Positions 1 through 64,000 of a DNA stretch of 64,000 bases are shown here, one piece after another. Position 1 is the stretch's first letter. The number at the start of each line of letters is the position of its first letter. The notes below the pieces were generated by a model. It had not been told where the DNA came from. It made no database searches and worked only from the letters and a program-made list of their open reading frames with translations. Made by a program: the position numbers and the translations under genes. The DNA comes from Tetracentron sinense (taxonomy: Eukaryota; Streptophyta; Magnoliopsida; Trochodendrales; Trochodendraceae), in the NCBI GenBank assembly GCA_015143295.1, contig CM026562.1, positions 11,684,041 to 11,748,040 on the forward strand, in the 5' to 3' direction.

Positions 1-1453
1 GGGCCCTAAGGGTGGCTTGGAGTGGCCCCACACTGTGCCAAAGTGGCACTGCCAATACTCACATAAAATAATGAATGTCGACAGTCTGATTGCTGACATT
101 CTGGGCAGTCTTTGGTTTTTCAAAATTTAACCCTAGTTAGAGTTAACTACGGGTCTCAAGGTCTTCTGGTGAAATGTAGGGGAGACCCAGAGGTCCAACC
201 CTGACCCTTGATTGGGCCTTGGGGATGCTCAGGTAGGGCCCACGAGCTCTGAAACAGAAGGGTTCAGGGGTGTCGGTACTGAGTTTACCGACACCCTGCA
301 ATTTTTTAGAAATCGAATTTTTCCCTGTGGGGCTATTACCAGAGGGACACCAGGGGTTCCCCCATGACATGGAGGACCGCCAGAAGCTGTGAGGCCATTG
401 GAAAGCTGTTATACCTGTGGGGGAGGTTCCTCACACCTATGAAGCTGGGAGAGACCTCCCCATAGTGGGTTCTCCTACGAAACCGAAAGCAAAGTCCCCT
501 GGAACGGACTAGGGGCTCACAATGTAAACAAAATAAGTATAAAAAGGAGGGTAGGGGGAAGCCCTACCCTGCTGCAGTATTGGAGAGGGCGGTAGAGCTC
601 GGTGGCAGCACTGTGGGTGGCGGTGGAGCTTGGTGGCGCTGCACAGGAGCTGAGGGGCGAGCTGGGGAGGCTTCTGGGAATCTCTAGAGACCTAGGGAGA
701 GGTTTGGAGGCTTGGAGATGAGCAGGGCTTCGAGTATGGGGGATTTACCTGTGTTTTAAACAAAGGGGCGACTGCCATTTATAGGGGAGTCCCTTGGAGA
801 CACCCTTGGCATTAGGACAAGGGTAGGAGGGGGTATCATGGCGTGGAGAGGGAGCTGCATGTCGAAGAGGGTGGTTGCCCGAATGCCTGAACCCTGCAGG
901 GGGTGGCGTGCTGCAAAAAACGAATACAGTAAGTGTTGGCAATGGGATTACCGACACTCCCAAGGCTTTGAAAGTTTTGGGTGTCGGTAATTCCATTACC
1001 GACACCAAGGGGTTTTGCCCAACAGGCCGTGGCACAGGCACGCACGCGGTATGGGAGGTTGGTTGTTTTTGAATTTTTGGGCCCTTGCTTGGGCCCAAAC
1101 CGAGATCCATGGATTTTTGGACTTAGGGCTTAAACCCTAAAGGCCTAGGGCTTACTAGGGCTTGAACTAGGCTAGGCTAGGGCTAGGCTTGGGTTTTACC
1201 ATGGGTTAAGGCTTAGGGTTTGCCTAAGGTTTAATTAGAGTTAGGGTTTAACTAGGGTTAAAACCTAGGGTTTGCTAGGGTTACAACTAGGGTTTGGATA
1301 GGGTGTTCCTAAAGTCTATTAGGGTTTGTCCTAGGGTGTACCTAAAGTCTATTAGGGTTTGTCTTAGGGTTAAGGGGGGCCTTGACTGAGGATTAACCAT
1401 AGTTAAGAGGCTGAACCATGGTTAGCTAGGGGTGTAAAAATTTGGTGCTTACA
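1..1453 (-). mobile_element. Tat/Ogre-type Gypsy LTR, partial (runs off the left edge)
   Basis: The LTR begins (minus strand) at 1453 with TGTAAGCACC and runs left out of the window. It matches, in reverse complement, the LTRs at 22114, 50449-53056 and 54347. Shared marks are the AATTTTTACACCCC start, a tract of degenerate CCCTAAA-like words (about 1120-1400), AACCATGGTT-like palindromes, and hairpins of the GTCGGTAA...TTACCGAC type at 74-100, 270-294, 932-958 and 980-1006. A TATA-like box lies at about 776-787 (minus). On its right is Copia LTR sequence rather than Tat internal sequence, so this is either the 5' LTR of an element lying to the left or a solo LTR. Fossil; noncoding. Confidence 0.85.
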
Positions 1454-1955
1454 AGATCATTGCTCAGTCATAGATGAACTCATCAGATCTAAGGATCATC
1501 GAAACTGTTCAATGTGAATGAGAGACCAACTATCTGATAGTATGTTTCTGCAAGAGGTCTCTCATAGAATGCAATCCGTCAGTGTATATTTAAGCACTCA
1601 TATGCTAATGTGTAGTCTCCACTACAATAGTTCGAAATAGAACTAGATCTCAACTATTGAGAACATTTTAGCATTGTGGTAGCCATATAAATGAAGTGCC
1701 CAGCTTCACCCATAGTTGTGACTATATAAGGAATAAGGAACTGGAAAGTTATATCTGCCTGTGATAATCCAATCACATAACTTTCCTACAATATATCCTA
1801 AGGACCTTTATCAATGTCTCATATCGTATAGATCATCTCATGATCATGGTCAATTACCGATAATGAATACACAATAGATTAAGAAGAAGACTTTATTAAT
1901 CAAATTAATAAGAATCTAACAATCTAAATGACTTTTCTGGGCATCATGTCTAACA
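1454..1955 (-). mobile_element. Copia LTR fragment, split by the Tat insertion
   Basis: This is the reverse complement of the first 500 or so bases of the Copia LTR that starts at 22310, at high identity. Its outer end (TGTTAGACATGATGCC, minus strand) is at 1955. It stops at 1453/1454 where the Tat LTR begins, at a point where the 22310 copy simply continues, so the Tat element inserted into this LTR. No polypurine tract or primer-binding site is visible to its right. Confidence 0.85.
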
Positions 1956-2686
1956 CTTGGCATACCTCACCATAGCTCTAGGAGCTGCTGGGGAGGTATG
2001 AATTGGTGGAAGTTCTACTTGATGATGTGGGAGGGGACTCACCCCTCACGGACATTAATATATCGACGCCTGAAAATAGATGACTTTGAGGGGAGAGCGA
2101 CTTCTTGTTCAGAAAGGCTGGCACATCCAGTAATCATCAACTTCGTCTTGAGCCGCATTGAGAGTAGCTCGTGCACGGTTAACACCGTCACAATGATGAG
2201 GTGCTTGGCCAACCAAGAAACTGTCAAAGCCATGGAAGATGTTCATGCAGGAGTTTGAGGAGCCCACCAGACTGGCCCCAAACTACAAATGCAACTGAAC
2301 TAGTTCAACAACAAATAACGCCTCTATAGTGGGCCACCAAAAATAATATTTTAGAAGTATAATTATAAGAATCCAAGAGGACTTCAAGGTCCTCTTCCTA
2401 GTAACCCTTTCTAACTATGATTAAGTTTAACTAAATTATGACTAATATATATGAGGAATGTTATCCTTCACTCAATGTGTAAAATTGTTAACCTTCACTA
2501 GACTTTTTACCTTTATGTATTGAATACTATTCTATTAAACACAAGAGTATTTTGGTATTTTTATAAGGGACAATTCATGAAATAAAATAGAAAAGAAGTG
2601 CAAGAAAAGTCAAACTATATTTATTCTCTTTTGCATTTAATGTCTGGTCCCTTATGAAAAGACTAAGTACCCTTACCTTTAATAGA
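1956..2686. other. Unrecognised intergenic stretch
   Basis: No gene is recognised. A short open stretch lies at 1998-2258 (+, 86 codons) and its complement is open too; neither matches a domain I know. The mix of partly open frames may be an old coding relic. The remainder (2340-2686) is AT-rich and featureless. Confidence 0.4.
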
Positions 2687-2695
2687 TTTTGATAA

Positions 2696-3720
2696 AAGTA
2701 AATTACACTGACCTCCCTTGAGATTTGGCGAAATTTCAGAAACCTCCCCCTTGTTTCTAAAATTACACTTACCTCCCCTGTCAGTGTTTAAAATTAACAC
2801 TGTTAACTTGAGAATCTACTTTTACTATTTTACCCCCATTTCACTATGCTTGTGAAATGTTTGGTGCTAATGGGTCTCCTTCCTATCTCTCTGGTGAGCA
2901 ACCCGCGTGAATGTGATACTTGAAAGACATTTGTGTACGTATGAATAGTTGATGAAAAAAAACTTAATTTATGTTTTGTTAATTAGTGTTTATTTTTGGA
3001 TCAAAATTAAGTTTCTGTTCAAAATAAAGAATATTGACGTACTCCCATAGTGTCACTAAGGCTCCATTTTTTTGCACGTAAATAGTTTTGTGATGTAAAC
3101 CATGTACGAAGGAAATTTTTTATGGTACAATATAATTTTTTTTTACCAATGTTTTGTTGTTTGGTTGCATTTTTTTTTAAATAAGACGATTTTTTTAAAA
3201 CTAACAAAATTTAAAATATTAAAAAAAATTAATTTTTGGTTTAGTGAATATGGGTAATTTTATAAAATTTAAAACATATTTTAAGATATAGAGATTTTAC
3301 GGGAAAATGACTTATGAGTACTTGAAACTTATGAAAGATTTTACGAGCAAACAAATGTACATAATTGACATTTTCTGCGGATTTGATTTGTTTTCCCTTG
3401 TTTTACATCGAAACAAATGGAACATAAAAGTCTTCCACCCCTGGTATACGTTGATGTTGAAGTGTTTTTGTTAAAGAACAAGTGAGTTAAAAAAATATTT
3501 TTTGTATTATTGGTATTTCGGGGGCAATTCGGATATTTTAAAATATTTAAACCATGCATGACATCATCAAATTCCATCAATGTTAGTAACAACATATTAA
3601 TGAAATGGGGAATTTGTTACCACTACTTGAAATACAGGGGAGGGCAGTGTAATTTCAGAAACAAGAGGGGAGGTTTCTAAAATTTTGTCGAACCTCAGGG
3701 GAGGTCAGTGTAATTTACCA
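2696..3720. mobile_element. Non-autonomous Mutator-like (MULE) element with 9-bp TSD
   Basis: The stretch is flanked by a perfect 9-bp direct repeat, ttttgataa, at 2687-2695 and 3721-3729. Its ends are inverted repeats of roughly 90 bp (about 2698-2800 against 3620-3718), starting GTAAATTACACTGACCTCCC on both strands. Each arm contains the word ACCTCCCC beside TTACACT twice, so the arm has an inner repeat. The 1,025-bp body is AT-rich with no transposase reading frame. Nine-base TSDs with long inverted repeats are the mark of Mutator-like elements. The family assignment follows from TSD length and arm structure, since no protein is present. Confidence 0.85.
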
Positions 3721-3763
3721 TTTTGATAATTATTGGGGTAAGAATGTCTTGGTGGTCGTTACC

Positions 3764-4193
3764 AAGGTTTGAAATCCCAATATTATGGATGATTTAGGTC
3801 AGCCAACCCGAACCGAAATCCTAAAAATTTTCAATTTCTCCTTGGGATTTAGATTCAGACTTATTAAATATACATATGTTAAAAAATAATATTTTTATTA
3901 AAATTATATATATTTATATAAATATTATTATTTCATTTTTAGAATGAATATATAAATTTATGAAATTTCACGAAATTTCGATAAATATCGAAATATTTTG
4001 GAATTTTAATAAAAAACAATAAAAAACCCTATTCAAAAATAAATTCCCGAAATTTCACCGACATTTCAAAATTTGATCCAAAATTTTTGAAATCCGGGCT
4101 GAAATTGGGTTTTCTGAAATCCATGCTGTATCGATGTTGTTGGGGTTGGATGGAATCGGGATTTCGTGAAATCCTAATGGGATTTTAAACCTT
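3764..4193. mobile_element. MITE with inverted ends and 10-bp TSD
   Basis: The direct repeat ggtcgttacc occurs at 3754-3763 and 4194-4203. Between them lie inverted ends, AAGGTTTGAAATCCC at the left and the reverse complement of GGGATTTTAAACCTT at the right. The 430-bp interior is AT-rich and noncoding, with several GAAATTT-type words. The TSD can also be read as 8 or 9 bp because the end bases are shared, so MULE or hAT are both possible. Confidence 0.75.
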
Positions 4194-4242
4194 GGTCGTT
4201 ACCAATTAAGTTCACCCATTCAGTGAATATATATATATATAT

Positions 4243-4461
4243 GGAAAATCTAGCGTTCACGTAATGCGTGAAACTCTAAACCATCACGCAAGTGTAAATT
4301 GAATGACTTTTTCGTAATTAAAACCAAATTGATGGCAATCTTGTAATTATTGAAAAAAGAATTTTACAAAATTGCCGCCAGATCACTCGATTATTACATG
4401 ATTAGCATTAAATTTGAACTTGCACGTTCAGAGTTTCATGCGTGCGAATTTTAGCTATCCC
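4243..4461. mobile_element. MITE-like inverted-repeat element
   Basis: The two ends form imperfect inverted arms of about 55 bp: GCGTGAAACTCTA and CGCAAGTGTAAATTG on the left face GCATGAAACTCTGA and TGCAAGTTCAAATTT on the right, read from the other strand. The element lies in TA dinucleotide runs, which hide any TSD. No coding capacity. Family unknown. Confidence 0.5.
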
Positions 4462-4476
4462 CATACATATATATAT

Positions 4477-4752
4477 AGGGGCAGAGCCACATGGACCCCC
4501 CCACCCCGCCCAAAAAAAAATTTGGGGAAAAAATTCCTACTAGTTGTAATAGGGGGCGTAGCCTGGGAGAAGGGCGGAGCCGGGGGATGGAAGCTCTATC
4601 CCCCCCTAAACTTCTGAGAAAAAATATATACCTTACAAACAGATACAAACCAACGCGATGGCCCATGAACTTGGCTTGCAAAAAAAAATTTCAAGGACTG
4701 CGCCCCGAACCCCCATTGTTAGTCCCCTGCAAGAGAATCTGGCTCCACCCCT
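4477..4752. mobile_element. hAT-like MITE in a TA repeat
   Basis: Inverted ends read TAGGGGCAGAGCCA on the left and TAGGGGTGGAGCCAG on the right (from the opposite strand). This end type is common in plant hAT MITEs. Both sides are flanked by tatatata, consistent with an 8-bp TSD, although the surrounding TA repeat makes this unprovable. About 276 bp, noncoding; the open frames across it are by-products of GC-rich ends. Confidence 0.7.
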
Positions 4753-6119
4753 ATATATATAATTCTAAAAACCAAGGTTGGATGGATGAACCCTAAGAGT
4801 GAGTTAATCTTAACCACAATTAGTGGGTGTTAAAAAGGAGGGGTGGTGAGATCGCACAGTCAAGTCGTTTCCCATTTCACTAATTTTATGTGTAGGGAGT
4901 GGGTTTAAAAGCTGTTGCTCACTACAAATAAATGAAAGAGTTTAAATAGGATAAGGAGCTGCTTACTCTATCATACCATTATTTGTTTTTGAACTGGGAA
5001 CTCTTATTACATTCATATTTATTCTCCAAAATAAAATGATTAAGGGTCAGTTTCGATTGCAGAAATTAAAATTGAAGGATAGGAATTTCAATCTAGCACC
5101 CCTAATTCCTATGATGGAATTGAAAAAATGTCAAAACCTACATTTTGGTGGAATTATAATATTCACATTTGCATGAGAATTGACACAAATGGATTTTACA
5201 ACTTATATCCGTCTTTCTCGACATTCCAAGATTATTTTATAGATGATATCATACATATTATATCCCTCTTTCTCGACATTTTAGATTATTTTTTATTTTA
5301 GTTATTTAAAATAAATTTTTTTTTAATTTTTAATTTTATGAATTCATTTTTGTTTTGTATTAAATAATTTATTATTTTTATATTTAACTTATTTTTATTC
5401 AATTATAAAATTAATCTTACATAACTTTTTTAATCATTTACATCATTTTTGGTAATTTTTTTTTTCTAATAAAATTTTATTTATAATTTTGCAAGTCAAT
5501 TTTATTTTTGTTAGTATTGAATTACTTTTAAATTTTTTGTTCAAATTATTATTCATTCATTTAATTAAACTTAAATAAAAATCTATATGAGAAAATTTTT
5601 CTAAGGAATATATTTCAAAGTTTTCAGCAAAATCGAGGTAATTAGCTCATATAGATTTTTTATTTGAACTAAATTTAAGGTTATGTAAATTTTAATGTAT
5701 AATACTTATTTATTCTGATATATAATAATTATTTATTTTGATAGATGAACATTATAATTATTCTGGTTTGAATTGGTTCATACGCAAGAGCCCCTCAAAT
5801 TGGTCCATGAGGGGTCCTCTAAACCGAGATAGGTGACATTTTTTATTAATGATAACAGCCCCTCAAATTTTCCTTTCTCATCCAAATGACTTTTTAATAA
5901 CAATTAATTATACGCATAACTTCCATTCTTTGTCTTTTGGCGAAACCAAGATAAAGTTTCAAAAGTTCTTTGGACTTGTATGAATCAGCAGCATCGGCGT
6001 AATATGATCGAAGATCCATTTCTAGTGTGGCTTTTCAAGCTAGAGAAAAGCTATATTCCAATTTTGTAACAAACTCTTTCTATTCCTAACCAAAAAAAAA
6101 ACAAAAAACAAACTCTTTC
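4753..6119. other. AT-rich intergenic stretch upstream of the GDSL pseudogene
   Basis: No gene or recognised element. Very AT-rich between 5200 and 5760. It contains one clear inverted repeat (listed separately). The part from 5760 to 6119 is the upstream region of the GDSL pseudogene. Confidence 0.5.
5561..5678. repeat. Inverted repeat, about 31-bp arms
   Basis: The left arm (5561-5591) ends in AAAAATCTATATGAG and the right arm (5646-5678) starts with its complement CTCATATAGATTTTT. A 54-bp loop separates them. It could be the core of an old AT-rich MITE; no TSD was found. Confidence 0.6.
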
Positions 6120-6128
6120 TATAAATAT
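6120..6128 (+). promoter_or_regulatory. Putative TATA box of the GDSL pseudogene
   Basis: TATAAATAT lies 86 bp upstream of the first ATG of the GDSL-type sequence (6206), a normal spacing for a plant core promoter. Function is inferred from position only. Confidence 0.55.
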
Positions 6129-6529
6129 AGGCATGATGTCTAGATATAATCGTCACCAAACCATAAGAATCTCTATTCTTAGCTTTTCTGATTATTTCTT
6201 CAACAATGGCTACTCGTGGAGCATGGTTTCTCTCCTTTCTCTTACTCTTCTTAGTATGAAACTCTCTTCTTGTTGTTGTTGTTCTTCTTCTTCCTCCTTG
6301 TGTTGCTGAATTCTCAAGTTGCACATTTGATTCCATATATCAAATTGGGGAGTTGATTTCAGATACTGGTAATTTTATACGTGAAGTTCCAATTGGCACC
6401 GCCTCTGTGTTTGCTCGCCTTCCGTATGGCCAAACTTTCTTCAACATGCCCACTGCTTGATGCTCAAATGGTCTCCTAATGGTTGATTGACTATCTCACT
6501 AAGACCTATGTCATATGTTTCTTAGTGCT

Positions 6530-6855
6530 CATTTGGTTTGGATTATTGCAGTCATAAGTGATTATGTTGATAAGCATGTCATGAATAAGCGCTATTGTCA
6601 ATAAGTGCTGATAGATGTAATCCAGTTTGGTGCACTTTGCCGATAAGCGATTATTTCCATAAGGTATTTTGGTTATTAAAAAAAGAATACTATAAGAAAT
6701 CTCTCTCTCAAACTTAATGGATCTTGTAGGCCTTACTGGGTGCAAATTGCATAAGTGGTTATGCTTCACAATAATCACCCCTGACAGGATTATGGAATCA
6801 CCGGTTATTTCCATAATTGATTATTACATAATCACTCATGATTCAAACCAAATTG
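6530..6855. mobile_element. MITE in intron 1 of the GDSL pseudogene
   Basis: The ends are inverted copies: CATTTGGTTTGGATTA at left and CAATTTGGTTTGAATCA at right (opposite strand), followed in both arms by GTGATTATG. About 325 bp, noncoding. Exact ends and TSD are uncertain. The end sequence is typical of plant Tourist/hAT-type MITEs. Confidence 0.55.
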
Positions 6856-8303
6856 TTATTATCGGGACATAATCCGAACATAAGCTATTAAGTCTCAAAT
6901 AAGCATAATCTGAACGAAACAAATATTATTTTTATTTGTTGTTAATCTCTTTTCGTTACTAATTTTCTAGTAAGAAGTTCATATTGTACGCATTACAGCC
7001 TTCGCCGTTCATCTCCCTCTTCTCAACCCGTATCTTAAAAGCCTTGCCGATTTCACTCATGGAGTGAACTTCGCAGTAGCTGGTTCAACTGCACTTGACA
7101 CTTCCTCCATTGCAAAGTGGAACATTATATCGCCGTTGACCAACAGTTCCCTCAACGTCCAACTCCAGTGGTTCAGGACCCATCTCAGTACCATCTGTAA
7201 CTCGAAAACAGGTTATTCACATTACAGTAATTTTTCAACCAAGTTTAGCTTAACTATGACATAACTATATTTCTGTTACTCACTGTTAATTTCTTTATTA
7301 ATATTGTTAGGGTGTGGACAGAGGCTTGAAATGGCTCTCTTCCTGATGGGTGAGATTGGAGGTAATGATTTTAACTATGCTTTTTTCCAGCGCAAAACCA
7401 TAGAGGAGGTCGAGAAAATTGTGCCCGGGTCTTTCAGACGATCAACAATGCCACTAGAGTTAGTTTTTTTCTTCTGAAAACATATTATATTTTTCATTGA
7501 ACTTAATAGTAATGCAATCAGCTTTCATCTACTTGAAAAAAATAACATGATACCATCTACAGCAATTGGCATAGGACAAAGTGTCGCGCCCCAAAATACC
7601 CCCTAGGAGTTTAGGGATACTTAAGGCGTGACTATACGTACCTGCCAAACCATCCTGTCATGAACAAGATAATTAAAGTACTAAACAATGATAATCAGAG
7701 CGCGGAAGCTAAACATAAATGCGGAAGTGTAAACTAACTTTTTCTTTTCTTCTAAGATTTCCAAAATAGTATTCCAAGTTAACATATATACAACATGTCT
7801 AAGTCTAAGGTGGACAGGCCCACCTATCAAAATGTCAAAATACATAAGCACCCTCTCGTACTCTCCCCTCAACAATAGTCGAGGTACGGCCACACGTCAA
7901 GGTCTCGGTCCGCCTGAGACTGCAGTGGGATAGACGGCTCTCTCTCTTCGATATACTCTTCCTCGACCAAAGGCTCTGGGTCGAGGGCTCCCTCAGTACC
8001 TGCCGACATGAAAGTACGGCTGAGCATGGAATACTCAGCGAGTACAAGCTACTAGCTATCCATAACAATAATAAACATGCAAAGAGTAGTACAATACCAA
8101 TCATCAATTCCAGGCAATAGTAAAATCATAGAATTAAACAATATTAATCATGGAGAACTATTATCATCTTGATGAGCATGAATGCAAAAACGCCGACAAA
8201 ACTCATGCTTGAAAACCCGTTTCCATGTCCCGGTATGCATTTTAAAACCATGTATGCGTGCATGCATGAATGTCTTGTCATCATCTTGTAACCTTGCATC
8301 TTG

Positions 8304-8600
8304 TAACTTGTGAGCCAGAGGCTAACACCCAAATCTCCCTGGGCTGCCAACCTCCTTGATATGTATGGTTTTCTTGTGAGCCAGAGGCTAGTACCCGAAT
8401 GTCCCTGGGCTACCAACCTCCTTGACAATAGGTGATTTTTATTACTTGTTTAGTTTTCTTGTGAGCCAGAGGCTAGTACCCGAATTTTTCCTGGGCTACC
8501 AACCTCCTTGACAATAGGTGTTTTAGGGGTTTTCTTGTGAGCCAGAGGCTAGTACCCGAATGTCCCTGGGCTACCAACCTCCTTGACATGCAATATTTTC
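8304..8600 (-). repeat. Tandem repeat inside the solo LTR, four copies
   Basis: Four copies of a unit beginning CTTGTGAGCCAGAGGCTA start at about 8304, 8373, 8458 and 8534, 69-85 bp apart. Each has a constant 56-bp core ending in CCAACCTCCTTGA and a variable spacer. The core folds as an imperfect hairpin (GAGGCTAGTACCC against GGGCTACCAACCTC). Confidence 0.8.
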
Positions 8601-9593
8601 TTGTTGGTTATTATATGCATATGCATCTTGAAATCTCGGTTCATGCTATCATGCGTGCTCGTGTACGTGTCAATTGTGACGATCATGAAATAAGGATAAT
8701 AAGAGAGATATGATGTCACCATTCACTTCATAATGTATGCATATGAGAATTCGAGTAATCAACATGGTATTTAAATCCATTCATCATTCATGAGCATACA
8801 TGCATAAGGCCCCTTTCCATTTCTTCATTTAAATCATTATTTCGTAGTTTAGGTATTTTGTCAAATACTTAGCATGCAAGTTTCCTCATTGTTCATTTTC
8901 TCCTTTTTAGTGCATATTTTACATTCAATCACACAAGGTAAGATTATTATTTGTGTAATGCCCATCCTCCATTTTCCAATCCATGGCCCACACATACCAT
9001 ACATCACCCATTCGGCATCCAATCGCCACATCCAACATCCATCCAAACATCCATCCAAACATCCATACCATTTCTTTATCTTGTTTATATTTATTAGGGA
9101 TGATACATTTCACAAGAAAGTAAACATAATTGCCTAAATCACATTTCATAAAGAAAACTTAGATTTATTACTAGGGTAAGTTAGTAGGGTGTACTAACCT
9201 TAGATCAAGGCTTGATCTTTGTAGGAACCTTGATTGAAGCTCCAAAAAGGGTAGGGAACAACCCTTGCTTGAGGAAGACTTGAGTTGGGGAAGAAACCCC
9301 TTTCAAAAAACGTGTGTGGGTGCTGCCCTAGCTTGGAGGAGGAGTCCCACAAGAGCTCGAGTCTTGAAATTGAAGCCAAACGATCTTGGGAATGCTCTAG
9401 GGTCTCAACCCCTTTGATTTCTTCTCCAAGAGCAACCTAGGTTTAGGAAACCCTTTTCTCTTCTCTCCTATCTCTCAAATACTCTAAGGATGGTAAATGG
9501 AGCCCTAAAGGCTCGGGCAAGCCTTAAGAAGAAAGGGTTTAACGCCCAAAAGATGAAAACGCCCTTACAAAAATTTCTGCAAAAAATACGGGG

Positions 9594-9759
9594 ACCGAGC
9601 GATCGGTGGTTATGACCGATCGATCGGTTGCCTACCGAGCGATCGGTACTCTGACCGAGCGACCGGTCAAAAAACTACTCTCTGGAAAAATTTTCCCATA
9701 CAAAAGTTTTGACCGTGCGATAGCTACCGATCGATCGCTGACTGGACCGAGCGATCGGT
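9594..9759 (-). promoter_or_regulatory. Palindrome cassette in the LTR U3
   Basis: Six copies of the 14-bp palindrome ACCGATCGATCGGT or a one- or two-base variant lie here, most at 20-28-bp spacing with one wider gap. A conserved spacer around CTCTCTGGAAAAATT...CCCATACAAAA splits them. The same arrangement occurs in five other LTRs in this window. A regulatory role is inferred from position, not shown. Confidence 0.65.
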
Positions 9760-10196
9760 GCTCTGTAGGTCTGGACTGTTTTGACCATATCTCTTGACTC
9801 GCTCGCCGGATTTCGACGATTCAACTTGTGTTGGGTTCGTCTTTCGAAAATGAACATTTCTGACGTGTCAGAATTTCCGATTTCTCTCTTATTTATTAAT
9901 TAGACTATGAGGAAGGCCAATTAGCTACAGAAACAGTATTCATTAAGTATAGAAAAGTCCGGGGTGCTACACAAAGCTTCTGATACTACCCAGTCATAGG
10001 GCAACCCGACACTGGATGTGAGGAAGAGTGATTCTAGGGTGTCCATGCTACTTGTTGATCCTATAAACCCTGAGTCACGTTATTTTAACTGATTCACTTT
10101 ATTTTGAGTGAACCACACAAATTAACCGATTTAGTTAAATAACAATTTTTGTAATGAAAGTCACTCAGTGAGAGTGGGGGGTTTGGCAGACCCCTA

Positions 10197-10428
10197 GGTG
10201 GCGCTTGGAATGGATTTTATTAGCCAAAAATCAATTGTGATAAATTTGATTATGTAGAAATTAATGGTCAAATAATTATTTTTTCAAATAATAGTGTTCG
10301 GAGAAAACGAAGTTGGGAGAGTCAACTTCGTATTCCCGAACACTATTATTTGAAAAAGTGATTATTGTCATACACTAAATTTTATCACAGTTGATTTTTG
10401 GCTAATAACATCCAATCCAAACGCCCCA
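10197..10428. mobile_element. Tourist-like foldback MITE in intron 3
   Basis: The whole 232 bp is a near-perfect foldback: the left arm from 10197 (GGTGGCGCTTGGAATGGA) pairs with the right arm ending at 10428, and the two meet around 10315 in CAACTTCGT and its complement. A 3-bp direct repeat, cta, flanks it (10194-10196 and 10429-10431), which fits PIF/Harbinger-type elements. Noncoding. Confidence 0.75.
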
Positions 10429-11189
10429 CTACTGATTCAAGCAAAATAACTAGATTCAGTTAAAATTACTAAATTCAAGCAAAATAACTAGATTCAACTA
10501 TTAAAATAACATGATCTAAGTTATTTAATTTGAATCACGTTACATTCTTTTACTTGAAGACAGAAAAGCTTTCACATGATGCATAAGTAGCTAGGAGCCT
10601 TTTGGACATCCCAAAATACTGTTAAAATGCAAATGGTCTCGGGTTGGCTTGAGACCGCACGGTCCCAGTAGATGCATTCATTTGCATATTGCACATGTAG
10701 CCACCGATCTACCCGTCAATCTGCTCTGCTAACTTTTGGGCCCCATCTACTTGGATGAATTATATCCCCACAAATATTGGTTCTGCAATGCACATTGACC
10801 AGTCTGATGTATGTCTGTACAAAGTAATTTGTTGTGATCGTTGATCACTTGTATAAAACGATTATACAGGAAGTGATTGATCTTGGTGTTCTCCGAATAG
10901 TTGTCCCTGGAAATTTTCCAATTGGTTGTTTTCCGAATTATCTCACGGCATTTAAAAACAATGATTCTGCAGCTTACGACGGATTCAAGTGCCTAAAAGA
11001 TTTTAAAAACTTTTCCATGTACTACAACAATCACCTCCAACAAGCCATTTTAGAGTTAAATCGGGAATACCCAAATGTTATTGTGGTTTATGCTGACTAT
11101 TGCAATGCCTTCCACTGGCTCCTTTAGAATGCTCCTTATCTTGGTGAGTCTTGAAATCACTTATATCCAAAACAATCTGTATAGCTTAA

Positions 11190-11273
11190 GGGGGCGTTTG
11201 GATTGGATTTTTCTTCTTCGATTTAATCACTTACAATCGATTATAATGACTATTTTTGATTTATTATGACAAG
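11190..11273. mobile_element. MITE end fragment in intron 4
   Basis: GGGGGCGTTTGGATTGGA at 11190-11207 is the same terminal sequence as the right end of the foldback MITE at 10197-10428. The rest of intron 4 is AT-rich with no matching second end, so this is a decayed or one-sided remnant. Confidence 0.4.
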
Positions 11274-11878
11274 GTTTCGATGTGGGGTCTATACAGAAAG
11301 CTTGTTGCGGAATCGGTGGCGATTACGATTTTGATCTTACTAGGTTTTGTGGAGCTCCAAGGGTTCTTGTTTGTCGCAATCCCGAGAGACGGGTTAGCTG
11401 GGATGGTATTCATTTGACTCAGGAGGCTTATAAGCATATGGCAGAATGGCTCATTCGAGACATCATGCCTAAGATCCATTGCATTGTTTGACGCAATTCC
11501 AATTTGGATTAATTGGGGTAGTTAAGTATTTTTTATTTTAGATTAATTTATTTATTAAATTGTGGGTTCTTGGGGGTAGTTAAGCTTTATTTAGATACGA
11601 TATGTAGCACCCTGGATATTTATTTTCTGTCATGTATTAAAACCTTAATGTCTTTTCCTTGGTAAGCAGTTGGAATTCCGAGTTTCTAAACTCCTTTTGC
11701 AGATCAGTCAACTTTGGGGACATTTTGGTCCATAAATGAAGTAAAATTTCGAAATTCTAAAATACCAGAAATGTTCATTTTCGAAAGAGGAATCCAACGC
11801 AAGTTGAATCGTCGAAATCCGACGAACAAGTCAAAAGTTATGGCCAAAATAGTAAAATGAGTCAAAAATCTGCAGAGC

Positions 11879-12092
11879 ACCGATCGCTAGAGATCGCTCG
11901 GTTCACAACCAATCACTCGGTCCAAATTAGCGATCGATCGGTCCACAACCGATCGATCGGTAGCTATCGACTGGTTAACTTTTTGTATGGAGAATTTTTC
12001 CGGAGAGGGTGTTTTTGACTGAGAGCTCGGTCAAGAATACTGGTTGAGCGGTAGGCGACCGATCGCTCGGTCATAACCACCGATTGCTCGGT
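11879..12092 (+). promoter_or_regulatory. Palindrome cassette upstream of the LTR TATA box
   Basis: About eight copies of ACCGATCGATCGGT-like palindromes, several degraded, lie 65-280 bp upstream of the TATA box at 12157. The spacer with CTATCGACTGGT and TTGTATGGAGAATTTTTCC is the reverse complement of the spacer seen in the minus-strand LTRs. Role inferred. Confidence 0.6.
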
Positions 12093-13404
12093 CTTTCGTG
12101 TTTTTGCAGAATTTCAGTAAGGGATTTTAGGTCTTTTTGCCCTCAACCCTTGAGGCTATAAATAGAGGTCCTATTTCGAGGTATTAGAGTACTTTACCTA
12201 TTTCTAACCTAATTTGGCAAGGAAAGAGAGAAAACCTAGGGTTTGAGGGAGAGTTTGCTTGGAGAAGAAGGAGATTGCTAGGAGATTGTAAGGAGAGCTT
12301 CGAGATCTCCCTCAAAGCTCCTCAAAATCACACTGTGAGCGATTTGGATCAAAGGGAAGGATCCCTAAGGTCGATAAACTCCCTAACTCAACTCTATTAA
12401 TGATGTTTGGTGAATATTATTATAATATAAATGATAGAAATGATAATTTGAATTTTTTTTTCCTAATTATGCATAAATTAAGCTTGTTAGAGATGGAAAT
12501 GGATCTAAGTTATGGATGGATTGTATGGAGGATGGGAAATATTATGGAGGAAGGGATGAATGTATGGATGTGGAGTATGTTTGGGTGTATAGATGGATTA
12601 TGGTGTGGTGGAATGTTAAAAATGGGAAAGGGCAAAATATTCATAATTAACTCACTCAAGGTGTTTGTTGAAATGCTTAAGAAGGAGAAATGTTAGTATG
12701 ATGCTATTGATTTGTAACGACCCCAAAATCCTACAAGGCTAAGATAGGACTTTGGAATCGTCACATTATCTTAAACCTGCTTAAAATTCATGCATACAAG
12801 GCTACTACACGAGTCTCCAAAAATGAGAGTAATAAAATTTCAATATATAAGCTATAACCAACCTGCACAAGTCTACGATCAACATCTATAACTCACTATA
12901 AACCAAAAGGTATGAAATACACAACTATAAAAAGTCTACTAAACAACATCATCTGAAAGTCTAATACAAAACTCTCTCAACCAACAAAACATAAACTAAG
13001 AGGTGTAGCCACCCAAGACTCCGGCTCCTTCCTCGATGGGCTCACCTTCTCCTCCTTCCTCGATGTAAGTCTCCTCAACCCACGGCTCTGCCGTGTACTT
13101 CTGCTCTAAACCTACCAAGACAAAAGTCTGGCTAAGTACAAAAGTACTCGGTGTATATAAAATCCAACCAACAATAATAATATACCTGCACTTGGTTTGA
13201 AACATATCCAATAGCATAATAACATAATCAGAGTACGGAAGAACGTGTGCGCATATACATCATATCATCACCTTGACTTGTGTACTTGTGGGAATCTTAG
13301 ACTTGGAAGACAATACACTTATGAGTTGCTTATGCTTATGAGACCACGTGCTTGTGAGATGCTTATGCTTATGCACTTATTCAGATCATACAATGATGTG
13401 ACAA

Positions 13405-13530
13405 GCCGTTCTTGGTGGATACGGACCATGTCTAAGAAATCATATGGTTAGCATGCAGTTCTTGGTGGATACGGACCATGCTTAAAAATCAAATGGTTGA
13501 CATGCCGTTCTTGGTGGATACGGACCATGT
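13405..13530 (-). repeat. Tandem repeat in the nested LTR, three copies
   Basis: Three copies of a roughly 50-bp unit with core CCGTTCTTGGTGGATACGG followed by ACCATG. CCGT and ACGG at the two ends of the core can pair. It lies at the same place in the LTR as the tandem arrays of the other Tekay-like LTRs, but its sequence is unrelated to theirs. Confidence 0.7.
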
Positions 13531-14499
13531 CATGCTTATGCTTATTCAGAATGTCATACTTATGCCATACTCATACTTGTGGTCCACATGTGTGACTTGT
13601 GAGACTCTTATCTTAACATACACGTGCATATGTGCTTAAGTGTCGAAATTAACATTCGAGTTGGTAATTGCTTAGATTCCGATCTCCCACCATACTGTCC
13701 CATACCAAATAGTTAGAGAATTCCCGGTTTGAGAGATTTTCTTCTAAGTTCTTACCTTCCCGACTATCAACTTCCATGCAAGTAATTAGGCATACTTATC
13801 AAACAATCACATATACATATCGTATCATAATTTATAGCACAACTCATAATCAATTTACCACCATTTCATAAGAGTATAATAGCATTTATCCTCTCAAGCA
13901 TTTTTACCAACACCTTGAGTACGCATAATATGAATCCACTTCCCTTCTATATTTTCAAGCATTCATCAAACCAAAATCCATCCATACAATCAATTCACCA
14001 TTCACATCCACATATTAATCCCATCCTCCATACATTTCCCATCCTCCCTAAATTTCCCATCCTCCATATATTCTATCCAAATCCAATCCACATTTCCATA
14101 AATAATTAGCTTACTTCATAGAAAATTTGGGAAAAATGCATTTAATCTCTATTCTATCATTCCTATCATATTAATATTCACCAAACATTAAAATAGAGTT
14201 GATTAGGATAGTATATCGACCTTAGGAATCCTTCTCTTGGATTCAAAACGCTCCTGAGGTGATTTGGGGAAGCTTTGAGGACGATCTCTAAGCTTTCCTC
14301 TCAATCTTCTAGCAATCTCCTTCTTCTCCAAGAAGGCCCTCTCTCAAAACCCTAGGGTTTCTCTCCCTTTTTGCTAAATTAGGTTAGAAATAGGTAGAGT
14401 ATTCTAATACCCCGAAATAGAATCCCTATTTATAGCCCCAAAGTTTGAGAACCAAAAGACCAAAAAGCCCTTACTAAAATTCTGAAAAAAATATGAAGG

Positions 14500-14664
14500 A
14501 CCGAGCGATCGGTTCTCAACCGAGCGATCGTTGCTCTTGACCCAGCTCTCGGTCAAAAAAGCACTCTCTAGAAATTTTTCCCATACAAAATTTTGGACCA
14601 GTCGATAGATACCGATCGATCGGTTTTGGACCGATCGATCGCTACTTCTAACCGAGCGATCAGT
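14500..14664 (-). promoter_or_regulatory. Palindrome cassette upstream of the nested LTR TATA box
   Basis: Five ACCGAGCGATCGGT/ACCGATCGATCGGT palindromes lie within 165 bp, about 65-230 bp upstream (minus sense) of the TATA box at 14426-14435. The spacer CTCTCTAGAAATTTTTCCCA matches the other cassettes. Confidence 0.65.
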
Positions 14665-15477
14665 GCTCTACAGATTTTTGACCCGCTTTACTGTTTCGGC
14701 CATAACTTTTGAATCGTTCGACAGATTTCGACGATTCAACTTGCGTTGGATTCGTCTTCCGAAAATGAATATTTCTAGCATTTTAGAATTTCCAAATTCT
14801 CATTTATTTATGGGCCAAAGTGTCTCCAAAGTTGACTGATCTGCAATTCCATCAGACAAAACATCGGAAAACCCACTTTTGACTTAGCTTAGACTAAAAA
14901 TATGAACAACATTAAACATGAACCTCGAAGAGGGTCTAATACCTTTCTAATGGTTCAAGAATCACTCAATTCCAATAAACGATGCCAAAACTAGAGCTTC
15001 CTAAAGTTTAGGGTGTGTTATGACATCCCTCCGCTTACAAGTTTGATTAAGTCTTAAGCACACTATACCAATTAGATATAAATACATAAATAGTAAAACA
15101 TCACAAGGACTATAATATCCCTAATACTTGCAATAAAAACATGAAAAATATTCGGGTCTCTACATGATTATTGATAAATTAAGTTAAATGGATATTGTTG
15201 TCGCTATGATAAATTATGCCTTATTTACTTGTATTGTGATCGGTATTCGGGTAGGCCAAATCTTAGAGGAAAATTTTTCACGTTGGGAATTCTCTAACTA
15301 GGGAGATGTAACCTAGCGGAGTTTCCTAACGGAAGATTGGAATCTAAGGATGACTCATTTGAATTCCAATCACGACACTCAAGCACACGTGCACTTGCAT
15401 GGTAAGTATTCAAGTCTCATGAGTCCACTTGTCTCACAAGCATGCGTGCATTGGATACGAACATGTTACGAATTATG

Positions 15478-15665
15478 CCATGAAAGAATGATCCCTCACT
15501 ACGAACATCCACTCTATGCATTGTCGCACTCATGTTATGCTATGAAAGAATGATTCCCCATTACGAACATCCACTCTATGCGTTGTCGAACACTATGAAT
15601 TATGCGTTACCGAGACAAAACACTATGAATTATGCATTGATGGGATAAACACCCTATGAATCATG
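15478..15665 (+). repeat. Tandem repeat in the outer LTR
   Basis: Two good copies of a 62-bp unit (ATGAAAGAATGATYCCYCAY... then ACGAACATCCACTCTATGC) start at about 15479 and 15541, followed by shorter CACTATGAATTATGC copies. It is at the position where the related LTRs carry other, unrelated tandem arrays. Confidence 0.65.
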
Positions 15666-16320
15666 CATGTATGAGTCTATGCATATGTTAAGGCAAGTTC
15701 ATGAATAAGAATCGCACGAGTACACTAGTCAAGATGATGTTATGACATGTTATATGCTTTGCACTCTGATTATGTCTATTTTACATGAAAGTAGTATGAT
15801 TAGGCTTAGATAAACTGAGTTATGCTATCGTTATTACTCATGCTATCTTATGTTGTTGTTAGTTTGCTTATCCAATGAGTATTCCATACTCAGTCGACCG
15901 GTCATTGTCTTCAGGTTTAGGAGGAGAGCCGTGGACTGAGGAGGTGTACGCCGAAGAGGGGGAAGAAGGTGAGCTTCCAGAGGAGGAGGCTAGGGATATT
16001 GATAGTCATCCCTATTGAGTAGTTTTAGTATTTCTTTTTGGAAGAGATATTTATATTAGACTTTTGACTTTTAGTTGATGTTGCCTTAGTTGTCTTACTC
16101 TATTGATGGTTTTAGACTATTTCGTTTATGAGGAGCTATGAGGTGTGGATTATCATTGTACAGGATGGTTTGACTTTTTTTGATCGAGATTTTACTATCC
16201 TCATTTTTGGAGACTCGTGTTAGTATGCCTTGTATGTATGGATTTTAAGCAGGTTTATGTAATGTGACAATTCTAAAGTCCTATTTTAGCCTTGTAGGAT
16301 TTTGGGGTCGTTACACGATA

Positions 16321-16867
16321 TCTTAGGACTATTTGGTTCTTCCAAGGATTTGTTTGTGACGAGTATTTTGCAATTAAATGTTATATAGATTGGTTATATA
16401 TAATCTAAAGTTTAGCATTTTGGTATGTATAAGTAGATCCCCTCCTTTTTTCTAGCTTTGTCTTTTTTTTTTTTTATATAAAATTATGGAAAACTGAAAT
16501 TTTTGTCAAGAAATTTATCTTATGAAAACTAACTTTCGATCAGTGTTCTCCCATTTGGCTGAAAGCCTAAGATTGGGGTAGAAGAAAAGAAAAGAAAATG
16601 AAATAAAAGAAAAGAAAAAAAATGAAATAAGTTAAAAGAAAAGAAAAGAAAAGAAAATGAGATTTTCTTGTGTGTTTAGTTTGCAAGATATTTAGAGAAA
16701 ACTAGAAATAAAAAAAATATCATTTTTTTCCTAAAATGTCCATTAGTCCTATACATATTTATATGTTAAATAATTAATGACATAACAATTTTGAATGATA
16801 ATTTTGAAAAGATACTTTTCTTGACATTTGTACCTTAATTTTCTCTCAAAATAGCTTTTTTTTACAT
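16321..16867. other. Flanking DNA with an AAAAG-rich low-complexity tract
   Basis: 16321-16560 continues the old 3' flank of the GDSL pseudogene beyond the solo LTR. 16577-16660 is made of AAAAG/AAAATG units. The rest is AT-rich. No gene recognised. Confidence 0.5.
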
Positions 16868-17388
16868 GTGAAAGTATTGAGAGAAGGTGAAGGAAAATTG
16901 AGATTCAATGGTCATGGAATGACAATTGGGAATGCTCCCAATACTAGGAAATCCACTTCCAAGGCAAAAGGGAAAGCGTCAACCTCCAAAGGCAAGGCCC
17001 CGGCCAAAGAAAAATCAAAAAATGCAGCACCTAGTGAACTTAGCCTTCCCTCGAGACTTCCCAAATTTGTGTCTTCTGCTTGTGAAAGTAGCTACAAAAG
17101 GTTTATGCATCGTCACCCAGTCCTGGTTGAGAGAAAAACTACCCTCTCAAATTTTCCTGGCTATGATTTAGTCAACATCATTAATGCTCGTGGGTGGGTA
17201 GGTGTTATTAAAGTTTATGGTCAGGCTCTGGTAAAACTAATTCAGGAATTTTATGCCAACATTTATGACTTCAATTCTGATACTTGGCTCCTACAGTCAA
17301 GAGTCCTTGGTCATCCTATTGTGATTCACTCGGATCTTATTGCCACCTTTCTTGAGTGTCCTCATGTCCTCGAGGCCTACTATCCCCA
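16868..17388 (+). pseudogene. Relic of a SIRE-type envelope-like reading frame
   Basis: About 170 codons remain. The segment with LVERKTTLSNF, IQEFYANI, HSDLIATFLECPHVLEAYYP aligns well with residues about 120-210 of the envelope-like protein at 26563-27852 (MVERDIQIADF, VREFYSNF, NADLISKFLGCPRVPNAYYP). A Lys/Ser/Ala-rich stretch precedes it in both. This is the family often labelled putative plant transposon protein. The relic is cut on the right by the LTR piece at 17389 and its left limit is unclear. Broken fossil of a second, older SIRE-like element, otherwise missing from the window. Confidence 0.75.
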
Positions 17389-17723
17389 TGTAACGACTCA
17401 AATTTTTGATATAAAATCTTGGGGGTCAAGGTAGCCTCTAATTAAGATTAAGTAATTAAAATTAATATTTATAATTAATTAGGGTGTCACCTTCTCCTAA
17501 TCGGAATCCTTAAACCCCCAGAAAAGTGTTTGGGTATACTAGCAGGACCCGATTTATTGGATCTAGTGTTGGATAATCACCAATAAAATGCAGTATTTTT
17601 ACCCAAAATTCTCACACTACGTGTTGGTTTGCTACCTGGATAACTATCCATCATGCCAGTCCCGTCACGCATCGGTTCGCAAAACTACGACGCGTCTTGT
17701 ACCCAAAATATGGGAAATCCGTG
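17389..17723 (-). mobile_element. LTR fragment, probably Gypsy
   Basis: Begins TGTAACGACTC, the same end type as the Tekay-like LTR at 12713, directly inside the envelope-like relic, and is cut at about 17724 by chromovirus A. No other part is visible. The family call rests on the end sequence alone. Confidence 0.45.
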
Positions 17724-18012
17724 TGTCGTGACCAAAAATACCTCATAGAAGATAGGAGACCTTTGGAACATGACCTAAATCTTATCATACTATCTTGTGC
17801 AATACACAAGGCACACAAATAGCGAAAACTGAAAATTTCTAAATAACATCAACTGTACATGTATCCAAGTATGAACCAACAGAGTTTCAACAAAGTATAA
17901 TTCTAAAGTGGACATTCTCTGCTTATCAAAATACACAAATCTCTCCCTCACCCTCTCAACAGTATTCTAGATAGGGCCACCTATCCGGTGCTCTATCCTT
18001 GAGTGGATGATC

Positions 18013-20174
18013 TGTTGGACATATATGCCCTCGAAAGCCAATAAGAGACTTTTCTATGTTGATTAGACAAACATCATATTCACACAACCAACTATAATAG
18101 GTATTTATATTAATTACTGTCTCATATGATGATGACATAAAGTTCCATAGGTAACATTGTAGGAAAATCATGCAAAGGTTGCAAGGAGATATGATTTTCC
18201 GGTTCCTTGTAAACCTAATATTGTTCGAAGCCTCTAGAGTACTGGTTGGGCGCCGTACTTCATCATGGCTTGCACATGTGTAGTTCTATGAGATAGTGTG
18301 ATGAATCTCATTCACAGAGAGTGGTGACTCTTGACTAACATGTGAGTATATGTAGCAAGTACATAATACTGAACGGGGTCACTAGTGGATACCCTATGGA
18401 ATACACTGTCAGATTGTATTAGGGTTATCCATTTGACAAATTGTCCTTAGACCTGAGAGGTTAACATTTTCTCAGACATTTGTCTATATGGCTTTGATGT
18501 GCCAATCGGCAATGTCCAATACACAGGACTAACTCCGGGTACGTTGGGTCATGTATACTATGTTTGGAGAAGTGTGTAAACACTCAATAAGGAATCCACA
18601 ACTCCTTAATTGAAGATAATGATATCAAGGTGATACTTATTGAACTGAACTGTTAAATCCAGTACTGGTGCTTTTCGGTAAAATGGTCTTTATCGAAGTT
18701 GATATTTTAATATGGAAAAGTATATATAAATATATATGTCAGTTCTTTTCTAATGTTTCTTCAAAAGTGTTTTGGAGGTTCAGTTCAATGAAAAGTAATC
18801 ATGAGAAAGAGTTCTATTCATAAGCTAGGGACTAAGACAGTGGAATTGTTCCAATCCCGGAAGCTTACAAGTGATATCGGAATGTGGAAGGATTTATTTG
18901 TAAATATATTGTGAGATGGTACTTACAAGTAATTCTCTAATTTCTAGAGGTTAATCACATTGTGTTAATGGACATTAATTGTGATTGGTGGAAGTCCAGG
19001 GACTTAGATAACATTCTATGATCCTAATGGAGTTTTAGGAAAGGTGTTTCCTAGTAACAATGCTTCAACCAAAAAGGTGAAGTACTTGGTCCCACAACCG
19101 GAAATAGGAGATCCCTTTAGATCCCACACACAAGGACCTTCTTAAAGTATTTAATTTAATTTATAATTAAATTAATTAATTTCTCTAAGTAATCACTATA
19201 TGGTATAGTGAAGCTCTAAAAGGTGGAATCACATTAGATGTGAAAAACCAAATGGGTAGGACCCATTGGGAATTATTATAAAATAATAATTCAAGTGACC
19301 AAGAGGGTTTTGGAAACCCTTTAGGCGTGTAGGGTGGGACCCACCTAGGGTGGGACGCCCACTTCAAGGAGGAATAATAATTGTTATTATTTTAATTAGT
19401 TTCTAATTAATTAACACCTTATTGGATAAGGTTAGTTGGTTAGTTAGTTAGTTAGTTACTAATTAAAGATTCCCTAATTGTTAGGGATTCCATTAGTTAA
19501 TTACTAATTCAAGATTCCTTATTGGATAAGGATAAGATTAGTTACTAATGGATAAGGTTGGTTTCTTTTAAGATTAATCCTAATTGGATTAGGAGAATAA
19601 TCAATAAAGGAAACTATTGAGGAATCCAAATTGGATTTGGACAAGGTTAATGAATTATAATTGGATTACAATTCAAGCAACCAAGAGGGGACTTATATAA
19701 AGGATTGGATGCCCAGCCCTTTAATATACATAATTCTCCAGAATTTTTTCTTCTCTCCCTCTCCTAAAAAAAAAAAAACCTCACACCCATCTCTCTCTTC
19801 TTTTGTCTTCTTGATTGGATCTTGAGGAAAAGCAAGAATTCATCTTGTTCATCAAGAAAGGTTCTTGATCAATAAAGATTGGATCTTTATTCAAGATTCC
19901 TAGAGCTGGAAATTTGGAAGGGCCATTAGCTTCCATTAGAGAAAGCTTTAAAGGAAAAAGAAGGTTCGTGTGAATCGACAGGAGACTTGACACTTGTGAA
20001 GTTTTGCGAGTACTATTCTAACGTGGATTTGACTTAACAATTTCAAAGTCGCAAAGGTGAATGTTATTCTAACCTTCATTGAATAAAATCAATTAGAATC
20101 TTAGTCAGATCTTGGGATTCGATGTATGCCCCCCAAGAACTGTGTTTCTAAAATTAAAAAGAGGCATACTTTCA
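18013..20174 (+). mobile_element. Solo Copia LTR inside the chromovirus A LTR
   Basis: Starts TGTTGGACAT and ends CTTTCA, with a perfect 5-bp TSD, tgatc, at 18008-18012 and 20175-20179; 2,162 bp. It is a relative of the Copia LTR at 22310: both have the ATTTTCCGGTTCCTTGT/ACTTTCCGGTTCCTTA block and a TATA box (TATATAAAGG at about 19695) followed by TTCTCCAGAATTTTTTC. A GTTA microsatellite lies at about 19434-19460. No PBS or internal DNA follows. Confidence 0.85.
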
Positions 20175-20529
20175 TGATCCATAGTAGACTTAGGCTCGTA
20201 GTACTCCTTCACCCAAGACTCGGAGCAAACATCAAATGGACATGCCGATGATAACAAATCGGCTCAGCATGGAATACTTAGCCTGTACAAACCACTAAAT
20301 AATATGTCATAATTTCACATGCTTCACATAGTCAGTTCATAGAATACACATGCACTGAAACACATAAGGAAACCTCTTTGCAAATACACATGTGCGATAC
20401 GGTAGAAACACGTACACTTATTTTCAAAATCATATTCTTCTTTTCTTTTCTTCTATCTCTTTACCTCTACCCATGAAACATTCACTTTACTTTACACATG
20501 ACTTTATGGGAGTGTACACATGACTTTGA

Positions 20530-20800
20530 CTAATGCTCTACCTAGAGTGGTAGAAGTCCATTAGCATTCATATACACATGGAGTATGCCTAATGCTCTAC
20601 CTAGAGTGATAGAAGTCCATTAGCATCTTTATCTACCTCCCTATGGATATCTTTGCACATAGTTTACCTGGAACAAATGCCAAATGCTCTACCTAGGTTG
20701 GTAGAAGTCCATTTGCATCCTTCCAATACACATAGCTTCATTTGGGACTAGATGACTAATGCTCTACATAGGTTGGTAGAAGTCCACTATCATCCTCCCG
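20530..20800 (-). repeat. Hairpin tandem array in the chromovirus A LTR, four copies
   Basis: Copies start at about 20530, 20589, 20681 and 20756. Each 40-bp unit is a two-part stem: an outer pair (CTAATG with CATTAG) and an inner pair (CTACC with GGTAG). In the third copy the outer arm changes on both sides to CAAATG and CATTTG, keeping the pairing. Confidence 0.8.
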
Positions 20801-21540
20801 ATACATCTTACTTTGTTCATCATCTTTTACTTTACTTTTCAGATACACATATACAAAACTCGAATCATGCACTTGCGTGTTCATGTGGAAATTGTGAATA
20901 ACATATAGACAATTGAAAACACTTAACCATTAACTCATGCTTTGCTATATTTCATTTCATAATTTCAATTCATTTTGAAATCAATTACACATCACGTACA
21001 CTTGAATTCATCATATAATCACTTTTCATTCTTTAGTTTAAAGCATAAATTCACCTCATCAAAATTCACAGTTTTTCATCATGGTTTTGTAATTGGGGAT
21101 TATGAAACTAAAAGCTAGTAGAAAGTATCTACAATATTTCATCATAACACATGATTCCCATCTTCAATTTCATCCATAACATGCTTTTCTCTTTAGGTTT
21201 AAGTATTGGATCATGACAAAAGTATCTAGTAGAGAGTATCTACCTTTCTAGGATCGTTTCCCTATGATCACATGCTTTAGAAAACCCCAGAGTAGCAACA
21301 ATGGACCTTGGATGAACACCCAAGCATAAGCAAATCCTCTTTCTTTCTCTCCTTTCTTTCCTCTCTCTCTTTTCTTTTCTTTTTCTTCTCTCAAAATAGT
21401 TCTAAGGGTTGTGTAACCCTTAGCCCACGAAATAGGGCTTATATAGACCCCCAAGGGTCTTGTGAAACACCTAAAAAGTCTCTCAAAATATCCATAAAAC
21501 ATAAAGTAGACCGGCCAAGCCAAAAGGGAGCAAAAATACA

Positions 21541-21728
21541 CAGTCGGTCAACTGGCTAGGAGGGGCAGTTGACCGGCCAGTGTAAAACCCTTGAAATCCC
21601 CCTTTTCAAAGACAGTCGGTCGGTCGGGAATAGGTCAACCGGCCTTCCCAAAAATCCTACTGTGGCCCTATTTTTGAGCCTTTTTTATATAGGCAGTCAA
21701 CCGGGGAGAGGGGCATTCAACCGGCCAC
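21541..21728 (-). promoter_or_regulatory. GGTCAACCGGCC-type palindrome cassette upstream of the TATA box of LTR A
   Basis: Words such as CAGTTGACCGGCCAG, GGTCAACCGGCC, CAGTCGGTCGGTCGG and CAACCGGCC recur five to six times, 95-290 bp upstream (minus sense) of the TATA box at 21438-21447. This is the place where related LTRs carry the GATCGATC palindromes. Role inferred. Confidence 0.5.
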
Positions 21729-22145
21729 CTGTAGAACTTGGCCATTTCCCCCATTTTTCCCTCTTAGAGTGTTTCCACTCTCGTGTGAATTCACTTAGAG
21801 TATTTTTACTCTTTTTTCCTTTGGTTTTCACCACACACACATAACTAATACACAAATCCAAAATCCCTCATATCATTTCACCACTTCAAATGATATAGAA
21901 GGACATTATGCATTTTGAACACTATTCACTGGGTATGAAAATAGAGTTATGGGGTTCTACATACTTCCCCACTTACCAGAATTTTACCCCCAAAATTAGA
22001 ATGATACAAGAGGGTACAAAAAACAAAAATACATGAAAACTGACAAAGGAAAACAATACATACAAATTAGGATACTTTTCCCTCACTTCGGCCTCGCGCT
22101 CCCATCTAGCCTCTGTAAGAACCCAATTTTTACACCCCATACCTT

Positions 22146-22194
22146 GGTCATCCCCCAGTGGAGTCCCTAGGTCATCCCCCAGTGGAGTCCCTAG
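22146..22194 (+). repeat. 24-bp tandem duplication resembling the complement of the PBS
   Basis: Two copies of GGTCATCCCCCAGTGGAGTC with CCTA after each. The core TCCCCAGTGGAGTC differs at one base from the reverse complement of the Tat PBS at 38407-38422, i.e. it looks like the 3' end of the priming tRNA. The other Tat LTR starts in the window (1453, 54347) lack it. Confidence 0.7.
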
Positions 22195-22309
22195 TAGAAC
22201 CTAAACCATTCAGGCTCAAGGCCCATTACCCCTAAAACCTTGTGTAACCCTAGACTAAACCCTAGCTAGACCATAGGCAAACCCTAAACCCTAGCCCTAG
22301 GTATGCCCT

Positions 22310-24531
22310 TGTTAGACATGATGCCGAGAAAAGTCATTTAGATTGTTAGACTTTTATTAATTTGATTAATAAAGACTTCTTCTTAATCTATTGTGTATTC
22401 ATTATGGGTAATTGACCATGATCATGAGATGATATATACGATATGAGGTATCGATAAAGGTTCATAGGATATATTGTAGGAAAGTTATGTGATTGGATTA
22501 CCACAAGCAGATATAACTTTCCGGTTCCTTATACCTTATATAGTCACAGCTGTGGGTGAAGTTGGGCACTTCACTTATATGGCTCTCAGAATGCTAAGAT
22601 GTTCTCACTAGTTGAGATGTAGTTCTATCTCGAACTATGGTAGTGGAGACTACACATCTGCATATGGGTGCTTAAATGTACACTAACTGATTGCATTCAA
22701 TGAGAGACGTCTTGCATAAACAAACTATCAGATAGTTGGTCTCTCATTCACATTGAACAGTTTCGATGATCCTTAGATCTGATGAGTTCATCTATGACTG
22801 AGCAGTGATCTGACTGTTTTGATTCCACCAATGTATTTTCTAACTTAAGAAATATGATACAGAGATAGTTGGATAGTTAGAAAGCTGTTCGAGTCACGAT
22901 GAATTTCTAACAAGAAATCCATGCTCCATTAATTTGAGAGATTATCCAAGTTCTAAGTAAGACAGTTGATTAAGTTCAAATCCTGCGCAGGTGATTTTGA
23001 AAACAAAATAAGTTTTGAAATATACTTTTATTAAAATGTATTATACTTATAAAAGGTTTTTCTCAAAATGTTTTACATGAGAAATTGTTTCTCATGACTT
23101 AATCATAAGTCTTGGAAACCCGGATGATTTGCAATGGGCTATGGGTTAGATAGTATGACAATCTCGAAGGCCCATTAGGGATAATGTATTTGGAAGGATA
23201 TATCGAATTTAAAAGTTCATGTGGTGGGATCCGTATTGGTTAAATGTTCATACACTGGGATTCAATTGCAACATGGATATCTCACGTCACTTGCAATTCC
23301 GATGTAATTCCTGTTTAGGGTCAATGGGATAACATTGGGTAAGCCTAAGTAAGAATGTCCCAGAGCAATCTGCGGAGGTGATCACATAAGAAATACAAGC
23401 TCAATAATTGATTAAAAGTTAATCAATTATATAAGTGATTAAAAGTTAATCATTTAATTAAATAGATTAAAAGTTAATCTATTGTTTAAATTAATTGTTA
23501 ATTTAAACATAGGGATTATTTTAGCAATTATTTAATTAACATAATTAAAGGGAAAATGGGTTTGACCCATATCCATAAACCCATTAAAATGGACCTTTAA
23601 TATGGGCCAAAGCCCATGGGTTTAAACCCTAGGGTGTGGCGCCCACTTGAGGAATCCTAATTGGATCAGGATTTGTTTAATTGAATAATTGTTGAAATAT
23701 AATTCCTATAATTATGGAATTAAAATCCAATTGTTGGATTGCAATTAGGATTAAGATGGAATTGTAATTGGATTACAAAAAGAAGTTTTAATTCCTCAAA
23801 ACCCACACCCCTTTAGTGCTCACGCCCCCCCCTTGTGGACTCCTAGTTTGACTAGATTTCCTTCTCTTGTGTAGGATGTTGACTTCTTTCTTTAATTAAG
23901 GAACCCTCTTATTAGAAGGACTCCTTAATTAGAAAGTCTTCTAAAACTAGAGTAGTTATAGATAAACTAGGAAATTATTTATTAAATAATAAGAGTTATT
24001 ATTGTTAAATAATTCCTTAAGAGATAAGATCAAGTTGGAGTAGGATTAGGATAGGATCCTAGTTTATAAATACCCCAACACCCTAGACCATTAAACCCTT
24101 TTCTCCAGAATTTTTTCTCTTCTCTCCTCTCTCTCTCCAAACCGTGAGACCCTAGGGAGCCCCTATGGATTTTCGTGAGCTTCATTGGTGGTGCAAGTTG
24201 GGTTTTGTTTATTCTAGGGTTTTGAACCTTAGTACTTTTGGTGATAGAAGGTCTACACCATTACTCCATCTTCTTCCTCTTGCTTCTATAATTCAAAAGG
24301 AGATTCTAAAGCTTCGTGGGGATAGCGAAGAACAAGGATCGAGCTTCTAGTATTTTTTTGGAGAAATCTCTACAAAGAGTTCTGACGGTTCGAGTGGATT
24401 AAGCTTCACCGGTGAACATCATTCACCGAGGTGATATGACTAAAACTCTTAGATAATTTTGATGCTTTCTATGGTGTGAAGATCTAGGGGATCCAGTTTC
24501 CGCATAAATTTTTTATCCGGATCCCCCTACA
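22310..24531 (+). repeat. 5' LTR of the broken Copia element
   Basis: 2,222 bp from TGTTAGACATG to CCCCCTACA. A TATA box (TTTATAAATACC) lies at about 24061-24072, followed by a CT-rich leader (TTCTCCAGAATTTTTTC). The PBS starts two bases after the end. Confidence 0.85.
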
Positions 24532-24533
24532 AG

Positions 24534-24551
24534 TGGTATCAGAGCTCATGG
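24534..24551 (+). other. Primer-binding site, initiator tRNA-Met type
   Basis: TGGTATCAGAGCTCATGG directly follows the Copia 5' LTR, the standard plant Copia primer site. Confidence 0.85.
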
Positions 24552-24754
24552 TTAGGAGTATTTTTTGTTTATTTTGATAAGATAATTAAATGGATAATTT
24601 TATTCATGAGATGAATTTAATTTAAATCTATTTAATATTGCTCGTAGTTTTTATTATTTTATTTGTTCATGAGATGAATAAATAAATATTTATTATATTA
24701 TTGAATGAGATTTGATAATTAAATAAATTTTAAAAACTACTATTATATGTGATA

Positions 24755-25989
24755 TGAAATTTATCCAGATTAATGATCTCTAAGACCTAGAGGGGGGGGG
24801 GGGGGTGAATAGGTCTATCTAATAATTTCTAACCAATTTTAATCTTTCAATTAATATGTTTAGAAATCAATGAATAATTCACTCAGACAATCCACACAAA
24901 TCAAACACAGAAGATTTTTACGTGGAAAACCCTAACGGGAAAAAACACGGGACCTTGTCCAGTAATAAACTTCACTATGAAAAGATATCAAGTACAAGAC
25001 AAGACCTTACCAAAACAGAAACGACGTTCCTAGGTATAGACTCTTACTCTTGATTTCCACGAACCAGCAGGTTCGATCTCCGCCGTAGCAGCTTCGGTTC
25101 CACACCGACCAAATCTTCTCAAGCTACTTCAAACCACGATCACACACGATCGATCTCCTTCCACGAAGGCTCCGGATCAAACACCGGACACACACACAAG
25201 GTGTAGGGTTGTGAATCAATTTAGGAAATTTCAAACCCTAGAGGGATCTCATATAGATCTGAGATCACACAATGCAAGATCAAAGGTTTAGATCTATACT
25301 TGCATTCTCTAGGATCAAAGAAAGAGGAGGGATCAACAAAGATCTAATAAAAACAATAGGAAAAACCCTAGAAGAGTTTCTCAGACCTCTACTCTTTCAA
25401 AAATAAACAAAGATACGAATTAGGTCTCCAAAAAGTTGTTTATATAGGGTTTAAAAAAAGAATCCAAAAAAATAAAAATTCTTTTTACGGGGACCGATCG
25501 ATCGGTGCTCATGACCGATCGCTCGGTCCAAAACGGATCGCTCGGTTCTCATGACCGATCGCTCGGTTAAAAATCATCTCTCTGGAAAAATACCCCATAC
25601 AAAATTTTTGTCCAGTCAATAGCCACCGATCGCTCGGTAGGCCACCGATCGATTGGTCTCAACACCGAGCGATCGGTTGAGACAGAATTTTTTTCAAACC
25701 ATATGTCTTTTCATGTTTATTTGATTCAACTAAGATCAAACAACTTTGTTAGGTTTAAAACTATCCTCCTAGGTATGTTTAGAGTTATCTAAGTCAAATC
25801 CAACCTAGGTAGGGGTCTCTAAGTCCATTACCTTTCTAGATCCAGAGTAGGAGCTTTTTCTTCACTTTCTTCATTCTTCTTGATGCTTTAGCTCTTCTCT
25901 TCTGACAAGTTGAACACGACTTGACGACTCGACTCACATGACCTATCTAATGATCACCGAATTTGCCAACACCTATTTAGGGATTTACA
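24755..25989 (-). repeat. 3' LTR of the SIRE-type element
   Basis: 1,235 bp, TGAAATTTATCC...GGGATTTACA on the plus strand. TATA box (CTATATAAAC on the minus strand) at about 25438-25447; palindrome cassette at 25493-25678. Confidence 0.92.
25493..25678 (-). promoter_or_regulatory. Palindrome cassette upstream of the SIRE 3' LTR TATA box
   Basis: Seven copies of ACCGATCGATCGGT or close variants (ACCGATCGCTCGGT, ACCGAGCGATCGGT) in 186 bp, with the spacer TCTCTCTGGAAAAATACCCC in the middle. It starts about 45 bp upstream of the TATA box in element sense. Confidence 0.7.
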
Positions 25990-26001
25990 ATCTCCCCCTT
26001 T
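25990..26001 (-). other. Polypurine tract of the SIRE-type element
   Basis: On the minus strand AAAGGGGGAGAT lies directly before the 3' LTR, the usual plus-strand primer of Copia elements. Confidence 0.85.
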
Positions 26002-26562
26002 GGCAATTCCGGGACAAAACAAGACTAACTCATATACTAGATTCAAATTTTCCCAAATGATTCAAAAATGGAAAATTGACCTTTACATGACTCAAAAATA
26101 ATTACATGACTTTTGACATGTTAGCTTGTCATGATTCACCAAACTTAGAACCTGTTTGCCTGCACATGCTAAATCAAAAACCTGTGAAGCATGGGAAATA
26201 AAATATGGGAAATATCCATAACATGTTAAGTATGTTTCCATAACATCATCCACACAATTATCATCCACGTCCACAAAATCATCATATCCATGTGTTATCA
26301 TGCACTCTCCCCCTTTTTGGCTCGAAATGCCAAAGGCGGACTATTAACAATAAAATTAACGCAGAAACACAAATGAGATGAGATATAAGAAACCATCCAA
26401 ATGCAGAAATCCATAACAAGTTAAAATATCCAAATAGGTTTGTACTAAGTACAACCAAGACAAAATACATCGAAATGTCAAACAAAAACTAGAACTAAGA
26501 TAAACTCCAAAATATACACATGAACCAGAAGGAGTTTCTATCCTAGTACATCACTCTAACTA

Positions 26563-27852
26563 TCACTCCTGCTCATCATTAGAAGTGAGTTGGGACTCAT
26601 AGTAAGCTCGAAAATCCCGAACATCTCTCTGTACGCCCAGCACTGCTGCATCGAGAGATCCAAGTCTACCACGAACGTCTGTAGTAAACTCCTCGTATGA
26701 CGAAACATGAGTCCTGAGATCCATCTGCATCTCTCGTATCATCCTGGCAAGATCATCCATAGTGGCCGGAGGAGGACGAGATGTCCCAGCACCAACTTCT
26801 GCTCCCTCCTCTGTATCTCGAACTGGGGCATGTGAAAAACTCTGAGCTAGGGTCTTTTTGTTGATTGGACCCTTAGGAACTCGAGTAGGAACACCAGGAG
26901 GAGCGATAACTCCTTGAGAACCAAGAAGTTTAGTGATGAGTGAACCAAATGGTAGGGCTCCAACTGCTGTAACAGTTTGATGGGCTTGGATCATCAAGTC
27001 AATGATGTGAGCGGCAAGATCAATATCACGCCCACCTAGAAGACTAAACAGAAACCTAGCTCTATCTTCCCTAAGGTCCGCATTATGAACCTTTGGATGG
27101 ATATTTGCACTCATAACTAGGTTTACTAGTCTAGCATCCTTAGTAAGTTTCGCCACTTCAATAAGAGACCCAACCCAAAACGTAGGAGTACCACAAAGAA
27201 AGGTAACAACATGTTCCATGGAGTCTTTATCCTCATCACTCTTATAATTATAAGGATAATATGCATTTGGAACTCGAGGACAGCCAAGGAATTTAGAAAT
27301 CAAATCAGCATTTATGACAACAGATTGTTCTAATGCTCGAGATTTGAATGACCATTTTTTATGGTTGATTTCAGAAAAATTAGAGTAAAATTCCCTAACT
27401 AACTGGACAGAAGCAGGACCGGATAAGGTAAGTATACCTTCCCATTTACGATCTGAAATGAGTTTAGGAAGATAATAATCACCAAAATCGGCAATTTGAA
27501 TGTCCCTTTCAACCATTACACCTTTCTTGCTAAAATACTCACTATAGAGTTGAGCAGCAGTAGGACTTATGAACTGGGATAACTGACTGGACTGGGAAGA
27601 TGAAGCTTTACCTTTATTTTTTCGAGTTTTATCAGCCAAAGATTTTTGTCGATTCTCAGTTGTAGAATCTATCATTCTACGAATTGGCCTGTCCCCAATT
27701 GAAATACCATGCCCTATTGGAGTGAAAGTAAAAGGCTCTTGGTTTTGCTCATCTTCAGGAGGGTACTCTTGGTTGTTGAGGACCAACCTCCGGCGTTTGG
27801 GAACGCCAGACATGAGATAGGCTAGAAGAATTAAGGACAAAAGGAAAGCCAT
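26563..27852 (-). CDS. Envelope-like protein of the SIRE-type element
   Basis: Open over 429 codons. A hydrophobic start (AFLLSLILLAYLM) is followed by MSGVPKRRR, a Lys/Ser-rich stretch (about 60-100), a conserved domain (about 110-320: MVERDIQIADF, REFYSNF, LISKFLGCPRVPNAYYP, FLFSLLGGRDIDLAAHIIDLM), a Pro-rich stretch and a C-terminal coiled coil (about 365-425). The domain is that of the putative plant transposon family; its relation to true envelope proteins is not established, and I see no clear transmembrane anchor except the short N-terminal one. A second possible start, MSGVPKRRR at 27813, directly follows a splice-acceptor-like TTCTTCTAG, so the hydrophobic lead may be leader sequence. 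A relative lies at 16868-17388. Confidence 0.8.
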   Translation of the reverse strand: MAFLLSLILLAYLMSGVPKRRRLVLNNQEYPPEDEQNQEPFTFTPIGHGISIGDRPIRRMIDSTTENRQKSLADKTRKNKGKASSSQSSQLSQFISPTAAQLYSEYFSKKGVMVERDIQIADFGDYYLPKLISDRKWEGILTLSGPASVQLVREFYSNFSEINHKKWSFKSRALEQSVVINADLISKFLGCPRVPNAYYPYNYKSDEDKDSMEHVVTFLCGTPTFWVGSLIEVAKLTKDARLVNLVMSANIHPKVHNADLREDRARFLFSLLGGRDIDLAAHIIDLMIQAHQTVTAVGALPFGSLITKLLGSQGVIAPPGVPTRVPKGPINKKTLAQSFSHAPVRDTEEGAEVGAGTSRPPPATMDDLARMIREMQMDLRTHVSSYEEFTTDVRGRLGSLDAAVLGVQRDVRDFRAYYESQLTSNDEQE

Positions 27853-28040
27853 AGATGAATCGACGATGCCCTAGATGAAAAAATCAATCTATACTCAAGA
27901 AAACGCACAAGGCTTACCTTTTTGATGCTTGGAAAACCCTTAGAGGTGAATGAAATGACCGTAGGAAGGATTTGGAGGAGAGGAAACCGAGAGATCGCTC
28001 TAGAGTTCGGAGAAGAAGTGAACAGAAAAAATAGAAATGA

Positions 28041-28101
28041 GGGTTTTATAACTCTGTTCACGAAAGACCGATCGATCGGTCTTTAACACCGAGCGATCGG
28101 T
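28041..28101 (-). promoter_or_regulatory. Candidate internal promoter upstream of the envelope-like frame
   Basis: On the minus strand two palindromes, ACCGATCGCTCGGT (28088-28101) and ACCGATCGATCGGT (28067-28080), are followed by a TATA-like GTTATAAAACCC (28041-28052), about 190 bp before the first ATG at 27852. A GTAAGCC donor-like site at about 27920 and an acceptor-like CTTCTAG at about 27825 suggest a leader intron. The layout copies that of the LTR promoters. Inference from sequence only. Confidence 0.5.
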
Positions 28102-29292
28102 GGTCTGAAAAGTTTTTCAAAAATTTTACTTTTAAAACCTTTTCTCCCCTTCAACCAATGGAACATTAAAAACTCATTTTCACCTCAAAATAACCAATTC
28201 ACCAAAAAATTTGCAATAATTGATTTCATTAAAATCATAAAGAATAATCACCCAAGAATTGATATATCAAGTACAGTCATAAACAAGGATTATGTAAACA
28301 ATAATTGATTTTCACCGGTGATTAAATATGGTATTTGCATCAAATTCACAATCAGAGTCAAGAAACAATTAGAAGTAATGTGAGTGTGAAATCAAAATTC
28401 ATTACTTGACTCTTTGAATTGGTTTCCTTCCTTAAGCTAGATTTTGACATTATAGCTCAAATGGGACTCTAAAATTTTCAAAAACTAGTTTTAAAACCAA
28501 TAAACATCCATACTTATATGATGAGCAATTTTTACCCCAAATTTGACTAACAAATTTATTTCATTTCTTTTTCAGTCAAATTGTACTCATTGTGAAAATT
28601 CTTTTTGGAGTACACATATATAGTTTTTAGCACATTGGTGACTTTCACTCAAGTGAGAAGGCAGCTCTTTCTAATGACAGTGGGGGCTTTCACACTAGCA
28701 ATCCATATAGATACCTACTGTTTGTCTAGGTAGCCATTACTCACTGTTTGCATTCACTAGTAGCTATCACACAAACTCACAGGTAGTCCTCTCCATGTCA
28801 ATAATTTTTATAACTAGGGGGCTCACCTTATGGAATTTTTTATGACATTGGATATACTAGATTTGATTAATCTAGGGAACCATATGGTATAATATCAGAA
28901 CCTTTAAATAGGAACTAATACCATCTAAAGAATCAGTCAGAGTGCATGTGCAATATATAACATCTTTGTTTACTCAACTCTAACTGAGATTAGTTAGCAT
29001 GACCAAATTCAATCACAAGATCAAACCAACAGTTGACCTATCCTAATTTATCCAATCCTATGAAATATTTATCCTTGCATTATATGTTTAAATATGATTT
29101 CAAGGAAATAACTTTAAGCAAAATGATTGGAAAGAAGGTCATACAAACACATTATTTTTTTTTTGCAATATTTTTCAATTTTTTTTTTTTTATGTTTTTG
29201 GATTTTTATTACTTAAAGAAAATAACAAAAAAAATAGCTCTATGACATAAATAGAACATGAAGAACACATAGGCTATGAAACAAGTACATCT
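28102..29292. other. SIRE spacer between pol and the envelope-like frame
   Basis: About 1.2 kb of AT-rich DNA with no reading frame of note; part of the element. T- and A-rich runs occur at about 29150-29200. Confidence 0.6.
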
Positions 29293-32200
29293 TTACTCAA
29301 CTCCGCACAAACCTATGGATTTCCTAAGGAGTTCAAACCTAAGGGAATCTAAGGGTTTTGTTAGAATGTCCGCAAATTGATTCTCTGTTTGGACATACTC
29401 TATAGACACAATCTTTTGCTCAACAAGATCACGGATGAAGTGATGTCTTATGTCTATGTGTTTTGTGCGAGAATGTTGAACGGGATTTTTGGAAATATTG
29501 ATAGCACTTGAATTATCACAATACACAGTCATAGTGCTCTGTTCAATCCCGTAATCATTCAACATCTGCTTCATCCACAGAAGTTGAGTGCAACAACTGC
29601 CAGCTGCTATGTACTCAGCTTCTGCAGTGGACAATGAAATTGAATTCTGCTTTTTGCTAAGCCAAGCAACTAAGCAGTTTCCAATATAGAAACATCCTCT
29701 AGAGGTGCTCTTCCTATCATCAGCATTTCCGGCCCAATCGGCATCGGAATATCCAACTATCGTGGCATTTGTATCAAAAGAATACAAGAGTCCAAATGAT
29801 AGAGTTCCACTCACATATCGAATGATACGCTTAACTGCAAGCAAGTGAGACTCTTTTGGGCTCGCTTGATAGCGGGCACATGCACCAACACTAAATGCTA
29901 TATCAGGTGTAGTAGCAGTTAAGTAGAGTAAACTACCAATCATGCTTCTATAAGAAGTTTGATCAACATCTTTACCTGTAGCATCTTTACTAAGTTTTGT
30001 AGTAGAACTCATAGGAGTTCTTACATGCTTAGCAGAGCTCATGCCAAATTTCTTCACTAGATTTTTAGCATATTTGATTTGAGATACTGAGATCCTAGAA
30101 TCCAATTGCTTGATCTGAAGACCAAGGAAGAAACTTAGCTCACCAACCATGCTCATTTCAAATTCATTTTTCATTTGTTCAGCAAATGAACGAGCATGTA
30201 AGTCTAATGTGGAACCAAACACTATGTCATCAACATATATCTGGGCGATGACAATATCACCTTTCACATTCTTTATGAAAAGGGTTCTGTCTACTCCCCC
30301 TCTCGAAAATCCGTTTTCCAAGAGATAAGTAGTCAGCCTCTCATACCAAGCTCTTGGAGCTTGCTTTAAACCATAGAGGGCCCTTTTTAGCCGATAGACT
30401 TGATCAAGGTGATGTGGATCTTCAAACCCTTTTGGTTGTTCCACATAGACTTCCTCATGTAGAATGCCATTCAGAAAGGCACTCTTAACATCCATTTGAA
30501 AAAGTTTGAATTTCATATGGCAAGCCACAGCTAGAAGAATTCTTATTGATTCTTGCCTAGCTACAGGAGCAAACGTTTCATCGAAGTCAATACCTTCAAT
30601 TTGGGTGTATCCTTGTGCAACTAACCTAGCCTTATTTCTTATGATAGTACCTTTTTCATCAGATTTGTTCTTGAAAATCCATTTGGTACCTATCACATTT
30701 GTATTGTTAGGCCTAGGTACTAAATACCAAACATCATTCCTAGTAAACTGAAGTAACTCTTCTTGCATTGCATTTATCCAATTATCATCTGCAAGAGCTT
30801 CAGCTACAGTCTTGGGTTCAAAAGATGAAGTATAGCAAATGTAGCTAACTTCATTTTCAATTTGTTTCCTCGTTCTCACTCCACTCTCAACATCACCAAT
30901 TATATCAGTGGGGGTGTGAGGACTCATGACCCTATAATGTGTAGGTTTTGATGGAGATGATTGCTTATCAATAAGTGGAGTTGAAATAGTTTCAACATTT
31001 TCATTTTCAGCACTTTCATCATCCTCAAGTTGCACATTTTCAACACCGGAGTCATCCACAACTACATTTATGGACTCCATAATCGTAGAGGTTCTCAAGT
31101 TATACACTCGATAAGCTCTACTGTTGGTGGAATATCCAAGAAATATCCCTTCATCACTCCGGGATTCAAATTTGCCCAGTTGCTCTCTATCCTTAAGGAT
31201 ATAGCATTTACTTCCGAATTCTCGAAAGTACTTGACACTAGGTTTCTTGTTATTCCACAACTCATATGGGGTTTTCCTTGTTCCAGGTCTTACAAAAACT
31301 CTATTAACTATATAGCAAGCAGTGTTAACTGCCTCTGCCCAGAAATGAGAAGCTAGATTGTTGCTATGAAGCATAACTCTAGCCATCTCTTGGAAAACCC
31401 TGTTCTTCCTCTCTACTACACCATTCTGCTGAGGTGTAATAGGTGCAGAAAATTCATGTTTGATACCCGACTCATCACAAAAATCGTTGTACTTAGAGTT
31501 TTCAAACTCCTTTCCATGATCACTTCGTATTCGAGTGATTGGGCATCTTTTCTCATTTTGAATTTTCAAGCAAATACTTTTGAAATTGTCAAAAGCATCG
31601 GATTTCTCTCTTATAAATGCCACCCATGACATTCTTGAGAAATCATCAACCATAACTAGAATGTATCGCTTTCCACCTAGGCTTTCAGTTCTTGTAGGAC
31701 CCATTAGATCCATATGAATTAATTCCAGTGGATATGAAGTAGCAATACTTGAAGTCTTCTTATGTGGGGTTCTAATTTGTTTACCAATTTGGCATGGCCC
31801 ACACACAGCAGTAGAAGGCTTTCCTAGTTTGGGAACTCCTCTTATAAGCTCTTTCTTAGAGATTTTACAAAGGTCTTTGAAGTTCATGTGACCTAGTCTT
31901 CGGTGCCACAAATCAACCTCCTCAATTTTAGTCTTATAACAGACATTTGAGGGATTAAGACTGGGAATTAAGCCGTAGCAATTGTCAGTGGTTCTCAACC
32001 CTTCTAGAACACACTTACCTTTACCATTAATGACTAAGCATTTATTTTGGGTAAAGTGCACAACATGGTTATCATCACATAGTTGACTTATGCTAATTAA
32101 ATTAGCTTTCAGTCCTTCAACAAACAAGGCATCTTTCAATTTTGGTATGCCTGGTGAATCGATGATACCCTTCCCCTTTACTAAAGATTTGCTTCCATCA

Positions 32201-34617
32201 CCAAAAGTAACAGTCCCATCTGGACAGTCCTCAAATTGAGTAAATAAGGACTTGTTACCTGTCATATGCAGAGAACACCCACTGTCGAAGTACCACATTT
32301 CTATGTTTTGGGCTTTCAAGGCAGTGTGAATGACGAAGCACTTCAGGTCATCCTTTCTTACATACACAGTCTTTAAACTTTGTTTAGATCTTTGATCATT
32401 AAACTGTGTATTAGAAACCTTTTTCCTTTTTGTCCTCCTTGACCTTTTCTTATTTTGTTCAGTTCTAGCTTTTTGATTAGTCAAATTCTTTCCTCTTGAA
32501 TAATCATTTGGAATAAATTGACCAGTTCTTGTCATAGAGATTTGAGCAATTCTATTAACATCTTCGCTCAATATTCTAGACTTTTCAGCCAGAACCTGAA
32601 TCTGCCTTTGAAGAGTCCCTTGACTTTGATTTTGGTTCCATGAACCATTTTGAGGAGCTCTCCTAAAAGCATTACAATTTGGTCGTATGTGACCTCTCAC
32701 ACCACAAAAGTGACATGTGGGTATGAATCTTGGGAGAGGAGGAGGATTTCTTCTAATAGGAATTTGATTCCTCAAAGCATTCACTTTAGGAGCTGTATTT
32801 CTAGGCTTTACAAAATTTGTATAAGCCTTAGTACTTGATGTAGAAGGTAGATTCACTTTAGGATCAGAATGTATTGGCTCAAACACTGCACTAGCCATTG
32901 TACCAACAGCTAAAGGACCAGCTGGTGTGTCAGCATGTCCTATCCCAGATCTACTCGAATTTGACCCATACTTTCTAACTAATTCATCTAGGCAGCTAGT
33001 GTTACTAAACATTCTTACTTCTTTTTCAAGAGTATAGACCTTTTGAATCAAATCAGTCTTGTCTTTAAGGGTAATTTGATATTCTTTTTCAAGAAATTTC
33101 ACCTTATCAACAAGAGAGTCTTTAAAAGTTTCCAGCTCCATTTGCAGAGTTCTTAACTCTTCAATTTCTTTCATGGAAGTGTCTCTTTCAACTTCTAATT
33201 TTCTGATCACATTAGTCAATGAGACATTCTCTTCCAAAAGACATTGAACTTTCATAACAAATGCTTCTTTTTCATTTTCCAACTGACTAACTAGAGCACT
33301 CTTCTCTTCTGCTACTAGTTTACAAATATCTCTTTCATTTTGAATGATTTTGAGTTTTTTGCTCAAGGAGATTTTTGTTTTAGTCAGCTTCAAACTTTCA
33401 GCATACAACTTATCATAAGTTGTTTTCAAATCTTCATCACTTTCAGAGTCAGTTTGACTCTTCTGTATGTCATCACTAGACTCAGTATGAACACTCTCAT
33501 CACTTCTATCCTTTTCATCAACCGCAGAGGTAGTCTCAAGAATCCCAGAAAGGGAAACAGTGAAAGCCGTATGATTTCCAGTATCTTCACTTGAAGAGGA
33601 ACTGTCCGATTCTTCATTCTCGGAATCACTGTCATCCCAACAGGCATTCATCACCTTGCCCTTACTCTTCTTCTTGTTAGGACAGTTAGGTGAAATATGA
33701 CCGAAGCCATGGCATTCATAACATTGAACACCTTGGGATTTCTTGTCACCACTCTTGGAATTTTTCTTGTTTTCCCAGGGCTTAGACTTTGACTTCTCAA
33801 AATATTTTCCTCCCTGTTTGGGATTGAACCTCTTTTTCGTTCTAAAAAATTTTCGAAATTTTTTAACGAAGAGAGCCATTTCTTCCTCATTCATATCTCC
33901 ATCACTGTCATCCTCATCCAAAGTTTCCTTGATGGATTTCAAGGCTAAAGATTTGTTCTTCTTGGATGGATGGAGATTGAGTTCATAGGTTTGGAGTGAA
34001 CCAACCAATTCCTCAATCTTCAGAGAGTGATCAACATTTTTACTCTCTTCGATTGCAGTGACTTTGGGTTGAAATCTCTCAGGGAGAGATCTAAGGACTT
34101 TTCTAACTATTTTGGACTAAGATATTTTCTCACCTAAATTGAAACTAGCGTTGACAATGTCACTAAGTTTTGCATAGAATTCATCAAAAGTGTCATTGTC
34201 ATCCATGTTTAGATGTTCAAATTTGGTGGTTAACATTTGGAGTTTTGAGATTTTAACAGTGGTAGTACCCTCATGGGTAATTTCAAGAATGTCCCAAGCC
34301 TCCTTTGCTGTTTCACTTGAAGAAATTCGTCTGAATTCCTCAGCAGTGACTGCAGTAAAGATAGCATTGAGACCTTTAGTGTTCCATCCACTTGACTCAA
34401 GCTCTTCTCTGGTCCATTCATCATAATATTTGACCACAGTCAAATCACCTACAGTTTTTATGGGCGTAGTCCACCCATTCTGTATAGACATCCAGATTCT
34501 CTCGTCAATAGATTTGAGAAAGGCTCTCATTCTAGCTTTCCAGTATGCAAAATTATTTCCATCAAAAAGTGGGGGACGAGAGACGGATCCTCCTTCTCTT
34601 AGAGTACTCATGATCAC
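29293..34617 (-). pseudogene. gag-pol region of the SIRE-type element
   Basis: Encodes a long Copia polyprotein. In element order: gag core near 34617-34120 (PPLFDGNNFAYWKARM), zinc knuckle [14 protein letters not shown] at about 33723-33682, acidic and coiled-coil stretch (33650-33000), second zinc knuckle [14 protein letters not shown] near 32710, protease with [13 protein letters not shown] near 32285, integrase zinc domain HRRLGH...CGPCQIGK (31915-31795) and core (31740-31390, [25 protein letters not shown]), RT (30740-30200, YVDDIVFGS near 30230), RNase H (29760-29330, [19 protein letters not shown]). Nearly the whole length is open; treated as a fossil with about one or two breaks. The second zinc knuckle is unusual for Copia gag. 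Confidence 0.9.
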
Positions 34618-34661
34618 GGATAATACAGGATCACACTTAAGGGATTAGCCTTATCAGTGAA

Positions 34662-34676
34662 CTCGCTTTGATACCA
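34662..34676 (-). other. Primer-binding site of the SIRE-type element
   Basis: TGGTATCAAAGCGAG on the minus strand, two bases after the 5' LTR; initiator tRNA-Met type with one change from the common TGGTATCAGAGC. Confidence 0.8.
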
Positions 34677-34678
34677 AT

Positions 34679-35906
34679 TGAAATTTATCCAGATTAATGA
34701 TCTCTAAGACCTAGAGGGGGGGTGAATAGGTCTATCTAATAATTTCTAACCAATTTTAATTTTCAATTAATATGTTTAGAAATCAATGAATAATTCACTC
34801 AGACAATCCACACAAATCAAACACAGAAGATTTTTATGTGGAAAACCCTAACGGGAAAAAACCACGGGACCTTGTCCAGTAATAAACTTCACTATGAAAA
34901 GATATCAAGTACAAGACAAGACCTTACCAAAACAGAAACGACGTTCCTAGGTATAGACTCTTACTCTTGATTTCCACGAACCAGCAGGTTCGATCTCCGC
35001 CGTAGCAGCTTCGGTCCCACACCGACCAAATCTTCTCAAGCTACTTCAAACCATGATCACACACAATCGATCTCCTTCCACGAAGGCTCCGGATCAAACA
35101 CCGGACACACACACAAGGTGTAGGGTTGTGAATCAATTTAGGAAATTTCAAACCCTAGAGGGATCTCATATAGATCTGAGATCACACAATGCAAGATCAA
35201 AGGTTTAGATCTATACTTGCATTCTCTAGGATCAAAGAAAGAGGAGGGATCAACAAAGATCTAATAAAAACAATAGGAAAAACCCTAGAAGAGTTTCTCA
35301 GACCTCTACTCTTTCAAAAATAAACAAAGATACGAATTAGGTCTCCAAAAAGTTGTTTATATAGGGTTTAAAAAAAGAATCCAGAAAAATAAAAATTCTT
35401 TTTACGGGGACCGATCGATCGGTGCTCATGACCGATCGCTCGGTCCAAAACGGATCGCTCGGTTCTCATGACCGATCGCTCGGTTAAAAATCATCTCTCT
35501 GGAAAAATACCCCATACAAAATTTTTGTCTAGTCGATAGCCACCGATCGCTCGGTAGGCCACCGATCGATCGGTCTCAACACCGAGCGATCGGTTGAGAC
35601 AGAATTTTTTTCAAACCATATGTCTTTTCCTGTTTATTTGATTCAACTAAGATCAAACAACTTTGTTAGGTTTAAAACTATCCTCCTAGGTATGTTTAGA
35701 GTTATCTAAGTCAAATCCAACCTAGGTAGGGGTCTCTAAGTCCATTACCTTTCTAGATCCAGAGTAGGAGCTTTTTCTTCACTTTCTTCAATCTTCTTGA
35801 TGCTTTAGCTCTTCTCTTCTGACAAGTTGAACACGACTTGACGACTCGACTCACATGACCTATCTAATGATCACCGAATTTGCCAACACCTATTTAGGGA
35901 TTTACA
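34679..35906 (-). repeat. 5' LTR of the SIRE-type element
   Basis: 1,228 bp, near-identical to 24755-25989. TATA box at about 35355-35364. Confidence 0.92.
35410..35594 (-). promoter_or_regulatory. Palindrome cassette upstream of the SIRE 5' LTR TATA box
   Basis: Seven ACCGATCGATCGGT-type palindromes, matching the cassette at 25493-25678 with only a few differences. This is the copy next to the promoter expected to drive the genomic transcript. Confidence 0.7.
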
Positions 35907-36109
35907 TGATATAATTAAATTCGAAATAAAGAGTTTATTTTGAAATTCATTTTAAATGAATTGATCATTTAATATATACTTATTAATTGTTTAAAATAAT
36001 TAATAAATGATTTTTTCCATAAATAGATTTTATTCGAAAAATTATAAAACCCTAATTTATGATATGATCATATTTAGGATTTTCGATTCTCTTATTTTTT
36101 ATTTTAATC

Positions 36110-36204
36110 CTGGATAATAGTAGAACCAATCTCGGATAATAGTAGAACCAATCTATATAAAAGGATCTTGCATTCGAGAAAGGATCTTGCATTCGGGAAA
36201 AAAA
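36110..36204 (+). repeat. Two adjacent short tandem duplications in the Copia leader
   Basis: GGATAATAGTAGAACCAATC is present twice side by side (about 36113-36154), followed by AAAGGATCTTGCATTCG present twice (about 36161-36199). Both lie in the untranslated leader of the broken Copia element. Confidence 0.75.
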
Positions 36205-37391
36205 TAAAATTTTGTAGAGATTTTAAGAAAATTCTATCTTATATTTTAAAAATAATTTTATGAAAATTGTTTTATGGAAAATATAATTATTATATTTTTT
36301 CCAGGGTTAGATCTATATAAGATATAGATTTTATCGAGCGATTTGATAATTGTTATCAAATTTTAAATCCTTTTAAAATAAGAAAAAGTACTCCATCACC
36401 ATGTAGCATCTATTTTATATGATATTATAGTTATGGGTCATATTTTATGATAAATTTTTTATCATTCATACATTCATATTAGAGGTTTATATGTAGTAGG
36501 TTTTGGCAATCTGTAAAGGGAAGATTCATTCGGTTTCCCTGAAAAGGGCGAATGGAATACTGATTTCCCTAATGCCATTTAAATTTTGTTTAATACATTG
36601 GTGGCGATGCTGTTATGGAGGATGCTGTGATATGATCTCGATAAGATGATAAAGGAAGGGATCGCGAAGGAGTTTGCGAGCTGCCTTATATCATTCTCTT
36701 GGATCCATGCATTTTAATTCATTGACCCATAACGATTAATCTCGTATATTATTGTTATTATTATTATTAGATGATACTTGTTTATTTTATCATGAGATGA
36801 TATCTGTTTATATGTTTCATTATTCTGTTGAAATAATTGCCCTTGATATATCATGTGTATATAAGACTGGGGACAAGTCCCTAAGTATTATGATCTTCTG
36901 CCATACACTTTGTGATCCTATAGTGGAGAGCGTGAGTAAGCTGACAGGCCAAAGCCAGACCCAATCCCTCTCAGCTATGAGTGAACATGGTGAAAACTGA
37001 ATAGGCAAATAGTGGGAGCAATAACGCCAAAGTGTGAGCTTTCGCTAGATGTTTATTAGGTTCATGGTAGGTGGACACATGAATAAGAGATATTATACAA
37101 TAACTCCAAAGCGTGAGTATAACATCCCTTATAAATCAGACAGTAGATCGAATACTCCAGAATTCACAAGATGAGATCAAAGAAATTGGAGAAGATAGTT
37201 TCTATTTGCCTATTCAAGGCGATGTGATGATGTGCCTAAAGGCAGGATCACATTAAGCCAATGTCTAGGTTTTCGATGTCAATTGATTCTTCCCAAATTG
37301 GCAATACCATTAGAAACAGACCCATAATCTAATAGGTATTAATGAATACAATAGATCCCTAATACTATCTTATTTTTCATTTGATTAGATC

Positions 37392-37788
37392 ATGACAGGC
37401 CTACACCCATTGACTGAAATTCTTCGTGATGAAAAGTTAGTAGGAACTAACTGTGTAGACTGAAAAAAAAAATTTAGAATAGTATTTGCTGTTGATAACC
37501 TTGACCTATGTCTTAAGACACCTAAATCCGAAATTCCTCTAGATGCTTCACTGGCCCAAAAGGCTAAGTTAGAGCAATAGAAGAGGAATTGCAGGACTTA
37601 CCTCGCAACTCTTAAGAAGGGTGGCGGAAATACTCAAGGTATGAGATGCTTTGAAGTATTAATTACTGTTGAGTCTAACTTTCTGGATGGTCCTCCTAAC
37701 TCATGGTGCGTGGATTCTGGATCCACTGTACACGTTTGCAATTCTTTGTAAGGTTTCAAGGAAACCAAAAAGCTGACCAAACAGGAGC
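37392..37788 (+). pseudogene. gag and protease start of the broken Copia element
   Basis: Begins MTGLHPLTEILRDEKLVG, typical of a Copia gag start, and reaches WCVDSGSTVHVCNS, the Copia protease active-site block (D-S-G). The gag is very short compared with family members, so parts are missing. Broken, several breaks; ends where the Tat LTR resumes. Confidence 0.75.
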
Positions 37789-38400
37789 ATCTTGGACTTT
37801 TTAACCCTGGTTAGCAACCCTAACCCTGGGTTATCTCACCCCTTTGCCTCCGAGCTTCATCCTTGGCCTACCGGGCCCAAACCCTAGTCTACCGGACTAC
37901 CCTTTGGTCTACCGGGTCCATACCTTGCACATTGACCAACCTCAGTCATGTAAAACCCTAATCACCGGATTAGGCCCATTAGCCACCCTTGGTGTACACA
38001 CACACACCCCCTAGCCTTAGCACGAGCTCTTGTGCTAGAACTACGCTTGGTCTGATCTCACCCTAATGTGAGTACGTAGGCAACCCAACCCGGGTTCGAC
38101 CCTAATTAGCTTTTTTTTCTTACAGTTAGTATTAACTTGAACACTTTGACATTTGATTAACTTTGACATTTAATTTGGCTTAAACTTAGCAAGTAGGGAA
38201 TCACTATAAGTGGAAGTGTCAGGGTGCCTAACCCATTCCTCGAACTTAACTGAACCTCTTACCTTGATCTTTGATCGGAGACCAAAGACCTTATCCAACA
38301 TCTCGGGGGACTTATCCCTTTTGAATGAATAGGTGGTGACTCTAAACACTTAACAAGTCTCGTGAGATTTGTTTTTATGGAGTGAAATCTCGTGCTTATA
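37789..38400 (+). repeat. Right part of the 5' LTR of the Tat/Ogre element
   Basis: Aligns with 52468-53056 of the 3' LTR (ATCTTGGACTTTTTAACC...GTGAAATC) at about 92%. The Tat PBS follows. Confidence 0.85.
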
Positions 38401-38406
38401 GCTCTA

Positions 38407-38422
38407 GCGACTCTACTGGGGA
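38407..38422 (+). other. Primer-binding site of the Tat/Ogre element
   Basis: GCGACTCTACTGGGGA just after the LTR end is the primer-site type of Tat/Ogre elements. The exact tRNA is not asserted here. Confidence 0.7.
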
Positions 38423-39440
38423 TAGAAGACTTCAAGGTTCAGCCCGGAACCTAGGTTTAAGCCAAATAAACCCCAAACTAATCAAATGCCTTAGTATTTA
38501 ACCTAATACTAAACATTTTACACCTCTTTGATGAGTTGTGTACTGTATATCTCATGCATACCATAGTAGTGTAATCAACCCAATACCCTTAGACAGGCTT
38601 ATTATATTAATGGCTGCTGGATGATGATCCCCAGTGTCAGTGGCTTAAAAGTCTTGGAGGTTTGCAGAATTTTGCCTGCTGGGTGATGACCCTCAGGAAA
38701 CGATTCTGAACGCTCCCGCTTACACCAATCATCCATTTTCAGGAATGTTCTATACCGGGGAGCAGTATATACGGTATTAAGTGACCCCCTGTCCTTAGGA
38801 ACACATTTGCATACACAAACATTCAAACATATAGCTTAGGCTAGGGTATAGTCTACAAGTAGTCCATTCGGAAGGGTCCTCTAACCCTAACCTGCTTTCA
38901 CCTTATACCTGTCCCCATTCTTGGCTGGCTATCTGGGCATTTTACCCGAGTAATCACCCTTCCAGGGGCATGTACTGAGCCTTACCTATACTTGTAATAA
39001 AACACAACCGACCCCGTGTCTTGACATAGCATGTGGGGTTCAAACCCCAAGCAGACAGGTCGTCCCAAAGACCTACCTCAGCTTTGACCTGATAGGCCCC
39101 GGTTTCCAACAACCTGTGTAAAGCACGTCAGAACTCTGTCCGACTGGCTTATCGGCTCACATCGAGTCTATCCTTGTTCAGGTAGATGGTAGGTCATTCA
39201 GGGATCGTAAAGATAAATGGTCAACCCTCACGGCCCGTACATTTAACTTTTAAGGGGGCATATGATCGAAACCTCCAGAAAGTAGTAGAGGTTCTTACTT
39301 CTGGTTAGCGTTTGGCTTGGGCCCAACATTACAAATTGGGATCCGTCCTAGACCTATCCATGGTTAACCCAGATCCGCGCCTCTTAAATGCTGCAATCTA
39401 GTGTTGGAACCCCTCGTACATGGTCGGTAAGAACGAACTA
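38423..39440 (+). other. Leader of the Tat/Ogre element
   Basis: About 1 kb between the PBS and ORF1. No protein recognised. The phrase TGATGATCC/TGATGACCCTCAG near 38610 and 38680 is repeated within it. Confidence 0.5.
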
Positions 39441-39449
39441 TGTCTGACT

Positions 39450-40872
39450 TCGGAGGAATTTCAACACATTTTGAGGTTAAACATGGACGGCGATGCTATA
39501 GTACCGCACTACAAGACAAATTACTAGGCAGACCTATCAAGGTTCTTGCGTCTCAAGCTTGCCTGCTTGCAGCTCGGTCCTAACGGCACTCTTGATCGGA
39601 TACCCGTACAGTCTCTGGAGAAGTTGTACCACCCCAAGTGGAACCCTGACCACATCGTAGCGGAACTCCCCAGTCTCAACGCCTTTACACTGATAGCTGT
39701 GTCTCAGTTGCTGTTCCCGAGATGACGCACACTTGTTGAGTCTGTACTAGTGGGAATTATTGAGGATGCCTGTGGTTCCGGAACCATTATACCAGTCATC
39801 CTTGCAAAGCTTTTCTGGGTTCTCAGTCAGGTAGCAGGCACTGAAAGGGCATCTTCCATGCCAGCATGCCACTCTTACACCTCTAGTTGGTGGCACACCT
39901 ACTGACGATCATATCTATTCCAGTTGACCTCCGCAAAGCTTACAGCATACCCCGGAAGATTTCTTAGGGTCAGGATCTAGTTGTACCTACAGACGTTCGA
40001 GAGCTCTACCAGCTTCTCCAAGACCTGTCTGAGAAGGATATCGTGTGGCAGTGCAATTAGCTAGTCATGCCCAGACTACCTCGCATCGTCATCTCAGGAA
40101 GATGGTGCATGATCCTTGCCGGTCTTATAGGCTCTGCATCCCATGTACCACTCAGAGTCATTTGCCAATTTGGACTTCCTCAGCGCATCCCCGTCATAGA
40201 CCGGGAGGAAAATGATTTTGCCGACTTCACAGTGCAATCCGAGTGCCTCACCGATCGATTCCAGTCTAGTTGGCGAACCACCAGACGAGTTCAGTGGCCA
40301 GACTTTATGGTCACAACAGGACCATCTACAGATGCAGTGTACCAGCTTTGGGTGGGAAATCCTGACATTCCATCCCCTATGCCTACACCTAGGGAACTAC
40401 CCACCCCAGTCTCTGTTCCATCACAAGGAACCATACCTTTAGCTTACATGGTGGTTCCCTAGACAGACCTCTTCATGGAGAGACAGCTCTACATCCAGAT
40501 AAAAGAGCAGCTGCTTCAGAAAGCCTAGTAGGCATTCCGACTGTAGGAAGCAGAGTGGGACCGTGAACTCCAGGCCAGGCAAGAGCAGATCAAGCATCTT
40601 GAACAGACTGTCCGCTCTTACCAGAAGAAGCGGAAAGGCGATGAAAAAGAGACATCCATCCTCAGAGCCCAATTGCACTTCTATCAGGAGCAGTTTGAAA
40701 GTGCAAAGGCAGAGATGACCGACCGTATCCAACAGTTCGGATACCGGATGTTCAGCGCTATAGAGTCCCTTGCGAACATGGAGGTTGAGGTCACATCCCT
40801 CCAGCAGCAGATCATGGACCTAGACGGGGTACCCCGACCACTTGACTTCGCGATCCCGGATGAACCTGCCTA
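39450..40872 (+). pseudogene. ORF1 relic of the Tat/Ogre element
   Basis: An extra frame ahead of gag, as in Ogre-type elements. Recognisable blocks: ADLSRFLRLKLACLQLGPNG-like text near 39520-39580, a middle part with MPRLPRIVISGRWC (40067), then a coiled-coil tail (about 40470-40800; EQIKHLEQTVRSYQKKRKGD, TDRIQQFGYRMFSAIESLA). It resembles the plant domain shared by Ogre ORF1 proteins and plant mobile-domain proteins. Broken, several breaks. Function unknown. Confidence 0.65.
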
Positions 40873-41499
40873 GGATTGAGTCTTTTCTTTTCTTTGAGTC
40901 GCATAACCTTGTACTCACTGCACTATAGCATGCATTAATGAAAGATCTTTTTTTCTAGCATCATCTCTCCTATCTTCATGCATATTGATGGTTAGCCGTT
41001 GCATCTTTTCAGTGTGCATGAGCTGACCCATGACTCGTTCTATGACTGTGATTCTCACAGACGTCACAGAAGCAGTCCTAACGAAGATACTAGTCACGGA
41101 GCAAGTACCTTACCAGCCTCCATCTGAGAGCAACTCAGAAGCAATGACAGAACCATCGGACCATCAACAGAGGATTGACGAGCTGGTACAGTCACATGAT
41201 CCAGATATTGTTACCATGCACTAGACCAAGTTTTGGAATCCCTGAACATTCTTATTGGTGTCCGAGCTGAAAAACTTTCTAACCGGATCCTGAGCTCGCT
41301 GAACAGCCTATCCCTGAATCAGGACCTATTCCCATTAGAATCCCTAATCTTGGACCCACAGCTAGCGGAGGAGAAGCAGAATTTGAACAGTATGATGAGC
41401 AGCCTAAGGCCTCCCATGTCCACTAGGACAGGCCATCGTCATCTGACCCTACATCATCCCTCAAGGATCAGCACGAGGAGATTAAGCAAATGAAGGAGG

Positions 41500-42290
41500 A
41501 GATGAGAAGGATGAGAGAGGCATCTGTCAACCCCACTCTCTATCATTGGAGGATCTGACATTCTCATCCGGGGATGCAGTACCCCCAGGGTTCAAGGTAC
41601 CCAACTTCGACAAGTACGACGGTTCTGGATGTCTTAGGCAATATCTACAAATATACTTGGGGGACATGCTCCTATACAACAAGAACCAACCTTTGTTGAT
41701 CCAGTACTTCCAGAAGAGTTTAAAGGGAGCAGCCCTTACCTAGTGGATGTCAGTTGATAAGCAAAAAGTTAGGACCTAGCAGGATGCCATGGACATGTTT
41801 GTGGGGCAGTACTCCTTTAACCAAGAGCTTCGGCCTCAACGAAGTCAGCTGGAACAGATGAGTCAACGAAACAATGAATCTTTCTTGGAGTACGCCTCCC
41901 GCTGGAGGGCAATGACTGCGAAAGTCTCCACTTCTATCCCAAAAGAGGAGTTAGCAAGCATTTTTATGGGTACTTTGAAGTAGCCCTATTCGACCTTGAT
42001 GGTCACATTTCCTGTGGTAGACTTTGGCACAATCGTCAAAACAGGTGCCTACATTGAAACGACAATACAAAGTGATGCCATACATTCCAGCCTTGGGCTT
42101 GATCCTCCCAGAACAGTAGTAGCTTCTACCAACAGAATTAGTGGTCCCCGTGACCAGAAAAGAAAACAGAATGTTAACTTGGTGGCTTCCACAGCATCGA
42201 TCAGACTATTGCCTCCGGCCGCTGAGCAACAGCCAACACCATGGAATACCCGGTCGGCTAGAAAAAACCAGGGGTAATCCCGTTCCCCCA
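41500..42290 (+). pseudogene. gag relic of the Tat/Ogre element
   Basis: FKVPNFDKYDGSGCLRQYL, LIQYFQKSLKGAALT, MFVGQYSFNQELRPQRSQLE and NNESFLEYASRWRAM are the retrotransposon gag core of the Tat lineage. Broken. Confidence 0.8.
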
Positions 42291-43299
42291 GAAACTTTAC
42301 TCCTCTCCCTTACACCCTCAGTCAACTTCTTGACTTCTGACCAAGCAGGGTCTTCTCGAATTAAGAGGCCCTACCCCTCTCCTTTCACCTGACAAACAAA
42401 GCAAACACTACAATGTTGATCATCACTGCGCCTTCCATAGTGGACCAAGCTATGCTACAGACTATTGTATTCGCTTGAAGTGCACCATCTAGGATCTTCT
42501 GGATGCAAGAAAGGTTGAGCTGGCTCCTGAAAATACCAGCATCAACCAAGTGCCACTACCCCCACATAACAACTAAGTAAATTTCATCGAGTGGGAAGAG
42601 CCTGGGGTAGGGTATCTGAGACCTTGCACACCCGCATATGATGACGGCATCATCAGGCCCTCATACCAACCTCCCTTCATAATGCCCCTCTTATAGTTAA
42701 ACATTCAAGCCATCCAGGCTTCAGCACAAATCCCAGCTCTTGGATCTGACAAAGAGCAAATTTTCTACACCATTCCCTATCCCACCAATTGGCCCATAGC
42801 TCCAGCTCAAACCTCGACATCTTCTGGCCCAATCAAAAATCCCCTACATCCCTTCTCAGCCTTAACTTTGTGCCCACCCCTCACTCTCTCATCCTGGAGA
42901 GCGAGTACATAGCCAATCTTACCCGATCTGGCCGGGTGTACTAACCTCCGGCAGCTGAGCCAGTAAAAGACAAAGCAAAAGACAAGGTAGTGGTGACAGA
43001 CCCAGAAAAAGAGATAGTAGACTCAACTCTTCTATTGAAAATACTGGAGAAGGTAGAAGAATTCAACATCACCCAACAGTTGGGCAAAACACAGGCACAT
43101 ATCTATCCTGCGTCTTCTCTTGACATCTGAGCATCATAGAAAGCAGATCCTCCGGGTATTCAACAATGACCATGTAACACTGGGGTAGGTGGTGGGGTAA
43201 ATACTCGAATCGAGAATCATCTCATTTACTAAAGAAAAGATAACTGATGGAGACAGGGACCACACCTGAGCCCTCTACATTGCAGTACAGTGTATGGAA

Positions 43300-43910
43300 A
43301 AAACTCTTTCCTCAGTGCTCATTTATAACGGCTTCGACCTGGGCTTGGACCTTAGCCAAGTAAAGAAGAGGCCCATGACCATCAGGGCATTTGACAACAC
43401 CACCAGGCAGAACCTGGGTGACATAGACTTGACCATTGAGGTCGGACCAGCGTAGTTTACAACAAACTTCCAAGTCGTGAATGTGCCAACCTCATTCACT
43501 TTGATCTTAGGGAGGCCGTGGATCCACACGGCCGGAGCCATTCCCTCTTCCTTGCATCAGAGGATCAAATTCATCCAGGACGACCACCTAGTCATAATTC
43601 CATCTAAGGAGTTGGCAAGTTTCTTCGGGGACATCCAAGAGCTGAGGCAGGGTTCAGCTTTCATGTCATTTCAGTTTGAGCAGGTTAGTTCTATTACCCA
43701 GGTAGAATAACAGAGCCAGAAAGCAGTGCCGCCATTTGTCAAGATGATGGCCCGCATGAACTACCAACCAGGGCAAGGCCTTTGGGCCAGGAACCAGGGC
43801 ATGAAAAGGAGATATGTGCCTCCTCACTACACTTCTCTGTTTGGGCTAGGACACAAGCCCAAGTATGAGGACTATCTCTCAAAGTTGACCAGAAAGAACA
43901 AATAGTCGGC
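43300..43910 (+). pseudogene. Protease and G-patch-like region of the Tat/Ogre element
   Basis: Protease-like folds with VRAFD-type block (RAFDNTTRQNLGDIDLTIEV) and LILGRPWIHTAGAIPSSLHQ at 43480-43550, as in Tat elements. The following MMARMNYQPGQGLWARNQG (about 43745-43801) is a G-patch-like glycine block often found after the protease in this lineage. Broken. Confidence 0.7.
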
Positions 43911-44699
43911 AAAACCTGAACCCCGACCCCATATCTCTGTCATTTTCCCCGTGGGAATCTTTGAAACCTATCCAGAAACTTCCCTTGCACCCATTGCTAA
44001 CATCCCTTACCCTCAACCTGGCACCGAATCTTCAGGGATTCCTGAACCCAAAGTCTTCAGCGTCGCCCAGATGTTCGAAGAGCTGGCTGTCAGAGATGTA
44101 GAAAAAGAAATAGAATATTTAGTGGGAGAGCAGGTTTGCACCCTCTCTAACAGCATAGAAGCATCCTTTAGCCACAAACCACTGATCCGTTGGTGGACCG
44201 AGGCTCTAACCATCGAGGCTGCTCAGGGCTTGGGCAAGTGCAGTGTAGGGAAGGTTGGTTCGGATAATCAGTGATCCAAGCATCATCCTCTTTCTACTCT
44301 TAATCTATCTCTCTTTTGCTCTCGTTGCAAAATCCAAATTATCGGCCATCTGTAGGTCTCTTTTTGTCGAATCATTTTGTAAATAGTCCACCTTTTTATC
44401 AATGAAATCTAGAATTTTGACTCAAAAACATGTCCAAAAAAATATTTGTATTGGCTGATGAAGAAATCACACGGACTTTTCCCCTGGAAGGCCTAGTGTC
44501 TTGAAGCCAACATAAACATAAAAATATAAGCATGCAAAACTAAGCTTGATGATTTTCCAGGAAATAGCCTCCGATAAGGCTACCCCTGAAACCCTCCTTG
44601 AGCTATCAGAAGTTGATTATGACTCAGAACAGGATGAGGAATCGTCTTAGGAGATACTAGACGTCCTGGAACACAGCGAATGGCTTCTGTAGTTAAACA

Positions 44700-47600
44700 T
44701 TGAGGACACCGAGACAGTGAACCTGGGATCTGAAGATAATCCTCAGCTAGTCAAGATTGGTAGACCCATGAGCCCACAACAGAGAACGAAGATGATCAGC
44801 TTCCTGAAGAGCTACAGTGACGTCTTTGCCTGGTCATATACAGACATGCCCGGTCTAGACCCAGTATTGGTGGTACCGAGACTGCCCTTGAACCCTGACG
44901 TCAGACCAGTTAAGCAGAAACTGAGACGGATGAGGCCCGAATGGTCACAGGAAGTCAAAGAGGAGGTTGAAAAGCAGATCAGTGCAAGCTTCTTGGCAGT
45001 AGCAAAATACCTTGAGTGGTTGGTCAACATTGTACCGGTACCCAAAAAGGACGGTAAGGTCCGAATGTGCATCGACTATTGGAATCTGAACAAGGACAGT
45101 CCTAAAGACAACTTCCCTCTCCCGCACATCGACATCCTGGTCGACAACACTGCAGGGCACGAGACTCTCTCATTCATAGATGTTTTCTCTGAATACAACC
45201 AGATCATAATGACAGAAGAAGACATGGAGAAGACCTCTTTCATTATGCCTTGGGGCATGTTCTGCTACAAGGTCATGCCCTTCAGACTCAAGAACGTAGG
45301 GGCAACCTATCAGAGGGCCATGACGACACTATTCCACGACATGATCCACAAGTCAATAGAAATCTATATGGATGACATGATTGTCAAATCTCCAATTGCT
45401 TGGCAGCACTTAGAAGATCGAAAAGACTCTGTGACAGACTCAGGGAGTTCGGCCTGAGACTAAATTCGGCCAAATGTGTCTTTGGAGCCTCATCAGGAAA
45501 GCTCATCGGCTTCATCGTCAGCAAGAGAGGCATTGAGATCAATCCAGCTAAATCCAGAGCTATTATTGAAATGCCAGCACTCCAAAATGAAAAGGAGATC
45601 CGTGGTTTCCTGGGCAGAATTCAGTACATCAGTCGGTTCATCTTTCAGCTTACCCCGATCTGTGAGCCTATCTTTAAGCTTCTCCAGAAGAATACACCGA
45701 CAGTTTGGACAGTAGAATGCCAAGAAGCCTTTGACAGAATAAAGCAGTATCTTCTCAATCTGCCAGTATTAGTGCCTCCCACACCCGGATGACCCCAGCT
45801 ACTCTACATCTCAATGTAGGAAACCTCCATGTGGTGTCCTGGTACAACATGATGAGACAGGCAGGATGGAGCAAGCCATCTACTACATTAGTAAGCGCCT
45901 GCTTGAGTATGAATAGCGGTATAACCCTCTTGAGAAGATATGTCTAGCACTGGTCTGGGCAACTCAGCATCTTCGACACTATCTGCTCTCCTACCTGATA
46001 ATCTTGATCTCCTAAATGGACCCGCTGAAATATCTACTGGAAAAGCTAGCCACCACCGGAAGGACTGCCCGATGGCTTATGATTTTGTCTGAATTCGACA
46101 TCATGTACATGACCCATAAGTCAATCAAGGGGTAGGAGATAGTAGATCACCTGGCTCATAGTCAGACAGGAGTACGTGTCTATACATGACCAGTTTATAG
46201 ACGAAGCCATTCTGTACACAGAAGCAGAAGAACAAGAATACCTCGGCTGAGAGTTGTACTTCGACGGAGCTACCAACAGTCATGGGCATGGGGCAGGAGC
46301 AGTCCTTATCTCGCCTAAGGGAGCATATCTCCCTATTTCAGTCAAGCTAAACTTCAGATTCTCCAACAACGAAGCAGAATATGAGGCATGCATCATCGGA
46401 ATGAAAGAAGCTCTGGGCATCAGAATCGAGGAGATAGACGTCTATAGTGACTCATCTTTTGTAATCTATCAGGTAAATGAATCTTGGGCCATCCGGGAAG
46501 CTAGGCTGGTTCCATACTTAGCCTACCTCAACATGCTGATCCCTCAGTTCAAGAGAATCACCTTCAACCACAGATCCAGGAACCATAACAGATTTGTCGA
46601 TGCACTGACCACTCTTGCTTCCATGGTTCAGATCCCCAGGGGCATCCTGCTCTAGCTAATTGAAATTCAGCAATAGGATCAGCCTTGCTACTGTCTCGAG
46701 CTAGTTGCAGTCACAAACAACTAGCCTTGGTATATAGACATCAAGCTGTGCCTCGAGGACGGGACCTTCCTTCTCGATGCTACTAAAACAGATCACTGAG
46801 CAATTCAAAGATTGGCTATTCAGTTTATCGTCTCAGGAGGAGTCTTGTACAATAGATCACCGAACATGATTTGGCTCGGATGCCTAGACACCAGTGAAGC
46901 AGCTCGGGTAGTCGAAGAGGTTCACGGAGGAACCTGTGATCGATACATTAACGGGTTGATGCTATCCAAGAAAATTCTTAGGATGGGCTACTACTGGTCC
47001 ACCATGGAAGCTGACTGTTACAGGCATGTACAGAAGTGCCACCAGTGCCAAATCTATGCTGACAAAATCAATGCACCACCGACAAGGCTGCACAATCTGA
47101 CTGCTCCTTAGCCATTCTTTGCCTGGGGCATAGACATCATCGGACCCATAGCTCCGAAAGCATCTAACGGTCATCGATTCATCCTAGTTGTAATTGATTA
47201 CTTAACAAAATGGGTCGATGTAGCCTCTTATGCCAATTTCACAGCCTCCGTGGTTCAGCGCTTTCTGAAAAGGGACATCATCTGTCGATACGATGTTCCA
47301 TTCGAGATTATAACAAATAATGCTCTTAACTTCTGCAACAAGGGGATGACTGATCTCTACTAGAAATTAAAGATACAACATCACAATTCCACTCTATACA
47401 GACCTCAGACTAATGGTGCACTGGAAGCAGCTAACAAAAACCTAAAAAAAATCATTAAGAAGATGGCAACCAACTACTCTGCCTGGCATGAGATGCTCCC
47501 ATACGCACTCATGGCTTACAGAACGTCTATTAGAACCTCAATAGGGGCAACACCATTACCTCTGGCCTATGGTATGGAAGCAGTCCTCCCCATCGAAGTC

Positions 47601-47960
47601 GAGATTCCGTCACTCCGTGTGTTAATGGAAGCAGAATGGGTACAGACCCGATTTGAGCAGCTGAATCTGATTGAAGAGCGGCGGCTGAAAGCAATAAATC
47701 ATTCACAGGCCTATCAGAGGCGCTTGGCTAGGGCATTCAACAAGAGAGTCAAGGCTCGTAGCATTGAAGTCGGTGACCTGGTTCTTTGGAAAGTGTTTCC
47801 AAACCGCCCTGATCCTAAGGGCAAGTTCACTCCCAACTACGAAGGCCCATATATCGTCCGAGACAAATTCTCAGGCGGCACCCTTCAGCTCGGATGTATG
47901 GATGACGAAGACCTCTAAGAGTCTGTCAACATAGACAAAGTCAAACGATATTGCACTTAA
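44700..47960 (+). pseudogene. RT, two RNase H domains and integrase of the Tat/Ogre element
   Basis: RT 44830-45400 (VPKKDGKVRMCIDY, YMDDMIVKS near 45370), Gypsy RNase H about 45740-46190, archaeal-type RNase H 46254-46655 (YFDGATNSHGHGAGAVLISP, NNEAEYEACIIGM, VYSDSSFVI), integrase 46812-47918 with zinc domain (HGGTCD...CHQCQIYADK), DIIGP and SDN-type core and a C-terminal GPYIVRDKF block. The second RNase H is the mark of Tat. Broken, many breaks. Confidence 0.85.
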
Positions 47961-49780
47961 GGTCTAGATCTGATAGGCGCTTTAAACTCGTAGATTCTCT
48001 AGAAAATGGCAGGAGGCCATCCTTGGCACACTCTATATCCCCAGCAATGTAAACCTATTTACAATTTAATGAAATCCGTTAGTTAGCCCCTTGATCCTAA
48101 CAATCTTTCTTTGAAACAAACTTTTCAGGGACACCCTCCCTCGCTATCCATGGCATTTGCCTGAACTACATTATGACCTGATCCTGTAAAAGGTACTTAG
48201 GCAACCTGACAAATCAGGTGTGGTTGCTAAAAGGGATGCAACCCCTCAGAACCTCTTCTTCCCTAGGAAAAGCCAAACTTCCTTTAGCACTCTCTCTATA
48301 GAGACAACTATTCTCCACAGAGTTACTCCCTAAGCAGAGACCAACTCTCCTAATTCATCGGCGGAGTCGACACCAAGTTTACAAAATATTCCATCAAAGA
48401 AAAACCCAAAATAGAAGTCGAAACATTTTACAAGTCAGGGATTCCCCGAGTAAAAAAAATTTCTCCGGGCATCATCCCCAGCAAAATCAACTTCTCCCAA
48501 AAACACTTCCCTAGTAGAAACAAAATTCTCCCTGGTGGAATCAATCTCTTCCCAGCGGAAACAAACTCTCACAGGAGAGTCTCCCGCCTCTAGGGAAGAA
48601 TCCCCACGAGTCAACCTCTACTAGAAAGAGCATTTCCCCAGTGGAGCAAAAAAAAAAAATCTATATCAAACAGAAGATCTCAGAGGAAGTCAATTGAAGC
48701 AAAAGAAACAATTCCAGGGTGTCCCAAACTTCGGTCCCCCAGCCTACGTTTCGTCCCACTCTATCCCCTAGAAACTGCGAGCGCAAGTGCAATATCATCT
48801 CTACATCCCTTAGCAAAGTATCAATCCCAAGTGTCTATCAGGGCAATGACGGGAGAGGATCCAAACTTTCAACAAAATCGCGGGCATGAGTGAAAACCGG
48901 CAATGACCTCATTACGCAAAAATTACGCAATACCCAAACCTAGTCTAGGGGTAAGAAAGGGACAAAAATCAATCAGCTTCACAGGCATGAGGAAAACCGG
49001 CAACGGCCTCATCGCGCAAAAATTATGCGAACCTCATGACTTGGTCATTCTAAGGGTAAAAAAAAGAGAAAAAGCTGAAAGCTAGTTTGGCAACACAATC
49101 CGGCAGCAATCAGGCCCACCAAACTCCCCAATTATCCCCGACAGAGATTCCAACGGGGAATTCCCCCAGCAGATGTGTTACTCCAGGACATATCCCCAGC
49201 ATGTAGAGTAAACATCGGGAAATCCCCAGTAGGCTCGAAGTCCCAAGTTCCCCAGCAAAAGTCTACAACAGAGACCTACTCCCCAGTAGACCCCTGACAA
49301 CTAGCCACGATAGTCTTCAATCCCCAACGGATCGCTCAGTAGAAGCCTTCGACAACTCTCAACAATACTCTTCCCTAGCAATATTTCAGAAGCTCTCAGA
49401 ACCCACCAGAAAGCTTCTCCCCAGCCAGCTTGCAATAGCATTTAGACAAACTTGTCTATCCCCAGCAACATTCTGCTCTGAATCATACTTCACTCTCCAA
49501 GAATAAAGGGACCCTACAATCCCCCTTATACCCTGAACCAAGGCGATTTACTGGCAAATCTAAAAGCTAACTAAGCATGCATTTGTTAAAATCAAAATCT
49601 TTTACACTTTTTCTGAAAAAAGAATTTTCAAAAACAAACTTTTGGTCTCAAAAATCTGTTTGAAACCAACCTGCACCAAGCAATCCCGGCAAGACAAGTA
49701 GAAGAAGCAGCTTTCGTGTCTCCCTAGCAAGTAGCAGTCAATAGAGTCATGGAAAAGCATCCTCGCCTTTATCCCTTGCA
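47961..49780 (+). other. 3' UTR of the Tat/Ogre element with CCCCAG motifs
   Basis: No coding capacity. Between 48470 and 49470 at least ten copies of CCCCAGYRGA-like words occur (near 48473, 48508, 48552, 48634, 49155, 49193, 49225, 49250, 49281, 49418, 49459), on the same strand. They resemble the complement of the PBS core. Confidence 0.55.
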
Positions 49781-50445
49781 TGACATCCATCTACACAGTG
49801 TACACCTCTCGATACCCCCGTGTGTCTTTGACATCATAGTCTCAATTGACACCGAGTGAACAAGCCGACACTCACCCCATGTCCCCTTAGAGACGTCCCT
49901 GTACGTTCTCGACATCTTAGGTCTCCATTGACGTCGAGTCAAAATGCCGATACCTTGCATGTCCCCTCATCATACGAGTCTCCATCGACGAAATAAATCT
50001 TGTCGACATGTCGACACTCACCGTATGCACCCCTAGAGACACCCCCGTGTGATTTGACATATGGGTCTCCTTTGACAAAACACACCTTGTCAACATGCCG
50101 ACACTCACCACATGTCCCTCAGAGAAGTCCCCGTACGTTCTCGACATCTCAGGTCTCCATTGATGCCAAGTCAAAATGCTGACACCTTGCATGTCCCCCC
50201 ATCACACGAGTCTCCATCGATGAAAACAAATCTTGTCGACACGCCGACTCTCACCGCATTTATCCTTAAGACACCCCTATGTGATCTCAACATCCGAGTC
50301 TCCATTGACACGTTGTCAACACGTCGACACGCACTGCATGTCCTCTCTTTCAACACCCGGTGTGTCTTTGACATCCCAGGTCTCCATTGATGCCGAATCA
50401 ATATGCCGACACCTCGCACGTCCAACACCCTGTGTGTTCCCAACA
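49781..50445 (+). repeat. Tandem repeat array in the Tat 3' UTR
   Basis: A diverged array with a unit of about 75 bp (words such as CTCGACATC, GTCTCCATTGA, GCCGACACTCACC, CATGTCC) and a higher-order period of about 222-232 bp: GTACGTTCTCGACATC recurs at 49911 and 50133. Variable 3' UTR tandem repeats are known from Tat elements and are one source of plant satellites. Confidence 0.8.
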
Positions 50446-50448
50446 CCC

Positions 50449-53056
50449 CATAGGGAAACCCTAAACCCTAGCCTTAGGTATGCCCTAAGCCCTAAACCCT
50501 AGCTAAACCCTAGGTATGCCATGAACCCTAGACCTTAGGTAAAACCGTTTGGGCTCAAGGCCCATCACCAAATATCCCTAAGCCCTAGACCTATCCCTTC
50601 CTCAAGCACTAGTAAAACCTAGACCATAACCCTCACGGGCTCAAGGCCCACTAAACAGTCCAAAAAACCCAAAAACCAAAAGCCTAGGCCTTTATGGGCC
50701 CAAATAAGGGCCCACCAACCATAGGGGTCCACTAGGGTGGGGCCCACACCCCTCAAGTTCAAAATCCAGGCTGGAAACCCCCAAAATGGCAAATCCTATC
50801 CCCCAATCGGCCCAAGTGTGCAAGGGTTTAGCCCAGAATGGCACAGTCCATTGTTGGTGGTAATTGGGTTACCACCAATCTCCCGGTAGCCTATTTGGAT
50901 ATTGGCGGTAATCCAATTACCGCCATATCCTGAATCCTACAGATTACATATCAGCTTCCCCCCTGCCACCTTGGGGCTACTCCCATTGGTTCCCCACGCC
51001 ACCTTTATTGCCCATTATGCCCCCAGGCATCTCCCCTTCGTCCTATAAAGCCCCCACCCCCTTGGGTTCAAACTCCATTTGAAAAAATCGTAGAGAACCC
51101 CTATCAAAACCCAAACTCGACTTCATCCACCCCTACTGAGCCTTCCCTCCACTTGAAAGTCCTCCTCTAGGTCCTAGTATCTTGCACTAAGTCACCACAA
51201 CATCCTCTACCACCTGCTGCACAACCAACACCACCACCTCTGCACCACCACAATAGCAGTCCACCAAGGGTAGGGCCTCCCCTCACCCCCTCTTTCTGAT
51301 TTAACTATAAGGGACCCCTGGTCCTAATCCAGGATTCCCATTTGCATTTGTTTTAGTTCCAGTAGCTTCCCAAGCTGAGGACAGGGGTCCCCCGTCTTCA
51401 CTATAGGCGTGAGGAACTCCCTCGAGGCATTTAACTTGGGTTCTCCCTCTTACAGCTTGCATGGCCTCTCCTCATTAGGTCTGGGGTTCCTCAGTCCATG
51501 AGGGAATCCCTGGACGTGCATTGGTGCAGCCCCCAGTGGGAAAAATTGGTTTTCTGGGAAAATCCCTAAATGTCAGTAGAATATCTGTCGACATTTTTTT
51601 GCTTTCTCTGTAACTCACCTCTTAACCCTAGTTAGTTAAGGCCTTGGTCAACTCCAGGGCCATGGTTAGTTACCTCGCACCCTTGGCTAACTCCCTGCCA
51701 AATTTCAGACCCCGACCTTGCCTCTAACCATAGTTAATTGGCCTTCAAAGGCTTGTTAACAGACTGTCGATAATCTGATTACCAACATTTCAGGCTTTGT
51801 TGCTCAGTGTTTTTGGTCTCCTGGGGGGTCCACATACCTCATGTCCTGGGGCTCATTCAAGGCCTAGTGAGTAGCCCTGACCCTCATCTACCTCCCTGCA
51901 AAATTTCAGGGCCTAAGTTAGAGTCTAACCCTGGTTAGATTAGCCTTAAACCTTGGTTAGCAGGCTATCGACAGTCTTATTATCGACAGACCCAAAAAAC
52001 AAGTTTTTTTTATTGGCGGTAAACTCTTTACCGCCAATACAGGACACTGTTTTTGCTGACTTTGGGCTCCTATAGGGCCCACACTCGAGTTGATCTTGGG
52101 CTGAGACCAGGCCCACTAGACTCCCAGCACTTCAGGCTATATGTGCCTGTCTTTACTTCCCTTGGGGTGATCCCTAACTATAGTTAACTCAGTGCAAACT
52201 CTGGTTAAAAAATTACTGTAATGGAGATAATCCGATTACCCCTATTCTTGATTTTTTTAACTTTGGGTTTTGTACAGAGCCCAGACCTGGTAGGAGGCCA
52301 TTCTAGGCCCTGCCATACCTTTTGGGCCCATTTTTAAATAACCTTGACCCTTAATCATGGTTAAAATCACCAATGGTTAACTTTTAACCATGGTTAAGCA
52401 CCCCTTAACCCTACAAAATTTGGAAAAATTCCAAAAAAATCAGAAAAATACAAAAGACCAAAAAATTAACATCTTGGACTTTTTAACCATGGTTAGCATC
52501 CCTAACCATGGTTAACCATCTTTTAACCCGGTTAGCAACCCTAGTCTACCGGACTACCCTTTGGCCTACCGGGCCCATACCTTACACATTGACCAACCTC
52601 GGTCAAGTATAATCCTAATCACCGGATTAGGCCCATTAGCCACCCTTGGTGCACACACACACACCCCCTAGCCTTAGCACAAGTTCATGTGCTAGAACTA
52701 CGCTTGGTCCGTTCTCACCCCAATGTGGGTACGTAGGCAACCCAACCCGGGTTCGACCCTAGTTAGCTTTTCTTTCTTACAGTTAGTATTAACTTGAACA
52801 CTTTAGCATTTGATTAACTTTGACATTTAATTTGGCTTAAACCTAGTAAGTAGGGAACCACTAGAAGTGGATGGGTCGGGGTACCTAACCCCTTCCCCGA
52901 ACTTAACCGAACCTCTTACCTTGATCTCGGATTGGAGACCAAAGACCTTATCCCACATCTCGGGGGACTTATCCATTCTAAATGAATAGGTGGTGACTTT
53001 AAACACTTAACAAGTCCCGTGAGATTTTTTTTAGGGAGTGAAATCCCATACTCACA
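50449..53056 (+). repeat. 3' LTR of the Tat/Ogre element
   Basis: The right end at 53056 (CTCACA) is followed by the TSD gcctc. The left end is not clear: the TGTAAGAACC start seen at 22114 is absent, and the LTR is recognisable from about 50449 (CCCTAAACCCTAGCC). TATA box CTATAAAG at about 51044-51051. Contains GTCGGTAA-type hairpins (50854-50878, 50904-50924, 51569-51597, 51763-51789, 52012-52038) and AACCATGGTT palindromes. Confidence 0.8.
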
Positions 53057-53061
53057 GCCTC

Positions 53062-54346
53062 TTCTGCAGAATTGTGCTGCCATCTCAAGAGGATTAAAGG
53101 AATAGTCTTAGTTCGCAAGACTTGATCTCTACGATCCAATAACTGAGCCGATTGCTCCACCAGAGTAAGATCCTCACAGATCTCCATAGGATCAAGATCA
53201 ATCACATGTGATGGGTCCGATACATATTTCTGGAGCATGAAAATATCGAAGACGTTGTGGACCACCGCCATGTGAGGAGGTAAGGCCACTTTATATGCAA
53301 TCTCGCCAACCTTAGTGATGATTTGAAAAGGTCCCACATACCTAGGACTGAGCTTCCCCTGCTTGCCAAACCTCATGATTCCTCGACTGAATCTTCACAA
53401 AGACCCGATCCCTAAACTGGTATTCCAAGTCTCTGCGGTGACTGTCTGCATTGCTCTTCTGTCTATCATTGGTAGTCTTCAACCTCTCCCTGATGACCCT
53501 GACTATCTCAGTAGTTTGCTTGATCATCTCAGGACCCAGTACCTTCCACTCAGTAACTTCATCCTAGCACAGAGGAGCTTGAAAACTTCTTCCATACAAA
53601 GCCTCGAAAGGTGCCATCTAGATGCTCGCCTAGTAGCTGTTGTTGTAGGCGAACTCAACCAACGACAAGTGATCCTCCCAATTGTCTCGAAAGTCTAACA
53701 TGCAGGTTCAGAGCATGTCCTCTATAATCTGGTTCACCCTCTTGGTCTGTCCATCAGTCTGAGGATGAAAGACGGTGCTAAAGTCTAACCGAGAACCCAT
53801 AGCAATCTGAAAGCTCTTCCAGAACCTGGAAGTAAACCTCGGGTTTCGATCAGGAACAATGGTAACTAGCACCTGTGCAAACGAACCACTTCTTTGACGT
53901 ACAAGGCTAGAAGATGGCTCAAACAGGACGTAATCCGATAAGGTAGGAAATGCGCTGACTTCGTCAACCTATCTAAGACAACCCATATAGCATCAGAGCC
54001 CTTTGTCGTTCGTGGAAAACCAACTATGAAGTCTATAGAGATGTTCTCCAATTTCCATTCTGGAAAAGGGAGGAGCTATAAAAGACTTGCATGCCTCTGA
54101 TGCTTGGCCTTAACTAGTTGACACACTAAGCAACGAGTCACATACTCTACTACTTCTCTCTTTATGTTCCACCACCAGAAGTGCCTCTTCAGGTTCTAGT
54201 ACATCTTCGTACGCCCAAGATGCATTATGTACTTGAACCGGTGGGCTTCGTCTAAGATCTCAAGTCTCAAATCTGAATCAGCGGAAACACAAAACTTGCC
54301 TTTGAATGTGATGGCACTATCAACATTCAAAGAAAAATCCTGACTA
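53062..54346 (-). pseudogene. Integrase and chromodomain end of chromovirus A pol
   Basis: Blocks in element order: DLRLEILDEAHR, CVSLVCQL-type zinc region, ISIDFIVGFPRTTKGSDAIW, VRRDLEYQF-like spacer, KLSPRYVGPFQIITKVGEIAYKVALPP, and DRRDQVLRTKTIPLILLRWQ (chromodomain, cut by the Tat element). About 70-75% similar to element C over the same region. Broken, several breaks. Confidence 0.85.
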
Positions 54347-56257
54347 CAATAAGCACCCAATTTTTACACCCCATCTAACCATGGTTAAAGTCCTTTAACC
54401 ATGGCCACCCCCTGCCAAATCCCTTAAAACCTGGTAAGTCTCTAGTTGGTCTTAGGACTCACCCTAAGTCAAACCCTAAGAAATCGTAGAACCAAAACCC
54501 TAACCCTTGGTAAACCCCAACTAAACCCTAGGTAAACCCTAGACTCAACCCTAGTTAAAACCCGAGGACCTATCCCTAGTTTAACCTTAGTTGAATCCTA
54601 GTACAAAACCCATGCCAAAAACCTTAGCCTTGGGTGACCCTAACTGTGCCCTAGAGCCCTTAGGGCTTAAACCCTAAGTCCGTGGCCTCTAGGGCCTAAC
54701 CCCTAAACAAACCCCCCATACCCTTATGTGTTAGGCCAGGCCCAATTTAAACAAAGTCCCATATTGTCAATAGAGAGTCTACTGACAATTAAAATTGGCC
54801 TGGTTTCAGATTGTCAGTAGACCTTCTACCGACACTCTATGAGTTCTGAGTTTGCAGTCTGTAGATGCCTTGCACAATCCACCCTCACCTCAACTCTCCC
54901 TTCAACACCTCCCACACGACCTCCCCTTGGTCCAACCACCTCTTCCCCCTTCTCCTTAATCCCTTGTAGGTCCCTAGTTACCTCCTCTATAAAATCCAAG
55001 CCTCCACTTTGGTGCAAATGGTCTGCAATCTTCCAAGGTAAACCCCTGTTGCCAAACTCCTAGGCTCACCCCTCCTCAACCCTCTGGTCGTGATCCCAGG
55101 CATCCCCTGGACCTACCTCGAACCTCCTCAGCAGCTACCACTCCACCACCATAGCACCACGACTAGTTGTAGGCCTCCACTACTTACAGGCAGAAACAGA
55201 GCATAGGGTAAGGACTTCCCGACCCTCTCTTTTTCCCTTGGCTTACCATTAATGTGAACCCCTGGTCAATTCTAGGGGGGCTTATTTGCCTTTTTATTGT
55301 TACTTAGTGTGTGAACCAAACCCAACAAGGTGTTCCCCTACCTTTGTCATAGGTAGGGAGAACCCCTACGGGTATATCAATCCTTTTCAAACGTTGCAGA
55401 CCACCACAAAGCTTTTGGGGGTCCCTCAGATCATGAGGGAACCCCTGGTAGCATTGGTGCATAGCCGCAGTGGGCACAAACTCGATTCTGGAGAAGACCA
55501 AGAATGGCAGTAAACTCAGTACCACCATTCTTGGTATAGCTTTTTTTATAGAATGTCGGTATACCTTCTCCCGACACTCTGTCTTTGCTTAGTTTTTGGT
55601 TGGGGGTAGAATAACTACCGCCAATATAAACCTACTATAACAGTGCCTTTGCAGCATTGTGGGGCCCACTCCAGGCATCCCCTGGGGCCCACACCAGACT
55701 CAAAATGTTCCCAGGAGTCCCCTCTACACTCCCATGATCTTGGTTCACCCTGGGTTACACCTTAACCCTAGTTAATCAGTGGTAAAACCATGGTTAAGAA
55801 CACTGCCTTCGTGTTGATAATCCTATTACCGACATTAACTGTGTTTTGGATTTTAGGCTTTTACAGGGGCCCAGGCATGGTAGGAGGCCACTTTAGGCCC
55901 TGCCTAACCCCCTAGGCCCACCTTGGACTTTACCAAACCCTTAACCACGGTTAAATACACCTCCGATTAACATTTAACCGCGGTTAAACACCCCTTAACC
56001 CCACAAATTTTAGAAATTAATAAGAAATTCCTAAAAATCACTTGGACCATAAAACTGACTTTGGCCCTCTCCCTAACCATAGCTAGAAACCCCTTTAGTT
56101 TGGTTAACAACCCTAATCGTAGTTAATCTCAGTTAATGGCCTACCGGGCCTAAAAACTAAGTCTACCAGACTTTTCTTTGGCCTACCGGGCCTCCCTTTA
56201 GCCTACCAGGCTACATCTCACACCTCCTTAACTGTGGTTAGCAACCCTAACCATAGT
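54347..56257 (+). mobile_element. Second Tat/Ogre-type LTR, interrupted by chromovirus C
   Basis: Begins about 54347 (TAAGCACCCAATTTTTACAC) inside chromovirus A pol and is interrupted at 56257 by the LTR of element C. TATA box CTATAAAATCC at about 54988. Hairpin pairs at 54763/54810 and 55502/55552, singles near 55600 and 55811. Whether it is a solo LTR or part of an element cannot be seen. Confidence 0.8.
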
Positions 56258-57019
56258 TGTTACGACCCAAAACCCACCCTAGGAGTTAGAGTGAATCCTG
56301 GACGACTCATCATGACTTGCATGACTTGCTTGACCAAAACAACCTGCAAAAGGCTTGGAGCATATACAATAAAGGACAATAATAGTGGAAAGTTAAACTA
56401 TAAAGCATAGCAGAAGACTTAACCAAGACCCCTATGTCTATATACATATACATGATCCAAGTTTGTACAAAAGAAGGTACGGACATGCCCACCAAAATAC
56501 ATGGATATACTCTCATCTCACTTACAGCTATTCGCTCAGAATCTACCACAACCTAATAGTAACCCTCACCCTGAGGTTCCTCCACAGGCTCCTCAACGTA
56601 CTCCTCCTCCACCATGGGCCAGGAGCACAGTCATCGAATGGAGCAGCAGCTCCCTCAGAACCTGCCGACATAAACGTACGGCTGAGCATGGAATACTCAG
56701 CGTGTACCAAATACTAACCAACAGTCATAGCAAACAATAACTATATGGAAAGCAGGAAGCAGTTCACAGATATAATGTAGGAACAATTCATATCATCACA
56801 CGATAGTAAAGTAGTTGATAATCATGCTTGCATTTCGTAACAGCCGATAAAATCCCTAAAAAACATCGTGCACTTGACTTGACTTAAAACATCCTTTTCG
56901 TGCTTAAAAAAAACTTGTCTTGTCATGTGTCTTGTTTTGTCGTGTCGTGTCATGTCATGCGTGTCATGCTTGTATCATGCGTGTCATGCGTGCTTGCTTG
57001 GGAGTTCAACGTGCTCATG

Positions 57020-57180
57020 TACTTGTGAGATGCGCTTTGTGAGATGCCTTGAGAGGGAAGGGAGACCCTTCTTTCATGATATGCCTTGAGAGGGAAGGGA
57101 GACCCTTCTTTAATGCAATGCACTTGTGAGTGAGACCCCTCATGGAAGGGAGGGAAGTGTAAACTCCCTCCTAAGAAATG
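57020..57180 (-). repeat. Hairpin tandem array in the chromovirus C LTR
   Basis: Two near-identical copies of ATGCCTTGAGAGGGAAGGGA with GACCCTTCTTT after it, and a third, rearranged one. GAAGGG-AGA-CCCTTC inside each is a perfect stem with a three-base loop. Confidence 0.75.
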
Positions 57181-58071
57181 CTTGTTCTTGTCATCTTGTC
57201 AAAAGCGAAGTGAAACAGATCGTAGGATATGTCCCACCTCTAAGTCTTGTTCTTAAGAATACCGATAAAACATGTCATGCATGCCGTGCTCGTGGGATCG
57301 TGTGCATACTTTCAATTGAAATTAAATATGACAATTTGGGGATTTCACACTACATAGAACATCAAAATTTGAGCAAGAAATCATTCATTCAAATTTTAGG
57401 GAAAGCAAGTAAGCACACTATCATAAGCCCTAGCAATTCCATAAACATTTAAACATGCATTTTTCCACTACAAATCGTCATTTTCTCCATCGAGGCATTT
57501 CATCAAGCACATGGTATGTGTATTTTGGTTAACACCTAAATCTTTCATTTTATCCTACATGAATAATTCTTCATTCAATCCACATCATGTATATTCATTA
57601 TTGAGGTGAAATACCCTGCCCATTTTAATCATCACAACACAACCCACGACATCCAATCGCCTTTTCACGTCCACACAACCATCCATTCATTCCATCTCCT
57701 TATCTTGTTTAGAAATTTAGGAAAAACATAAAATAAAGGGAAAATAGAGATAATCGGTGAACTAGAAGGGTAGTGTAAGGTACCGACCTTGATTTGGGTT
57801 GAAGAACACCCTTGGTGTGTAGTTCCAACTTGAGGAAGAATCCCTCTTTGAGTTTGAGGAACTCTAGTTGCTTGAGGAAGGTCCTTTTCTTGAAAATCTT
57901 CAAGATGAACTTCCCTTGATCTCCAATCCAAGCCTTCTTTGAAGGATTTCCTCAAAATCCTCTCTTCCTCTTTCTTTCCTCTTTCTCTCCCTTAGGTTAG
58001 AAAAGCCCTAAAATGAAAATCCTCAAATAGATCAAGGGTTAAGACCCTCAAATCCGGCTCCTGTTACCGCA

Positions 58072-58331
58072 TGCGATCAATCGCACACTTAACTACGTTC
58101 GATCGCAGGTCCTTGCGATCGATCGCACCTAGATGCGATCTATCGCACATGAACCCGAACATTTCTGGTCTGATTTCCCTTTGCATGCGATCGATCGCAC
58201 ACTCTTGCGATCAATCACAGATCCCTGCGATCTATCGCACCTGGGGATCCATCTATCGCATATGGCCCCGAGAGTTTGGGACCCATTTCGCCTGTATGCG
58301 ATCGATCGCATATGACTTGCGATCGATCGCA
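58072..58331 (-). promoter_or_regulatory. TGCGATCGATCGCA palindrome cassette in the chromovirus C LTR
   Basis: About ten copies of TGCGATCGATCGCA or variants with A/T changes in the middle (TGCGATCAATCGCA, TGCGATCTATCGCA) in 260 bp. Same place in the LTR as the ACCGATCGATCGGT cassettes, with different outer bases. No strong TATA box was found next to it. Confidence 0.7.
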
Positions 58332-58742
58332 CCCTTCAGATTTTGTTGTTTTTCTCCAATTTTTCCACTTTGGTAATTCGGCCATAACTTTTGACTCGGT
58401 TGCCCGATTTTGATAATTCAACTTGCGTTGGATTTGTCTTTCGAAAAGGAACATTCCTGACATTTCAGAATTTCCAATTTCTTCCTTATTTATTGCCTAA
58501 ATTACCCCTGAAGTCGACTGATCCGCAAATGGGTTTCAGTAACTCGGGTTTTCGATATATTCGACTTAGGAATACTACTTGTTAACACTTAGAGTTGTTC
58601 AAAATTTTTCATTTCATAGAAATTGAAGATTACAAGGGCTTCATGCCTTGGCACGGGTCCCAATACATGACAAAAAGTTTCGGGGCTCTACATCCTCCCC
58701 CCTTACAAAAATTTCATCCTCAAAATTTGGACGGGACATGCA

Positions 58743-61700
58743 TTAATAAACAAAAACAAAATCGCAAGCCATATACACAAGTTCGAACAATTCGGGATAC
58801 TTTGCTTTGACCACGGCTTCATGCTCGCATGTCGCTTCTTCTCGAGCATGGTGCTGCCATTGCACAAGAACCAAAGGAATAACCTTGTTGCGAAGCACTT
58901 GATCTCTTCGATCCAAAATTTGAACCGGCTTTTCAACTAACGTGAGATCTTCTCGAATTTCCAATGGTTCCAATTCTAGTACATGCGAAGGGTCCGCAAT
59001 GTACTTCCGAAGCATAGACACGTGGAACACGTTATGGACCGCGGCCATGTGAGGTGGAAGAGCTACCCTGTAAGCAACCTCACCAACTCGCGTGATGATC
59101 TCAAAGGGCCCAACATATCGAGGACTAAGCTTGCCTCGCCTGCCAAATCTCATAACTCCTTTGCTAGGAGATACCTTCACAAAGAATTGATCCCCAACCT
59201 GGAATTCCAAGTCCCTACGGCGCGTGTCCGCATAGCTCTTTTGACGATCTTGAGCGGCTTTCAACCGATCCCGGATGATCTTAACTATACTTGCAGTTTG
59301 CTCGATCAACTCCGGACCAAGTACTTTTCTTTCTCCTACCTCATCCCAGTAGAGAGGAGACCTGCAACTTCGCCCATACAAAGCCTCGAATGGAGCCATT
59401 TGGATACTCGCCTGATAGCTATTGTTGTAGGCGAACTCTACCAAAGGCAAGTGTTTTTCCCAACTGCCCTTGAATTCCAGCATACACGCCCGAAGCATGT
59501 CTTCAATGACTTGGTTCACCCTTTCAGTCTGTCCATCCATCTGTGGATGAAAAGCAGTGCTGAAATCAAGTCGGGAACCCATAGCATCCTGAAAGCTTTT
59601 CCAGAATCTTGAGGTGAATCTCGGATCCCGATCCGACACAATACTGACTGGCACCCCGTGTAGCCGTACCACTTCCTTGATATATAGTGCGGCCAACTGA
59701 CTAGAGTTGAAAGTAGTCCGGTAGGGTAAGAAATGAGCGGACTTTGTCAGATGGTCCACTACAACCCAAATCGCATCTGAGCCCCTTGCCGTCCTTGGCA
59801 AGCCAACTATGAAATCCATGGATATGTTCTCCCATTTCCACTCGGGAATCGGAAGAGATTGCAATATACCAACGGGTCGCACGTGTTTTGCTTTCACCTG
59901 TTGGCACACCAAGCACCGTGCCACATACTTCGCAACATCCCTCTTCATATTCCGCCACCAAAAGTGACTCTTAAGATTCTGGTACATCTTTGTACCTCTA
60001 GGATGCACAGTATACTTTGATCGGTGTGCTTCATCCATAATCTCCCTTCGAAGATCTACATTGGTTGGAACACACAGCCTTCCTTTGAATGTAATGGCAC
60101 CCCGGCTAGTGAGAGAAAAGTCTTCAGTACCCTTGGCAACTTCCTTGTCCCGATAAGCCAACAATTCAGCATCCGTGGCTTGGTATTCTTGGATCAAATC
60201 TATAATGTATGGCCGAACCGTGACATTTGTCAAGATAGGACTACGGACAGAGTCATTCACACTGATGTCCAGATTTTCCAAATCTTAAGTAGCTTCCATT
60301 CCTGCACCAACATGTGTGCTAACAACCCCGGAGGTCTTCTACTCAAAGCATCAGCCACTACATTTGCTTTACCTGGGTGGTATTGAATGGTACAGTCATA
60401 ATCTTTCAAAAATTTTATGCAACGCCATTGCCTTAGATTCAGCTCCTTTTGGGAAAAGAGATACTTGAGGCTCTTATGATCCGTGAACACATAGAATTCT
60501 ACCCCGTACAAGTAATGTCGCCAAATCTTGAGTGCAAACACGACTGCAATGAGTTTCAAGTTGTGTGTGGGGTAATTCTTTTCATGCTCCTTCAATTGCC
60601 TGGATGCATAGGCAATGACTTTCTTATGCTGCATGAGTACACACCCAAGTCCAACGTGCGAGGCATCACTATACACCTTATACCCATAAGGTCCGAATGG
60701 CACAGTAAGGACAGGGGTTGTAGTAAGCCTCTTCTTCAGTTCCGTGAAACTGATCTCGCACTTGTCACTCCATACGAACTTCGTATTCTTCCTTGTCAAA
60801 TAAGTGAGCGGTGCCGCAAGGCTGGAGAAACCCTCTACGAATCTCCTGTAGTAGCCTGCCAACCCAAGGAAACTGCGTATCTCTGTGACACTATTGGGCC
60901 TTTCCCAACTCATAACCGCCTCGATCTTCTTCGGATCTACCGAGATACCTTCCACAGAAACAACGTGGCCTAGGAATGCCACCTCTTCCAACCAAAATTC
61001 ACACTTACTGAGTTTGGCGTACAACTTGTGCTCTCTCAGCATTTCCAAGGTAAGGCGAAGGTCTCGCACGTGATCTTCCCGTGTCTGGGAATATATCAGT
61101 ATGTCATCGATAAACACGATCACGCATCGATCAAGATATGGCCGGAACACCCGGTTCATCAAATCCATAAAGGCTGCCGATGCATTCGTGAGACCAAAAG
61201 GCATCACCAAGAACTCATAGTGTCCGTATCGAGTATGAAAAGCAGTTTTAGGCACATCCTTGGCCTTGATCTTCAACTGGTGGTAACCGGACCGAAGATC
61301 GATCTTAGAGAAAAATTTTGCTCCCTTCAACTGATCGAACAAGTCATCAATTCTAGGCAATGGGTACCTATTCTTTATAGTGACCTTGTTCAACTGTCAG
61401 TAATCGACACACATACGCATCGAGCCATCCTTCTTCTTGACAAATAAAACTGGGGCACCCCATGGTGAGGCACTTGGTTGAATGAAACCAAGGCCTTGCA
61501 ATTCCTCCAACTGAGTCTTCAACTCTTTGAGCTCAATCGGGGCCATTCTATACAGAGCCCGAAAGATGGGAGCTGTGCCTGGCGCAAGCTCGATCACAAA
61601 CTCAATCTCCCTATCTGGAGGCAACCCTAGCAACTCCTCTGGAAATACATCCAGGAATTCACTCACGACCGGGATAGTCGAAGAGTCCTTTGCCTCGGGG

Positions 61701-61993
61701 TTCGCTAAGCTTAGTGCCGCAAAGCGAGCGATATCTCTACTTCTCAACCCCCGAAAATGGAATGGCTTCCCTTCCACCGGCCTGAAGAGAACCATTTTCT
61801 CAAAGCAGGCTACATGCCCATGATGAGCTGCTAACCAATCCATCCCCAAGATAACGTCAAAGTCCTGGAATCCGAGGACGATGAGGTCGATTGCCAATTC
61901 ATGGCTTCCCACTTGGACCACACTGCCTTTGAAAACGCTATCTGTCACCACTGTTTTGCCAAGAGGAGTCGAAATGAACAACTCCGATTCCAA
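58743..61993 (-). pseudogene. pol of chromovirus C (protease to chromodomain)
   Basis: In element order: protease with [13 protein letters not shown] (about 61850), RT (61500-60980: [23 protein letters not shown] near 61090), RNase H (60700-60330: [26 protein letters not shown]), integrase zinc domain (HRSKYTVHPRGTKMYQ...CLVCQQVKAKH, near 60030-59880), core (ISMDFIVGLPRTARGSDAIW near 59830, [21 protein letters not shown]) and C-terminal GPFEIITRVGEVAYRVALPP, then the chromodomain (about 58990-58780) as in Tekay elements. Broken in a few places. Confidence 0.9.
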
Positions 61994-62302
61994 TTGACTA
62001 GGCTCTATAGAGAAGCCTTAAGAAAAGCTCGGTGAGACAAATGAATGCGTAGACCCGGTATCGATCAACACACAAACCAAACACTCATTGAGTAGTAAGT
62101 TTCCTGAAATTTTAACTAGCTAAGTCAATCCATGCATCAACAGTATATACATATAGATACATAGATATATAACATGCCATATACGTACACAAGAAATAAG
62201 GCATAACATGAATCGCGGGTAAAAGAATAACTCTAAACGTGTACCTTGCACCACATCATCAGATGCAAGTGCATCACCCTCTGTCAAGGCGAAAACTCGC
62301 CC

Positions 62303-63554
62303 CTAGTTCACCTGGCGAGATGTAGGTGTAGACTGGGTAGGCTGGGAGGATACCTGGTAAGATCCTGCTGGATGAACTGGAGGCCTAATACCTTGAGACT
62401 GGCCTGGTAAATGCCTGCTAGGGCAATCCCTGATCACGTGGCCCTGTCGACCGCAATGGAAACATCCACCCGATGCCCTTCGGCAATCTCCTGTCGGGTG
62501 CTTCTTGCCACACAAAGTGCAAGCCTCATACGTGTAAGTCGGAGGGGCCGGAGGTGGAGCATACCTCGCTACTTGAGGTGCAACAGGCTGTGGAGCTGGA
62601 AGAGCCTGAGGTCGTGGCGCCTGTGGAATGAACGGCCGTGGAACTAGAGGCGCATAAGATGGCCTCATCGGTGGTGCTGGCCACGTGTAGTGATAAGGAT
62701 CGGTACGAGCCCGCCTCTCTGGAGGTGCTGAACTACTGGCTTAGCCTCTTGCCAATTCCCTCTTCTTGGACACGGTCTCCGAATTGGCCTCAACCAACAA
62801 GGCTTTATCCACTACTTCGGCATAAGTGGCGTTTCTGAAGATCGAGACTCTCTCCATAATAACATCTTTGAGCCCTTGCTCAAACCTTCTCGCCTTCATT
62901 GCCTCGGTAGCAATCATATGAGTCGCGAAGTGTGATAGCTCCGAGAACTTGGCCTCATATTGTGCCACCGATATCGAACCTTGTTCTAGGTTGATGAATT
63001 CTCTCTCTTTCTTTTCCCGAGCTTCAACTGGGAAATACTTCTTGTAGAAGGTGTCCTTGAAACTCCTCCCAAGTCCAGGGTTGACCTTGCATAGTCAACT
63101 CTCGAGTCCTCAAGGCGGACAACCACCAATGGTGTGCCTCACCCTCAAGCATGAAAACTGCCCATGCTACTCTATCCTCCTCTGAAGGCAAGAGGACTGC
63201 AAAGATCTTCTCCAACTGGAGGATCCAAGCCTCCGCGGCAAGAGGGTCCACACTCCCATGGAATGATGGAGGCCTCAATCTCCTGAATGCCTCAACCCCA
63301 GCTGTATGATGTACTAGAGCCGTAGGCGGTGGAGTAGGTGATGCAGATGATGGAGTAGCCTGCCTAGTTGCCAGTAAGGCTAAAGTCTCTACAATAGAGC
63401 CGAGAACTTGAGAGAGGTCCGGCTGCTCACCCTCATCTCGAGAAGAAGATGAAGCCCTAGTGTGTGGTCCACGACCCCGTGTGCCCCGCTTCATGACTAA
63501 TGTCCTAAGATCAATAGCACCACATGAGTTTAACTTGGAACCAAAATTCATCAT
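62303..63554 (-). pseudogene. gag of chromovirus C
   Basis: Gag core with RLRPPSFHGSVDPLAAEAWI, LEGEAHHWW and TWEEFQGHLLQEVFP (63320-63030), then RRFEQGLKD (about 62870), a Pro-rich stretch, and a CCHC zinc knuckle CFHCGRQGHVIRDC near 62465-62425. Broken. Confidence 0.88.
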
Positions 63555-63846
63555 ACTTTCATTTCACAATAATTCAAGTAGTACTATTGATATAATATTA
63601 GTATACATTGCATCATACCCATCGGTGTATACATAATAGACTTAGTGTTCTAGCGTTTCTAGACACGCACTTGGTTGGAGCAACCATTTTGGAAAAAGAC
63701 TAAAATTTAGTCTCACACTTGGAATCACGACTGTCTTCCGACTTACTTCCTTCCTAACTTGCTTCCTAACATAAGTTCTTGTCAAGCTGTGGTACTAGAT
63801 TCTAAGTGACCCTAGAGACCTAAAGCCTAAGCTCTGATACCACTTC

Positions 63847-64000
63847 TGTCGCGACCCAAAACCCACCCTAGGAGTTAGAGTGAATCCTGGACGACTCATC
63901 ATGACTTGCATGACATGCTTGACCAAAACAACCTGCAAAAGGCCTGAAGCATATACAATAAAGGACAATAATAGCGGAAACTTAAACTATAAAGCACAGC
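63847..64000 (-). repeat. 5' LTR of chromovirus C, first 154 bases seen
   Basis: TGTCGCGACCC... aligns with 56258-56411 with eight differences. The PBS (GCTCTGATACCA on the plus strand) lies at 63831-63842, four bases away. Confidence 0.9.

What the first reader, a model, noticed from the sequence alone, without database searches (positions are those of the whole stretch)
9594..35594. One palindrome cassette shared by LTRs of two unrelated superfamilies
The SIRE-type Copia LTRs (25493-25678, 35410-35594) and three Tekay-like Gypsy LTRs (9594-9759, 11879-12092, 14500-14664) carry 5-8 copies of ACCGATCGATCGGT, with similar spacing and with the same spacer text (CTCTGGAAAAAT...CCCATACAAAA...TCGATAGC). 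The rest of these LTRs is unrelated. In four of the five the cassette sits 15-290 bp upstream of the TATA box. Either a module of about 190 bp moved between Copia and Gypsy elements, for instance by template switching during reverse transcription, or both captured the same regulatory DNA.
Basis: seen in the sequence. Interest (0 to 1): 0.88.

Follow-up and report, generated by a model that had tools for sequence, protein, structure and literature searches.

The report
Promoter palindromes shared across retrotransposon superfamilies
In this plant DNA, two unrelated kinds of jumping element carry the same array of short palindromes, mostly just upstream of their start-of-transcription signal, which suggests that a control switch passed from one kind to the other.

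Summary
A ~185-bp cassette of 14-bp palindromes (ACCGATCGATCGGT) lies in both LTRs of a full-length Copia element and in three Gypsy-type solo LTRs, in one orientation to transcription. Unit register and a ~50-bp spacer are shared: a Gypsy-only profile finds both Copia cassettes (E 2.7e-41, 2e-40), and the Copia spacer alone finds exactly the three Gypsy LTRs besides its own two copies. So the cassettes are homologous; flanks are not clearly related.

(1) Such arrays are a known kind: palindromic, CpG-rich "RM" boxes of Sirevirus Copia elements, upstream of the TATA box and of the env-like gene (PMC2829016). This Copia meets three of five Sirevirus landmarks tested, and has two units 16 bp upstream of a TATA box before its additional ORF. 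(2) A fourth Gypsy LTR, homologous upstream, carries ten units of another palindrome (TGCGATCGATCGCA) at the same ~20-bp period. (3) A third type clusters elsewhere.

Best reading: a Sirevirus-type control array that crossed between Copia and Gypsy. Direction, age and mechanism are unresolved; the plant genome could not be searched. New variant of a known kind.

The parts
24755..35906 (-). Full-length Sirevirus-like Copia element, target-site duplication TGATA at 24750-24754 and 35907-35911
   Evidence: LTR pair 24755-25989 / 34679-35906; 8 transitions, 2 transversions over 1227 aligned sites and 9 gapped columns (K2P 0.008); gag, integrase and RVT_2 domains
35410..35594 (-). Palindrome cassette in the Copia 5' LTR: 7 units, spacings 20,19,71,21,19,21
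   Evidence: TATATAA 46 bp beyond the last unit, at 35357-35363
25493..25677 (-). Palindrome cassette in the Copia 3' LTR: 7 units, same spacings
   Evidence: 98% identical to the 5' LTR cassette
28067..28101 (-). Two-unit mini-cassette 16 bp upstream of a TATA box (28044-28050) before the Copia additional ORF; a weak third unit (3 mismatches) lies at 27986, downstream of that TATA box
   Evidence: found by the Gypsy-only profile at E 1.2e-6
26563..27870 (-). Additional ORF of the Copia (stop to stop; first Met at 27813): PF20167 Transposase_32, E 1.7e-29
7582..9971 (-). G1: solo LTR of Gypsy type, target-site duplication CAAAG on both sides
   Evidence: 84% over 113 bp to the G4 LTR
9594..9759 (-). 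Palindrome cassette of G1 (no TATA box found within 320 bp)
11603..16315 (+). G2: solo LTR of Gypsy type (2256 bp in two pieces, interrupted by G3), target-site duplication CGATA
   Evidence: 77% over 182 bp to the G4 LTR
11879..12092 (+). Palindrome cassette of G2 (TATA box from 12157)
12713..15164 (-). G3: solo LTR of Gypsy type inserted into G2, target-site duplication TGATT
   Evidence: 80% over 152 bp to the G4 LTR
14500..14664 (-). Palindrome cassette of G3 (TATA box ending at 14434 on the + strand)
56258..58692 (-). G4: 3' LTR of a Gypsy element whose pol lies at 58743-62017 (minus strand) in the order protease, RT-RNaseH, integrase
58072..58331 (-). G4 array: ten units of a different 14-bp palindrome, TGCGATCGATCGCA (nine with at most 2 mismatches, one with 4), spacings 21,50,21,20,20,52,20,20,22
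   Evidence: no spacer similarity to the other cassettes found (0 of 8 comparisons); no TATA box within 320 bp

Best explanation
The cassette is a Sirevirus-type repeated-motif (RM) control array: five to seven 14-bp palindromes about two helical turns apart, ending 46-65 bp upstream of the TATA box where one is found. One and the same array, descended from a single source, sits in the LTRs of a Copia (Sirevirus-like) element and in three Gypsy LTRs, and a two-unit piece of it sits upstream of the Copia additional ORF. It must therefore have crossed between superfamilies. Shown: the arrays, their homology and polarity, their place before TATA boxes in 4 of 5 LTR cassettes, and that the LTR cassettes lie in four insertions bounded by target-site duplications. 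Inferred: it was transferred (by template switching during reverse transcription or by conversion between DNA copies). Inferred with less certainty: it works as a row of sites for a dimeric DNA-binding protein on one face of the helix that promotes LTR transcription or keeps the CpG-rich promoter unmethylated, so that an element capturing the cassette gains the same activator.
For: Homology: a Gypsy-only profile finds the Copia cassettes at E 2.7e-41 and 2e-40; the first scores 135.8 bits, against 81.8 bits in the reversed orientation, which palindromes alone can give. Spacer alone: E 8.5e-5 to 2.6e-3 for exactly the three Gypsy LTRs; masked spacers, 0 of 5000 shuffles in each of three comparisons. 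Register: Copia [20,19,71,21,19,21], G3 [21,19,71,21,19], last part of G2 [21,19,70,21,19,21], G1 [20,72,20,19,21] with one unit missing, weak units inside the long gap summed. Linkage: four insertions with target-site duplications. Function: TATA box 46-65 bp downstream in 4 of 5 cassettes and 16 bp downstream of the copy before the additional ORF; CpG observed/expected 1.5-1.8 in the cassettes against 0.53 in the window; unit spacings in phase at 10.2 bp in the four arrays tested (R 0.85-0.90 for Copia, G1, G3 and 0.88 for the differently spelled G4 array). Published parallel: RM boxes upstream of TATA and upstream of ENV in Sireviruses, forming CpG islands (PMC2829016).
Against: No protein is known to bind these units, and no expression or methylation data could be used. 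The 20-bp period could be a relic of tandem duplication; the phase null (each gap jittered by up to 5 bp) is reached in 2.1%, 1.5%, 5.9% and 0.06% of trials for Copia, G1, G3 and G4, and G2 was not tested. CpG decay between G2 and G3 is not clearly lower in the cassette (13 kept, 4 decayed) than in the flanks (9 kept, 4 decayed), and cassette identity there (80%; 77% in the alignment) is close to that of the flanks (75%), so constraint is not shown. Direction is open, and Gypsy cassettes tend to be closer to each other than to Copia. G1 and G4 have no TATA box within 320 bp. A simple CpG-island rule (200 bp, GC 50%, o/e 0.6) covers the cassettes of both Copia LTRs, G1, G2 and G4 but not G3 or the copy before the additional ORF, and marks many other stretches of the window.
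Confidence: 0.6

Rival explanations
1. Convergence: Copia and Gypsy LTRs each built their own palindrome array under pressure from one host factor.
For: The G4 Gypsy LTR has an array of another palindrome with the same period downstream of the same flank, a third type clusters elsewhere, and Sireviruses carry many different RMs (PMC2829016), so arrays arise or change repeatedly.
Against: Spacer, polarity and register are shared between Copia and G1-G3.
Confidence: 0.05
2. The cassette is a dispersed genomic minisatellite, or a piece of a third mobile element, that both superfamilies picked up independently.
For: The plant genome could not be searched, so copies outside LTRs may exist. In maize a Sirevirus palindrome is also the most abundant motif of structured Helitron regions (PMC10760457, section 10).
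Against: In the window the cassettes lie within LTRs or just upstream of a TATA box, in one polarity to transcription; only 2 of 36 unit matches lie elsewhere.
Confidence: 0.13
3. The array acts at the RNA level: self-complementary units fold the U3 transcript into long hairpins that feed small-RNA production or serve packaging; its place before TATA boxes is incidental.
For: RNA folding z-scores of -6.2 (Copia), -5.9 (G1) and -7.8 (G4), with 0 of 200 shuffles as stable in each (G2 and G3 not folded). In maize, Sirevirus LTR palindromes are small-RNA hotspots (PMC5311732; PMC10760457).
Against: Self-complementary units are expected to give such z-scores, so the result is not independent. A place upstream of TATA, repeated at an internal promoter, is better explained by DNA-level control.
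Confidence: 0.2
4. The cassette is an anti-silencing platform bound by an element-encoded protein, perhaps that of the Copia additional ORF (PF20167), as VANC proteins bind short motifs in VANDAL transposons. Gypsy elements borrowed the target sites. (Overlaps with the best explanation; the confidences are not exclusive.)
For: Units precede a TATA box before that ORF. VANC targets are short tandem motifs that change in concert, and VANC6 motifs also occur in the unrelated AT9TSD1 (PMC5735166). The unit sequence differs as a whole between G1-G3 and G4.
Against: Four of the 13 RM-bearing Sireviruses in PMC2829016 lack an ENV gene.
Confidence: 0.12

Closest known systems
Sirevirus repeated-motif (RM) boxes, Bousios et al. 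2010, PMC2829016
   Same: Palindromic units in many copies, upstream of the TATA box in the LTR and additionally upstream of the ENV gene, forming CpG islands; unit sequence varies among elements.
   Different: Reported as Sirevirus-specific (absent from the other Copia elements compared). Here the same array, spacer included, is also in Gypsy LTRs. The unit has CCG..CGG, not their CGG-CCG signature; their exception Tnd-1 (ACAATCGATTGT) shares the ATCGAT centre with ours.
CpG islands in the 5' half of Del (Tekay) Gypsy LTRs, Cruz et al. 2014, PMC4029996
   Same: CpG-rich, variable-length stretch in the 5' half of a Gypsy LTR; [quoted passage not shown]
   Different: What I read (abstract, sections 14, 15, 21, passages) reports no palindrome array and no sequence shared with Copia. 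Their cluster A, which holds all eudicot copies, predominantly lacks islands.
Sirevirus palindromes shared with Helitrons in maize, PMC10760457
   Same: A Sirevirus palindrome occurring in another superfamily.
   Different: Helitrons, not Gypsy; motif level only. [quoted passage not shown]
VANC target motifs of VANDAL transposons, PMC5735166 and PMC10398659
   Same: Short tandem motifs in non-coding TE DNA, changing in concert, and found in an unrelated TE.
   Different: DNA transposons; the word palindrome does not occur in PMC5735166; the binding protein is known. None is known here.
LTR recombination between related Gypsy elements (centromeric retrotransposons, PMC4079200) and template-switching complexes (PMC1950507)
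   Same: LTR segments swap between elements.
   Different: In the passages read the swaps are between related elements, not between Copia and Gypsy.

Membership tests
Sirevirus (Copia), criteria of PMC2829016 | PPT AGGGGGAG exactly 10 bp upstream of the 3' LTR | tested here: met
   Terminal copy begins 10 bp from the 3' LTR
Sirevirus (Copia), criteria of PMC2829016 | Several PPT copies in the linker (3-5 per element in their table) | tested here: inconclusive
   Two in the linker (26314, 25999), one more in pol
Sirevirus (Copia), criteria of PMC2829016 | CA/ATTGG/TATCAGAGC junction of 5' LTR and PBS | tested here: met
   CA ATTGG TATCAAAGC, one mismatch (criterion)
Sirevirus (Copia), criteria of PMC2829016 | Palindromic RM, at least 8 copies per element, upstream of TATA and (if ENV is present) upstream of ENV | tested here: met
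   7 units in the 3' LTR plus 2 upstream of the TATA box before the additional ORF. That the PF20167 ORF is their ENV gene was not tested
Sirevirus (Copia), criteria of PMC2829016 | CGG-CCG signature in the RM | tested here: not met
   Unit reads CCG..CGG. One of their 13 RMs (Tnd-1) also lacks the signature, so this is not decisive
Sirevirus (Copia), criteria of PMC2829016 | RT-RNaseH phylogeny places the element among Sireviruses | not tested
   No reference set at hand; RT relatives up to 63% identical among the 120 listed of 7998 hits, the named ones listed being plant proteins
Ty3/Gypsy (G4) | Gene order protease, RT-RNaseH, integrase next to the LTR | tested here: met
   RVP_2, RVT_1/RNase H, integrase in that order on the minus strand, in three separate open frames
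Ty3/Gypsy (G1, G2, G3) | Coding domain of Gypsy type | not testable with these tools
   Solo LTRs; assigned by similarity of the 5' LTR part to the G4 LTR (E 2e-28, 2e-34, 1e-31)
Del/Tekay lineage | RT-RNaseH phylogeny or chromodomain | tested here: inconclusive
   No chromodomain at E up to 10 in the G4 integrase ORF; RT tree not made; LTR lengths 2256-2452 bp fit the published 1143-4831 bp range
VANC-like anti-silencing system | Element-encoded protein that binds the motif and removes methylation | not testable with these tools

The most novel reading that the evidence does not exclude
Palindrome arrays form a portable regulatory code of plant LTR retrotransposons. A specific dimeric factor, host- or element-encoded, reads each unit type; whole arrays pass between Copia and Gypsy, so unrelated elements join one regulon; and arrays switch unit sequence in concert (ACCG.. 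to TGCG.., with CGATCGATCG kept), so that a family leaves one regulon for another under pressure from silencing.
Probability: 0.25. Interest if true: 0.82.

Novelty: new variant of a known kind. Interest (0 to 1): 0.6.

Why it matters
RM arrays were described as a Sirevirus-only feature. The same array in Gypsy LTRs indicates that LTR control regions can be exchanged between superfamilies whose LTRs are otherwise unrelated. It offers a natural test of what these palindromes do, and of whether unrelated retrotransposons can share one activator or one small-RNA target.

Tried and rejected
Considered and rejected: chance; convergence for the ACCG cassettes. Homology of the G4 spacers with the other cassettes was tested and not found (0 of 8 comparisons). 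Copia/Gypsy flank homology was tested three ways with mixed results. Unanchored local alignment, 6 comparisons: scores reached by 74 (G1 downstream), 210 (G1 upstream), 804, 1621, 1665 and 1909 of 2000 shuffles. Anchored at the cassette edge: G1 upstream 1 and downstream 5 of 100 shuffles, the other four 14-65. Anchored, against 1000 real window segments: G1 downstream 1, G1 upstream 24, the other four 54-237. I take only the 7 bp CCCCGTA next to the cassette (G1 and Copia) as likely shared. The cassette quartet is not resolved (515, 306, 179 of 1000 bootstraps). CpG protection of the cassette was tested and not shown. Unit-level comparison: Copia and G1 units resemble their array mates (1.14 and 1.20 differences) more than their counterparts in each other (1.67), a weak sign of concerted change, but G2 and G3 do not (3.43 and 2.47 within the array). 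Positions 6 and 9 of the unit: never both changed (13 TC, 9 TA, 4 GA, 0 GC of 26 units), not tested for significance. Pattern scans of viral contigs (2) and genome contigs (1) found nothing, as expected of collections without plants. Exact-sequence paper search: 3 papers, one bacterial with the ACCG 14-mer, two medical with other strings, none on LTRs. Rfam and tRNA scans of the window: none.
Full report
What is there. The window (GC 0.41) is plant DNA by its elements and their protein relatives. The unit ACCGATCGATCGGT, at most 3 mismatches, occurs 36 times against 1.0 expected; 34 of 36 are in six places: three Gypsy-type LTRs (G1, G2, G3), both LTRs of a Copia element, and one site inside that Copia. 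The Copia is full length (24755-35906) with a 5-bp target-site duplication; its LTRs differ by 8 transitions and 2 transversions over 1227 sites. G1, G2 and G3 are solo LTRs, each with its own duplication (CAAAG, CGATA, TGATT); G3 is inserted in G2. Their assignment to Gypsy rests on similarity of 113-182 bp of LTR to a fourth LTR, G4, that is attached to a Gypsy-type pol.

Are the cassettes homologous? Palindrome arrays align with each other in either orientation, so I used three controls. First, orientation: with a profile built from the three Gypsy cassettes only, the Copia 5' LTR cassette scores 135.8 bits in the orientation that matches transcription and 81.8 bits reversed; the excess comes from text with a polarity. 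Second, spacer only: the Copia spacer alone (55 bp, including a stretch that resembles a decayed unit) retrieves the three Gypsy LTRs at E 8.5e-5, 2.2e-4 and 2.6e-3, the next hit having E 6.2; with units of up to 4 mismatches masked, 0 of 5000 shuffles reach each score. Third, register: unit spacings agree to one base over six intervals between Copia and the last part of G2, and over five between Copia and G3, once weak units inside the long gap are summed; G1 lacks one unit.

How alike are they? Cassette identities are 71-77% between Copia and Gypsy and 77-79% among Gypsy. Gypsy cassettes thus tend to be closer to each other than to Copia; Copia-G1 exceeds the mean of G1-G2 and G1-G3 in only 163 of 1000 bootstraps, and the quartet is unresolved. 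Outside the cassette, G2 and G3 remain alike (74-77%), while G1 against G2 or G3 falls to 64-68% upstream and 48-52% downstream, a level I take for unrelated without having run a control; the 50-60 bp next to the cassette still align between G1 and G3 (73% over 71 bp, cassette edge included). So even within Gypsy the cassette largely outlasts its LTR context. That pattern fits either exchange, or constraint followed by decay after insertion; between G2 and G3 cassette (80%, or 77%) and flanks (75%) hardly differ. Copia and Gypsy flanks show no clear similarity, except that G1 and Copia share CCCCGTA next to the last unit.

The internal copy. Two units lie at 28067-28101, 16 bp upstream of a TATA box before the Copia additional ORF (PF20167, E 1.7e-29). 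Both are identical to the first two units of the Copia 5' LTR cassette, but the edge facing the TATA box (CTTTCGTG) matches G2 in 8 of 8 bases. This hints at more than one exchange, on little sequence.

A different array after the same flank. G4, whose LTR is homologous to G1-G3 upstream, carries ten units of TGCGATCGATCGCA at 58072-58331, nine with at most 2 mismatches and one with 4. The period is the same, the centre CGATCGATCG is kept, and the outer bases differ from those of G1-G3 on both sides of the unit. Its spacers do not resemble those of the other cassettes (0 of 8 comparisons), so replacement and in-place change cannot be told apart. The four arrays tested (Copia, G1, G3, G4; weak units of the long gap dropped in G1 and G3; G2 not tested) are in phase at 10.2 bp, R 0.85-0.90; a null that jitters each gap by up to 5 bp reaches the best R in 2.1%, 1.5%, 5.9% and 0.06% of 5000 trials. 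The first three are homologous and not independent. A third palindrome type, YTAACCNNGGTTAR with up to 2 mismatches, gives 44 matches against 8.8 expected, many at 51.6-52.5 and 54.4-56.2 kb.

What it is. Bousios et al. 2010 (PMC2829016; abstract, sections 6, 9, 10, 12, 19 and passages read) describe palindromic repeated motifs in 13 Sireviruses: many copies upstream of the TATA box, further copies upstream of the ENV gene, CpG islands at both places, and absence from the other Copia elements compared. The Copia here has the Sirevirus PPT exactly 10 bp before the 3' LTR, the LTR/PBS junction with one mismatch, and RM-like units at both typical places; it has two linker PPTs where their table gives 3-5, and it departs from the CGG-CCG signature, as does their Tnd-1. 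CpG observed/expected is 1.5-1.8 in the cassettes against 0.53 in the window; a simple island rule covers the cassettes of both Copia LTRs, G1, G2 and G4 but not G3, and marks many other stretches. So the Copia half of the finding is a new member of a known kind. For Gypsy, Cruz et al. 2014 (PMC4029996; abstract, sections 14, 15, 21 and passages read) describe variable CpG islands in the 5' half of Del/Tekay LTRs and cite the Sirevirus ones, without a shared sequence in what I read. In maize a Sirevirus palindrome is also the most abundant motif of structured Helitron regions, while Ty3/Gypsy elements generally lack an obvious peak (PMC10760457, sections 10 and 21). Bousios et al. 2016 (Genome Res) is not held; I know it from recall and from citations in PMC5311732 and PMC10760457 (passages). 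In the paper searches that bore on this (listings seen) I saw no report of one array shared by Copia and Gypsy; the library lacks most subscription papers.

How it probably works. Position, polarity, phase and repetition at an internal promoter point to a DNA-level control array read by a dimeric protein; this is inference. RNA hairpins (z -5.9 to -7.8 for three cassettes) are expected from self-complementary units and so do not discriminate. Template switching is reported to make chimeric LTR elements (PMC1950507, passages), and LTR segments recombine among related Gypsy elements (PMC4079200, passages); neither, as read, reports Copia-Gypsy exchange.

Limits. One Copia element and three Gypsy LTRs in one window; no genome-wide count, no expression, methylation or small-RNA data. 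Direction, age and number of transfers are open.

Noticed in passing
51622-52535 and 54375-56241; also 127-1425 and 37801-37833: A third palindrome type (YTAACCNNGGTTAR, up to 2 mismatches): 44 matches in the window against 8.8 expected, many in what looks like the LTR of another element (repeat 37788-38402 / 52470-53058).
   Followed up: partly
1454-1967 and 22299-22811: Inverted pair of 514 bp, 92% identical, 20 kb apart; element not identified.
   Followed up: no
10860-11492 (+): Reads like a fragment of a GDSL esterase/lipase gene (by eye, family recalled; no search answered).
   Followed up: no
16808-17434 (+): Open frame with a weak partial match to the same PF20167 domain as the Copia additional ORF (E 1.5e-5, 25.4 bits, below the cut-off of 45).
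   Followed up: no
20519-20805; 8307-8604; 49811-50423: Local tandem repeats with start-to-start distances of about 60-230 bp.
   Followed up: no
58069-58331: The G4 array contains an internal duplication offset by about 114 bp (75% identical), which may be how its unit number grew.
   Followed up: partly
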